A stretch of 64,000 nt of DNA from Sipunculus nudus (taxonomy: Eukaryota; Annelida; Sipuncula; Golfingiida; Sipunculidae): positions 54,569,676 through 54,633,675 of the forward strand of contig CM049316.1 in assembly GCA_026874595.1 (NCBI GenBank), given 5' to 3'. Position 1 is the stretch's first letter; each line of letters begins with the position of its first letter. Shown in pieces: positions 1-64,000 of the stretch. Both the position numbers and the translations under genes were made by a program. Below the pieces are notes generated by a model that saw only the letters and a program-made list of their open reading frames with translations, made no database searches and was not told the origin of the DNA.

Positions 1-31
<31 letters not shown>
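1..31. repeat. (AT)n microsatellite, cut by window edge
   Basis: A perfect AT dinucleotide run begins at the first base, so its full length is unknown. It abuts the 5' end of a Helitron-like element. Confidence 0.95.
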
Positions 32-36
<5 letters not shown>

Positions 37-37
37 A

Positions 38-1282
38 TCCCCAGACAAACCCGGGATACTATGGTTTCATGATGGTCCCGCCGCCGCTGCCGCCGCCGCA
101 GAAAAACCTTGTGAGCAGGATAACTCAAAAAATATTTCACTGATCTTTTTCAAACTTTACATTTGTATAGATATAGGTAAGGGGACGAAGCCTATTTAAA
201 ATGGGGTCATAACCTATGCTAGGAGAGTGACCTTGACCTTGAATAGGTTCATTTTTGCTGAAAATAACACAAATTCTTTAATATCTTAAGTAAGCTTGCA
301 TGGACTGGTCCAAAAATCAAGGTGACTGAAGATCTTGGATAGCCTTGTGATATACCGGAAACTAGTGGCGCCACCTATTATCCTTTACTTGTTTTTACGC
401 CTTTTAATACCCCCATAATTGCCACTTGACAGTACTGTAAGCATTATAAGTCAAAAACTGACGGACAGAATTCTTTCATATTATGCACATGTAGAGAGAT
501 GGGTTATGGGATGAGGTCTATTTACATTTGGGTCATGACCTTTACCATGAGAGTGGCCTTGACCTTTAATGTGTCCATATTTGGTGAAAATCACACACCT
601 CTTATGATATCTCCAGTGTTGATAGCCATATGGATTTCAAACGTGACTTATGTATTGCCCACCACTAAAGTAAGAACCCTATAGGTTCTAGGGTCATGAG
701 GTCAAAGGTCAAGGTCACTCGACTCTCATCTTAAAAGATACTGTGGATGCATTTTAAGCCAAACTTTCATCCCAGGTCTTCCACCTCGAATATATAGCTC
801 ACTTGCCAATAGTGGATGATCCATATCAATTTTGGGGTCACAAGGTCAAAGGTCAAGGCCACAGGAGCTATCTGTCAAAAAATTAGTTTCTGGATGATAA
901 TTCCTGCTTTAATTGATGTATTAATTTCAAACGTGACTTATATATGTCCCATTGAAAAAGCAAGACTCCAATTAATTTTGGGGTCATGGGGTCAAAGGTC
1001 AAGGTCACAGGACACATCTTTAAAAAGATTGTGGATGCATTTTCAGCCAAACATTTCATCTCAGATCTTTCATCTTGCACATATAATTCACCTACCAAGA
1101 GAGGAAGAACCCTATCAATTTTGAGGTCACAAGGTCAAATTGTGGATTGATAGATGGAAGAAACAATAATTGCTTGCCAAGTGTCAGGATATGCTGCTAA
1201 AAATGGGGGCCTATTCTTAAAGGGGGAGGGCTGTACTATGTCTGGGGATACTCTGGCACCTGCGGTGCCAAGATATGTCTAG
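38..1282 (+). mobile_element. Helitron/Helentron-like element, family C, copy 1
   Basis: The copy begins A|TCCCCAGACA and ends CTAG|T, the host A...T context and TC...CTRR ends known for Helitrons. Near the 3' end an inverted copy of the start (TGTCTGGGGATA, about 1240-1251) is followed by a perfect hairpin, GGCACC-TGC-GGTGCC (1255-1269), nine bases before CTAG. The interior contains a GGTGGCGCCACC-like palindrome (about 365) and several AGGTCAAAGGTCA motifs (about 702, 842, 990). Other copies lie at 48662 and 54783. No coding capacity is visible, so it is non-autonomous. The ends are seen directly; the class is inferred. Confidence 0.7.
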
Positions 1283-1379
1283 TTTTTTTTTGTTTTTTTT
1301 TTGGGGGGGGGGGGGGATATCTAAAGCTTAGCAAACAAAATCTTGGATTCACTTGGAATGATCAGTGCATCTGTTTCAG

Positions 1380-1773
1380 GTGGTCTCCATGACAATAGGG
1401 ATGCCACTACTCCAAGGTGTTGGTCCAATTCACACAGTTCCCACAGCAAGAGGAGGTTGAAGAGTCAGGATATTGGGCCCAATTCATATGATCTGCAAAA
1501 CATCAAGGGTTGCCATACTCAGCAGAGAGGGTCCAGCTCAGAGGATCTCCATGACAACAGCAGTGGCAATGTTCAAGCAAGTCAGTCCAGTTCAGATGGT
1601 ATCCATAACAACAAGGGTGTGATAAGTGGCAGTGGATCCAGTTCAGGTGGTCTCCATGGCAACAGTGGTGGTAGAACAGGTCAGAGTGGATCCAGCACAG
1701 ACAGGTCTGAATCTTTATTCAGTGCTGAAGTCAACAAGCCTCCAGCTGCATCAGAAACATTGTATCCAGTCAG
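1380..1773 (+). CDS. Gene A exon a1 (Ser/Gly-rich, SSS-x-x-LH repeats)
   Basis: The reading frame is open through at least 1343-1773 and ends at CAG|GTACGT in phase 2. It encodes imperfect repeats such as SSSEDLHDN, SSSDGIHNN and SSSGGLHGN. The acceptor is uncertain: TTTCAG at 1374-1379 or ATCAG at 1361-1365 would both work. Confidence 0.65.
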
Positions 1774-4700
1774 GTACGTTACTGTTAAACCATCATGAAA
1801 CACTGGAAAAAATCATGTTCATTATAAGATGTTTTGACATACCATTAATTGTACATTAATCCAAAATAAAAACCCCATGGTGTGAGCCTGGTCTATTGGT
1901 AACTTCATGAATTGCAACACTGGTACAATAATTTTTTTTAAAATTTTATTTGATGTACATCATTTAAAGGCTAAATGTATGTTTTATTAGTATATTTTGA
2001 TGTGTTGCCGTACATATGAATCAGGTAGTCAGTCACCTACATGATTTTTAAATTATGCCTGTTGTGCTAATATTCCATCCATCATTTAAACCATTAGGTT
2101 TTTCATTTTGTTGGATAGATAATATAAAGTATATAGGACTCTGGACCCAGACCCATTGCCCCTGAGCTAAAGGTCTGTACCATTTCCAGGCCTCACACAG
2201 TTTGTTGAAGAGTTATAAGTGCATAAATATTGACATAATATATCTAGCTTTTTAATACTCTGTGCAATTTGTGGATAAACTTATAAGTTATATATTTCCA
2301 TAGCTGTTTTTTAATTTGTAATACTGTTTTCTCTGTTTATTTTATAATGCTGTATCTGCAAATATTATATCCATTAAATTACCATATTTCCATGTACCTT
2401 TGATTATGATTCCATCAGTAATTACATTGCCATATTAACTTTAGAGTAGGCAGTATTTGAATTTTCAGGAGTTGGTATAAATACTGTGTACTTTTCAGTG
2501 AAAGAAGTGACCATCAGACCCACCATAAGGATGAGGAGATTTTATCACCCGGTCACCCAAACATGGAGTCTCCACTGCCTACCTCAGAGAAAGACCTATC
2601 AACAGATCTATCAGATAAAGACTTATCAGTTGATAAGGACCTGGTACCTGCTACCTCTGAGGAGGACCTGTTACTACAGTCTCCTCTAAAAGTCATCCAA
2701 ACAAGAACACCAAAGAAGGATGTGTCACACGCTGTCTCATACAAAGATCTGTCAACTGATATGTCAGTCAAGGAACCATTTCCAAAATCTTCTGATAAGA
2801 ACTTGCCTCAGAGTAATTGTTATCAAGATTCATCAGTACATTTCAAGGATAGTATATCACATTCACACATGTCAGATCAAGTCCTATTACCAAACAAATC
2901 GGAAAAACCCTATCACTCAGATAAGGATTTGTCACCTCATCACTCTGATAAAGATGTGTCATCCTATCACTTAGATAAGGGTTTATCACCTTATCACTCA
3001 GATAAGGATTTGTCCCCTTATCACTCTGATAGGGATTTATCGCCAGTTCTTGCCAGACAGGATTTACCTTCTGATGCTGCAAACAAGGATTTAATTGTAG
3101 CTTCCTCAAAAGACTCACCAATAGATCAAGTAAATAAGAATCTGGCAAATGTGTCTTTGGATAAGAATCTGGCAAATGTGTCCTCAGATAAGGATCTGTC
3201 AAATGTGTCCTCAGATAAGAATCTGCTAAATGTGTCCTCAGATAAGAATCTGCTAAATGTGTCCTCCGATAAGAATCTGCCAATTGTGTCCTCTGATAAG
3301 AATCTGCCAAATGTGTCCTTGGATGAGAATCTAGCAAATGTGTCCTCGGATGCAGATTTGTCACCACATCCAGCAAGTAGAAACTTGTCACATGTTTTCT
3401 TGGGGACAGGACTGTCACAAGTTTGTACTGATAAGGATCCATTACATAATTCTTCAGATAAAGAAATATCACCAGATCCTGTAGATAAGGGCCTCGGTCC
3501 TAGAGATAAGGACTTAACAGCAGGTCCTGGTGAGAAGGATCATCAAACAGATTCCTCATATGAAGAGCTCCTACCAGATCCTACAGATGATGAACTTGAA
3601 CATGAAAAGTACAGTCTACTGGACCAAGGAGCTACAGATCTTGATCAGTCCTACAGGGTCATTGAGTACAGTAGTGATTCTACAAACACAGAACATGGGG
3701 ACTTGGCTGAGGAGAATATGAGTGTTACACAGGTAGTTATCCTTAGCAAGAGCCCAAGAATCAAATCACATAAACACAAAAAGATTATGGAATGTGGTGA
3801 CACTGCTACTTTGAGAGGTAGTCCTGATGGTGCTGTTAGTTTACACACACAGGAGATTGATAGGCCGGACTCTCCAGTGATATCACAAGGGTTTCAGCCC
3901 ACATGGAAGTCTCTGAACTGTATGTTAAACTCTTGTACTGACTGCAGGCTTCAGGTCAGGGAAGAAATGCACAGCACCCCCAGGGGGGCGGATATCCCAG
4001 TCACTGTAGTGAGCTTCAATAAAAGTTCAGAGGGGGAGAGCTCTGGTAAAGAATCATTGTCCTGTTTACCCCTTGATATAAGTAGTCCATATTACAAGCC
4101 TAACAGTTCTGCTTCAGATATTTTTATAAACTCTGATGATGAGAAAATTGCTGAAAATCAGAAAGAGCCGACATCATTTACCAAGATAAAATATCATAGA
4201 AACAGCACCCATAGGCTTGGTAGTAATGAGGACTACATTACTACCATTTTTAGTCGTAGGGATGCTGCTTGTGATTTCCATGGTAATAGTTGCCATGGAG
4301 ATAATGATCATGGCACTGATATTTGGAAACAAAAATCAGAACTACGAAATACTGGAAAGCAACCTGAGGCCATGGTGAACCCAGTATACAACCAAAACAT
4401 GACCAGTGTTTTGACTGAGAGTGCCTCAGGAAACAGCAGTTCGTGCAGTGCTGGCTTACTTGCTCCTGTCATTTGGATCTCCAGTGACTCCTCTCAGGGC
4501 AGCAGGCAGAACAGTCAGCAGCTGTCACAGCAGTGCAGTCCGGTATATTCCTTATATGTTAAATGAATATTACCTGTACCCCTTTCACAAATGGTTTTAA
4601 AATGTTTAGCTCAAAGTGGATTGGTCATATAGGTTTCAAACCATGCTCAACATTAAAACAGGCATCTGGCACCAATGCATGAGGTAAACATATCACATGT

Positions 4701-7700
4701 AGATCAATGTGATAACATGTTGACACAAGCATTCAGATCTGTACTGTGATTCAGCTTGCTGCTTCTAAACTTGTCACATTAGCGGAGCAGGTCATTTGAA
4801 TCGTCTTTGAAACGGTTTGAAACCACCTCCTGAGCTGGATTCAAACTGTTTTAGCCAAATCAGTTAGTAAACGCTTTGGACGGAAGTGTGAATGTTCAAT
4901 TCGCACTAAAACTGTTGAAACTATTTTGCATATGCCTTGTGAAAGGGGTTTTAATGTACTGTATTTACCTTGTTGTAACTTGTAACTTAAACTAATATGA
5001 GAAATAATCCTCAGATAAGCCTCAACAAAATTAATTATATTTTCCTTGTAAAATAACTGTTTCGTTTGTTGTGGATTTAATGGGGAAAGCTTATTAAGGA
5101 ACATTTTGAATCTATTCCAACTCAGAACCAAACAAATACATTTAACAAGATAGCTGTAATAACTGTTCTTTGGACCAAGTACTGAATATGAAGGATGTCT
5201 GACTCAGTTTACATATCTTAATACTATCAGCGAATAATATTGGTATGAACAGCTAAAGTTGAGTTTATGAATAAGAAATTAAAATTAATGATCAAATATC
5301 ATCCAGTTTCACTGTATACAGTACAGGGAGACTGAAATGAGTTAGCTTTGAGTAAGACAGTTAAATATAATCACACTGTACCTGTCATTTCAAAGAAAAA
5401 TAAAATTTTAATGTTTAGGCAAAAAAAAGGTATGGTTTTCAGGCACCGCCCACGTCAGTTTTAATCCCCTGCATCAAAAATTTTTATTTTCAATGGAAGC
5501 ATACCAATTTAGAGCTCCAGCTGGACATTTCTTTCAAGAAGATATAATAATTTAATTTTGATCAAATATCCTTTGTTATGTAGTGCTTTTACCTGTTTAG
5601 CAAAAAAAATTCTGTTATTACCATGCTTTTCCCTGATTATATGACTTTTTTTATCCAAACACAGAAAAGGGTAAAGAAAAAAATTGCCTGCCCACATTGA
5701 TTTCTGAAAAGTGCCTGAGAACCAAACCTAATTTTTTTGGCCTTACTCAAGATAACATATAGCCCTCGACAAAATTTATATTTTCTCCATTTCCTTATTA
5801 TCTTTTTAGATTTTGTCTACAGAAGAATTTCCTAAGACTTCATGTAGTGTTTGTACAGACAGACAGACAGACCAGATCATCTCATTAGGCTTAAGGACTG
5901 GTAAGAATAATCAAACTTGCTTATTGTTTCATTTTGTGGTGTAAATTTATTTTTTGGAAAGGAAAATTTTGTTGAATGCTTAGTTTCTTACTTCTCGTGA
6001 TATGTGTGTCTTATTGACTTTATATAACTTTTGTACTGGGTTCTTAATGAAGTTAATATTGAACTTGTGAATCATGACTGTAAGAATGATGTGGTAAAAA
6101 AAAACTTCAGACTGCTCTCTGCTCATCAATACTGCTGTCCTTGGACCTTTTGTCTTCAGTGATGATACAGTTCCCTAAGTTAACAGTGGCGTCAAAATCT
6201 TCAAGGGGGGGGGGGGGGGGGGGGGAACAAGTTAAAAACAAGTATAAGGTTTAAAGGATAAGGTATTATTTTTCCAGTATAGGTTAATTCTAAACCAGGT
6301 TTAAATATATAATTTTTCATAGAAAACTCAGAGGTGGAACCAAAGTCTATATTTCTAATTACTATTATAGGTATTTTATTTCCAGTTTATTAATATTATC
6401 TGAATAGCAGGGGAATGATTACATTGACCATCCCATCCCCCCCCCCCCCTCCCACCTGGCTAAAAAGTTGGAGGGGGGATATATACCCCTCCCCCTATAT
6501 TGAAGCCCCTTTAAATTACGCAACCCTATGATATAGTTTTCCATTCATAATGCACTAATTAATAGAAACTCAAACAAAAATGTGGCTTTTATAAGTATAA
6601 TCATATGTGTTTATTTATTATGAAGGTAATGGAAAGTATTTCTTGTTTAATGATTAACAGTATATCAGTACTTTTTTAAATTTTTAGGTGAAGATTATTC
6701 CATTGTAAAGTCAGGGTATTTCTCCCAGCTAAACAGCTATGTGACACAGGAAAAGTATATATGTAGGCCAGTTCTGCTCCTATAAATTGAATTATGACAC
6801 ATTATGACTGGGCTACAAGGTAAAAAAGCAATCATTTTAATCATTCTAAACACCTGCAATCCATCACAGCTACTATTTCAATACCGGTATTACACTAGAC
6901 AATGAAGCTCCTATATGAACTGCTTCAACACAGCTGTTCATAATTTAAATGGTGATTTAACAGCTACAGTTTAAATGCAAACATCTGAATACTTATTGGC
7001 TACTCCTTCCATAATATTACCATTATCATATTAGACATCAGAACACTAGAAGTTTGGCTCTTCAAGTCTTGGAGTGAAAACTGTGTGACATGTAGTCCGG
7101 CAAATCCTGTGAACCAAGGGACTACACCATTGATCATCCAAAAGCTTTTGCTTGCCTCTGCAAGATTTATTCAAGATTATATTCTTAATTTTTAACTGGT
7201 ACTTGTATTTATTTATCAGCAGATGAACCAGGACTGAATGTTGAAGTTGATATAATTGAAAGTTCCTGGTCTGAGGGCTCACAGGACTACACCATACCTA
7301 GCTCCAACACTGAGGAACAGGTAATTACCTTTGCACTAGCATTTTACCCATTCTTTATTTGGAGTTTTATTTCAAATACAGTACACAGCATTATAAAGTC
7401 GATGGCTGGATTTATTGTCATAGTTTTTGATAGATGGTGCTGTGACAGCCCTGTCTTGAAATAATTCTCAGGATTTATAGAAAAGTATGGATGATGGCTG
7501 CCCTAAGATAGAATTCCTGACACTCTAAGACAAAAAACAGGCATTTTTAGCTCAGCTGACTATAAGTCATCTGAGCTATAGTCGTGGTCCATTTCCCCCG
7601 TCCGTCTGTCCGTCCGTCCGTCCTTCACGTTTTAAAACCGTAAGACCTAGGAATCCAAAATTCAGCATAGTGTTAGATGTCCCCAAGATCTCCTACCAAG

Positions 7701-10700
7701 CCGAAAACTAGGTCATTGTGACTTCGTTCCTTTGAGAAATTAAGGAAAAACCTCAATTTTTAGCGAACCTGTGAGCTTATGCGATGGCGCAGCGTCGGCC
7801 GTCCGTCGTCAGCCGTCCGCCGTCCAGGGCTGGCTTTCCGCCGTCCATGGCTGTAAGTCAGAAACTGTCGGAGCTAGCAGCTCCAAATTACATGTAAGAA
7901 TTCCTCACACGTGAAACTTGGTGCCCTGGAGCTTATTATTGGGTATCTGCATTAATTTAGATTTTATACAGAAAAAGCTTAAAAACCTTTAAAAATCTTC
8001 TTCTCTGAAATTGTCCAGCCAAATTGTCCAATATTTCACAGAAATGATCTCTGGAACAAACTCTTTCAAGTTTGTTTGAATGGTTCCAGTTCGGAGAGTT
8101 TTGGCCGAGTTACAGGAGGTTGAACTTAGTCATCTGTCCAAAAAAGCACACTAAAATAAAAATCTCAGAAACGGCTAGAGCTATAATGACCAAATTTTAA
8201 ACCAATGTTTGTCACATATGTCATATCTGATTTTGAGGTATTGGTGGCGCCACCTACATTGATGTGTTTTTTACAAGCGAAAATGTAATTTTAAACTCTT
8301 CTAGCTTATACACTGATTTATGATGAAACTGTTCAGCTGATTGGTTTAAACTTTACAAGAATTATTCTATGGTAGGGTTCTGCCAGTTTTATAAGAATAG
8401 ATTGGGTAAATACAGTTTTAAAAAAGCATTGTAGCCAATTGAAAAAGGCTTTCTGTATTTGAAAACAGATTTGACTTCATGCAGCCAAGTCAAGAGGTAA
8501 CTCAGTACAAACAGGTGGGGTCCAGACATCACCATGGTAACTGACCTGGCTGGGGGGGGGGGGTGTCTAGACAATGTGTCTAGACGTCTAGACACAGCGT
8601 CTAGACGTCTGGATATAATGTTTAGATGCAGAATTCCCAGATAATTGGAACTATATCTTTCAACTGTTTGAAAAAACTTGGTTTGCATTTTAAGCAAATT
8701 GGGTTTATCATCAGGTCACATGTGAACTGCTGCACCTTCATTTTTGGTTGACCGCTGACCTTTCCTTGCTGCCCAGTGTCCATTTGTGCGTCTGTTTCCA
8801 CACACAAATCCACATATCTTGGGAACCGTTTGACCGATCAGGCTAAAACTTTTGCACAAATGTAGCCCTTTGATAGCTTTATAACATACACTAAAAATGG
8901 TGGTGCCACCTGCAACCATTTTTGCACAGCGTCCATCTGTTCATCTGCCTTGGGATAATATTACTTATATCTCAGCAGTGGTTTGACTTATCCACCTGAA
9001 ATTTTGCAGGTTTATACATCCTGGACAGCTTTCTCGATTTTATGACAGGTGGCGCCACCTACATTCACATTTACTCTGCAGACATCCAAGCTCGTATCTC
9101 GGGAACCGTTTGACCGATTGGGCCAAAATTTTGCATGTGTATAGATCTTACATAGCTCTTCATCATAGGCAAAACTGGTGGTGCCACCTGCAACCATTTA
9201 TGCACAGCGTCCATCTGTTCATCTGCCTTAGGTTAAAATCACTCATATCTCAGCAGTGGTTTGACTTTTCCACTTGAAATTTTGCAGGTATTTTACATCC
9301 TGGACAGCTTTCTCGATTTTATGATAGGTGGCGCCACCTACATTCACATTTACACTGCAGACATCCAAGCTCATATCTCTGGAACCGTTTGACTGATTGG
9401 GCAAAAATTTTGCTTGTGTATAGATCTCACATAGCTCTTCATCATAGGCAAAACTGGTGGCGCCATCTGCAACCACTTATGCACAGCGTCCATCTGTTCA
9501 TCTGCTTTGGGATAAAATCACTCATATCTCAGTAGTGGTTTGACTTATCCACCTGAAATTTTGCAGGTTTATACATCATGGACAGGTTTCTCGATTTCAT
9601 GTCAGGTGGCGCCACCTACATTCACATTTACTCTGCAGACATCCAAGCTCATATCTTGGGAACCGTTTGACCGATTAGGCCAAAATTTTGCATGTGTATA
9701 GATATCACATAGCTCTTCATCATAGGCAAAACTGGTGGTGCCACCTGCAAGCATTTATGCACAGCATCCATCTGTTCATCTGCCTTAGGTTAAATCACTC
9801 ATATCTCAGCAGTGGTTTGACTTATCCACCTGAAATTTTGCAGGTATTTTACATCCTTGACAGCTTTCTCGATTTTATGACAGGTGTCGCCACCTACATT
9901 CACATTTACTCTGCAGATATCCAAGCTCATATCTCATGAACCGTTTGACTGATTAGGCTAAAATTTTGCATGTGTATAGATCTCACATAGCTCTTGGTGC
10001 CACCTGCAACCACTTATGCACAGCATCCATCTGTTGATCTGCCATGGGATAAAATCACTCATATCTCAGCAGTGGTTTGACTTATCCACCTGAAATTTTG
10101 CAGGTTTATACATCCGATTTTATGACAGGTGGCACCACCTACATTCACGTTTAAGCTGCAGACATCCATGCTAATATGCAACACACCACGCTCTATTCCC
10201 CTTGCCACTTAATCCATGCCTCACTTCACCCGTCCCACTCTGATTTCTGCGGATACACATAGTGGCTTGTCGACTACCCATAGTTTGGTTTTAAAATGTC
10301 CTAGTCCGAAACTTGCAGGTCAGAAACATCCATTTTGCAGAAATCATAATGACTAAGGTAGATATGCAGGACTTAGGAGGATCAATATTAAATTTTAACA
10401 AGTGACCCATAGGTCATGACACTCAGCTGCCAAGCATGACCTGCGACATCATGGGCTGAGATTCACAACTTCCAGTTAAATTTTGAAGACCCAAATTGTC
10501 AATATGTTGAAATTTTCTACGACAACAGAAATATATATCACCTATGTCTGGTTAAAACACAGTGAATTTATGGTCAGAGGAAAAATATTGATTGTAAACC
10601 TATCAGCAACTATTCCCAGAGCTTGCTTGATACCTGTCAGGCTCAAAAGGAACACCACAAAGGGCAAATATAAGATCAACATATATAGCAAAAATCAAGG

Positions 10701-13700
10701 AAACCCATGCAAGAATTATTGAGAAATGGGTGCTTCTGTTTAAATTTTATTTAATACAAGCCAACTGTACTGCACCTGTATAAATGATGGTAATATTTAT
10801 TAAGAAATATTTGACCCAATCCTTTGCAAGATAAGATTAATACCGTATTTATTCTAATTTGGCGACCACTTAAAAATAATTAATTTTCTCAGAGGTCGAG
10901 ATAATGGAGGATATTTGAAAATTATCTTCATGCAGAATTTGCGGTAGTCGAGATATTAGAAGCATGCGGTTTGATAACCTTCCGTAGAGACGCAGAGCCG
11001 CTCTGACACTCGAGCGGTCATATGAATTGAGTGATAATTTGGTTGTATATAAGTTTGTTTTGTTAGCTTAACAGTATTATCTACAAACGGGCTTCCAACC
11101 GTCACATGAATTATACGCAGTCCTCAAATGATTAATCAAACTGAGCTCAATCACTTTACAAAATGATCACTACTTCGCGTATAGGTACGATCACTTGAGA
11201 TAGACGGTAACTCATGTAACCACCAGTTGTTTCAAGTTAACCCGCCAGGCGGCGATATCGGCGGGCCGAAAAGGGACAAGCAGCTGCATCAAGTTGGAAG
11301 AAGACTTTATAAAAAATAACTGCCTATTATCAGATAACTTTTATTTGCATAATACGTAATAAATATAGGAAAGTAAAGGCGCGTTAAAATATACACGACT
11401 GGAAATGGTCCTAGCTCGCGTGCCCTCAATCGGGCCCCGTTTGGTACGTGCGGTCTCCCATCCAAAAACTAACCGGGGTCATTTAAACTTAACTAAGATG
11501 ACGGTTCCACCTGTATCACAGTTGTTCCACCACGTGTGCTTTGCAGTATTTTGTAAATATTATTGCTGAAGATGCCACGTGAATTGCACATGAGGCACGT
11601 GCGTACCAGGAATGGTACACGAGTTTGCTTCGTCAAGGACACCCATTTGGTTCATGAACGCTTTATCATGTTTATATATTATGAAAAACGCATCTTTGTA
11701 TCTTCATAAATTTTATTGGAAGCAAGTTTGATGTGGATGCCCAGTGTTATAAGAATCTAGTCAGATACAAACTGCGGTGCCCGTGAGAGACGGAGGCATT
11801 TCACCTTAACATCGTCAACAGAAAACATCGTCGACAGTCGAGAAATTAGAGTCTTTTTAGAAATTATGCTTTCAAAATATTTTTTGGGGTCGAGAAATAA
11901 GAGGGATCGCCAAACTAGAATAAATACGGTATACTTCTTACTGCATTCACTTTAACAGTTCTTGAGATAATATGATCAAAAGGAATATGGTTGCCTGGTG
12001 GCCATATTCAACTTCTGACAGGTCTGAAATCAGACAACAAACGTTCTCTAAATTGGATCAAACATTGAAGAAAAATCACTGAAACTGAAACTGATTTCTA
12101 AGGTGGCTAACTGGCAGACATAATGGATTTCTGACAAGTCAGACATTTGATATCACACATCCTCCAATAAGAGACCAAACTTGGGGCAAATTCTCAAAAG
12201 GATGGTACAGTAATGAATGTCCAAAACAAATCAAGGGCATGTTAAGGCCCTCATATCAGATTTATAGATATGCAAATGTAAAAAGTGTAAGTCTGATTTT
12301 TTTTATTATAACTCTGCTTTTCAATGGGGTCAGCAGGGTAGGTAAACTGCAAAACCTGAAAGAAAGGAAATGCAGAAAGCATGACAAGAGTCTTGTAATG
12401 AAAAAAAGCCATCCTTAATCCAGGTACATATCCACATATTATGAGAACAAACACTTGCTTTTATATGTGGTGATTTATATATAAATATTCTGATATCTAG
12501 GAAACTAAGTTTATTGCTATGATTCCACAAAATAAACTGCAAAATGTTCCCATCATCTTATAAATCAGTAGCTAAACCTTAATACTATACTCTCATAGTC
12601 TTAATGCCTGGCTTAAGCATTCCGAAAACTGTGTTTTTGTTACGCAGTAACGAGGTACTTATCACTCAGCCTTATCATTTTAATAGGCTGATACAAAAGG
12701 GAGTCATATGTCACCAGTGTCACTCACAATTACAGCAACACAGTGAGATGTACCAGCTGGATTGCAATGGTTATATATATAAAAGAAAAATAGAGATGGT
12801 CTACAAAATAAGCAGGGTTCGTACGCACCTTGAAAACCTTGAGAAGTGCTTGAATTTGGTCATTTCAATTTCAATGGCTTGAAAAGTGCTTAAAAAGAGA
12901 GAGTGGTTTGGAAAAGTGCTTGAAAAATAAAATTTTGTGAAAGAGTTTGGTGTATGTTGTGTGTATGCATACCTGGTATTTTAATATCGCTTTTCGGGCA
13001 TCTCTACGTCAATCAAATGTATGAAATAGAATTAACCCAATCGTGGATGAATGAGACGATGTAACAAGTTAACATACGAGGGTAATAACCATGTTTATTA
13101 TCAAATAGTAAGTGAGCTGCTTTACTGGAAAGATCGTGGAGATTTCCCTCGAGGTACGTATAAAAAGCTCTTTAATTGAAAACTCAATCCACGCTAGGCG
13201 AGTTCACGTAAGTATTTTCGCAAGATTTATAATTTAAATTTTAAAGTAATACTACAGAGATTATTAATATGGCTATTGAGAAGATCTGTCCAAAGGAAAT
13301 AATTATCTGGGAACAAACCAGGGGAATAAAATGTGTGAAAAATACATGATGGGAACAATTCGAATCTGAGGGATAATAATAATATAAAACTAATTTGCTC
13401 AGTAGAATATGTCGTTTAAATCAAGTTAACTTTACGTTTTACATTGGTAACTCGGCGATAATTATTATATCAGAGTGGTCATATTTCCCCAACGAACCCA
13501 ATCCGACTTTGTTTTGGTTAAAGGTTTTTCAGTTTAGGCCCTATCCAAGGGTTGCGTGTTTTTTTGTTGTTGTTTTTTTTTATCTTTGTACCTGCGCATT
13601 TCACGTGTACGCGCTGTGTTCGTCATTTGTTAGCTCCATAAGACCACTGATCAGCGAAATACAGTTTACACGCGGGGTCAATCCAATTAAGGATAAATAC

Positions 13701-16700
13701 TGTTTGTCCGAAATAGGTTAAGGTGTTGGGCAGGTACTGATGTATATTCACATACTCTGGCGTCAGTTTGTAAAAGGCTGGGATCCATGGGGGGAAATCA
13801 CATTTTTGTTGCGATGTGATAGCCGTTTGTAAGCGAAGTACGCTGGCAGTTTAAAGAGTGATCAGCGACATATACAACTTCCAGCATCGGCCCCCTCCCT
13901 GCCCTGCATAAACGATTGCATAAAGGTCGCCAACAAGAGGTTTTTTAAAATAAGATTTCACATTTTTAGTTTTAATCAAATGTTGGACATGTTTGAATAG
14001 GAAATCTGGCTGCGTCTATGATCGTTAGATAACGACCTTCACAGGTGTTGCCCGGCCATTTGTTGGCACGTGCGGCCAGTGACTTGGCGGTAAACGGCAG
14101 AAACCTCGTGCACGACAAGGTCGTCATATCAAACGTGCTGATACGAAGTTTGACTAGTATTGTTTTGAATAATTTGATAATACTATGCCAAAATATCGTA
14201 TAAGGGTAACATATTACAGGCTTTTAATTTTTTTTGCTGTTGAAAACATGAATGAATATCCCCCACGATCGCCGAACTGTCAGAGTTTTTCGGCACCCTT
14301 TCTGCCGGAGCATATTATTTGCTAAAGTTTGAGCTAGTCGGCAAATCAGAGATCCCTATTCAAGATATTATAGGTTTTAGTCCCTCGTTATCAGATTAGT
14401 TAAATCTGTCAAGGTCATGCCAAAGATGAGTGATCATTTTGAATGTAAAGTTAAAACAATGGGCCGCTGTGTATTAAACCGCGACTGGCTATACCGAAGG
14501 GTATTTCACAAGCGCTTCAATTGCTGTTAGTGTAGATTTCGGCTAAATTTGTTATTTTCTGAGTCATTTCCTTATAACTATTACTTATTTTTACATTTCC
14601 TAGCCTTTTTTATCGCACTATATGGTCCATCTCATTATAAATATTATTTTGCATTTTGTGTTACAAGCCTTTCAATGTCGGCAACATGCATGGGTGAAGG
14701 TGCACTGACCGTCCATAAATTTTGATGTCCTTGAAAATACTTTTCAGGTCCTTGAAAAGTGCTTGAAATTTTTCTCATGATAAGTGTACGAACCCTGATA
14801 AGTTATTGCGAACATCCCTGACCAATGACCTTGGCCTTTTGCCCACATATCAACTGGATTCTTTCTAAATGATGGGTAACTACTAACTACTTAAATCTGG
14901 TGTAATTACTTGGCAACCCATGAGTGAATAACTTTGACCTGCAACCTTTAACCTCCTGACCAGCTGACCCCAAAATCAATCAGTTATTTCTTCAAGCAAA
15001 AAGACCCATAAATATGAAGTTTGGATCAAATTGAGTGATACATAGATGTGGCATATGTGAAAGACTGAAGGTTTGGGTTGAACAGTTTCACCAGAAATAT
15101 GTTCACAAGCATTTAGAACAATTAAGTATTGTGGCCTTGACCTTTGACCTTTTGAACTCGACATCAATAGGCTTCTTCCCCTATTGGTAGGTAAGCCATA
15201 TATGTCAGATGGAAGGTATAGATTGAAATGTTTAACTGAAAATGTCTCCACATTAGAGGAGGGTGCGGTGAACTTGACCTTTGACCTCAAAATCAACAGG
15301 TCTTTTCCCCTGTTGGCAGAGAATCAATATCAGTGCTGGAAGGTTTGGAATAAAAAGTCTAGCTTGAAATGTGTCCACAACCTTTTAAAAAAATATGTTC
15401 ACAAGCATTTAGAACAATATTGTGAACTTGACCTTTGACCTTTTGAACTCAGCATCAATAGGCTTCTTCCCCTATTGGTAGGTAAGCCATATATGACAGA
15501 TGGAAAGTATAGATTGAAAAGTTTGCCTGAAAATGACTCCACGCAAGAAGAGGGTGCTGTGAACTTGACCTTTGACCTCAAAATCAACAGGTCTTTTCCC
15601 CTGTTGGCAGAGAAGCGATATCAGTGCTGAAAGGTTTGGAATGAAAGGTCTAGCTTGAAATGTGTCCACAACCTTTTCAAATAAGTGGATCCTGTGACCC
15701 TGACCTTTGACCTTGTGACCTCAACATCTATAGGATTCCTCTCCCACTTAGTAGGTGAGCTATATGTGAAAGATCAAAGAATTGGGATGAAAGGTTTGGC
15801 CTAAAATGCATCCACAGGCTTTTCAAAGAAGTTGGTTCTATGACCTTGACCTTTGACCTTGTGACCTCAAAATAATTATGGTTCTTCCCCTGTTGGTAGG
15901 TGAGCTGTATGTGAAAGATGGAAGGTTTGGGATGAAAATTTTGGCTAAAAGAATTATTTCTGGGGGATGCAAACACACCCCATAACTTCGAGAATATAGG
16001 TCGCAATGACCTAATTTCAGGTTTGCAAGGAGATTTTTTTAGAACCTCTAAGACTGCATAGGGTTCATGGCCCTAGCCCCTACGGTTACGATTTGTGCCC
16101 TGCTAACGGACGGCCGGCCGGCCGGATGGACAGACGGAAGGACGACGGACAAAGACCCATCGCTATAGCCCAGCATGACTGAAAGTCAGCTGAGCTAAAA
16201 ATAAACCTCCATTCATACTCCTAAGCTTTGCACAGGTTCGCATTAGGCCTGTAGGCCTTGTTTTATTAAAAACCTATTTTTACACTTCAGGACTGCCTAA
16301 TATCAAAACCAATCATCTGTTTTTCCTCATATTTACCATAAATATTCCTCTATATAGTTCCTATGTACATGCTCAGAAATTATGTCTGTATTATATAATT
16401 TAAAAAAGTTATGGGCCCAAACATAATGCATTTTGTAAAAAATCAGGAAAGATATTTGATTACTTAACACAAAACATGTTAAAGCTATGGACTTTTTTTC
16501 CAGTAATATAACTTTACTTAATCAAAATTAAATTGTATACCCAAAATTAGATCAAAATCTTATAATTTTTTTTAAATGTTAACAAAAATAAAAATTGGTA
16601 CCTTAAATTTTGCCCAACCTTGACCGTGGCACTTTTTTTCCTGTAAGTACTGTGGATTTAATTTTCACAGTATGTTTTTGTTAGCATTTTGTCTGTTAAC

Positions 16701-19700
16701 ACCAAAAATTTGAAACCAGTTGTTCAAAAACTGTAGATTTTATTCAGGTTTTCAAGCACCATGCAACATTGTTTACATCAAGCTAGTGTTATGCAGTTTG
16801 CAAGAGATCAACTTCCCAGCTTCAGCTCTCAGTTCCTAAAATTTGGCATACAATTAGATGTCTCCAAAATCCCCTACCAAGCCAAGAATTTGGTCACTAG
16901 GACTTAATACCTTCGAGATATTAATATAAAACTTCATTTTTCCATTAAAAACCTGTTGTTATACTTCAAGACTGCCTAATATCAAAACCACTGATCTGAC
17001 TTTAATCATATATAATATACATATTTTTTCTATACATTCTCTATGCACATGCCAGAAATGATGTCAGTATTGCGTAATTGTTTTAAGTTATGGGCCCAAA
17101 CATAATGCACTTTGTAAAAAATCAAGAAATATATTTACTCCCTTAACAAGGGGATTGCTGAACCTAGAGATTTTTTGTCAGAAATGTAACATTATTTAAT
17201 CAAGGTTCAATTGAATACCCAAAAATTAGTTCTGAATTTTACAAATTTTATAAGTTATTAGTATAAATATAAAATTAGTACCTTAAATTTTGGCCAACTT
17301 TGACCATGGCACCTTTTTTTTCTGTGAGCACTGTTGACATAATTTTCATATCATGCACGCATAAGGATTTCAGCTTTTTAGTTTAGAAAGCTGAAAGAAA
17401 TTGGCCAAAAATTGTAGTAGTTATTACTGTTTTTACGAGACCATGTCAGACCTTGGCTCTCTCCAGCCCCTCTTGAGTCACCTGTATGTTGACCTTGTTG
17501 AACTTTCAGCAAATTATGCATGCTTGAGGCGAGGTATGCACTGGGGCAGCCAGGCAGCTTATGGCCAGCCACAGTTGATCCAGGGGTCCAACCCAACTCA
17601 TCTAGTAGTTTTAACCAACAACATAACAATAAACAATAAATTAATAAATTTGTATTGGTTTTTAATAACAAATTAAAGAAAAATAGAAAAGGAATTTGTT
17701 TGTTTATAATAACAGGAAATTAACTTGCAGTTACTGATGATATGAGAATCTAGTATCGATGGATAGAATGTCAAGTATTCCAAATAACACCATGCAGTCA
17801 ACTATGGTATTTTTCAGTTCAATTCTAATGATATAAAATTAATCATATTATTCATTACTAATCATTAGGGATCATATGAAGGAAATTAATGATAGACAAA
17901 AATGCAGTTGATAATATTAATCTAGATTCCTACTGTGTCTAGTGTGTACATTGATGTGAAATTAGTCCAAAACAAATATATTACATTTACTTTTTTTTTA
18001 TATAAATAAAAGCCATAAAACCAGGTACTTATGATCATTATTTAAATGTGTGAATTTTGTATATTCTGGATTCTCAACATCATTGTTTGGTGAAAACTGA
18101 ATAAATACCAGACATGGTGCAAATACTTTGCAATTGTATTTAAATACGAATATGAATATGTACTCCATTATAAAATTTCTTGCATAAAGAATGGGAATTC
18201 AGGTAAAAATGAAAGTATATGAATACCAGTGCAAATACTTAAAAAATGTATTCATGAATGCATTCATGAATATATTTTTTAATATTATTTTAATAATCAT
18301 TTCAGTTATATTTCATTTTAAAAAATCATACGATTCTCTTATTATTTTTTTTTTAATTATATTTGGGACAATATTTGTAATTTTTTTAAAATAAATAGTT
18401 AAACTCTTATATTATATGTTCTGCTTATAAGTTATATGGCCAAGTCAAAATCTGTGACAATAGTACTCCATTTGTTATTAAAATAAATGAAATCAATCCT
18501 CTTCCCTGTCTCCAAAGGTACTATCAAAATCATAGATAAGCTAAACAACAACTCATAATACAGCTTATATTTATTACCACACAAAACCAGCATGTGCCTC
18601 ATTTCTAAATCATATTTTTTTATCATATATAATAGCTGAGTGTCGTGACCCATAGGTCCCTTGTTTATATTTGACCACAGAGCAGTTTGTGGCAATAGTT
18701 CATTTGCTTTACTGTCCATTCTAATATAGATTCATTTCATTCTGATGAGTGTACAGAATTTGCCCATTGAAAAGATCAATGTTTCAGTTAATCTATCACA
18801 ACTTGTGTAAAAGGGCATAATTTTGTGTTGTTTTCCTATTCTGTGTATAGTTAGGTTTTAACAATTGGATTTTACTTTATATTAATCAATTTTCAATTCT
18901 GACAGTTTATCGTTTATAAAGAAAACTTGAATGTTTCATCACAGTATATTTTTCTATGTCAGGTTTCAAAGTTCTTGTCATGATCCACATTGGTCTGTGT
19001 GTAGTCAGATGTACCAACTTACCGTCTAAATATTACATAATCTGTATTTTTTAAAAAAAGAGCATTGATTTGGGTGTTCAGACCAGCCCATTCTTTCACA
19101 TTATATTTATGTTGCGGACATGGACAAACTTTTACTTGATACAGATCTTTTTGACTAGAATTGTCCTCATATTTGCTAGGGACAGCTTTGTTGTCCTGAT
19201 ATGGCTGTTAACATTAAAATTACTTGCACAATACCCTAGTGAGACACTTCAAGAACAATGAATGAGAGAAAAATAATTTAATATAAATAGCTATTAAATG
19301 TGTGCAGCTTTGCATATCCAGGGTAGTGCATTTTGTCTATTTCATTAAAGTACTTATGTGCTTGACAAAAGCAACAGGTTCGACTGTAATTTGTAATAAC
19401 CAAGCTGATATAACCCCTTGGCTTCCTGCCTTGGATTGCTTTGGGCCAAGTTATCTTTATTTGGTTGATAATATGCCCCTTGAGTTAATAACAATGAATT
19501 ATCACATTTTGTTGTGATATTTACATCACTACAGTTCAGTTGTTCATTTGAAACAAAAGCAAATTACCAAGATTATTCTCAGTGTGGTGATTGGGCCCAG
19601 GTTAACTAGGACAGTGGTGCTGTTAAATTGTGAACATTGGTATGTTGTATCACTGTAGTTGTTGTATGTTGTATCAATGTATTAAGTGTATGGTATATCA

Positions 19701-20564
19701 GTATAGTATATCACTGTAGTGAGTGTACTTTACACTGTATTTGCAGTATCTGCCACCATCCAAGTACAACACAAGACAGTCGGCCAAGTATCTTCATTGT
19801 AGTACCTTGCCGGACATTGCCGCTCACCTGCGCAGACCCACATACACAGAAGATGATAGGTTTACTAGTGTGTTTCCTTGTGTTCTAACTGTATGAGAGT
19901 ATAGAGAAATATGAGGTTACACAAGATGGAAAAGTGTTATGGATGGCATGGTTACTATGGGTCAGAAGGGTGCGCCTTACTAACCCTGCATTATTAGTTT
20001 GACTGAAGTGCTGCAAATACTTTGTGACACTTAATGATTTAATTAGTTCTGTTGATGAAAGACACCTAATGCATTCACTAGTATAGATCATTGTTATGTC
20101 TTATGTTTCACCATCACTTGTAGAGTCCATTGTCGAATCACCAAAAATGTTCATATTTATCTCTTAGGATTGTGTTCTAGTTACCTTGTCAGATAATTTG
20201 ATTTTAATCCTGTTTGTGATAACTTTAATGAAAACACACTGTTTACTGTAAAAATGTGACAGTTGTTGCTGCCTTTACCCTTAAAAGTTAAATACCATAC
20301 CAGGAAAGATGTTTTGAACCTCTGTAATGATGGTTTTACTTTTCAGTTTGACAACACTCACTGCTAAGCCAACCAAATATATCTAACTATTATGTTCAAT
20401 TTTGGTTAAAGAAATATCTCCCTCACTTATATGCTAATCTTTTCAGGTGAGGGTCATGACCTGCGGGTTACTTACCATTCTATATCTCTTAGTAAATCTT
20501 TTTAATTTAGTGACATTTTTATTTTCCAGGCTCTCCTGCAGAGAAGAGACCAAGGCTGGCTTGA
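1380..20564 (+). CDS. Gene A: unrecognised Ser/Asp-rich repeat protein (3' part of gene, 7 exons in window)
   Basis: I do not recognise the family. Seven exons join in frame: 1380(?)-1773, 2499-4542, 5810-5900, 6688-6762, 7220-7320, 19747-19859 and 20530-20564. Phases agree at every junction (2, 0, 1, 1, 0; the last is ambiguous). The N-terminal part lies left of the window. What is visible is a hydrophilic, Ser-rich region with repeated SSS-x-x-LH-x-N blocks, then a very large exon with two sets of 9-residue repeats (YHSDKDLSP-like, then NVSSDKNLL-like), an acidic Ser-rich stretch, and a less repetitive C-terminus ending in a basic Lys-Arg-Pro-Arg segment. There is no signal peptide, membrane segment or catalytic motif in what is seen. 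A nuclear or scaffold protein is possible, but this is only a guess from composition. The last intron-bounded exons look more constrained than the repeat exon. Confidence 0.7.
1774..2498 (+). other. Gene A intron, no further content seen
   Basis: AT-rich intron between GTACGT (1774) and CTTTTCAG (2491-2498). I see no repeat family or coding segment in it. Confidence 0.6.
2499..4542 (+). CDS. Gene A exon a2, giant repeat exon (681 codons)
   Basis: The exon starts after CTTTTCAG; the phase-2 AG of exon a1 plus T gives Ser, followed by Glu-Arg-Ser-Asp. It stays open to CCG|GTATAT at 4542 (phase 0); reading on without splicing meets TAA at 4564. The first half repeats DKDLS/DKNL units of nine residues. 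The second half is non-repetitive, Ser-rich and acidic (for example SDDEK). Opposite-strand open frames here are shadows of the repeats. Confidence 0.8.
2908..3042 (+). repeat. Coding tandem repeat, 27-bp unit (YHSDKDLSP type)
   Basis: Five consecutive imperfect units of 27 bp encode Tyr/His-His-Ser-Asp-Lys-Asp-Leu-Ser-Pro. The length is always a multiple of three, so the unit number can vary without a frameshift. Confidence 0.85.
3132..3360 (+). repeat. Coding tandem repeat, 27-bp unit (NVSSDKNLL type)
   Basis: About eight 27-bp units encode variants of NVSSDKNLL. Adjacent units are more alike than distant ones, and the block shares the Ser-Asp-Lys-x-Leu core with the array just upstream, which suggests local unit duplication. 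Confidence 0.9.
4543..5809 (+). other. Gene A intron with a PIF-like MITE
   Basis: Bounded by GTATAT and a pyrimidine-rich TATCTTTTTAG acceptor (5801-5809). Apart from the MITE at 5418-5742 I see only AT-rich unique sequence. Confidence 0.6.
5418..5742. mobile_element. PIF/Harbinger-like MITE, copy 1
   Basis: A 325-bp element with TTA on both sides (5415-5417 and 5743-5745) and terminal inverted repeats of about 30 bp that carry GGTATGGTTTTCAGGCAC at the left and the matching GTGCCTGAGAACC at the right. The TTA duplication fits the TWA target of the PIF/Harbinger superfamily. The copy at 35142-35466 has the same length. Confidence 0.8.
5810..5900 (+). CDS. Gene A exon a3
   Basis: The exon starts phase 0 (ATT TTG TCT ACA GAA GAA) after a strong acceptor and ends ACT G|GTAAGA in phase 1. 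A nearer CTACAG acceptor at 5822 would need a different upstream phase. It contains a (GACA)n run (5854-5869) read as Thr-Asp-Arg-Gln-Thr-Asp, and a Cys-Ser-Val-Cys pair. Confidence 0.7.
5901..6687 (+). other. Gene A intron with long G and C runs
   Basis: Contains a G run of about 20 at 6207-6226 and a C run near 6438-6448. CAGTGGCGTC at 6184 resembles a hAT end, but no matching duplication was found. Confidence 0.6.
6688..6762 (+). CDS. Gene A exon a4
   Basis: The acceptor TTTTTAG is followed by GT GAA GAT TAT, which completes Gly with the previous phase-1 G. The frame reads GEDYSIVKSGYF and so on to ATA T|GTAGGC at 6762 (phase 1). The next exon's CA completes Ser. Confidence 0.65.
7220..7320 (+). 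CDS. Gene A exon a5
   Basis: The acceptor TTATCAG precedes CA GAT GAA CCA. The open frame of 33 further codons (DEPGLNVEVDIIESSW...) ends GAG GAA CAG|GTAATT in phase 0. It is acidic and Ser-rich. The next exon is 12.4 kb away because of the nested transposons. Confidence 0.7.
8710..10190 (+). repeat. Tandem array, ~280-bp unit, inside family B
   Basis: About five units, spaced roughly 260-280 bp (anchors near 8903, 9181, 9463, 9737, 9997). Each carries a GTGGCGCCACC-type palindrome, a CTGCAGACATCCAAGCT block and a CATCTGTTCATCTGCC block. Short open frames here are repeats of each other and not genes. Confidence 0.85.
10841..11931. mobile_element. TIR DNA transposon (TA target), non-autonomous
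   Basis: A 1.09 kb element with terminal inverted repeats of about 27 bp: TACCGTATTTATTCTA at the left and TAGAATAAATACGGTA at the right, both extending into GGCGA/TCGCC. The TA at each tip fits a Tc1/mariner-type target. No transposase frame is visible. Confidence 0.75.
12813..14797. mobile_element. TIR DNA transposon CAGGGTTCGTACG..., hAT-like, non-autonomous
   Basis: The left end is CAGGGTTCGTACGCACCTTG and the right end is AAGTGTACGAACCCTG. Subterminal CTTGAAAAGTGCTTGAA blocks are mirrored. ATAAG occurs immediately outside both ends (12808-12812 and 14798-14802), a 5-bp target duplication. This is shorter than the 8 bp typical of hAT, so superfamily assignment is open. Confidence 0.75.
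18664..19746 (+). other. Remainder of gene A intron, no recognised content
   Basis: AT-rich unique-looking sequence between the end of family A copy 1 and the acceptor TATTTGCAG (19738-19746). Short open frames here have no coding features that I can support. Confidence 0.5.
19747..19859 (+). CDS. Gene A exon a6 (most conserved-looking segment)
   Basis: Begins phase 0 with TAT CTG CCA CCA TCC AAG TAC and is open for 37 codons: YLPPSKYNTRQSAKYLHCS and onward to RRPTYTEDD. Mixed composition, with Pro, Tyr, Cys, His and basic residues, unlike the repeat exon. Donor choice is ambiguous: AG|GTTTAC at 19859 (phase 2) or A|GTGTGT at 19868 (phase 1). Confidence 0.7.
20530..20564 (+). CDS. Gene A terminal exon a7
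   Basis: Acceptor TTTTATTTTCCAG ends at 20529. With a phase-1 junction the exon reads Ser-Pro-Ala-Glu-Lys-Arg-Pro-Arg-Leu-Ala and stops at TGA 20562-20564, giving a basic tail that could be a nuclear localisation signal. With a phase-2 junction the frame is Arg-Leu-Ser-Cys and so on, stopping at TGA 20621-20623. I favour the first on composition only. Confidence 0.55.
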
Positions 20565-21081
20565 CTACAGTTCAAGATCTGTGTTTAGATCTCTTGTGTT
20601 TAGTAGATCTCTTTGGTTTATGAATTATTGCAAATCACTGTAGCAAAATTCCTAGTCTGTACTTTTGTTACTCCGCTGCTGTTTTGAGGATAGATGGAGT
20701 TCTCCTCACCAGTAACATCTCCTTTTGTTTATAGACTGAAATGCATTATTTATATATTATCAATTTAAGTTCTTTTTACAACACATAGGTAGTGACACTT
20801 TAGTACATCATTGCACTATTTTAGATCAGTTTACTGTTAAGGTTAAGGCTTCCTTCCATTCATTTAACTGTTAGTAAATCTTTATATGTGTAATTTTGTG
20901 TATGCCTTATACATTAACATCTCCTCTTAAGCCTTGAATTAGCTGGCTATATGGTCTCTTTCTTTTTATTAACTAATGCTGACTGGTGAAGTAGTCTTTA
21001 TTATATTAAATTCTGTGATACAACATCAGTCCTGCAGCTGTGACAATACTCATAGGAATCTATTACATACTAGTCTTTTTT
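20565..21081 (+). other. Probable 3' UTR of gene A and downstream
   Basis: Non-coding AT-rich sequence after the stop. ATTAAA near 21006 is a possible polyadenylation signal. A family B element begins directly after it. Confidence 0.4.
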
Positions 21082-23484
21082 AGCGAACCTGTGAGCTTAT
21101 GCTATGGTGCGGCTTCGTATGTCGTGCGTCGTCTGTACGTTAACCATAGCTATCTTAAAAACGGCAGGAGCTAGCATCACCAATTTTTTGCAAATATTCA
21201 GTCATCCAAAAAACTATATCGGATTTTGTTTATTTTTTTTCTAACTGCATTTTCTTAGATTTTATAGGGAAAAAGCTAAAAAAACTTTTAAAATCTTCTC
21301 CTCCGAAACTGTCCAGCCAAATTGTCCAATATTTCACAGAAATGATCCCTGGAAGAATCTTTCTCAAGTTTGTTTGAATGGTTCCAGTTCAGAGATTTTT
21401 GGCCGAGTTACAGGAGGCTAAACTTTGTTAACTGTGCAAAAAAGCATATTAAAATTTAAATCTCAGAAACAGCTGGAGCTATCATCACCAAATTTTATGC
21501 CAATGTTGGTCACATAGGTCATATCTGAAATTGAGGTATTGGTGGCGCCACCTGCATCGGCCTTTGTTTTACGGGGTCATTAGTGCCTGTATCACACTGA
21601 GGGCTACAGAAAACTTCTCTGAAACCATATGGCCAAAATGTTTAATATAGCACAGAAACGATTCTAGGGTAGTGCTTTCTGAAGTTTGTTCAAATGGTTT
21701 CTTTTCAGTGACATTTGGCTAAGTTATGGGAAGCTGAAATGAGTCATATGCCATAACAGCCCATTTAAGCTCAGTGGCTACAAAGATCTTCTTCACAAAA
21801 ACCACTGGGCCAAATTCTAAAACCTCACAAATTAATTATCCTCAGATGTTGATAATTCAAGTTTGTACATAAGGTTTTGGTTCAGTGCTTTTTTGCTGAG
21901 TTACAGGAAGCTGAACTTAGCCAGTTTGCTGTATCTTCCTATATGAGTTATAAACCTGGGAAATGTTTTTCAACTGATGCAACTGAAGCCAGTTTGTTAA
22001 ATATTTTACAAGAATAATCCCTACAATAATTCTTATAATAATTGTCATTCATGGTTCCACAAGAATGATTTTTGGCTGAATTATGGAGATTGAATTGAGT
22101 CATTTTACCATATATGTTAGCTGTGTTTTGCTGTTACATCTAGCCTGGCACCAGTTTATCAGCATCTATTACATCATGCCACTAGACATTTAGATTTCAG
22201 GTTATCTTTGGTTAATATTGACAAGAAAGTTTTTTTAAAAGCTTTTAAAAAAATTAGATTTATGATTTAGTTATTCATCATACCAGGCAATCATGGATAT
22301 TCAGCTCTCTGTGGCTATATAAAGACAACTGTATGTGGATTATAAATTATTGGTATCCCTACTCAACTTAATTCAAGAATTTGCCATCAATGAGATATAT
22401 CTGTATTTTAATTTTGCATTCATTATGCATCCATAATAATTTTACATATATTCCTGATTTCTTTTTTTATAAAATCAGCTGAAAAGCATTTTGTACTGGA
22501 AAAATAAATTTCAAAGTTATTTCAAGTAGGGACGACTTTTGTGTACAGATGGCAGCACTTGGTTTACCATTGGCAGATTGCCAGTGCCTTGATGTTGGCC
22601 ATTAGCCAAGATGATGTCAGCTCTATAAATAGTTTTGGCACACTGCCAGGATTGGAAGAAGTGCAGCCAGGTATAGGTCAAGAGTTCACTCAGTGCAATA
22701 GCTGCATTCTATTTATAGCTTTGGCAGACTGCTCACTGCTCATATTTGGCACCAAAGTTCAGGCTGAATCTATTTATAGCTTTGGCAGACTGCCAACTGT
22801 GTCAGATTATGCAACAGGTCAAGAGTTCACTCAGTGCAGCCAGGTACAGGTCAAAAGTTCACTCAGTCTAGCCAGGTGCAGGTCAAGAGTTCACTCAGTG
22901 CGGTAGCTTGAGGCAGCAATTTGTCACAGGTCACTCGGGGGAAACTGCCTTACTCACCTAAGCCCTGTCAGCCCAGTGCATCAAAATCTGGGGAAGTTTG
23001 ATGTATTGGACTAATATTTTGACCTGTCTATGCGTCTTTGATGGATATCTCATTTACAAGACAGGTGGTGCCACGTACATTGAATTTTGCACAGTGTATG
23101 TGCCTGCTTTTTTGTACAGAGGAATTTGATATATCAGCCTGAAATTGGGCATATTTATACATATCAAATAGCTTTGTCGTATACAAGACTGGTGTTGCCA
23201 CCTACAATAATTTTTGCACAATGTGTGTCCCTGCTTATTTCTCAGGAGGGGTTTGATATATCAGTTTGAAAATTGGCATATGTGTATATCTCTGATAGCT
23301 CCGTTGTAAACAAGACTGGTGCACCCATGCCAGAATTTCAGCAGTGATGTTTGTGTAATTGTTCTTATTCAAAATGATTAGTACTTGCATTGTTCATATA
23401 CATGAAAAGTAATGGTCCATCAGTGAAGCATTACGTCTGGTGTATTTCCAAATGTACAGGTTCGCATTAGGCCTGTAGGCCTTG
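21082..23484 (+). mobile_element. Family B element, copy 2
   Basis: Starts AGCGAACCTGTGAGC after a T run and ends ACAGGTTCGC, AGGCCTGTAGGCCTTG, TTT. About 2.4 kb and uninterrupted. Its interior shares the AGAAACAGCTGGAGCTATCA block and the GGTGGCGCCACC motif with copy 1, and has a local array of CAGGTCAAGAGTTCACTCAG units around 22670-22915. Located between the convergent gene A and RPUSD2. Confidence 0.75.
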
Positions 23485-24375
23485 TTTCCTTATTTTAACA
23501 ATGTACATGATCAAGAGAACAAAATATGTTTAACAGTCTCATCATACTGTCATAGTAATTAGGCTCCAGAAGGTAACTGTTATTTTGTAATTATTCATTG
23601 AATTAAATGAATGTTTATATATATTTGTATGAAAAATAGATGTTTGAGAGAAAAAGCAAGTTTTACAAATCACCTGGATATCCCTGTCTCAGACATTTGG
23701 TACTTGGTAAGAGCATTGTATGTTTTGACTCTATTTTGCTACATTAAAGTTTCCATATCTTCACCTGTTGTTTTGATGCTTTGCTTTGGGCCTCTCACAC
23801 TGAAGATAGTACCTTTTCAGGTCAAGCAAACATATTCCAAATCTCATTACAGTATCTTTTGTCACACTTGTCTATAAAAATGTATTACTATAGATTTTGC
23901 ATAAACTGAAGCCAATTCCTGGAAGAAAAACATTTTTTCTATTAACTTTTCCACTAAAAAAAACATGGGTGTGATTTGTTAAAAAGCTATTTGCACATAT
24001 ATAATAAATGTCAACTTGACAGTGATGTCAGCCATGGGGTAAACTCCTGTTGACTAAAATCATCAAAAGCTTAGCATTTCTTACACTCTCTGTCCCAAAA
24101 TTTTTAGAAAAAGAATTAAAACATGTATTATTAGATTTAAGTCATTTCTTAATTTTACCTGTGATGTCACATTTTGTCCCAACCAATCGCATCATGGCAA
24201 AGTCTATGTTCTGGGTCCAATGCACCCTGTACATAACAAACCTATGTGCTAATATTTTTACCTAACCTTGAGTTTTTGTCCATATAGGAGTTTGTACTGT
24301 GAAGAAAGATCCATGGCCTTTTCTCTAAAAGCACATACCAGAGACTTAACTCTAAAATAATTTAAATGTTATATA
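23485..24375. other. Intergenic space between convergent genes
   Basis: I see no coding exon, RNA gene or recognised repeat here. Confidence 0.5.
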
Positions 24376-24381
24376 TTTATT
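24376..24381 (-). terminator. Polyadenylation signal AATAAA of RPUSD2-like gene
   Basis: TTTATT on the + strand gives AATAAA on the - strand, 41 bases after the RPUSD2 stop codon. Position and hexamer are canonical. Confidence 0.6.
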
Positions 24382-24422
24382 ATCAAAAATATTTTCTATA
24401 CAATTATTGCAGGATGTCAGGG

Positions 24423-24497
24423 TCACCTCTCTTCAACTGGTGTCCACCCATCCACTGCCCAGTGAGGTAGATCTGTTTCATATTCCCAGTCAGGACC
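24423..24497 (-). CDS. RPUSD2: RPUSD2-like terminal coding exon
   Basis: Acceptor TTTGACAG, then GGT CCT GAC TGG GAA TAT: GPDWEYETDLPHWAVDGW followed by TPVEER and TGA. It parallels the family tail after LHALRY. It is only 75 nt long. Confidence 0.85.
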   Translation of the reverse strand, partial: GPDWEYETDLPHWAVDGWTPVEER

Positions 24498-27400
24498 CTG
24501 TCAAATATAAAATGGAAATTAATCAGTCTCAATGCCTGTTAACAGGAAATCCTTAGTATAAGCCATGGTAGAATATACAGATACTGTACTGGATTATTAA
24601 AGTTTATTTTTTATTTGTAAACATCAATATATACATCAGATCATTTTTGGCCAATACTTTTCCAACATATAAGAATAATGATAATATTATTATTGTCAAA
24701 ATAAATCTTCAAGTGCTGTGATTTTGCCTATTCCTACTCATAAATTTTTTTGCGATAATTTTAAACCCCTGACTGTTCTAACTCAACTGAGACAGTTGTG
24801 ATGTTCTAAACTATACAATATGAAAACCTTGTCAAATGAATATTTCACACCAGAGTATCGAACAACACATGAAAACCATATACTTAACTGTATATCTCAG
24901 TGCATGTAGACACAAAAACATCTTTTCAAATGGAGGATCTCTTAATGCATAAGTGCATTCCTCACATAAAGGGTCCACAGTGTCCTTGAGAGGGTTGTAT
25001 AAAACTTTGTGGTCCATCAGGTCTTTCTTCATTTGCACTGCATCAGGTGCTTTTGGAAAGTCCATAAATTTGTGGTTTTCTTGTTTAGAATTCTGAGGAT
25101 GAGTCATGTAATACTGTGGTATTCCTCTGTTACATTTTTTCTTTCCATTTACACCTGACCGGTCCTGTATATGCTCTTTTTGAACCTCCAATAGTTCAGA
25201 CATTGCATCTGTATGGAGATGAAAATCCAACACACCACAATGGCAAGAGGTGCAGTGAAAGTGTTCTGAGCAGTGTGCGGAATATTTCCTTGGCCTTCTT
25301 CGAGCTTTTACCTCATTTAATAAGTCTGCTACAAGCTGAAAGGAGAAAGTTTAATTATGATGGTGCCCTAAGTTTTAAACTTTCAGGAGCATGTACAGTT
25401 AATTTTTTCAAAGATTAGGGAACCAATGAAATCTTTCACACATCCGAAGTCCAATGCAAGAGGGGTTATCTCATGCTTCAAGTAAAATAGGCCCAAGTAA
25501 ACACTGAAACATGTGGAAAGAATACTTAATATATAACACCAATTACAAACAAGAATTTATTATTTATACAAGTGTGTTTGCATTGCATAGTATGTCTTAT
25601 TACCACCAACTTTCATGACTGGTTTGAATACATAATTACTAGCGATATACTAGGTCAAAGACCGTAAAATTAATTATACTTCTGCAACAAACCAGTAGAT
25701 GTGAAAAGGATTGTAGGTACTATATAAGTAAAACATAGATGGGCAAAATGATTATGTTTGGAATGAAGGATTATGGGCAAAGATTAATGGATATAAGTTT
25801 AATTGACTGTGGGATACTGATACCTCATCCACAGGTTTTGGCAGCACTCCATCTTTCCCTCTTTCTGGTCCCCAGGCCTCCGTGTTGTAGAGTTGGTCAT
25901 TCAGAATAGGAAAGCCTGGAAAATGTAGTCCTGCACTGTATTGTATATGCATATTTAAAGTGACCTTTTCTGATATATGAAGTCTATTAACTGAAGATAA
26001 TCTCTTGAACTTTTTACAAAAATATCCAAGAAAAGATCAGTCCTACCGCACACAAACTGTTAGTTTTGTTTATATCCACGGTTTATAAAATGGGGTACCC
26101 CCAAAAATAATCCAAACACAGGCAGCAATTCAGACAAATCAGAGTTTTGCAACTAGTGACCTTTCAATTTTCGCACATCGATAGCCAACTACCTTAGGTT
26201 TAATACATGATCTTTTCCATTTGCTGACATTTCTGTGTTTATCAGGTTGTTGATAACAAGTTCATCATCCCTAACAGAGGTGTATAAAAACTTTCCTGAA
26301 AAGGAATTAGCTAGAGCTCATTAACATGTATGGAGGGTAGGCCTTAAATCACACAAGTTCTACCCAGGGTAGTGAATAGCTGGTTTAAATTATATTTTTT
26401 CTTTTACGTTCATGTACAGTAGGCAAAGTGCAGCCACCATAAAAATTTGTGAGCTGGTTGACTGTTCCAAGAGATCCATTTTAACATTGACCAAGGTATC
26501 AAATAGATCACACAACTGTTATCAATACAGTGAACCATCAGACTCACCAAGGTGCTGCAGATGGACCCTGATCTGGTGTGTTCTCCCTGTGTACGGCCAA
26601 CATCTGACCAGACTGGACCAGCCATCCCAGGAGATCCTCTCAAACACTGTCCTGGAAGGCTTCCCATCAGCCCTCACTGCATACAGGCCTGGATAATAAC
26701 ACAGCTGGCTGATTGGTCCATCACATACCACCTGACCACTAGGCAAAGTAATCATAAATATGCAAATATAAACTAGATGTGTCGGAACGACACGAATGCC
26801 CCTGCCTGGGGCAAATTAGAAACATTTGTAAAATTTTGAAAATTTTTTTAAGATCAGGAGGTGTCATATGGTCAAAAGTAGATCAACAAGGGCAAAATGC
26901 AAACTCGATCTGTAACGGGTCATTATCAAGCAACACACCAAAAATCATGCCAGTATATGCAGGCATTGTGAAAAAAAGTCCATACATGTGCATTTTCCAT
27001 AAAAATTTCTGTCTTTCATGAAATTTTTTATGTTTAGGAGCCGTAAAACAATCAAAAGTAGGTCAACCAGGACGAAACGCGAACTCGATCTGTAACTGTC
27101 ATTATCTGCCCATACATAAAAAATCAGAGTGGTATCTGCAGGCATTGAGGAAAAAAAGTCAGTACATATGCATTTGTTATGAAAATTTCTATTTTTTATG
27201 AAACTTTCTATGTTCAGGAGCAGTCAAATGGTCAAAAGTAGGTCAACTGGGACAAAACAAGAACTCGATCTGTAACTGGTCACTATCTGCCTACACACCA
27301 AAAATCAGGCCCGTATCTGCAGGCACTGCGAAAAAAAGTCCATACATGTGCACTTTTTTATGAAATATTCTATGTTAGAGCACCGTCAAATGGTCAAAAG

Positions 27401-30400
27401 TAGGTCAACTGGGACAAAACGTGAACTCGATCTGTAACTGGTCATTATCTGCCCACACACCAAAAATCAGGCCAATATCTGCAGGCATTGCGAAAAAAAG
27501 TCTGTACATGTGTATTTGTCATGAAATTTAATATTTTTCATGAAATTTTCTATGTTCAGGAGGCGTAAAACATTCAAAAGTAGGTCAACCGGGACTAAAC
27601 GCGAACTCGATCTGTAACTGGTCATTATCTGCCCACACACAAAAAATCAGGCCAATATCTGCAGGCATTGTGAAAAAAAGTCTGTACATTTGTCATGAAA
27701 ATTTCTATTTTTCATGAAATTTTCTAAGTTTAGGAGCCGTAAATCAGTCAAAAGTAGATCAACTGGGACAAAACGCGAACTCGATCTGTAACTAGTCATT
27801 ATCTCCCCACACACAAAAAATCAGGCAAATATCTGCAGGCATTGCGAAAAAAAGTCTGTACATGTGTATTTGTGATGAAATTCTATTTTTCATGAAATTT
27901 TTTAAGTTTAGGAGCCGTAAAACTGTCAAAAGTAGGTTAACCGGGACGAAACGCGAACTCCATTTGTAACTGGTCTATATCAGCCCACACACTAAAAATC
28001 AGGCCAATATCTGCAGGCATTGCGAAAAAAAGTCCGTACAACTGTTTGATTTCGGAATGACGGAAGGACGGAATGACGGACATGGGTAAAACTATATGCC
28101 CCAGCCACTTTGTGGCGGGGGCATAAAAAGCAAATTAGTAAATTATGTACATATGTGAAATCCAAATAAGCAAACCAGTATAACATTACTAGTGCTATAA
28201 TATAAAGATTTTTTTACAATATGAACCTGACCACTGAATTTTTAAATGGATTAAAAAATTACGTGTTTTCTGTTTTTCAATATAAACAAGTTTTCTGAAT
28301 TAATGGTTCCCAATATAGTTGGAGAAAACCTAACTTACTCAGGAAATTTGCCAGCCACTCTACAAATGTATTCTTTCTTGACTTTATTTCTGAAGATCTG
28401 CTTTTTCATCTTTTTAGAAGAAACCTTGTTTTTACAGAATATAAGGATTCCTGATGTCAGGACATCTAAGCGATGAAGAGCTACAACAAAAGACAAAAGC
28501 ATTAAGGATTAAGCCGGCAGTTCCATACTATACTATAAAAGAAAAATGAAAAATTAATTTCCATTTAATATCCACAAATATTAAAGACATTTATTTCCTT
28601 TCAAATTTTCCCCAATTCTTTTAATATAATAGTATAGTTTGTGCTCTTTATAATTACATTTCATTTAAAATAACTTCTACAACTGATGACATAAACTGAT
28701 ATGACCCAATATTAAGTAAACAAGATTTCCCAACTGAGAAATTAAAAATATTTTATAATCAGAACTAAAAGCATTATCAGTCATTAAATCTACAAAAACT
28801 GTTGGAAGAATCATCGTTATGTTTGTTATTACGTTTGATCTGGTCTGGTGGAATCCCATGCTCCCATTCTAGAATAGCAGTGACAGAGTTGTAATGGAAC
28901 CTGCCACTAGGGTGTACAGGCATGGAGGCTGGCTTGTTGACCGCCAGTATCTGGTCATCCTCATGCACTATCTGTATCTGTGTAGCCAACACTGGTGGCT
29001 CATGCCTGTGAATTAAAACAGACCCTAAGAAAGACAGACAACAGTACATACATCCTGATCTCACACACTGAGTGTGGAACTCGTGCAACTATCCCTTACA
29101 CACTGCATTGAATCAGTTTAAAACAAGAGTATGACTCTGCTGGTTAGGGTTTGTGGGAGTCACGATCTGACTCCCACAATGCACTGTAGCTTCTACATAA
29201 ACCTGTGGCATTGGTAAAACTTTAATGAAGAGGGTACTGTACGCTGTTCATGTATGCTTGGTAAGAATTGTTGAAAGAAAATTACTTAAATATTGTTGTT
29301 TTTTTTAGGTAAGGGCTCCACCACTATTTTGATATCAACAGGAAAGGTATAAACATCTTTATAAGTTTGAAAATGATATGAACATAAGTCTAAATACTGA
29401 CATGATTCTATTTGTGAACCTAGTTGGAATTACTCATTCAATTAGAGATTAACTGAATGCATACAAAATTACACAGAAGATACTAAGTGATTTGCTAGAA
29501 TTTTGCATCAATATGAAAATGTGTATAAACCCTTGAAAAAAATAAATAAGAATCCCTATCATACTGTCCTTTCATCTATCCATCCATCCATACTACCCAA
29601 TTTCCTCTTTAAACTCTGTACTTCTTTAATGATTATGTCACACACATTTCTCACATTTTGTCTTTACTTCTATTACAATATTTGTATCCACCAAAGCTTT
29701 TTGACCAGGTTCCGCCTCCGCCGCTGCGTTTGTTTCTGGAAAAGAACTCTGAGACTACTGAACATATTTTTCTGAAACTTTACACGATTATCCAGTCACA
29801 TGTGAACTAGTGCCAAAATATTTTGTGTTGACCTCTGACCTTTCCTCTATCCAGTGCGTCCATCTGTGTGTCTGTCTTGACACATTAACCCACATATCTT
29901 CGGACTTGTTTGACTAATCAGGAAAAAAATTTTGCACAAATGTAGCACTTAGATAGCTTTATAACATACATGAACAAGTGGCCCATGAGCAATGACGCTC
30001 AGCTGAATTCAAGGAATGTTGAACAATGAGCAAAATGACTGCCAGAGTGCAAACAAATCATGAATTTTGTGAAAAGTCCTTAGAAATGGGTTTCAGTGGG
30101 CTTTTGGACAGATGACAACTTCATTTGAAGGTCTCATAAATAGAAAAAAAATGCGTAAAAATTTGAAAAAAATATAGGGAGTGCCACCAGTCTGCAGGAA
30201 CTGATGAAACACTCAATGATCAATGTATGTCCAAAGAATCATGGCTATCAAGGCATTAGTTATTCAGATACTGGAGCTTTTGTTTGTATCAAATTTTTAA
30301 TTATTCTTGGGGGTATTTATGAGCCCTATAGCTCGGAGAATATGGGTAACAGAAACCTAATTTCAGGTTTCCATGGAGATTTTTCATTAGTCTCCCTGGA

Positions 30401-33400
30401 TGTCAAGTAAGAAGATTCTAGGTACAGCAGTTACAGTTTGTGGCATGTTAACAAATGACCACTTCATTTGAAGGTCTCATAAATAGAGAAAAAATGCCTA
30501 AAAAATTAAAAAAATACAGGTGGCGCCACCAGTTTGCAGGAACTGATGGAACACTCCATGATCGATATGCCTGCAAAGAATCTTGGAGATCAATGCATTG
30601 GTTATTCAGATACTGGAGTTTTGTATCAAATTTTTAATTATTCTGAGGGGTACTTACTACAAAGGATATGGGTAACAGAGACCTAACTTCATGTTTTCAC
30701 AGAGACTTTTCATGAACCTACCTTGATGTCAAGTTAGAAGAATCTAGGTCCAGCGGTTATGATTTGTGCCCTGTTAACAGATGACAGCTTCTTTGAAGGT
30801 CTTTAAAATAAAGAAAAAATTTCGTAAACATTGAAAAAAAAATATAGATGGCGCCACCAGTTTACAGGAACTGATGGAACATCCCATGATCAATATTCAT
30901 GCAAAGAATCATAGTGATCAATGCAGTGGTTATTCAGATACTTGAGCTTTTGTATCAAATTTTGCATTATTCTGGGGGGAATTTCGGAGCCCTATAGCTC
31001 CAAGGATATGGGTTACAGAGACCTAATTTCAGGTTTTCAAGGAGATTTTTCATGGACCTCCCTGGATATTAAGTTAGAAGATTACAGGTCCAGTGGTTAG
31101 GATTTGTGCCCTGTTAACAGATTATAGTTTCATTGAGGTTTGAAAAAAAAGAGAAAAAAATTTGCAAAAATTTGAAAAAATACAGGTGGCGCCACCAGTC
31201 TGCAGGAAATGATGGAACATCCCATGATCAATATTCATGCAAAGAATCTTGGTGATCATTGCAGTGGTTATTCAGATACTTGAGGTTTTGTATCAAATTT
31301 TGCATTTTTCTGGGGGATACTTCAGAGCCCCATAGCTCTAAGGTTTTGGGTAACAGAGACCTAATTTTCAGTTTCCAAGAAGACTTTCATTGGTCTCTAT
31401 GCATGTCAAGAAAGAAGATTCTAAGTCCAGCCGTTATGATTTGTGCCCTGTTATCAGATGACCGCATCTTTTAAGGTATCAAAAATAGAGAAAGAAAATT
31501 GTAAAATATAGAAAAAATACAGGTGGCGCCACCAGTCTGCAGAAACTGATGAAACACTCCATGATCAATATCCATGCAAAGAATCATGGTGATCAATGCA
31601 TTAGTTGTTCAGATATTTGATTTTTTGTATCAAATTTTCATTATTCCTGGGGGGTACTTCAGAGCCCCATAGCTTGAAGAATCTGGGTAACAGAGACCTA
31701 ATTCCAGGTTTCCAAGGAGACTTTTCATGGGCCTCCCCGCATGTCAAGATAGAAGATTCTAGGTCAAGTTGTTATGATTTGTGCCCTGTTAACAGATGAC
31801 TGCATCTTTTAAGGTCTCAAAAATAGAGAAAAAAATCGTAAAAAATCGAAAAAATACAGGTGGCGCCACCAGTCTGCAAAAACTGATGAAACATCTCATG
31901 ATTAATATGTATGCCAAAAATCATGACCATCAGTGATGTAGTTAATGAGATATTGAAGTTTTTGTATGAAATTTTTTACTATTCTGGGGGGGTCCTTTTA
32001 GGCCCCATAGCTTGAAGGATATGGGTAACAGAGACCTAATTTCTGGTTTCCATGGAAACTTTTCATAGGTGTCTCAGAATATCAAGAATGAAGATTCTAG
32101 GTCCAGTCTTTACGATTTGTGCCCTGTTAACAGATGTCCACATTTTTAAAGGTCTCAAAAATAGAGAAAAAAATTCGTAAAAAATCGAAAAATATAGGTG
32201 GCACCACCAGTCTGCAGGAACTGATGGAACATCTCATGATCAATATGTATGCCAAAAATCATGACCATCAGTGATGTTGTTAATGAGATATTGAAGTTTT
32301 TGTATGAAATTTTTCACTATTCTGGGGGTGCTTTGGGGCCCCATAGCTCGAAGGATATGGGTAACATTTTAGGCCATTCTAGTCACAAGATAATAGTTCT
32401 AATTTTGGGGTTAAAAGCATGTCTACAAGTTCCTTAGACTGTTTCAAGTTTTACCAAATTGTTATCTCTCACAGTGAACAGATAAAGGAGTAATTTTACC
32501 AAGACACAGTATATAACTGGTAGTGCAGTTGTCAGGAATCTTTTTTTTAATTTAAAGAAATGCATGGTTTAAAAGATCATTCTCGACTTGTAGTGAGAAT
32601 TAAACATACCAATCAAAGGTGTCTTATTTTATTTAACTCCACTAGAAAACCATGTATCTGACATATCTGTTGTGACTTTGAAACTTGTATGCTAAAAACT
32701 AAAACCACGTGTAGGACAGGATTATCAGCATTTACCATAAACTTTGCCACTTTGAACCGCTTTTTGGTAATTTTCAAACTGGGTTAGCATGTACTTAGGA
32801 AAACAACAACAAGCTGTGTAGGACAAAGCAGGCATTTCAAACCTGGCATTACACGGCTGGTTTACAACTTTCATACAATAAGGACAGGTATATATGATGT
32901 CCCCATGTACCTTTAACATGTTGTGAGAGCAAAAAACTAGGTTATATTCTTGATGCCAGTGCAATGTACTTGTGGGGGGGGGGGGGGGGGGGGCTCTTTT
33001 GGATAAATGGTACAAATCCAATCATGCTAAGACATTGTTGTAACTATACCCCTTCCCATATTATATCACAAGCAGAAAAGACTATATAAGACCATCCTGA
33101 GTCAGATTAACACCACATTTACATTCTGAGAGCAAATCTGAAATAACTAATCTGAGATAATAAGTTTATATCAGACCCATTCTCATCCAATTAATTCAAC
33201 TGAAGGCATAACTGACCAACCAAAACTGTCTGCTTCAATGCTACAGCATGCAAGTTAATGGGTTGTTGTTTGATTCATCTGATTTTTTATAGCTGTTTTT
33301 AGTTAAGCTTGCCACATTTGAATTTTTTTTCAGCACTGCTGTATTTTATAAGTTACCACTTGTTCTAGTATACTCGGTTGAATGATTTTTAAAATTTTTT

Positions 33401-36400
33401 CTCTCAACTTCTGCTCGATGTTCATCTATTAATTTAACCCTTTTTGGAATTGCATTCTTACTGAAAAACTAGGAACCCATGGGCCTCGACACTCAGCTGC
33501 ATTTGTCTATAAGGATATATGTTTATGAGGTTTTCCAAATATTGGTCCTGTGATCAGTTTCAAGCCAACTTGTCTACCCAAACTGGAGTTACCATGCACA
33601 AACTAATTTGTGAATGGATGGGCCCTGTGACCTTAATCTTTGACCTTATGACCCAAAAATCAAAAGGAAACTTCCCCTATTGGCAGGTGCACCACATGTT
33701 GATGATGGAAGGATTGAGATGAAAAGTTTGGCTTAAAATGCATCAACAATCTATCTAAAGTAGTGGGTCCTGTGACCTTGACCTTTGATCTCATGACCCC
33801 AGAATCAACAGTATTTACTTTAGTGGTGGGTCATTTATATGTCAAGTTTGAAACCAATATTTCAAACCAAACTGGTGTTATTATCTGGAAACTAATATGT
33901 GGATTGATGGCCCCAATGACCTTGACCATGTGACCCCAAAACCCATAATTTACTTCCACTTTTGGCAGGTGAGCAACATCTGGAAGGTAGAATGATTGGG
34001 ACAGAAAATTTTGCTAAAAAAATCAACAATCTTTTTAAAGAAGTGGGTCCTGTGACCTTGACCTTTGGCCTTATGACCCCAAAATCCAAAGGGTTCTTAC
34101 ATTATTGGTGGGTCATATATAAGCCAAAACTGAAACCAACATGTCAATCCGAACTGGAGTTATCATCCAGAAACAAATATGTGGACAGATGAGCTCCTGT
34201 GACCATGACCTTTGACCTTGTGACCCCCAAATCAATCAGAAGGCCTACAGGCAGCTCAGCTAAATGTGCAAGATGGAAGTTTTTGGATGAAAAGTGTGGC
34301 TTAAAATGCATCCACAATCTTTCTAAATAAGTGGGTACTGTGACTTTGACCTTTGACCTCATGACCCCAAAAACTGAACAGAATCTTCCCCTATTGGCAG
34401 GTTAGCAATATCTTGAAGATGGAAGGTTTGGGATGATAAGTTTGGCTTCAAATGCATATGCATTCATTTTTAAAGAAATGAGTCCTGCAACCATGACCTT
34501 TGACCATTGGACCCCAAAATCCACATGGTTCCTACTTTAGTGGTGAGTCATATATAAGTTAAGTTTGAAACCAATATGTCAAACTAAACAGGAGTTATCA
34601 TCATATTCAAGGCAAGATTCATGAAAATCCATGCATTAATTTTCAAGATATTCGATGTTTTGCATTATATTTTTGATTATTCTGGGGGGTACTTTCAAGC
34701 CCAATAGCTCGGGATATTCACTTAGAAGTATCTAGGTCCAGCATTTACGATTTGTGCCCTGCTAAAGGACGGCCAGACAAAGCGCCATTCCTATACCTCA
34801 GTTGACTTACAGTCAGCTGAGCTAAAAACTATTTTGCCCCATTTCCATTTGGATTTATTATCACTTGATAACACTTATTTTTTACTTAACCTTTATTCAG
34901 AATCACCTTTATTTTGTCTTTATAGTTATTTACCTGTTCTACTATTTACTGTATTTTAATCCCATGCTTTTATTTGTCATATCCAGGGTTGGGTTTAAGG
35001 CTGCCCAAAATCTGTTTTTGGCAGGGCAGAGCCTAAAACCTGCCTTTAACTGCCTAAAATAAGTTATTACCTGCCTAAAACTGCCTAAAACCTAAATTAC
35101 CCTCACCTATGACTTGCAGTTTAATAAAACATTTATTGTTAGGCCAAAATAAAAAAAAGGTATGGTTCTCAGGCACTTTTTTTAAAAATCAATGCGGGCG
35201 GGCGCTTTTTTTATTTTAATTTTTTGGTATGTTTTGATAAAAATGTCAAATGAAAAGTGAAAAGCATGAAAACAACAGTTTTATTTTGCTAAATAAGTAA
35301 AGCACTACAAAACAAAGGAAATTTTATGGTTGTATCTTCTTGAAAGAGATGTCGGAGCGGCAGCAGCTCAAAATTGGAAAATCTTTATTGAAAATCAAAA
35401 AAAAAAGTTTTCATGCGGGGGTTTAAAATTGATGCGTGAGAACCATACCTTTAATTTTTTTTGGCCTTACATAGCTAAGTGCAATAATGAAATTTGCTCA
35501 ACAAATTAAAAAGTGAAGAACACTTTATTAAAATTTAAAAAAAATAACCAATTAAAAAAAACAACAAATGAAAACAACATGACTTCAGGTTGTCTATATA
35601 AATACAGTTCTCTGACAGTTTTAGTTTGTATCCCAAAACCATGTTCTGAGGTCTCCCACCTCTGCATACCATTACTGCCAATAAAAGAACTTTACTGTAA
35701 GTTTATAACCAGATACTTTGATTGGCTTTTAATTTTGATCACAAAGGATTAACTTGTGTGATACCGGTACATGCAAAGAAGTTTTCCTGAAATTAAAAAG
35801 TCCTTCTAATTACACTGATGAATAGTGTACTGTATGTTAGTATATGTTAGTATACCATAGTCTCACTAACATATCATTTATTTTGTGTATGCCTGTAGCT
35901 TCAAATGACAAAAAGCAAAAGATTCTTTTAATAAATTATAATATATTTTATGCTAGTAATAAACTAATAATATGATATCTGAAAATTATCTGATAATGAA
36001 CAAGAGTTGCCACTAGTTGTTTATTCCCTTACGTCATCCCTTGTCAAATTTTTAGATTTTTGAACACATACTCATTGTCTGGAAACTGTATGATGAGATT
36101 GTGAAAAGTATTGTGAAATTAGTATTAAACTGAAAAATGCCAAAACATATTGCAGTGAATATGTCGCAAACCACAGATTATTCATAATCACTTTTGGTCT
36201 GTGTTCAACCGAAAGGCCTCAGAAACCTTCATGTATGTAATGGTCATGCATGGGCCCTGACTGCATCTCACAGTAAAAAGTTTGCACATTTTTCAGGGCA
36301 AGGGCTTTAATTGCCTGATCCTAGCCATGTATGAAAGTTCACATAAACATCCTGGAAACAGCAGTAGGATCTATGACCATTGGGTCTTAGGACCCCTTCA

Positions 36401-39090
36401 GCCTGATAAACTGTAATCAACTTGTCTAATCTGATATACTGCCATACTAGAGGCATACTGGAGGCTCCATTACATCATTCCAGGTAGCAGGGCATTCACC
36501 AAGAGACCAAAAGGCTCCTGATAATGACATTACCTTCGCCAATGAAACTGTGCCACACAAACATGGTCTCATGGTCAAGAAACCTATACAGGCTCTTTGA
36601 AGACTCTATGATCCATGTCATCAGAAAATCATGCATCACTAATACCTGAATCCTCCCAGCAAAGCTTTGTGTTTGCATCACCCAGCCTGTTTGGTAGTTT
36701 TATAGATCTTAAAGTAAAAACTTTGAACAAATATAGGTTTTAGGCACTTTTGGTTTTAGGCTGGGCAGTTTTAACCAGGTTATAACTTATGGTTAAAACC
36801 TCCCTGCCCAAAACTTGCCAACCCTGGTCATAACTTGTGTTTTGATGAGCTTGTATTGAGCATTGGTGTAATGCAATTCACTGGGACTTTCACTAGTTTA
36901 TATGATGGTGGGGGTTTATAAACCTGTATAAAAGATATACCTGTGTTTAAGATGCCTGAGCTGGTCCCACTTCTTTAGTTTATATTCTGCATCAACTGGT
37001 TCCCCATTCACCTTCAGTCTTCCTGCAGCTAAAGCTTTATCCTACAAAGAAAGAGACATCATCCATTCTTAATAAAACTCTTTCAACACAGGATAATACA
37101 TGTTTATTACACAGGTATCAATATTATATTCATGTTCAGCATGCAAGCTGTCTCAGGAGAGATTTTATTTTTCATTTATTTATTCATCTGTATGATCTAC
37201 ATCAATGGTTTTTTTACATGTCATCAATTAAGTAACATCTCATATAACAGGACTGGCCTATACAAGACATGATCAAAGGCTTCTAGGTGGCACTGTCTAA
37301 TGAAATGGGATTAAGTTAATCAGATGATATGAATACTATTTTATTGTTAATCATTTTATTTTTCAAATTTAGGGCTTGGAACAAACCAGAAGTTATGGCC
37401 TCTCCTTGCTTCTCTAATCTTATTTTTTAACCAATCACATTTAGTCATCAGTAGGTGCTGTCCCCTTGTGTTTATTTGATACACTAAAGGACATGAAATC
37501 ATTATAAAATATTAAGTGTTGCACAAGCAATAAATCAAGCATCCACAGATTTTTTTCTCCTGTATTTATATTACCAGTAATATACAACAAATTATAATAC
37601 TACACAGTGATATTCATCTGACATGTACTTTCTCACTGTATGTGTGATATTAATGATCAACAAACATCAGGAATGTGACGTATTCTCACCCAATAACTTT
37701 CTTTGAACGGAAACTCTGTGAGCACCACATCACGGACTGTCCTACCCCGCCATCGGTCCTTGACCCCTGCTACATACTCCATGAAATACGGGTACACTTT
37801 CCTCAGCCCTTTACAGAAACAAAGAAAGGAAGAGATCCTACAGAAAAATGACATGATAACTCAGGACTGTTGTAAGGAGTTCCAATGTATGTCATACATC
37901 ATTTGCATATTCAGTATGTGATGTCATACTAGAGAGAGTTTTGTTACATTTTGTTGACATCCTGCTGGGATGCAGGGCCAGTATGAAATCAGTATACATA
38001 CAAGATGTAACAGCACTCACTCTAGGATGCCCAACACTGGGCTCAAGGATGACCTGTTTCAGTCTGGGTGCAGACAGGCTTCTGTGGTCTAGGGGTAGAG
38101 CAACAAGACTCAGATCACGAGTTCAAATCTAAGCCGGGGACTGGTAAGATTTTTCATGGGCAGCTTCCACTAAGGGTAAGCCCACTACAGGGTTTAAGCG
38201 AGGGCTGTGCCCCATAGCCGTGCTTCCAAACCATTAAAACCCAGCATCATGGATTATTACACACCAAGGAACTGCAGGTGAGGTAGACACTGTGCCTGGT
38301 TGACACCAGGATACAAACTGACATGATAGGATGTGAGTGCTGCTGCCCTATCATAAAGTCCCAAAGTGATCTGGAACTCTGTAGCTGTACATACATAGAT
38401 TACAAAATTGATAAGACAGCATAAAAATCTTTTAAAGAATGTATCTGTTGTTTGCAGAACTGAAACAAGCCGGCGAGGTGTGCACGCAGCCTTTGTTGTT
38501 ACGTTTCATTTGAATTACATCTCACTGGCCGATCATCCTATGTGACCAAGGCCCTAAGCAAACCACTCTTTGAGCCGGTGGCCTGTTCAGACGGTTACGC
38601 GGGGCGATGAGCTGTCACTCAAAACGAAATAAACATGATTGGCTCCGGTTATTCCTCGCTTGGCTTTGTCTTCCAGCACAAGGTCTTATCTGATTGGACA
38701 AAAATACAGTGCTCCCCTCTGGTGTAGCAATTCAGGATACAAGGTCATAACAAACAGCGCCTTACGATATAGGTAATGGCCCTATAGGTAAAGCGCTGTG
38801 TAAAGAGCGTAAAGGGAACATGGCTCTGACAAAACAGGCTATTGTCATAATAGTTTGATGGAGTCAGAACAAAATGGAGCATAATATGTCCTATATAAGT
38901 ATTTTTTAACAAAACAGATGTTTTTACAGGTGTTTAGTGGTGTTTAATCCTATGTACCCAAACACAAGTGTTTTGTATGATTTAAGGAACTGTTGATGAT
39001 TTATTTCTTCGAGCCTTTGTAAATGACATATGACTAGACTGTTTGGGATTGAGCTATTTTTTGTTCAGACCCAATTAATTGTCGCTCTTT

Positions 39091-39129
<39 letters not shown>

Positions 39130-40623
39130 ACAGGCCTGCTGTTATTTAACTAGCAGACAAAGCGCATGCAAAATTGGTATTTTGCACAGCACTTGTGGCC
39201 TGACAGGCTGTTTTCTGTTGTAAACACAGAGCCACAGGTCCCTGCCTTCATTTATCTAGTGGACGGGACAAGGCTACACCTGATGGTAGGTGCCTATTCC
39301 AGTGCCCCCCCCCCCCCCCCCCCCCCGTGCAATTGTTTCAAGCAGCAGTGTACATGCATGTGTTACATCATCACTGGTGCAAGACCACTTGACACACACG
39401 ACCACTGGGTACAGGCAGCGTTGTTGCCAAGGTAACACACTGGACTGTTTCAGCTGGCCAGGCTCATGTATCACATTTCCGCTGGGCGCCAGTAAGTTGA
39501 CACTGAATATGTAACAGTTTGTTGCGGATCCACAACTGTGATACGATCACAGTTGTGGGAATGGCCTGTACAGTTAGGCCTTATAATGGTGAAATGGTAG
39601 ACACTGGTAGAAGGCACCAAAAAAACTCTTAAAACTACTAAACATACACACCAAAATGCATCCGTTAGTGTCTTTGGTAGTAAATGGGTCTTTCTCGCAA
39701 CTTTACCACTTTCTTACCTTAATATATTAATGAAATATTATCCCTAACGATCCTTATAAGCCTGCCGTGATTTAAACATAACAATATACAGGAATTTGTA
39801 ATGAGCGGACATTGATTGACTGGTACCCGGCACCGAGATCTATTATCGCCTGCTTTTTCCAGCTCAAACAGCGATAGGATAAGAGCGGGTTCCCAGTCTA
39901 ACTCCCGTTGCAAAGGACTGTGGGTCATTTAATGTAATCATGGCAGCATGTTCTCTACGTAAACACATCAGCTCTTGGCAAAATTATGGATAAGTAGGGC
40001 TATTGAGCATTATTTTGGTGCCAATACTTTACAGATGTTTAATAAAACATCCAAAGACAACAAAAAGGTAATTATTTTATGTTGACACCGCTTGAAATAT
40101 CAATTAAACAATTCCAAAGGGGTCTCCTATTTGGAACCTTACGAGGCGTTTTCCTAAGAGTCGTTCCCAAGACGTTGTTGACGGAGAGGAGCAGAGCAGA
40201 TCGGAATCACACGTCTTGGGCCGAGACAATGTAACAGTGTGCAGGGCACACTAGTAGCCTGAAACAATCACCAGCCAATCACCCCGAGCTTGACAACAGG
40301 CTAAACGTCCTCAAAGTGGGTACATCGTCGCCACCTGCATGCGCTCCTGTCCGCTAGATTAATGAAGGCAGGGACCTGTGGCTCTGTGTACAATCGAGCC
40401 ACAACTGTGTCTACGTCCTGTACCATTGTAAAGGAGGGTGCAAGGTGCTGTCGGGCGATAATGGGAGTAGTTAATTAAAATTAGCCGTGTCACAAGTCAT
40501 TTCTAATGGGATGTGAGTAACAAGAATATGTATAAAACAAAGGGGGATTTCCAGCTTTAAAAGCGAACTGCATCCCTAAAACTCTTGAGTCAGAAAGTTT
40601 TATCACTTACTCCCTGAATGCAT
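24423..40623 (-). CDS. RPUSD2: RPUSD2-like RNA pseudouridine synthase (complete, 9 coding exons)
   Basis: Enzyme of the RluA/RPUSD family, which isomerises uridine to pseudouridine in RNA. Coding exons in gene order: 40611-40623, 37690-37808, 36941-37041, 28833-29005, 28339-28480, 26548-26738, 25824-25915, 24889-25335, 24423-24497. All junction phases agree and give 450 residues. The order seen is: GLRKVYP-like entry (read RLRKVYPYF), an S4-like segment (AAGRLKVNGEPV), RHEPPV, NKPASMPVHP, the catalytic motif HRLDVLTSG with Asp141, KEYICRV, GRTHQIRVHL, NDQLYNTEAWGP, then the family-specific tail with DPLCEEC, LHALRYTGP and a final TPVEER. These match human RPUSD2 in order. The N-terminus is much shorter than the human one. 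An extra Cys/His cluster follows the catalytic domain. Introns of up to 7.9 kb hold transposons. Confidence 0.92.
24889..25335 (-). CDS. RPUSD2: RPUSD2-like exon 8 (C-terminal extension, Cys/His-rich)
   Basis: 447 nt, phase 0 at both ends, between TTTCAG and ACA|GTTAAG. Contains a basic KARRRPRK run, then a cluster of Cys and His residues (about HCSEHFHCTSCHC), a charged linker, and the conserved DPLCEEC and LHALRYT motifs. The donor GTTAAG is weak but the next exon continues the family motif exactly. Confidence 0.85.
25336..25823 (-). other. RPUSD2-like intron, no recognised content
   Basis: 488-nt AT-rich intron between the donor after the 25824-25915 exon and the acceptor of exon 8. I see nothing else in it. 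Confidence 0.6.
25824..25915 (-). CDS. RPUSD2: RPUSD2-like exon 7
   Basis: Acceptor CATTTTCCAG, then GC TTT CCT ATT CTG AAT GAC, completing Gly. Encodes GFPILNDQLYNTEAWGP and ends GAT GAG|GTATCA. The segment matches the late RluA-family motif G-x-P-I-x-x-D-x-x-Y. Confidence 0.9.
26548..26738 (-). CDS. RPUSD2: RPUSD2-like exon 6 (GRTHQIRVHL motif)
   Basis: Acceptor TTTGCCTAG, then T GGT CAG GTG GTA TGT. Ends CAC CTT G|GTGAGT. Encodes the RNA-binding/active-site-supporting motif GRTHQIRVHLQHLG typical of RluA synthases, and AVRADGKPSRT upstream. Confidence 0.92.
26773..28124 (-). mobile_element. Family D Helentron-like element with 177-bp tandem array
   Basis: On the - strand it starts after a T run with a large hairpin, ATGCCCCCGCCAC-AAA-GTGGCTGGGGCAT, then CCGTC-type repeats, a central array, an inner TGCCCCAGGCAGGGGCAT repeat, a perfect hairpin GTGTCG-TTC-CGACAC, and CTAG|TTT at the tip. 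This is the same end plan as family C. It lies in the intron between exons 6 and 5. Confidence 0.7.
26860..28050 (-). repeat. Tandem array, ~177-bp unit, seven copies
   Basis: The anchor GAACTCGATCTGTAACTGG recurs at about 26902, 27082, 27262, 27424, 27604, 27778 and 27955. Each unit has the same order of a GGTCAAC block, this anchor, an ATCTGCAGGCATTG block and a CATGAAATTTTCTATG block. Confidence 0.9.
28339..28480 (-). CDS. RPUSD2: RPUSD2-like exon 5 (catalytic HRLDxxTSG)
   Basis: Acceptor TTTTGTTGTAG, then CT CTT CAT CGC TTA GAT. Encodes LHRLDVLTSGILIFCKN with the catalytic Asp141, then KEYICRVAGKFP, and ends CCT GA|GTAAGT. Confidence 0.95.
28833..29005 (-). CDS. RPUSD2: RPUSD2-like exon 4
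   Basis: Acceptor TTAATTCACAG, then G CAT GAG CCA CCA. Encodes RHEPPVLATQIQIVHEDD, then VNKPASMPVHPSGRFHYN, and ends ATC AAA C|GTAATA. The next exon restores Pro-Leu-His-Arg-Leu-Asp, as in the human protein. Confidence 0.93.
29700..29974 (+). repeat. Fragment of family B-type sequence
   Basis: Contains the TCACATGTGAACT block, CCAGTGCGTCCATCTGTG and TTTTGCACAAATGTAGC, the same order as 8710-8870 in family B copy 1. No element ends are present. Confidence 0.55.
29975..32366 (-). mobile_element. Family A-type element, copy 3 (3' end only)
   Basis: The left edge is the reverse of a family A 3' end (CAAGTGGCCCATGAGC, then CGCTCAGCTG). The other end is missing: the last recognisable unit stops near 32366. 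The interior is a tandem array unlike copies 1 and 4. Confidence 0.55.
30181..32366 (-). repeat. Tandem array, ~336-bp unit, seven copies
   Basis: The anchor GGTGGCGCCACCAGTCTGCA or a close variant recurs at about 30181, 30521, 30849, 31187, 31523, 31861 and 32199. Each unit includes AACTGATGGAACA, CCCCATAGCTC, GGTAACAGAGACC and GATTTGTGCCCTGTTAACAG. Confidence 0.92.
32974..32992 (+). repeat. Poly-G run
   Basis: An uninterrupted G run of about 19 bases. Other long G/C runs are at about 6207, 8550, 39305, 42791, 57545 and 61807. Length in assemblies is unreliable at such runs. Confidence 0.9.
33469..34823 (-). mobile_element. Family A element, copy 6 (1.36 kb form)
   Basis: On the - strand it starts after a T run with AGCTCAGCTGACTGTAAGTC and ends CAGCTGAGTGTCGAGG, CCCATGGG, TTCCTAG|TTT. 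The interior has repeated TGACCTTGACCTTTGACC blocks with GACCCCAAAATC, as in copy 2, but is about half as long. Confidence 0.7.
34984..36826. mobile_element. hAT-like DNA transposon, non-autonomous
   Basis: Ends CAGGGTTGGG and TGCCAACCCTG with GGCTGCCCAAAA/CCCTGCCCAAAA subterminal repeats. Flanks GTCATATC (34976-34983) and GTCATAAC (36827-36834) are an 8-bp duplication with one difference, as expected for hAT. About 1.84 kb. It contains a nested MITE and no transposase frame. It lies 115 bp from RPUSD2 exon 3. Confidence 0.8.
35142..35466. mobile_element. PIF/Harbinger-like MITE, copy 2, nested in the hAT element
   Basis: 325 bp, TTA at both sides (35139-35141 and 35467-35469). TIRs contain GGTATGGTTCTCAGGCAC and the mirrored GTGAGAACCATACC. 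Same length as the copy at 5418-5742. Confidence 0.85.
36941..37041 (-). CDS. RPUSD2: RPUSD2-like exon 3 (S4-like segment)
   Basis: Acceptor TTCTTTGTAG, then phase-0 GAT AAA GCT TTA GCT GCA GGA AGA. Encodes DKALAAGRLKVNGEPVDAEY and ends CAC AG|GTATAT. Corresponds to the small S4-type RNA-binding segment before the catalytic domain. Confidence 0.9.
37042..37689 (-). other. RPUSD2-like intron, no recognised content
   Basis: About 650 nt, AT-rich, between the exons at 37690-37808 and 36941-37041. No repeat family or RNA recognised. Confidence 0.6.
37690..37808 (-). CDS. RPUSD2: RPUSD2-like exon 2
   Basis: Acceptor TTTGTTTCTGTAAAG, then GG CTG AGG AAA GTG TAC CCG. Encodes LRKVYPYFMEYVAG and RWRGRTVRDVVLTEF, and ends TAT TGG|GTGAGA in phase 0. 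Human RPUSD2 has GLRKVRPYYFEF at this point. Confidence 0.92.
38077..38137 (+). repeat. tRNA-derived SINE head
   Basis: A-box-like GTGGTCTAGGGGTAGAG and B-box-like GAGTTCAAATC at tRNA spacing, with a possible GGCTT/AAGCC acceptor pair. Not a functional tRNA: the B box departs from GGTTCGA and the arms do not pair well. The SINE body probably continues to about 38340. Confidence 0.65.
39092..39126. repeat. (TA)n microsatellite
   Basis: An uninterrupted TA run of about 35 bases. Confidence 0.95.
39224..40389. mobile_element. Inverted-repeat element with ~46-bp TIRs
   Basis: ACACAGAGCCACAGGTCCCT and its continuation at 39224-39270 are mirrored by the sequence ending GGCTCTGTGT at 40389, with only scattered differences over about 46 bp. 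About 1.17 kb, more GC-rich than its surroundings, no coding frame. It lies in RPUSD2 intron 1, 222 bp from the first exon. Superfamily unknown. Confidence 0.65.
39530..39558. repeat. Perfect 13-bp stem hairpin
   Basis: CCACAACTGTGAT, loop ACG, ATCACAGTTGTGG. Located inside the inverted-repeat element. Confidence 0.9.
40611..40623 (-). CDS. RPUSD2: RPUSD2-like first coding exon (13 nt)
   Basis: ATG CAT TCA GGG A|GTAAGT. The phase-1 A joins GG of exon 2 to give Arg. An in-frame TGA lies 12 bases upstream of this ATG, so no longer open frame exists here. The donor is consensus. The alternative is that this exon is non-coding and translation starts at a Met further in; the phase match and upstream stop favour the call. 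Confidence 0.55.
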
Positions 40624-40641
40624 TGGGCCAGAATGTCAGAG

Positions 40642-40690
40642 TGCCGGTGGCGACGATACGCATGCGCATGACAGTGGCAACCAATCAAAA
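40642..40690 (-). promoter_or_regulatory. Likely RPUSD2 core promoter: NRF1-like and CCAAT motifs
   Basis: On the - strand, TGCGCATGCG (40659-40668) matches the core of the NRF1 palindrome, and an inverted CCAAT (ATTGG, 40681-40685) lies just upstream. Both sit 40-65 bp upstream of the putative first coding exon, a typical TATA-less housekeeping arrangement. Motif matches are seen; function is inferred. Confidence 0.5.
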
Positions 40691-41599
40691 CTCCTAGAGA
40701 ACTTTGTTTGTAAACACAAGTTAAGCACCTGCTTGGCGGGACTTTGGGCCAAACAAGTTTTCGATTTTCAGAAATGTTCACTGAAAATACATGTAGGCTT
40801 ACATTTTTTTTTGCAAAATGCTTTTTTTATGTTATAATTTCATTAATCGACTTTGCTGATTCCCGTTTATAAACGACATGCAAAACTGAGCCTATAAACT
40901 GAGAATTTTATACTTGCATAGGTGTTTGCAACATGAATTTCCGAATTTTCTAAAATTACATTACATACATTACATTTTATTTCTTATAGAGCGCAACATA
41001 TGAAAACAAGCACAGCTTTATCAGATGCGCTTCACTTAGATTTGAAACTAGCTAAGCTGTTCTCGGACTTTAAATGATAGGTAGACTGTTCCATACTTTA
41101 GGTCCATAGTAATAGCAATTAATATAGGTTTAGAAATTAATTTATTATAATTAACTACGACATGTGTAAGTGGATTAAGAATTTAAGGAGATAAGGCCTT
41201 CTACTGCCTGGTCAACGTGTTAATTCCTGTCCCTCTTTAGACTGGGTGCAGATGATTTTAATTTGTTTACTTTGACTCTTTATTAATGTCATAGACATTC
41301 CTACGCAAGCTGGACACATTATGTGTACTGAAATTATTTTGTATGAATAAACATACTTTCATGATAAAACAATATTAATCATCGTTCATGTTAATCATAT
41401 CACTCTAGGTTTTTTATTTATTATTTTGCAAATTTTAATATGACAGCTAATTAAAATTTTTTAATCTATATGGGAATAGAGTTCAGGTACAAATGACTCT
41501 GTAAGGACGGAAACATTACATATTTTTATCGCATTTTTTTGTTGTTGTAGTAAACGTAAAAGGAATGTAAACGTAAAAGGTAAAGGTTGGCGTTTATAG
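40691..41599. other. Intergenic sequence, nothing firmly identified
   Basis: AT-rich. ATTACATTACATACATTACA followed by TTATAGAGCGCAACA near 40957-40995 may be a repeat, but I see no second copy in the window. Confidence 0.4.
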
Positions 41600-41607
41600 T
41601 CTGATAT

Positions 41608-42822
41608 CAGTGGCGTAGAAAAGTTCTTTTTTTCATCGGGAGGTATGATTGGTGCGATACTTTTTTTTCAAAGTGAATTGATGCAATTTGGTTAATACTT
41701 TTAGGGATATTTTGATTAAAATGAATGTTCGAATTACCATTGAATATGACATATAGGCAGCGGAAATCTTGTGCTTCTAAAGGTAAAGCGTCGTGTGAAG
41801 AGCGTAATAATTATATGACTGGTAGTGGGATTGTTTTTGGTTTTTGACTTTTGTTTACTGAGCTAAATTTCAGAAATGCTTAGCAATAACTGGCTGTTTC
41901 CATTGTCGTGTAGTCGGGACGTTACACAGGCACAATCCACAACATTTAACCATTAAATTTTGACTTCAGATCCAGACTTCAAACTGAGATTTCATTAAGA
42001 CAAACATACCAAGGACCTTTTAATTGTCACTATTAGTTCATTTCATAAAGAAGTTCAAATTTTGTAATAATAGCCATACTGATCGCCATGAAACTTAATT
42101 TATTCAGAGGATGAACTTCAGCAGTTTCACAACACTGATTATGCCACCTTTATATTTTCCCACTGTTTTATCAAACAAATGTTTTCAACTGAAAAGGTAA
42201 TACAAGAGAAAATATTATTCAAACGTGTTGTTGTTAGGAAGAATGATAGCCCCCAATTTCTTAATTTGCGACTTAATTTCTTAATTTGCAATTGGAAAAT
42301 TGTTGAATACATATCTTAGGAAGAAATGTGCTACACTTATTAAGTAAGCAGATTTTCTCTATGCTTATGATCTTGTCAAGCATGTGATATTTTATGTTTG
42401 CTTGTTAGATGATGGGTTTACATTTGTCTATGATAATGATCACCGGCATGCAAAGGGTTTAAAGATTTACAAAATAATTGGTTTCGTTCTTTGATTTAGT
42501 TCAGTAATAGGCGCTGTTAAGCCAAAGGTGACCAACCCTGGTTGACTAATGTGGTAACTTACTGTTTTTTTCCAGCATATTTGTGGGTTTCCCTCTGCCA
42601 CTTTTTAAAAAATCCAAGCATTTTTGTAGCAAAAACTGAAGACTAGACATTTTAATTATGAATTTTTTGGCTGGGTTTTAAAGTGTGAAAATCCGCATTT
42701 TATCCAAAACACAGTCAAAACATTGGGGGGGGTATAATGCAATGGGCCATACCCCTCTTATCAAATATTGGGGGTATATATAGTTATATACCCCCCCCCC
42801 CCCCCCGGGATCTACGCCTATG
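41608..42822. mobile_element. hAT-like DNA transposon with perfect 8-bp target duplication
   Basis: Starts CAGTGGCGTAGA and ends TCTACGCCTATG, with TCTGATAT immediately outside both ends (41600-41607 and 42823-42830). The 1.2 kb interior has no transposase frame, so it is a non-autonomous derivative. Confidence 0.9.
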
Positions 42823-43055
42823 TCTGATATCACCTACGATGTCAGTCTCATACGACTTTACACTTTGCCTTTCTGGTCTATTGGGCCTAGCTGTTCATTC
42901 TTGTAGCTTTAATTTTCTGGGTTCCCTATGAAGCATACAACCAAAGCTGTTATGTAAGGCGTCAGAAGGGTATTCGTCCAGTACCCATATACTTCTGGGT
43001 GAAGAGAGCACCCCCTTGTGGTAAAGACTGGCTGGATGTCTTGGTGCGGAAGGCG

Positions 43056-43135
43056 GTCAGAACGGGATTCGAACCCACAACCTTCCGGTCACGAGTCCAG
43101 CACCTGACCCTAACCACCACGCTTTGGTTTGATTT
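43056..43135 (-). repeat. tRNA-derived SINE head
   Basis: On the - strand, A-box-like GTGGTTAGGGTCAGGTGCT and a full B box GGTTCGAATCCC. The middle reads GACTCGTGACC, which could once have been an anticodon loop. The run-on into unrelated sequence marks it as a SINE and not a tRNA gene. Confidence 0.7.
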
Positions 43136-44620
43136 GAGACAGGTGTATTTGCATTTAAATGCACTAAATTGCATTTGAACCCACCCTACTCTAGGCTGAA
43201 GTACAACTACACGCCCAGCTTGTTACTTCATAGACATTTACAGAAGTTAATCAATGTTAGTCCAAGAAATTAGTAATTATTCCACTAGTCACAGTGTAAT
43301 CATTTATTCCTTTGACTATGATCAGCACATATACAAAACCTAATCTAAATTCATTGAGAGGATCGGACATATTGTGTAGCCGGACAAACAGGTAGACAAA
43401 CACAGGTGACAAAAAATAAATGGTCATCGGCGAGGCGGCTTTAACCTGCCGTATGAGTAAGTGGTGGCAGTGGGATGTCCGTGCTCCGCCGTGGGCGCAC
43501 CTGCTTCGCTGTTTGTATTGCTTGTGGCGCCATCTGGGCTGTAAACATAGAATCACTGTAGAATGCTTTGAGCCTCTAACTCACACATGGCGTGACAATC
43601 TGGGTCACTCAAATTTTATGGCTCTGACACTGGACCAGCTGTAATACTTCACTGAAACAGCACAATTGTCCCAGCAATGATACTGAATATATAAAACCGC
43701 AGAGGAGCCGACGACCAACCCCAGAAATTGGACTACGGCACAGTCATATGATGCGGCTGTGACGGCGGTGTCATCCCTTGTAAAGTGGTTGGTTTCCCGG
43801 TCGGCCTTCTGTGCAGACAATATCACTGAGAACTAGAGTATAGGTCTTAATTTCCAGCACTGAGAGGGCTATTTCTGACCAGACTGGTTGAAGTTCTGTT
43901 GGATCTGTACTACTGGTGTTTTACAAGTGTCATATGGTAAGCTATTTACTGGACGGAACCGCAGGAAAAAGCTTGTTTCCCACTGTTCCCTTTGGTGCAG
44001 AAACTCTGAAAGTGGTTACTACCAATAATATTAATTGACAAAATAGTTGCCTTGACAAGGGACGCAAGTTCTTGGACTTTGAGTGGGAAGCAGGAAGGAG
44101 TAGAACTAAATTTATACTGGTCACAGCTTATATTGATGATAACTCAGAAATAAATTTTTAAAGTGTTAAATATTTCAATCAAGAATATACAAAAAAGTAA
44201 ACACTGCCGGTTTACTTCTTTTGAATTTCTGCATTATTTTTAATACTAATAGAAATGTAGGTTATTTGTTGTAAATAATTACTGCTTGTACCTTGTAATA
44301 CATTATCTCAGAATTATGTAAGTGTCATTCCATTCTCTTAAAAGAAGTTGTATTTGTTGTTAGATATCATAAGATAAAAATTTTAACAGTTAATTTGAAA
44401 TGATTTGTTAATGTTTGAAAATATAACAAACTATTCCTGCAACTGACCACAGGATTGTGTGGTACTGGTGCAGCCAAGAAAAGCTAGTGTAAGAATGAAA
44501 TGCCTAAAAGACCAAGAAAACAAACCCTCAGTAACTGTTCTTCCTATGTGTAGAAGTATAGGTGTTTAATGGGTCTCCTCACCTGGTAATGAATGAGACC
44601 TGTTGACTAGATTACTTATA
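43136..44620. other. Intergenic, no recognised gene
   Basis: Several overlapping short open frames occur on both strands around 43250-43830, but none has splice-bounded coding character or a recognisable domain. Confidence 0.4.
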
Positions 44621-44797
44621 CAGTAACACCTTTAAATTAAGACCACCAATGGGACCTTGATACAGTGGCCCCATTTTCAAGGTGGTGGTCTAAGTAAGGT
44701 CTTGTATAAAAAGCAAAAAGAACCAGGGCCTTGAACAAGTGGTCCTTAATTTGAGGTGGTGGCTTAACTGAGGCGGTCATTAGGTGAGGTTTTACTG
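44621..44797. mobile_element. Pogo/Tigger-like MITE, 177 bp
   Basis: TA|CAGTAACACCTTTAAATTAA at the left and GTGAGGTTTTACTG|TA at the right. GGTGGTCTTAA-type blocks recur inside. Ends resemble those of the 908-bp element at 50497. Confidence 0.65.
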
Positions 44798-44913
44798 TAT
44801 CAAATTCAAATGTAATCTTATACTTAGTTACTGGTCATATATATAGGAAAATCATTAGTAGTGGAAAGGACTGCAGTAATTGCTTATATTTAATGCTTCA
44901 GACTTAATATTTT

Positions 44914-45156
44914 TTAGTAATTAGTAAAAGGTTCATAAACATGTCTATTATCAATACCCATTTGTTTATACAAATCAGTGTATGTATTAAACACTGGATG
45001 GTCTGGACCACTGGTGGAGTAACCTTTAGGCTCCATTGTTGTTATTGTACCATCCAGAAATGCTGTGTCATAATCCTCTGTGGTGTTATATTGATTTGCT
45101 TCTGATGTACTTTCTTTTATTAATAATGCGTAAACATTAGTATGCATACCTGAGGA
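44914..45156 (-). CDS. Orphan terminal exon: Tyr-rich tail-like frame (80 codons + stop)
   Basis: Acceptor GTATATGTCCACAG, then phase-0 TCC TCA GGT ATG. Open to TAA with a mixed protein-like composition: SEANQYNTTEDYDTAFLDG, then DHPVFNTYTDLYKQMG and VYEPFTNY. Tyr, Asp, Thr and Pro are frequent, as in a receptor cytoplasmic tail. ATTAAA lies about 20 bases past the stop (44889-44894). I find no upstream partner exon in the window. It may be a real last exon of a gene nested on this strand, or a duplicated gene fragment. Confidence 0.4.
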   Translation of the reverse strand, partial: SSGMHTNVYALLIKESTSEANQYNTTEDYDTAFLDGTITTMEPKGYSTSGPDHPVFNTYTDLYKQMGIDNRHVYEPFTNY

Positions 45157-45258
45157 CTGTGGACATATACAACTGATTTTCACTCCTGAGTTGGAGTTTA
45201 TAATACAATTCATATATGTATACACAGATAGGCCTAATCATAATACAGTAGTCTTTTT

Positions 45259-47897
45259 AGCTCAGCTGACTATAAGTCATCTGAGCTACAGTCGTGGTCC
45301 ATTGTCCGTCGTCCGTCTGTCTGTCTGTCCGTCCATCCGTCCGTCCGTCCGTAGATGTGGCACGTTTTGAAACCACAAGACCTAGGAATCCAAAAATCAG
45401 CATAAAGTTAGATGTCCCCAAGATCTCCTACCAAGCCGAAAACTGGGTCTTTGCGACTACGTTCCTTTGAGAAATTAAGGAAAAACCTCAATTTTTTATT
45501 AAAAACCTATTTTAACACTTCAAAAGTGCCTAATATCAAAACCACTGATCTGTTTTTCCTCATATTTACCATAAATATTGCTCTATATAGTTCCTATGTA
45601 CATGCCAGAAATTATGTCTGTATTATATAATTTAAAAAAGTTATGGGCCCAAACATAATGCATTCTGTAAAAAATCAGGACAGATATTTAATCACTTAAC
45701 ACAAAACATGTTAAAGCTATGGACTTTTTTTTCCAGTAATATAACTTAAATTAATTAAAATTAAATTGTATACCCAAAATTAGATCAAAATCTTTTAAAT
45801 TTTTTAAAATATTAACAAAAATAAAAAATTGGTACCTTAAATTTTGCCCAACTTTGACCATGGCACGTTTTTTTCCTGTAAGTACTGTGGATTTAATTTT
45901 CACAGCATGTTTATGTAAGCATTTTGTCTAATAACACCAAAAATTTGAAACTAGTTGATCAAAAACTGTAGATTTTATTCAAGTTTTCAAGCACCATGTA
46001 ACATATTGTTTACATTAAGCTAGTGTTATGCAGTTTGCAAGAGCTCAGTTCCCCAGCTTCAGCTCTCAGTTCCTAAAATTTGGCATACAATTAGATGTCT
46101 CCAAAATCCCCTACCATGCCAAGAATTTGGTCACTAGAACTTAATACCTTCGAGATATTAATGAAAAACTTCATTTTTCCATTAAAAACCCATTGTTACA
46201 CTTCAAGACTGCCTAATATCAAAACCACTGGTCTGACTTTAATCATATATAATATATATATTTTTCTATACTTTCTCTATGCACATGTCAGAAATGATGT
46301 CAGTATTGTGTAATTGTTTTAAGTTATGGGCCCAAACATAATGCACTTTGTAAAAAATCAAGAAATATATTTACTCCCTTAACAAGGGGATTGCTAAGCT
46401 AGAGATTTTTTGTCAGGGATGTAACATTATTTAATCAAGATTCAGTTGAATACCCAAAATTAGTTCTGAATTTTTCAAATTTTATAAGTTATTAGTATAA
46501 ATATAAAATTAGTACCTTAAATTTTGCCCAACTTTGACCATGGCTCGTTTGTTTCCTGTGAACACTGTTGATATAATTTTCATATCATGCACACATAAGG
46601 ATTTCAGCTTTTTAGTTTAGAAAGCTGAAAGAAATTGGCCAAAAATTGTAGCTTTTATTAATGTTTTTATGAGACCATGTCAGACCTTGGCTCTCTCAAG
46701 CGCCTCCTGAGTCACCTGTATGTTGACCTTGTTGAACTTTCAGCAAATTATGCATGCTTGAGGCGAGGCATTCACTGGGGCAGCCAGGCAGCTTATGGCC
46801 AGCCACAGTTGATCCAAGTGTCCAACCCAACTCATCTAGTAGTTTTATCCAACAACATAACAATAAACAATAAATTAATAAATTTTTATTGGATTTTAAT
46901 AACAAATTAAAGAAAAATAGAAAAGGAATTTGTTAGTTTATAATAACAGGAAATTAACTTGCAGTTACTGTTAATATAAGAATCTTGTATCGATGGATAG
47001 AATGTCACATATTCCAAATAACACCATGCAGTATTTTTCAGTCCAGTTTTAATGATAAAAAAGTAAATCATTTTATTCATTACTACCGGTAATCATTAGG
47101 GATCATATGAAGGAAGTTAATGATCAACAAAGATTCAGTTGATAATATTAATCTAGATTCTTACTGTGTCTAGTGTGTACACTGATGTGAAATTAGTCCA
47201 AAATGAATATATAACATTTATTTTTTTTTAATATAAACAAAAGCCATAAAACCAGGCACTTAAAATCATTATTTAAATGTGTGAATTTTGTATATTCTGG
47301 ATTCTCAACATCATTGTTTGATGAAAACTATATAAATACCAGACATGGTGTGAATACTTTGCAATTGTATTTAAATACGAATATGAATATGTACTCCATT
47401 ATAAAATTTCTTGCATAAAGAATGGTAATTCAGGTAAAAATGAAAGTATATGAATACCAGTGCAAATACTTTCAAAATGTATTCATGAATGCATTCATGA
47501 ATATATTCTTTAATATTATTTTAATAATCTTTTCAGTTATATTTCATTTTAAAAAATCATACGATTCTCTTATTATTTTTAATAAAAATTATATTTGGGA
47601 CATTATTTGTAATTTTTTTTTAATAAATAGTTATACTCATATTATATGTTCTGCTTATAAGTTATATGGCCAAGTCAAAATCTGTTTAACAGTAGTACTC
47701 CATTTGTTAATAAAATAAATGAAATCAATCTTCTTCCCCGTCTCCAAAGGTACTATCAAAATCATACATAAGCTAAACAACAACAACTCATAATACAGCT
47801 TATATTTATTACTACACAAAACCAGCATGTGCCTCATTTCTAAATCATATTTTTTATCATACATAACAGCTGAGCGCCGTGACCCATAGGTCCCTTG
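45259..47897 (+). mobile_element. Family A element, copy 4 (uninterrupted reference copy)
   Basis: T run, AGCTCAGCTGACT/AGTCATCTGAGCT hairpin, CCGTCC repeats, a 2.3 kb interior, CAGCTGAGCGCCGTGACCC, ATAGGTCCCTTG, TTT. The interior follows copy 1 (16261-18663) block for block. It ends 86 bp before the putative GALNS 5' exon boundary. Confidence 0.8.
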
Positions 47898-47983
47898 TTT
47901 ATATCATACAGTGTTGTGTTTGATTAAGTTTTCTTGTGTTTATGTAATGCTACATTTGCTGAGTATAAGGATATGTTTTTCAG

Positions 47984-48040
47984 GGACAGGAACTCAAGTC
48001 ATATACACCATCAGAAGTCACATCAAGGTCACAGATCACC
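47984..48040 (+). other. GALNS 5' untranslated sequence
   Basis: ATGTTTTTCAG at 47973-47983 is a plausible acceptor for a 5' UTR exon, but a transcription start in this area would serve equally. The start context is ATCACCATGG, a good Kozak sequence. Confidence 0.4.
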
Positions 48041-48145
48041 ATGGCAACAGGGTCAGTGCTGGTGGTGCTGGTACTGCTGATGCAGATAGTAAAATGTCAG
48101 ATTGCTCCAACCACCCCTAACTTTATAGTAATGCTGATGGATGAC
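48041..48145 (+). CDS. GALNS: GALNS exon 1: signal peptide and metal-binding Asp pair
   Basis: Codes 35 residues: [19 protein letters not shown] leader, then [16 protein letters not shown]. The Asp-Asp pair binds the catalytic calcium. Ends GAT GAC|GTGAGT, phase 0. Confidence 0.95.
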
Positions 48146-51100
48146 GTGAGTAACTCACTGTTTTATTTATTTGTAATTGTATGTCAGGAAATCCTCCAGA
48201 GGTTCATGATAAAACTAGTCGTTTTTTAAAGGATAGGTCTATGGCCTGTTTGTGGCACTGTCTTTTTAATTAGGATGAAGTAATCCATGTGATAAGAATG
48301 ATATGATATTATTATTAAGCCATCTGGCCCTGGATTTCCAGGTTTAAAATGCATAGGGTTACAAATAATCAAGAAGTCATATTCCTGTTGTTAAGACAGA
48401 GGTAATCTCTGAGGTTCTATAATGAGATTTCACCATTATGCCATCAAGGCATTGGCATGGTTCAAACCGAGGACTTTCAGCTCCGAAGTCCAATGCCTGA
48501 ACCACTAGGCTATGTCCTACCCCTTAAAAAATAGAAGTTTTATGCCTTACACTAACAGTGACTCATATCAAATAGTTACTTTACCTGGATCACTAAAAAT
48601 TAAGCTTGTTGACATGAACCCTGTTACATGATTTGTTTCAGAAAACTTTCATTTAATTGTATCGCCAGACAGTCTGGAGATACTATGGTTTAGGCACGGT
48701 CGAGCCGCCGCCGCCGCCGCCGCCGCCGTGCAGCCGCCGCAGAGATTTCTTTTGGACACAATAACTCAAAAAATATTTCACGGATCTATACCAAACTTGG
48801 TATATGTATAGATATGGGTGAGAGGACGACGCCTATTTAAAATGAGGTCATGACCTCAACTAGGAGAGTGACCTTGACCTTGAATAGGTTCAATTTTGGG
48901 GAAAATCACACAAATTCTTAAATATCTCAAGAAAACTTGCATGGATTGATCCCAAAATCAAGTTGATCGAAGATCGTGGATAGGGTTGTCATGTTCCAGA
49001 AACTGGTGGCGCCACCTATTATTCTTTACTTGTTTTCATGCCATTTAATATCCCCAAAATTGCCACTTGACAGTACTGTGAGCATTATAAGTCAAAAATT
49101 AATGGACAGATTTCTTTCATATTATGCAAATATATAGATATGGGTTATGGGATGATGTTTATTTAAATTGGGGTCATGACCTTTCCTATGAGAGTGGCCT
49201 TGACCTTGAATTTTGCCATATATGGTGAAAATCACACAAAATCATTAATTTCTCAATAAGGGATGCATGCATTGGTCCAAAAATCAACTTGACCGAAGAT
49301 CTTGGATAGTGATGTCATGTACCGGAAACAGGTGGCGCCACCTGTTGTTCTTTTACTTGTTTTTGTGCCGTTTAATACCCCATCATTGCCACTTAACAGT
49401 ACATTTATAACCTGTGAGCATTATAAGTCAAAAACTAATGGACAGATTTCTTTCATATTATGCATATACATAGACATGGGTTATGGGATGATGTATATAT
49501 AAATTGGGGTCATGACCTTTCCTATTAGAGTGGCCTTGACCTTGAATATTGCCATATATGGTGAAAATTACACAAAATCATTAATATCTCAATAAGGGAT
49601 GCATGCATTGGTCCAAAAATCAACATGTTCGAAGATCTTGGAAAGTATTGTCATGTACCGGAAACAGGTGGCACCACCTGTTATTCTTTTACTTGCCACT
49701 TAACAGTATTGTGAGCATTATAAGTCAAAAACTAATGGACAGATTTCTTGCATATACATAGACATGGGTTAGGGGATGATGTATATTGAAATTTGGATCA
49801 TGACCTTTTCTATGAGAATGACCTTTTCTATGAGTGTGGTCTGATATTAATTGTTGCTGAAGATGGGGGGCCTATTCTTAAAGGGGGGGGGGGGATTAAT
49901 TGTCTGGGGATACTATGGCACAAAGAAATATCTAGTTTTTTTATGTACAATTAAAATGTATTACAATGTATTAATGAAAAAATAAGTTACTTACATGATT
50001 AATTAAAATATGGAACTTTTTCATTACCTTCCCAAGTACTCTGTTAGATGATATTAGGAGAATATCAAGAGATTATACATTTGAACTGCTTTATTTAAGA
50101 TTCTATATGATGTCAACTCTCGGGATAAAATTATTAGGTGTTTGGTACTGGTACTAGGTGTATACTACAAAATGTTAATCTTTAGGTGGGACTTAAATAA
50201 TATATTTAGAATTATCTACAGTATTTCAGGTAAGGCAATTCTTACAAAGAGAAATTGGACTTTTTTTCTGCAAAACCAATATTTAAAATTAGAGCAAATA
50301 TCAAAGGTAGACATTTTCAACTGTTGTGTTGTGCAACTGTTGTAAATGTCTTCACTTGAAAGTATATTCTGAATCTGCTATGTGTATATTTAATCACTTA
50401 TTTTTGAATGCCAGGTAATATAGGACTCAATACAGAACTGGAGAAAATTAGATGCAGATGGTGTTTAAATTTGATATATTCCATACTGATTAAATACAGT
50501 GAACTCCCGCATGACGACCACCCCCTTAACATGACCATTCCGCTAACACGACCACTTTTCTTGGTCCCAGAATTGTCTAATATAAATTATCATATAAGAA
50601 ACTTTGGTAACAGGACCACCCCGCTATCACGACCAACAACCACCTTTTTTGGTCCCGACCTTCAGATGAGCCCCCGTATTACGACCACCGGCCCGTGGCG
50701 ATAGCGGCCCGTAGAGCAGATGAAACGCTCATCGCCGAGCTTGGACTTAATAGCCCGTGATTAGTTAGCCGTACACCTGGGAAAGTTCACTTTCATCTGC
50801 CCAGCAATAGTTAGACTTGTTTATAATGCCGCCCAACCTGTTAGCCAAACTATACACATCAATAGATACTGGACTCCATGGTCCGTTACATTGTTTTGTT
50901 GAGTGCGGCTGTTAGATAAGCATAAATTTAACATATTGATCAAAAAGGAGTTTGGCAAACATAACTGACACCACACGCATACAATCAATAATGTAAAACT
51001 GTTTCAACTCACATTTTAATGATCAATCACGAACCATATAAATAACACTTAGAATTTGATATGTTCATTCTGTTCTCACCGCGTGTTCGACATCAGACCA

Positions 51101-54100
51101 TCTACATGTAAAGACCAATGCTGCAGGAATTACTTCAATGCCAACTCGTAAAAAATCTAAAAAGCTCTAGAACTCATCAAGACCGCCGAGACTCAGCCCG
51201 GTACAAGTCAAAGAAAACTAGCCACTCAGTTAGGGATTTTAAATTAAACAGGGACAACAACTTGACATTTACTTAAAATACCCATATTATCACCTGCGTT
51301 AATATTGGCAGACTAATGTACAAGCATCCCGCTAACACGACCACCCCTCTAACACGACCATTTTGCCTGGTCCCTTAGGTGGTCGCGTTAGCAGGGTTTT
51401 ACTGTATATTGCTAAGTTTCCTGGTTTGACTGTTTCACCTGACATGTAGTGTTCAAATATTTATGATACCTGTAGGTGGATAAGAAATGAAAGCAGTGAA
51501 AACTATGCAGATATTGAGATAATCATCTTTACATATTACCTCAGTAATTGAAAAAATGCAGTTAATTTTGCCAGGTGACTTTTTTTAACACATTTTCAAA
51601 ACACAAAATGAATATAAGAAATTTTTACTGGACTCCTTATATGTTCTTGTTCATTCCAGATGGGTTGGGGTGACCTTGGCACATATGGAGAACCAAACAG
51701 AGAAACGCCAAATTTAGACAAAATGGCTGCTGAGGGCACACTCTTTACTAATTTCTACTCAGCAGCTGGCATCTGCTCTCCATGTAAATACATGCCTTGT
51801 GTTGCATACTTTCCTAATATCAGGCTTGGGTCAAGTACAGGGGATCTGTACTTCAGTACAAGGACCATTACTTCAACTTTTGACAAGTACAAGTACAGAA
51901 TTATTTAGGTGTACTAGAGTACAGGAGTCGGTACTTAATCAAAGTACAAGTACTTTTATCATTTAATTCATTGTATATATCTGGAATATATACTTAAAAT
52001 GAAACAGATAGCAGAATTTGGATTCAGTGAGAAAATTCTGAAGATTCTGTAAGAACGATCAGTCTGTCTTAGTGCCTAAATATTCTGAACATCAAAAGGT
52101 TACCTCATGCTGTGTTTATGGTTAGTAGATATAAGTTTTTTTTTGGTTTAAATCTTGTACTTGACTAATACTAAATTTTTCAAGACTATTTTTTTAAGTA
52201 CAAATACAGTACAAGTACTGTACTTGGTTAAATAAACCAAGTACAAGTACAAAGCAAGTACTCATATATTTGTACTTAGGTACAAGTACATGTACTTGAC
52301 CCAAGCCTGCATTATATGGATATGTGTTCTTGATCAGAATAATTTGACCAGCTAACAACAGAAGTCACCTCTATTACACTCTTATCAGCAGTACCTAAAA
52401 ACAGCACTCGGAGATTTCTGGAGCAAGACGTCCCTAATATTTTATTATAAATGTACCCAAACCCTTTCAGTATGAGAATGCAGATATAGAAGTATTTTCA
52501 CTGACCCCCTTTTAATGCTAGTGGAAACTGCTTCCAGCACTCCTCTCTGAAATTTACATGTATGGCTTCAAAGTTTTGAGTTAAATGGCGGATATGTGAT
52601 TTAATTTTCAGAAGATAAAAAAAACATTTAGTTATTTTCTACAGTTTTATGTGTGCCAAGTAGCCACTTAAATATGCAACATCTTATTATTATATTCAAA
52701 TTATTGACCTTTATATGTGTCCTCACTCAGATCATGTTGTATTTCACATGATGAACTCTATATTCATACACATATTGCATTACTCTTGCATGACCTTTGA
52801 CCTCTTTCAGCCCGGGCCTCGCTGCTAACTGGAAGGTTACCAGTCAGAAATGGATTCTACTCAACTAATGAAAAAGCCAAGAATTGTATGTTCATTTTTG
52901 TGAAATATTTAAATTTTCATTACATTAGGTATAAGAATGGTGCGAATGGTCTCTGAATTCCAATTATATATTTCAAATGAAAAAGCTATGAATTTGCATT
53001 TATACAGATATTGAACATTTTAACAGTGAGTTTGTGATTTGAGTTATATTTCTAGTGGTTATGTAAGAAACATTTGGGGTCTTTATTCTCACTAATTGAG
53101 GTCCTCAGTTGGGATGTTTCTTTGTAAGTTATCACTAATTATATTATTTTTATTCTTTGATGATAAATTTATTATGAAACATTTGTTTTTCTGTTTTGTT
53201 TTATTAACAGCCTATTTGCCACAAGAGGTGACTGGTGGTATCATTGACTCTGAAGTGCTCTTTTCTGAAGTTCTCAGGGACCATGGCTATAAGAACAAAA
53301 TCATAGGAAAGTGGTAAGGCACTGCAGGGCTATTGTCAGTAAAATTTAGTATACTGAATTGATCTATTAAACACGATAATAAAGAAAGAGTAAAAAAGTA
53401 TGTGACCCCTTAGTGCATACTCTGCATACCCTTAGTGGAGAACAACAGTATCCATGGTTTATACATGACAAAAAAGACTTGGTGATCAATTGATATCTTC
53501 AGAAAAGGGAAACTTTAAGAACAAACCATAGCATCTGTAACAAACGCTGAACCCTTTCATGATTTGAGAAATATTGAATAATTTCTGACTCTTTTATGTA
53601 ATATAGATTCCTTTGGGTTTTGCCCCACCCCGAGTTTCCAAGGCCCTTTCAGGAGTTCCCACAAAGGTCCAAATATTAAAAGTTTTCCTTAAAAGCTGCT
53701 GCCTCACTCTGTCCCTGGGAGTCTTTTCACAGTTAAGTTCTGACAAACCTGCTTTTTAAGGCCCCATGGGGAGTTCAGGAAAAAAGTCCAGATTTTCAAA
53801 ATTTGTTTCATTTTATGGGCAAGGCAATAAGAATGGGATTTATCGTACATTTTTAATGGTAATTACTGACCTTTTGATGCAAGTTATTTTTTTTTTTCAG
53901 GCATTTGGGACATTTACCTCAGTTTTTACCGCTACGTCATGGCTTTCATCAGTGGTTCGGTGCACCAGATTGTCACTACCACTGGGATGGCAAGGTTATA
54001 CCAAATATCCCTGTGTATAAAGACAACCTGATGCAGGGCAGGTCAGTGTGACCTCAAACTCTGTAATATCACCAGGCAACATTGGTGACTATTGTAAAGT

Positions 54101-57100
54101 TGTCAATTTTTTTTATTGAAGTTTTCACCATTTAAAAAGTAAAAACACTTAAAAAGCCTGTGTTAAAGTGTTTTTCATTTTGAAAAATCCCGAAATATTA
54201 GTGTGTATGTATGTAGTCTCCAGACAGATGATCCATGATGAAAATGTGTGTATCAGGATATTCTTTTTTTTCTAAAAGAATTTCATTTTGTCTTTCGTTT
54301 TGTCAAAGTGGTCAGATTGATATTTATATTAAACTTTTGAATTCTGACATTATTGACCAACAATTTTAATGAAATAACATTAATGCTCTTTTTTTGGACA
54401 AAGCAAAGAGTTTACGTCAGGTGATTACTATATACCAGTGCCTTTAGTATTGAATATTTTATGTATAAACCAACTCATGTGATAAGTTGTATTTTTTTCC
54501 TTTAAGTATGATGGAGCTTCTAAGACTGAAGTTCTAATATGTACAATCTTGAGTGATAAGTTGTATTTATTTTCTTACAGGTATTATGAAGATTTTAAGA
54601 TAGACCTAGACACAGGCTTGTCTAATCTTACTCAGGTTTACATTCAGGTGAGTTGGGTCAAGGGATAGAAAACTAGTTGTAAAGAGATGGGCTGCATTCA
54701 CAGGGTACTTGTGGTCATTTAAGCAATACTAATTAATCAATTATCAGGATTTGTTTTGTTCTTTATGGTTGATTTCATTTTATCCCCAGACAAAGTCGGG
54801 AGATACTATGTTATCATGACGGTCCGGCAGCCGCCGCCACCGCTGCCGCATATAAATCTTGTTGGCACGATTACTCAAAAAATATTTTACGGATCTTTAC
54901 CAAACTCGGTATATGTATAGATATGGGTGAGAGGACAAAGCCTATTAAAAATGTGGTCATGCCCTTTACTAGGAGAGTGTCCTTGACCTTGAATAGGTCC
55001 AATTTTGGGGAAAATCACACAAATTCTTAAATATCTCAAGAAATCTTGCATGGATTGATCCCAAAATCAAGTTGACCAAATTAGACCATGGATAGGGTTG
55101 TCATGTTCCAGAAACTGGTGGTGCGACCTATTATTCTTTACTTGTTTTCGTGCCTTTTTAATACCCCCAAAATTGCCACTTGACAGTACTGTGAGCATTA
55201 TAAGTAAAAAACTAATGGACAGATTTCTTTTATATTATGCATATACATAGATATGGGTTATGGGATGATGTCTATTTAAATTGCCATGGGTTCATGACCT
55301 TTCCTATACGGGTGGCCTTGACCTTGAATATTCACAAATTTTCTGAAATTCACACAAAATCTGAGATATCTCAGTAAGGGATACATGGAATTATCCAAAA
55401 ATCAAATTGACCGAAGATCTTGGATAGCTTTGTCTTTTGCAGGAGACAGGTGGTGCCACCTTGTGTCATTATCTTGTTAAAATGATGTTTAAGCAATAAC
55501 TTTGTAAGAATTTGAGGTACAGTCACCAAACCACAGGTTTGATGCATCTTATCAACAGCTAGGTCAAGTTCGAACATGGATGACCTTGATGCATTTTTCA
55601 AGGTCACAGCAGCGATTTTGCTAAAATAATATTAGGGCAATAACTCAAAAAGAATTTGTGGTACAGTCACCAAACATACAGTTTAGATGCATCTTATCAA
55701 GGGCTAGGTCAAGTCCGAATATGGATGACCTTGATGCATTTATCAAAGTCACAGAGGCGATAACGCTGAAATGATGTTAACTTTTATATCTCACTGAGGG
55801 ATGCATGGATTGGTCCAAAAATCAAATTGACATAAGATCTTTGATAGCATTGTTTTCTGTTTGTAAGGTGGCACCACCTTATGTTGTTTTCTTGCTAAAA
55901 TGATGTTTAAACGGAATAACTTTGTAAGAATTTGAGGCACAGTCACCAAACCACAAGTATGATGCATCTTTGTCAACGGCTAGGTCAAATTTGAACATGG
56001 ATGACCTTGATACATTTTTAGCTCAGCTGACTATAAGTCATCTGAGCTATAGTCATGGTCCATTGTCCGTCGTCCGCCCGTCCGTCCGTCCGTCTGGATG
56101 TCCGTCCATAAGACTGGCACGTTTCGACACCGTTGGACCTACGAATCTGAATTTCGGCATACAGTTAGATGTCCCCATAATCTCCTACCATGCCAAAAAT
56201 TGGGTCAATAGGACTTCGTTCCCCTGAGATATTAAGGAAAAACCTCAATTTTTTATTAAAAATCTATTTTCACACTTCAGGACTGCCTAAAATCAAAACC
56301 ACTCATCTGGTTATCTTCATATTTACCATAAATATTCCTCTATATAGTTCCTATGTACATGCCAGATATTAAGTCAGTATTATATAATTTAAAAAAGTTA
56401 TGGGCCCAAACATAATGGACTTTGTAAAAAAATCAGGAAGATATTTGGTCACTTAAGACCAAAAGTGTTAAAGGTAGGGACTTTTTTCCAGTAATACAAC
56501 TTATATCAATCAAAATTTAATTGTATACCAAAAATTAGATCAAAATTTGTTAAATTTTTTTAAATATTGGCAAAAATATAAAATTGGTACCTTAAATTTT
56601 GCCGAACTTTGGCCATGGCACGTTTTTTTCCTGTAAGTACTGTGGATTTAATTTTCACACCATGTATACATAAGGATTTAATCTGTTAAAATCTGAAATT
56701 TGAAAATAAAAGCAGCAAAATTAGGCTAGTTATTGAATTTTTTTTGGAGGCTCTTGTTGTATTCCCTTACATTGTCAAGCAGTCCACTTTGATGACTGTA
56801 GGTCATTCAGTGCACATCTCTATGCTCCCCAGGCTGTTGACATAATTTTAGAAGTCCCCAAAATCTCCTACCATACCGAAAATTGGGTCATTAGGACTTT
56901 GTTCAGGACTTCAAGATATTAAGGAAAAAAAACTCTGTTTTCCATAAAAAAAGCCATTGTTACACTTCAGGGCTGCCTAATATCAAAACCACTGATCTGT
57001 TTTTGATCATATTTAGGATTCACATTCTTTTATACATTTTCTATGAACATACCAAAAATTAGGTTAGTATTGGGTATTATTTTGAAGTTATGGGCCAAAA

Positions 57101-60100
57101 CATAATGCAATTTGTTAAAAAATCAGGAAATATATATACTCACATGAGAATTGCTGAACCTAGAGACTTTTTTTCAGGAATATAACTTTATTTAATCAAG
57201 ATTCAATTGTTTACCCAAAATTAGATCTGAATTTTGCAAATTTTTCAAGTTATTAGCATAAATAAAAAATCAATACCTTAAATTTTGTCCAACTTTGGCA
57301 CTGTTGATTTAATTTTCACAGCATATATACATAAGGATTTAATCTTTTAATATCTGAAATTTCAAAGAAACTGATTGGAAAGAATAGCTTTTATTCATGT
57401 TTTCATACACCATGTCAAGTGTTGTTTACATCTAGCCCACCTAGTAGTACAGCCTTCACTTGCATTATGTAACCCACCCCAGGCAGCTTGCCTTGGGTCA
57501 GCTTGGCCACTACCAGCAGGCTTCCCCTCTGCTCTGCACTCCCTCCCCCCCCCCCCCCCCCCAGATGGTGCATAAACTAGATGAATGTTATTATTTTCTG
57601 TATGTGATTCATTCTTATTCTAGGCTATGCTACATTTTAGACTTTGTATTGTACCACCAGGGTTACAATGATTAAAGTGTACATTTAATTGTGTCCACAA
57701 AGTGGTGTATTGCTATGAAAGTGTGGATGTTCATGAGATAAGTAATTCCTTACTTCAGAGGAGTAAAAACTTCACCAGGTGTGAAATTGACTATTAATTT
57801 CAGTAATTAATTAAAACTTGGATAGTAATTAGCACAATGATATTGTTTGCTTCTCATTCAACCAACAGTGTGTATACTTTATTTGAAAAGATGTTTTATT
57901 TTATCAAATTTACTGAATCTTTTATTTTATTTTGGTGAATAAAATTAAGCAGGTACTGAAAACTCCAATGTGCAAAACTTTTTAAAAGTGATTCAAGGAA
58001 TATTCTTGTAGATGCCATGTTGTGGCATTATTTTCTTTTAAATTCAGTTTAAACATTTATGATTCAAAAATAATAAAATATATGTGTATGCATAATATGA
58101 CCCAATATGAGCTACACTCTGGATATATGATGATTGCAACATTTGCAACAATTCTAATATTTTAACTTATAGTTTCAGTTTTTTACTCTGTATATATAAT
58201 GATTGCAACTTTTGCAACAATTCTAATATTTTAACTTATATTTTCAGGTTTTTTCATTTGAAATTTATAAAACCTGTAAAAAAAATGATTCAGATAAAAG
58301 CTTCTTAATGGAAAAAGTGGATATGCTTAAAAAAATAGGCTTATATATAAACTTAAATGCATTATTCCCTTGAAAGTGAAATGAAGGTATTAGTCCATTC
58401 TGTCCACTTGCCTGTCCATCTGTAAATTTTCCATCTGTAAATTTTCATACATTACAGTATCTCAAAACTTTTACTGTTTTTCTTCATGACAGTCTTGTCA
58501 GAGTATTAGTTTGCAATCATATATTTAGAACTTTACTATAACCAATTAGGAGGGCCCCTTTCCTCTTAGCTTTTCATATTCTTATATAAATGAAAAACAT
58601 TACAATAGAATATTTCTACATCCACCTTCGTGCTGCCCTCACTTTTACCTTCTCCGAACCCCATCCCAAAGTCAGCCTCAGTAAGCAAGAACAAGATGAA
58701 TCAGATATATTCATACTTTAATATTTTATATAACTATTCGTCCATAGGTACCTAATTACATGCCAGAAATTATGTCAAAATTGTGTAATATGTAGACATA
58801 GTGGGCATCACAATAATGTACCTTGTCAAGACTAAAGAGATATTGTGTCATACAGTCACAAATTCATAAATCACTTCATCAGCATAGTTAATCATAACAT
58901 CATATCTGTCAAATTAAAAGCTTGCAGACTACCATACACTTTAGATCCTTCAACAAATAGCCTTATCATCATTCTACTACTGCTTATTACTGCTGTCATT
59001 GCATTCATATTTGCTCAAATATATCACAATTTTCTACACCTCTTCAATAAATAAAAAATAAACCACTATATATGACTCTATTAATCAATCAGTCAGGTTA
59101 TTTCATTTATCATTTACTCACATATTACATTACATTCCTTTATAATAGCCCAACATGTCCATGATATTCATAAGCTTTATCGACTCGATATAGTATCACA
59201 GTGGAGAAACATTTATGGTCCAATCACGATCAGCTGAGCGCCGTGACCCATGGGTCCCTTGTTTCAAGGTCACAGCAGCAATAATGTTATTACGGCAATA
59301 ACTCAAAAAAAATTGTTGGTACAGTCTCCAAACTTACAGGTTAGATGCATCTTATCAAGGGCTGGAGGGAGGGGGGTTAATTGTCTGGGGACGTTATGGC
59401 ACCGCAGGTGCCAAGAAATATATAGTTTAATCATAAAATAGAAGACCTATAAATTGAACACCAAAGAGCTCCCCATGTGGTGTGTTTTAAATTTTACTAT
59501 GATCAATTCAAAACAATGCATAAAAGTAGTTATTTATTACTTACCATGGATATGCACTGCCTCCTGGTGCTATATAAACAATAACAATACAGGGAGCTAA
59601 TTCATGATGTATTTAAGTTGTGTTGTTCTGTACAGAAACAAGATGGGCACTTGAACCCTTTATTGAAACACCAGAGGAAACCATGATACTTTAGATGCAC
59701 TTATTAAATTTATCATATTTTTAACTCTTACTGTATCGATTTCCAGGAAGCCTTGGACTTCCTCCAGCAGCAGGCCGGTTCCGCTGAGCCGTTCATGATG
59801 TACTGGGCACCAGATGCTACACACACCCCAGTGTATGCATCAGAAAAGTTCAGGGGAAAGAGTCGCAGAGGACTGTGAGTTGTCCTGTTAATTCAGACTG
59901 GTAGTTACTGGTTCTTCTGTTACCAGTACATAAAAAAAAAACAAGCCATACCCAGCCATTCAACTGTTGGTTTGAACAGTTTCAATTAGCCTGTCTCTAT
60001 GGTGTGAAAAATCACTAAATTCATGAGTAGCTACTAAAATACATGTTAATATATCTGCCAGACCTTTATGTAGCTGATCTCTTTTCTGCAGTTTCAGGAG

Positions 60101-63100
60101 TTATAAATTGACTTTGCTCTGTTATAAACAGATACAGTGATGTTCATACAGATAGTGAAAATAATTGACTAGGTTTTGAGAGTATTTCATTGTGGGATTG
60201 ACACAGAACCAGTCCAAACGGAGGTAAACATGTCATCAGGATCTATTTGGTCAACATGGGTGGTCTGGGAGGACCAGGCTTGGCTGGACCAGGGTGACAC
60301 CTGGTTCATGTTCCTGTCATAGTAGTGTAAGACCTGCAATACAGATACTTAGGTATAGTACATAAAGATTGAAATATTTAATCTATTTCTGTTGTAGCTA
60401 TGGTGATGCAGTGATGGAGCTTGATTATGGTGTGGGAATGATCCTCAGTAAATTGCAGGAACTTGGAATATATGAAAACACACTGGTTTTCTTTTCATCT
60501 GACAATGGGGCTGCTACCTATGCCAAAACACATGGTGAGGATAATTAAGCAGAATAATATCTTATGGATCTTATAACTGTTTACAAATACATGTAGATGT
60601 ACCACAAATTTAAAACCCTCATAAATTCAAAGCTAGTCACAATATATGATTACTAGATCTGCCCAGATGTGTATACATAAATTAGTTGACTATGACAGAT
60701 CTATGGCTACATATAAGCTGCTCAAAATATGCACAGAAATAAAATGAAGCATGAACATCTGAAAAAGATTCACTTAAATGTTAAGCAGTCAGTAAAAATG
60801 TTCTTTGGTCAGTTGTCAACTAAGATAACATAACTTCTAGCTTTCATAAATATATATCTATTAATATACTGCTTTAAAATATGACCATTACAAATGTATA
60901 GACAAGATATAAAGGTAAAGATTTGTGCATGATATAAGATGGATATCGATATTATTCACTGATGTTTTAGGAGGAAGTAATGGTCCATTCCTGTGTGGGA
61001 AACAGACCACATTTGAAGGTGGTATGAGGGAGCCTGCTATTGCATGGTGGCCTAACATGATCCCGCCGGGCAGGGTAAGTACAAAAACTTAAGTCATCAT
61101 GATCCCCCCCAGGCTGGGTAAGTACAAAAACTATGTCATTAAATGATATTCTTAAATATGTACTTCATGTGAGTCCTAAGTATTCAAAATTTGATATTTA
61201 AACACTACTGATACATTTTTTGACATCCTACGTTGGGCTAAATATTTAGGGATATCAATGGCATCTGAAAACATACACAGCCATTATTACTCAAACAGAT
61301 GAAGCTTTATCTTTGTGATAAAATGCATTATAAAATCAAGCCTATATAAATAATTCTACACTAAGAAATAAATTCATAGTCAAGCTATGGTTGTATTGCT
61401 GCACTGAAGAATGTTAACTAGAATCTGACAGATCTTGATCTTTTTCTCTTTTTACATTGTGCACACAAAAGAAATTCCAAGAAGTCATCCTGGGGTCCAT
61501 ACTGCATATCTAATGGGACTGAAATCTATCAAACAAACCCATATATTGGTACCAATCTTCAGTAATGATTTCATGTTGACTACTCAAATGTTTCTAGAGA
61601 TGTGCATGAGATTAAAAGTGAACATCCTTTTATAGATACAGATTTTCAGTAAATATTTCATGGCATTATTGCTCAAGAAATTCTTTAGGTGATGTATGAA
61701 AAATTGTTGTTAGATGGAAAAACCTTGTTTTGGCTTTAATAATATTTCAAATTGACAGACACATCTTTGTAACACTGAACCCCTCCCTGGCAAAGGATCC
61801 CTCTCCCCCCCCCCCCCCCCCCCACACACACACCCCATAAAAGGAAAAGACTCGAGAAACAGATAAACACAGTGTGTTGACAATAACGCTATAATGATTA
61901 CATCACAATATGATACATGGGCACAATCTTAAGAAAAATATATATACATGTATAAAGTTGGAAATATATATTTTTTCTCTTTGAAAATTGTGTAGTCTTC
62001 ATTCAGCATGAGACCCCATACCAGTAGGTTTGTGTTAATATATGACACTTATTTCTGTCCAGGTGTCTCATCAGGTGGGAAGCCTGATGGATATATTCCC
62101 CACACTGCTGGATATCGCTGGGATACCACAGCCCAAGAATGTTACACTGGATGGACAGAGTCTGAAGCACACATTGTTACAGTTAGAAAAAGAAACAGAC
62201 AGGTTAGTAACCATGGAAATAACAAGACAATGGCCTTTATGTTAACATTAAAGATTTTTAATACTGGTCAGAGTGGTGGTTTTGCAAGCTTGGTGCTCAT
62301 TTTAGATATTTATTTCTAACTTGTATAGATGGCATAATGTAACAATATATATCATTCAATGCAAAAGTAATTATCATTGACTTTTAACAGGGATCAGTGT
62401 GATTATTGATATCTCTAGCTGACAGGGATCAGTGTGATTATCAATAACTTTGACAAGGATCATGTGATTGTCAATATCTCTCACAAGGAACAATGTGCTT
62501 ATTGATAACTCTGACAGGAATCAGTTTATCAGTATCTATGACAGGGATCATTTTGATTATTAGTATCTCTGACAAGAATCTGTGATTATTGATATCTTTG
62601 ATATGGATCAGAGTATTTATAGATACCTCTGACAGGGATCAGTTTGGTAATTGATATCTCTGACAAGGATCAGAGTATTTAAGTGTGATTTTAGATATCC
62701 ATGATCTGGATCAATGTGATTTTTGAAACTTCAGACATGGATCACTCATATTGTTATCTCTGACAGGGATCAGTGTGATTATTGAGATCTCTGACAAGGA
62801 TCTGTGTGATTATATTTCAGACCTATATTTTTCTATCGTGGTGATACATTGATGAAGGTGAGATATGGTCCATATAAAGCACATTACTGGACATGGGGGA
62901 CACCTAAAGATGCTCAGCACTTTGTAAGTACATCCAGTCATAGTATCTTAATGATTTGACACTAACAAAATGACCTCATAGTATTCTTACCTCAAGTAGT
63001 TTTCCATCCCTACATTTGTTTGTTTGTTCAAATTAATTTCCATCCCTGCAAATTTTCCAAATCAATACTCAGCTGTGCACTTAAAGTCCGGTATAAAAAT

Positions 63101-63653
63101 ATCTTTGCTTGTCATTTGAATATTGTTAAATCAAATCACTAGAAGCAATTGATATTTTTCATAGGAAACACTGCTGCAATAATCACTATACTTAGGTATT
63201 ATTTATGTTTACATTTAAAAATTTGATTATGGTTTTATCAAGTTGATATACAACACATATCAGTGTAAGTCCATATAACATTAGATTCATGCAATAAAAC
63301 ATCATCTACAGAGTCTTCCATCTGGTGAGCTAGAAGTGAAGCTTCAAATCTCTTAGGTTTATAAAATTCTGAATTGTTTTCAATGTGGTGATATTAACAA
63401 AATATATGATTACTTTGACCAAAGTTTCAGTGGCCATGTTTCAGGTTGTGAAAATTTCAATATGATTTTGTGCAATATTGTTTATATTTGATTTAACATA
63501 AATAATGTGTAGACTACATTTTTCTGCACAGGGATACCACTACTGTCCAGGGCAATATGTGGAAAATGTCACTACAGACTCGCTCACAGACTATACTCAT
63601 AATCCTCTACTTTTTCATCTCGAGAGAGACCCAGGAGAGAAGTTTATGATAAG
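48041..63653 (+). CDS. GALNS: N-acetylgalactosamine-6-sulfatase (12 coding exons, 3' end outside window)
   Basis: Lysosomal sulfatase that removes 6-sulfate from GalNAc (chondroitin 6-sulfate) and galactose (keratan sulfate). Coding exons: 48041-48145, 51660-51783, 52811-52885, 53211-53313, 53901-54041, 54581-54647, 59747-59874, 60398-60534, 60971-61074, 62063-62202, 62821-62923, 63532-63653; 449 codons plus 2 nt. Seen: a hydrophobic signal peptide ending near Cys19; metal-binding Asp34-Asp35; the formylglycine motif CSPSR (Cys74, Arg78); Tyr103; Lys135 and His137; His231; SDNG with Asp283-Asn284; GKQTTFEGG with Lys304. These correspond to the human GALNS active site. NLT and NVT glycosylation sites also match human positions. 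From memory, the human gene has exons of the same length at 2, 3, 4, 6, 9, 11 and 12. The last two human-equivalent exons (about 70-80 residues) should lie to the right. Confidence 0.96.
48450..48523 (-). repeat. tRNA-derived SINE head
   Basis: On the - strand, A-box-like TAGCCTAGTGGTTCAGG and B-box-like GGTTTGAACC at tRNA spacing. In GALNS intron 1. Confidence 0.65.
48662..49935 (+). mobile_element. Helitron/Helentron-like element, family C, copy 2
   Basis: A|TCGCCAGACAGTCTGG at the start and TGTCTGGGGATACTATGGCAC with TATCTAG|T at the end. The 3' hairpin has lost its right arm compared with copies 1 and 3. GGTGGCGCCACC occurs at about 49006 and 49332. Located in GALNS intron 1. Confidence 0.7.
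50497..51404. mobile_element. Pogo/Tigger-like TIR element, 908 bp
   Basis: TA|CAGTGAACTCCCGC at the left and GCAGGGTTTTACTG|TA at the right. Subterminal ACGACCACC/GGTGGTCG blocks are mirrored. No transposase frame. In GALNS intron 1. Confidence 0.7.
51660..51783 (+). CDS. GALNS: GALNS exon 2: formylglycine cysteine
   Basis: 124 nt after TTCATTCCAG. Encodes [20 protein letters not shown] and onward to GICSP, ending CCA T|GTAAAT. The phase-1 intron splits the Ser codon of the sulfatase signature CSPSR. Confidence 0.97.
51821..52309. mobile_element. hAT-like MITE, 489 bp
   Basis: CAGGCTTGGGTCAAGTACA and TGTACTTGACCCAAGCCTG are perfect terminal inverted repeats. Flanks CCTAATAT and CATTATAT may be a decayed 8-bp duplication. 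It begins only 37 bp after the exon 2 donor. GTACAAGTAC motifs recur inside. Confidence 0.8.
52811..52885 (+). CDS. GALNS: GALNS exon 3
   Basis: 75 nt after CTCTTTCAG. CC CGG GCC TCG completes [12 protein letters not shown], then [16 protein letters not shown]. Ends AAT T|GTATGT. Confidence 0.97.
53211..53313 (+). CDS. GALNS: GALNS exon 4
   Basis: 103 nt after TTATTAACAG. Encodes [18 protein letters not shown] and GYKNKIIGK, ending AAG TG|GTAAGG. Contains Tyr103 and Lys135 of the active site. Confidence 0.96.
53901..54041 (+). CDS. GALNS: GALNS exon 5
   Basis: 141 nt after TTTTTTTTTCAG. Encodes [27 protein letters not shown] and NIPVYKDN, ending GGC AG|GTCAGT. The His of KWH is an active-site residue. 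Confidence 0.96.
54581..54647 (+). CDS. GALNS: GALNS exon 6
   Basis: 67 nt after TTTTCTTACAG. Encodes [20 protein letters not shown] and YIQ, with a conserved Asn-Leu-Thr glycosylation site. Ends CAG|GTGAGT, phase 0. Confidence 0.96.
54783..59425 (+). mobile_element. Family C element, copy 3, interrupted by family A copy 5
   Basis: A|TCCCCAGACAAAGTCGGG at the start; TGTCTGGGG, hairpin GGCACC-GCA-GGTGCC (59398-59412) and ATAG|T at the end. Internal units of GATGACCTTGATGCATTTTT, CAAGGTCACAG recur at about 55579, 55727 and 56001. The last unit is broken by the insertion at 56020 and resumes at 59265. About 1.4 kb without the insert. Confidence 0.75.
56020..59261 (+). mobile_element. Family A element, copy 5, inserted in family C copy 3
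   Basis: T run, AGCTCAGCTGACT/AGTCATCTGAGCT hairpin, CCGTCC repeats at the left; CAGCTGAGCGCCGTGACCC, ATGGGTCCCTTG, TTT at the right. First half of the interior follows copies 1 and 4; the rest is diverged. In GALNS intron 6. Confidence 0.8.
59747..59874 (+). CDS. GALNS: GALNS exon 7
   Basis: 128 nt after CGATTTCCAG. Encodes [20 protein letters not shown], then [12 protein letters not shown] with His231. Ends GGA CT|GTGAGT. The human exon is slightly shorter, so there is a one-codon difference here. Confidence 0.96.
60398..60534 (+). CDS. GALNS: GALNS exon 8: SDNG metal-binding motif
   Basis: 137 nt after TCTGTTGTAG. Encodes [16 protein letters not shown], then [17 protein letters not shown] with Asp283 and Asn284. 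Ends CAT G|GTGAGG. Confidence 0.97.
60971..61074 (+). CDS. GALNS: GALNS exon 9
   Basis: 104 nt after GATGTTTTAG. Encodes [18 protein letters not shown] and [12 protein letters not shown], ending GGC AGG|GTAAGT. Lys304 is the substrate-sulfate-contacting lysine of the family. A partial copy of the donor region (CCCCAGGCTGGGTAAGTACAAAAAC) recurs at 61107-61131 in two overlapping pieces. Confidence 0.97.
62063..62202 (+). CDS. GALNS: GALNS exon 10
   Basis: 140 nt after TTTCTGTCCAG. Encodes [20 protein letters not shown] and [13 protein letters not shown], ending GAC AG|GTTAGT. Confidence 0.96.
62389..62818 (+). repeat. Minisatellite, ~35-bp unit, abutting GALNS exon 11
   Basis: About twelve imperfect units of the form TCTCTGACAGGGATCAGTGT + GATTATTGATA. 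The last unit runs into the acceptor TATATTTCAG of exon 11. Confidence 0.85.
62821..62923 (+). CDS. GALNS: GALNS exon 11
   Basis: 103 nt after TTATATTTCAG. Encodes [17 protein letters not shown], then [10 protein letters not shown], ending CAC TTT|GTAAGT, phase 0. Confidence 0.96.
63532..63653 (+). CDS. GALNS: GALNS exon 12 (last in window)
   Basis: 122 nt after TTTTTCTGCACAG. Encodes [18 protein letters not shown] and [15 protein letters not shown], ending ATA AG|GTAAAT. Includes the second Asn-x-Thr site matching human. Confidence 0.96.
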
Positions 63654-64000
63654 GTAAATCAAAACTATTATTACATAATTAGTTGTATCAGTATACTAGA
63701 GTTCCACTGAGATATATTTTAGTTGTCTTAAAGAATACAGTTGCTGTTTTTCAGTCAACAAACATGATTTGACAATCTCTTCCCAACACTTATGCTTTAT
63801 AGTTAGACTTCTCCCTCCCTCCTTCTCTCTCTCTGTCTGTGATGTCATTTGTTCATGAATCCAGAAGCTGTAGGGCTTAATGGCAGCATTTCTAAAGCAC
63901 ACCGTGAAAGACCGGTCCTTTTTAATTTTTCATCCTCTGATCAAGTGAGGGTTCACATTTTCTGTAAAGTTGGTATGATTGGATGTGATAACTTAAGAGC
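63654..64000 (+). other. GALNS intron, runs off the window
   Basis: No further coding exon is visible before the window edge. Contains a CT-rich stretch near 63808-63836. Confidence 0.6.

Follow-up and report, generated by a model that had tools for sequence, protein, structure and literature searches.

The window analysed here is a 64,000-nucleotide stretch of the Sipunculus nudus genome (C11:54,569,676-54,633,675; names such as C11 denote contigs), and the genome examined with it comprises 1.43 Gb in 153 contigs. When 5' and 3' ends are paired, the window holds 11 copies of four repeat families, five of family A, two of B, three of C and one of D (Table 1), at the locations given by an earlier sequence-only reading of this DNA. 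The central proposal of that reading, that the four families follow one end plan, is borne out by these copies, which have in common a T-rich 5' border, a 5' inverted repeat with its partner set back from the 3' tip, a hairpin between this partner and the tip, and a CTWG tip followed by T. Several are nested, with A around B around A at 7549-18663 and C around A at 54781-59425. Seven of the ten end patterns scanned in the window have a shuffle expectation of 0.0, and the other three, all short patterns for the C 3' end, lack specificity when taken alone (shuffle expectations of 5.2, 0.4 and 64.8).

Table 1. Repeat copies and other features of the window (window positions), and coding elements elsewhere in the genome that carry both A ends or both D ends (contig positions)
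Feature	Location	Strand	Size	Remarks
A copy 1	7549-18663	+		B 7762-16260 inside; flanks TTTTT / TTT
A copy 2	10399-16196	-		nested in B copy 1; 291-bp tandem repeat 15095-15681
A copy 3	33469-34823	-		3' tip CCTAG; 282-bp tandem repeat 33704-34372
A copy 4	45259-47897	+		repeated units of ~680 bp
A copy 5	56020-59261	+		nested in C copy 3; empty-site rows with three fewer T, 2/2
B copy 1	7762-16260	+		in A copy 1; 278-bp array 8813-10115; empty-site rows with three fewer T, 4/5
B copy 2	21082-23484	+		127-bp array 23055-23321
C copy 1	36-1282	+		inverted repeat TATCCCCAGACA; hairpin 1255-1269; tip CTAG
C copy 2	48660-49935	+		degraded hairpin; 336-bp array 48807-49695
C copy 3	54781-59425	+		A copy 5 inside; tip ATAG
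D copy	26773-28124	-		5' tip, CCGTCATT-type microsatellite, 180-bp array, 3' hairpin, CTAG
Tandem array	30108-32366			6.7 units x 338 bp, GGTGGCGCCACC core; bounded by no A-D end of the window
Open frame	2461-4563		701 codons	two stretches of 27-bp (9-residue) repeats; no Pfam match
A partner, E3	C17:35,625,479-35,640,366		~14.9 kb	5' end 4/35 mismatches, 3' end 4/31
A partner, L018 element	C1:71,789,254-71,805,193		~15.9 kb	5' end 2/35 mismatches, 3' end 5/31
D partner	C3:41,766,495-41,778,502		~12.0 kb	5' and 3' ends 0 mismatches
D partner	C5:20,300,939-20,313,327		~12.4 kb	5' and 3' ends 0 mismatches

As had been described, the inverted repeat is subterminal; in all 11 copies its arms match exactly over 7-12 nt and the 3' arm stops 19-34 nt short of the tip. 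In the D copy it is the inner 5' arm that gives the longest match. Other details of the plan held in part. The palindrome near the 3' tip, said to be present in all families, can be recognised by eye in A, B and D and in the first and third C copies; in C copy 2 it is degraded. A CTTG or CTAG tip followed by T is found in 10 copies (CTAG in A copy 3), the exception being C copy 3, which ends in ATAG although T still follows. The CCGTCC-type microsatellite expected after the 5' end of A, B and D is, by eye, clear in A and D and irregular in B copy 2. The palindrome of A had been given a CATA loop, but GACCCATGGGTC is commoner than the CATA form among the genome matches listed. The conserved 5' tip of C lies further out than had been thought, with GTATCCCC directly following TT. 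No match to RepHel (Rep-helicase-endonuclease) proteins was obtained with the window by tblastn, the Helitron_like_N profile has no match inside it, and transposase is absent from the Pfam matches of nine window frames.

End patterns are named below by family and side (A5 and A3 for family A, and so on), except those of family C, which are written out. Genome-wide counts took in A5, A3, B3, D5, D3 and both C ends, with B5 left out, and gave 33,353 matches for A5, 29,666 for A3, 11,407 for B3, 1,919 and 8,640 for the C 5' and 3' ends, and 4,346 and 4,645 for D5 and D3. Reversed-pattern controls gave 0 matches, except for one with the C 3' pattern.

Junctions were tallied over 100 matches listed per end pattern; as these were all exact, on contig C1 (for the C 5' end also C2), the tallies describe the best-kept copies. 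Among the matches listed the T-run before the tip is exactly five long in 65/100 for A and 59/100 for D, and position -6 is an A in 53/100 and 57/100 respectively, so that the T-run is not arbitrary host sequence. The most variable position within the run is -3 (T 85 and A 13 for family A, T 90 and A 7 for family D, among 100 matches listed for each), and TT follows A3 in 91 of the 100 listed. Empty sites were sought for the 11 window constructs, seven of which gave no row and two only short chance rows. For B inserted in A, four of five spanning rows have exactly three T fewer, and for A inserted in C the same is true of both rows. Where C is inserted in locus L024 all six paralogues are 2 nt shorter, the difference being TT in five of them and one T plus one A in the most diverged, L027. 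A D insertion inside a B copy has the same number of T as an 81%-identical paralogue, and the composition of D junctions agrees with that of A. Insertion of A, B and C is therefore at TT, with T strings at the ends and no longer target duplication. Helentrons are described as carrying a T string of varying number at their ends (PMC4067079), which the empty-site differences of 2-3 T fit.

The Helitron_like_N profile matches at least 143 places in the genome (150 of 195 candidates scored). The RepHel loci sampled consist of six Helitron_like_N loci, the stretches after selected helicase-endonuclease matches and some upstream stretches. In both E1 and E4 Pfam identifies Helitron_like_N, PIF1 and a C-terminal Exo_endo_phos; E1 additionally has OTU, and the N-terminus of E4 has Herpes_teg_N. 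In E5 it identifies Rep (Helitron_like_N) with PIF1. RGSPHxH is seen in E1, E3, E4, E5, E6 and the D element on contig C3. The combination of Rep, PIF1 and C-terminal Exo_endo_phos is the Helentron gene plan, published as a Rep/helicase with a fused endonuclease (PMC4067079).

The first 1,500 nt after RepHel matches were collected as 38 stretches, including five from E1, E3, E4, E5 and E6. These start at differing points, since helicase/endonuclease matches end at different residues and L058 follows a Rep match only, and they are relatives partly picked for diversity, neither an independent nor a random sample; L067 and L068, neither of which has any A-D end, are outside the count. Allowing up to eight mismatches of 31, A3 is present in sense in 17 of the 38 and in antisense in one, and allowing up to three it is present in 12 and none respectively, where 0.59 would be expected from genome density. 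D3 is found in two stretches in sense and none in antisense (0.09 expected), each time without a mismatch and at offset 340; B3 is present in one stretch, and the C 3' end in none within these 1,500 nt. Beyond this distance L024 has A3 at 2,707, behind the nested C, and L026 has B3 at 1,771. Two candidates were rejected. The E1 lineage has the most open frames of the RepHel genes, but E1, like E4, has no A-D end within reach; its gene is followed by a 1.85-kb array with a 319-bp period, and its copies are still ~82% alike where the 4.15-kb stretch ends. E2, with the top Helitron_like_N score, offers only an A3-like stretch with nine mismatches, which lies 5' of the Rep match.

Stronger evidence than the counts of A3 and D3 comes from the points at which related copies part. 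The search proposed in the sequence-only reading, for an autonomous-type Rep-helicase element with the same ends, yielded two coding elements for A and two for D (Table 1). The two A partners are 15-16 kb long, and the agreement between them begins at their A5. After the gene, E3, L016, L017 and L018 are 98-99% alike and part no more than 4 nt from the A3 tip, and in other pairs the agreement ends at the tip (L021/L022), 1 nt past it (L023/L028) or 5 nt past it (L025/L029); some of the last agreeing letters past A3 and D3 tips are the T that follows the tip. The E3 protein is 89.5% identical over 2,013 residues to that of E4, which has Rep, PIF1 and Exo_endo_phos, and the domains of E3 are assigned by this identity. 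Close to where the endonuclease ends, its frame departs from that of E4, and L018 has a stop within the endonuclease stretch matched. The coding partners found for A and D carry mostly interrupted frames, and a complete intact partner is not among them.

Window copies of A resemble the A partners only across the first ~80-250 bp. The A3 end is common to genes whose identity to E4, measured in one stretch of 330 residues, is 45-90%, so that the ends do not track the proteins tightly, and sharing of machinery within the A group is likely, judging from these sequences. In the E5/L023 lineage the 3' end is A-type, and the 5' end lies beyond the sequence examined. E5 (L075+L014+L009) and L023 (L076+L047+L039) agree at 97-98% over ~14.7 kb in two blocks, nearly all of it upstream of the open frame of the A-type RepHel gene, and this agreement could mean either that the Helentron here is very large or that the segment has been duplicated. 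A second A5-like copy is found further into both A partners, at ~0.7 kb in E3 and ~1.1 kb in the C1 element (L070/L046 and L071/L045). The RepHel genes of E3 (L005/L006) and E4 (L007/L008) are 93% identical over 6 kb and their 3' noncoding sequences largely unrelated; an A-type end lies within reach in E3 but not in E4.

The D partners have D5 with five T upstream of the gene and D3 downstream. Agreement between the two copies starts 2 nt outside the D5 T-run. At the other end (L033/L040) they are 98.9% alike until 3 nt beyond the D3 tip, where they diverge. Helitron_like_N and PIF1 are identified in both and Exo_endo_phos in the C5 copy; the last 228 residues of the C3 copy share 97.8% identity with the C5 stretch containing Exo_endo_phos. 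The frames of both are interrupted. Over its first 1,235-1,309 bp, microsatellite and 180-bp array included, the window D copy shares ~82% identity with the 5' part of the partners, and its last 50-55 bp are 85-86% identical to their 3' ends. As TRF identifies arrays of 180 and 181 bp in the D partners, the array was already present in the parent, and the window D copy is an internal-deletion derivative of such a partner, that is the parent minus its gene, which has kept the microsatellite and the array; this applies to D only. The C3 partner (L033/L049) itself apparently lies inside a family B element, as its joined flanks match window positions 21144-21334.

Among the loci sampled no RepHel carries both B ends, and none carries C ends. 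In L026 and L027 the gene is followed by a B-type array and B3, but the best B5 match has 11/26 mismatches and lies after the gene, with none upstream at the limits used. The nearest outer tip upstream in L026 is A-like, and both genes are relatives of A-type lineages. As B5 is lacking and the genes are A-related, a 5'-truncated B insertion is as likely as a B partner, and both loci are doubtful candidates only. Arrays in the 5' part of the A partner on C1 show ~69-71% identity to the B array. At C1:63715319-63744642 (L074) four C 5' ends lie 9.76 kb apart. We rejected the idea of a head-to-tail coding Helentron there, since the one unit examined holds a 1.4-kb C element and also B ends, which points to tandem duplication of a segment.

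The ends, their copy number and nesting, the T-rich insertion of A, B and C and the coding elements with both ends of A and of D are direct observations. Because RepHel elements bear both A ends and both D ends, the Helentron/HINE class put forward in the sequence-only reading stands, and we consider it very probable that A-D are non-autonomous Helentrons (HINEs), gene-less rolling-circle transposons which have retained the ends that a Rep-helicase-endonuclease recognises. The families could instead be MITE-like elements of a cut-and-paste DDE transposase that makes a short T duplication, and the extra 2-3 T at filled sites would fit such a duplication equally well. However, the same ends bound RepHel elements, which strongly disfavours this reading, no transposase appears among the Pfam matches of the nine window frames, and at the 3' end the inverted repeat stops 19-34 nt short of the tip; true terminal inverted repeats, one of the outcomes named beforehand as contradicting the Helentron class, were not seen. 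We therefore reject this reading, to which we attach hardly any probability. For family C alone, a canonical Helitron (TC...CTAG, inserted between A and T) is suggested by an A before TCCCC in 94/100 and a T after CTAG in 96/100 of the matches listed, and insertion of this kind had been proposed beside insertion in T runs. Conservation of the 5' border nevertheless extends outside TC to the longer TTGTA (84/100 of the matches listed), TT follows CTAG in 92/100 (three of the eight CTAG matches listed without TT resemble the palindrome read on the opposite strand) and empty sites are 2 nt shorter. Because of this conservation C is not an inserter between A and T, so that only the T-rich part of the proposal, for A, B and C, was upheld; the TC tip does not lie between A and T, and a canonical Helitron, rejected here, is very unlikely.

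With the families read as HINEs, the remaining question is how many enzymes serve them. The sequence-only reading had suggested one shared machinery acting in trans, and a single RepHel lineage moving all four families would account for the common layout and for the border preference that A and D have in common (A at -6, five T). The A-type 3' end on genes down to 45% identical to E4 in one stretch also speaks for it, since an end can evidently outlast much protein change. Against this, A-lineage and D-lineage RepHel proteins are only ~31-36% identical and each has its own pair of ends, so we take them as separate, related machineries and find the shared machinery unsupported and a single lineage improbable. 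The physical linkage of ends and genes suggests rather that the enzymes serving the families are related but distinct, and each family is probably served by its own group of RepHel lineages. We also considered that Helentron genes and ends might be exchangeable modules, with HINE families arising or changing partner by end swapping. This is suggested by the near-identical RepHel genes of E3 and E4 (93%) with different terminal regions, by lineages with otherwise unrelated 3' sequence having in common the final 35-40 bp of one A-type end, and by two A-related genes followed by a B-type tail; it is a tentative idea that is more likely wrong than right.

From what is known of Helentrons, movement of a HINE of this kind would begin with a nick by Rep at the 5' end of the element, after which the helicase would peel off one strand. 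The 3' hairpin and the set-back inverted repeat may serve as the stop for copying, and the copied strand would then be joined into a T-rich site.

In the pearl or CvA elements of oysters the core tandem array adjoins a tetranucleotide microsatellite, and by this description they are similar to A-D. The name CvA is used for oysters in a paper that puts Helitron-type elements at ~9-13% of oyster genomes, with satellite-like arrays (PMC11136912). A closer likeness is given by the published description of Cg_HINE from Crassostrea gigas (PMC7492417), which has a subTIR with an adjacent inverted repeat, a GTCC/GTCY-type microsatellite after the 5' end, a central tandem array, a 3' subTIR with a palindrome, and TT insertion for which no target duplication was found. 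As this layout is in print for oyster, A-D belong to a kind already known. According to the same description no Cg_HINE could be linked to any of the 10 autonomous elements, leaving open which elements move HINEs (PMC7492417), whereas here families A and D each have coding elements that bear both of their ends. The DINE-1/HINE elements and Helentrons of Drosophila, mite and Culex, as described, are also alike in having a Rep/helicase-endonuclease, subTIRs, a 3' palindrome and variable T strings, and there as here HINEs are deletion derivatives of their partners; they differ by description in their end sequences, and the partners found here have mostly interrupted frames (PMC4067079). In the open-licence literature searched on Helentrons in bivalves and molluscs and on HINEs, no title or opening of an abstract announces a link between a HINE and its parent. 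The D parent, with the same microsatellite and 180-bp array as the window copy, shows that a HINE can receive such an array from its parent, and the A and D coding elements give pairs of ends and proteins that are usable in a transposition assay.
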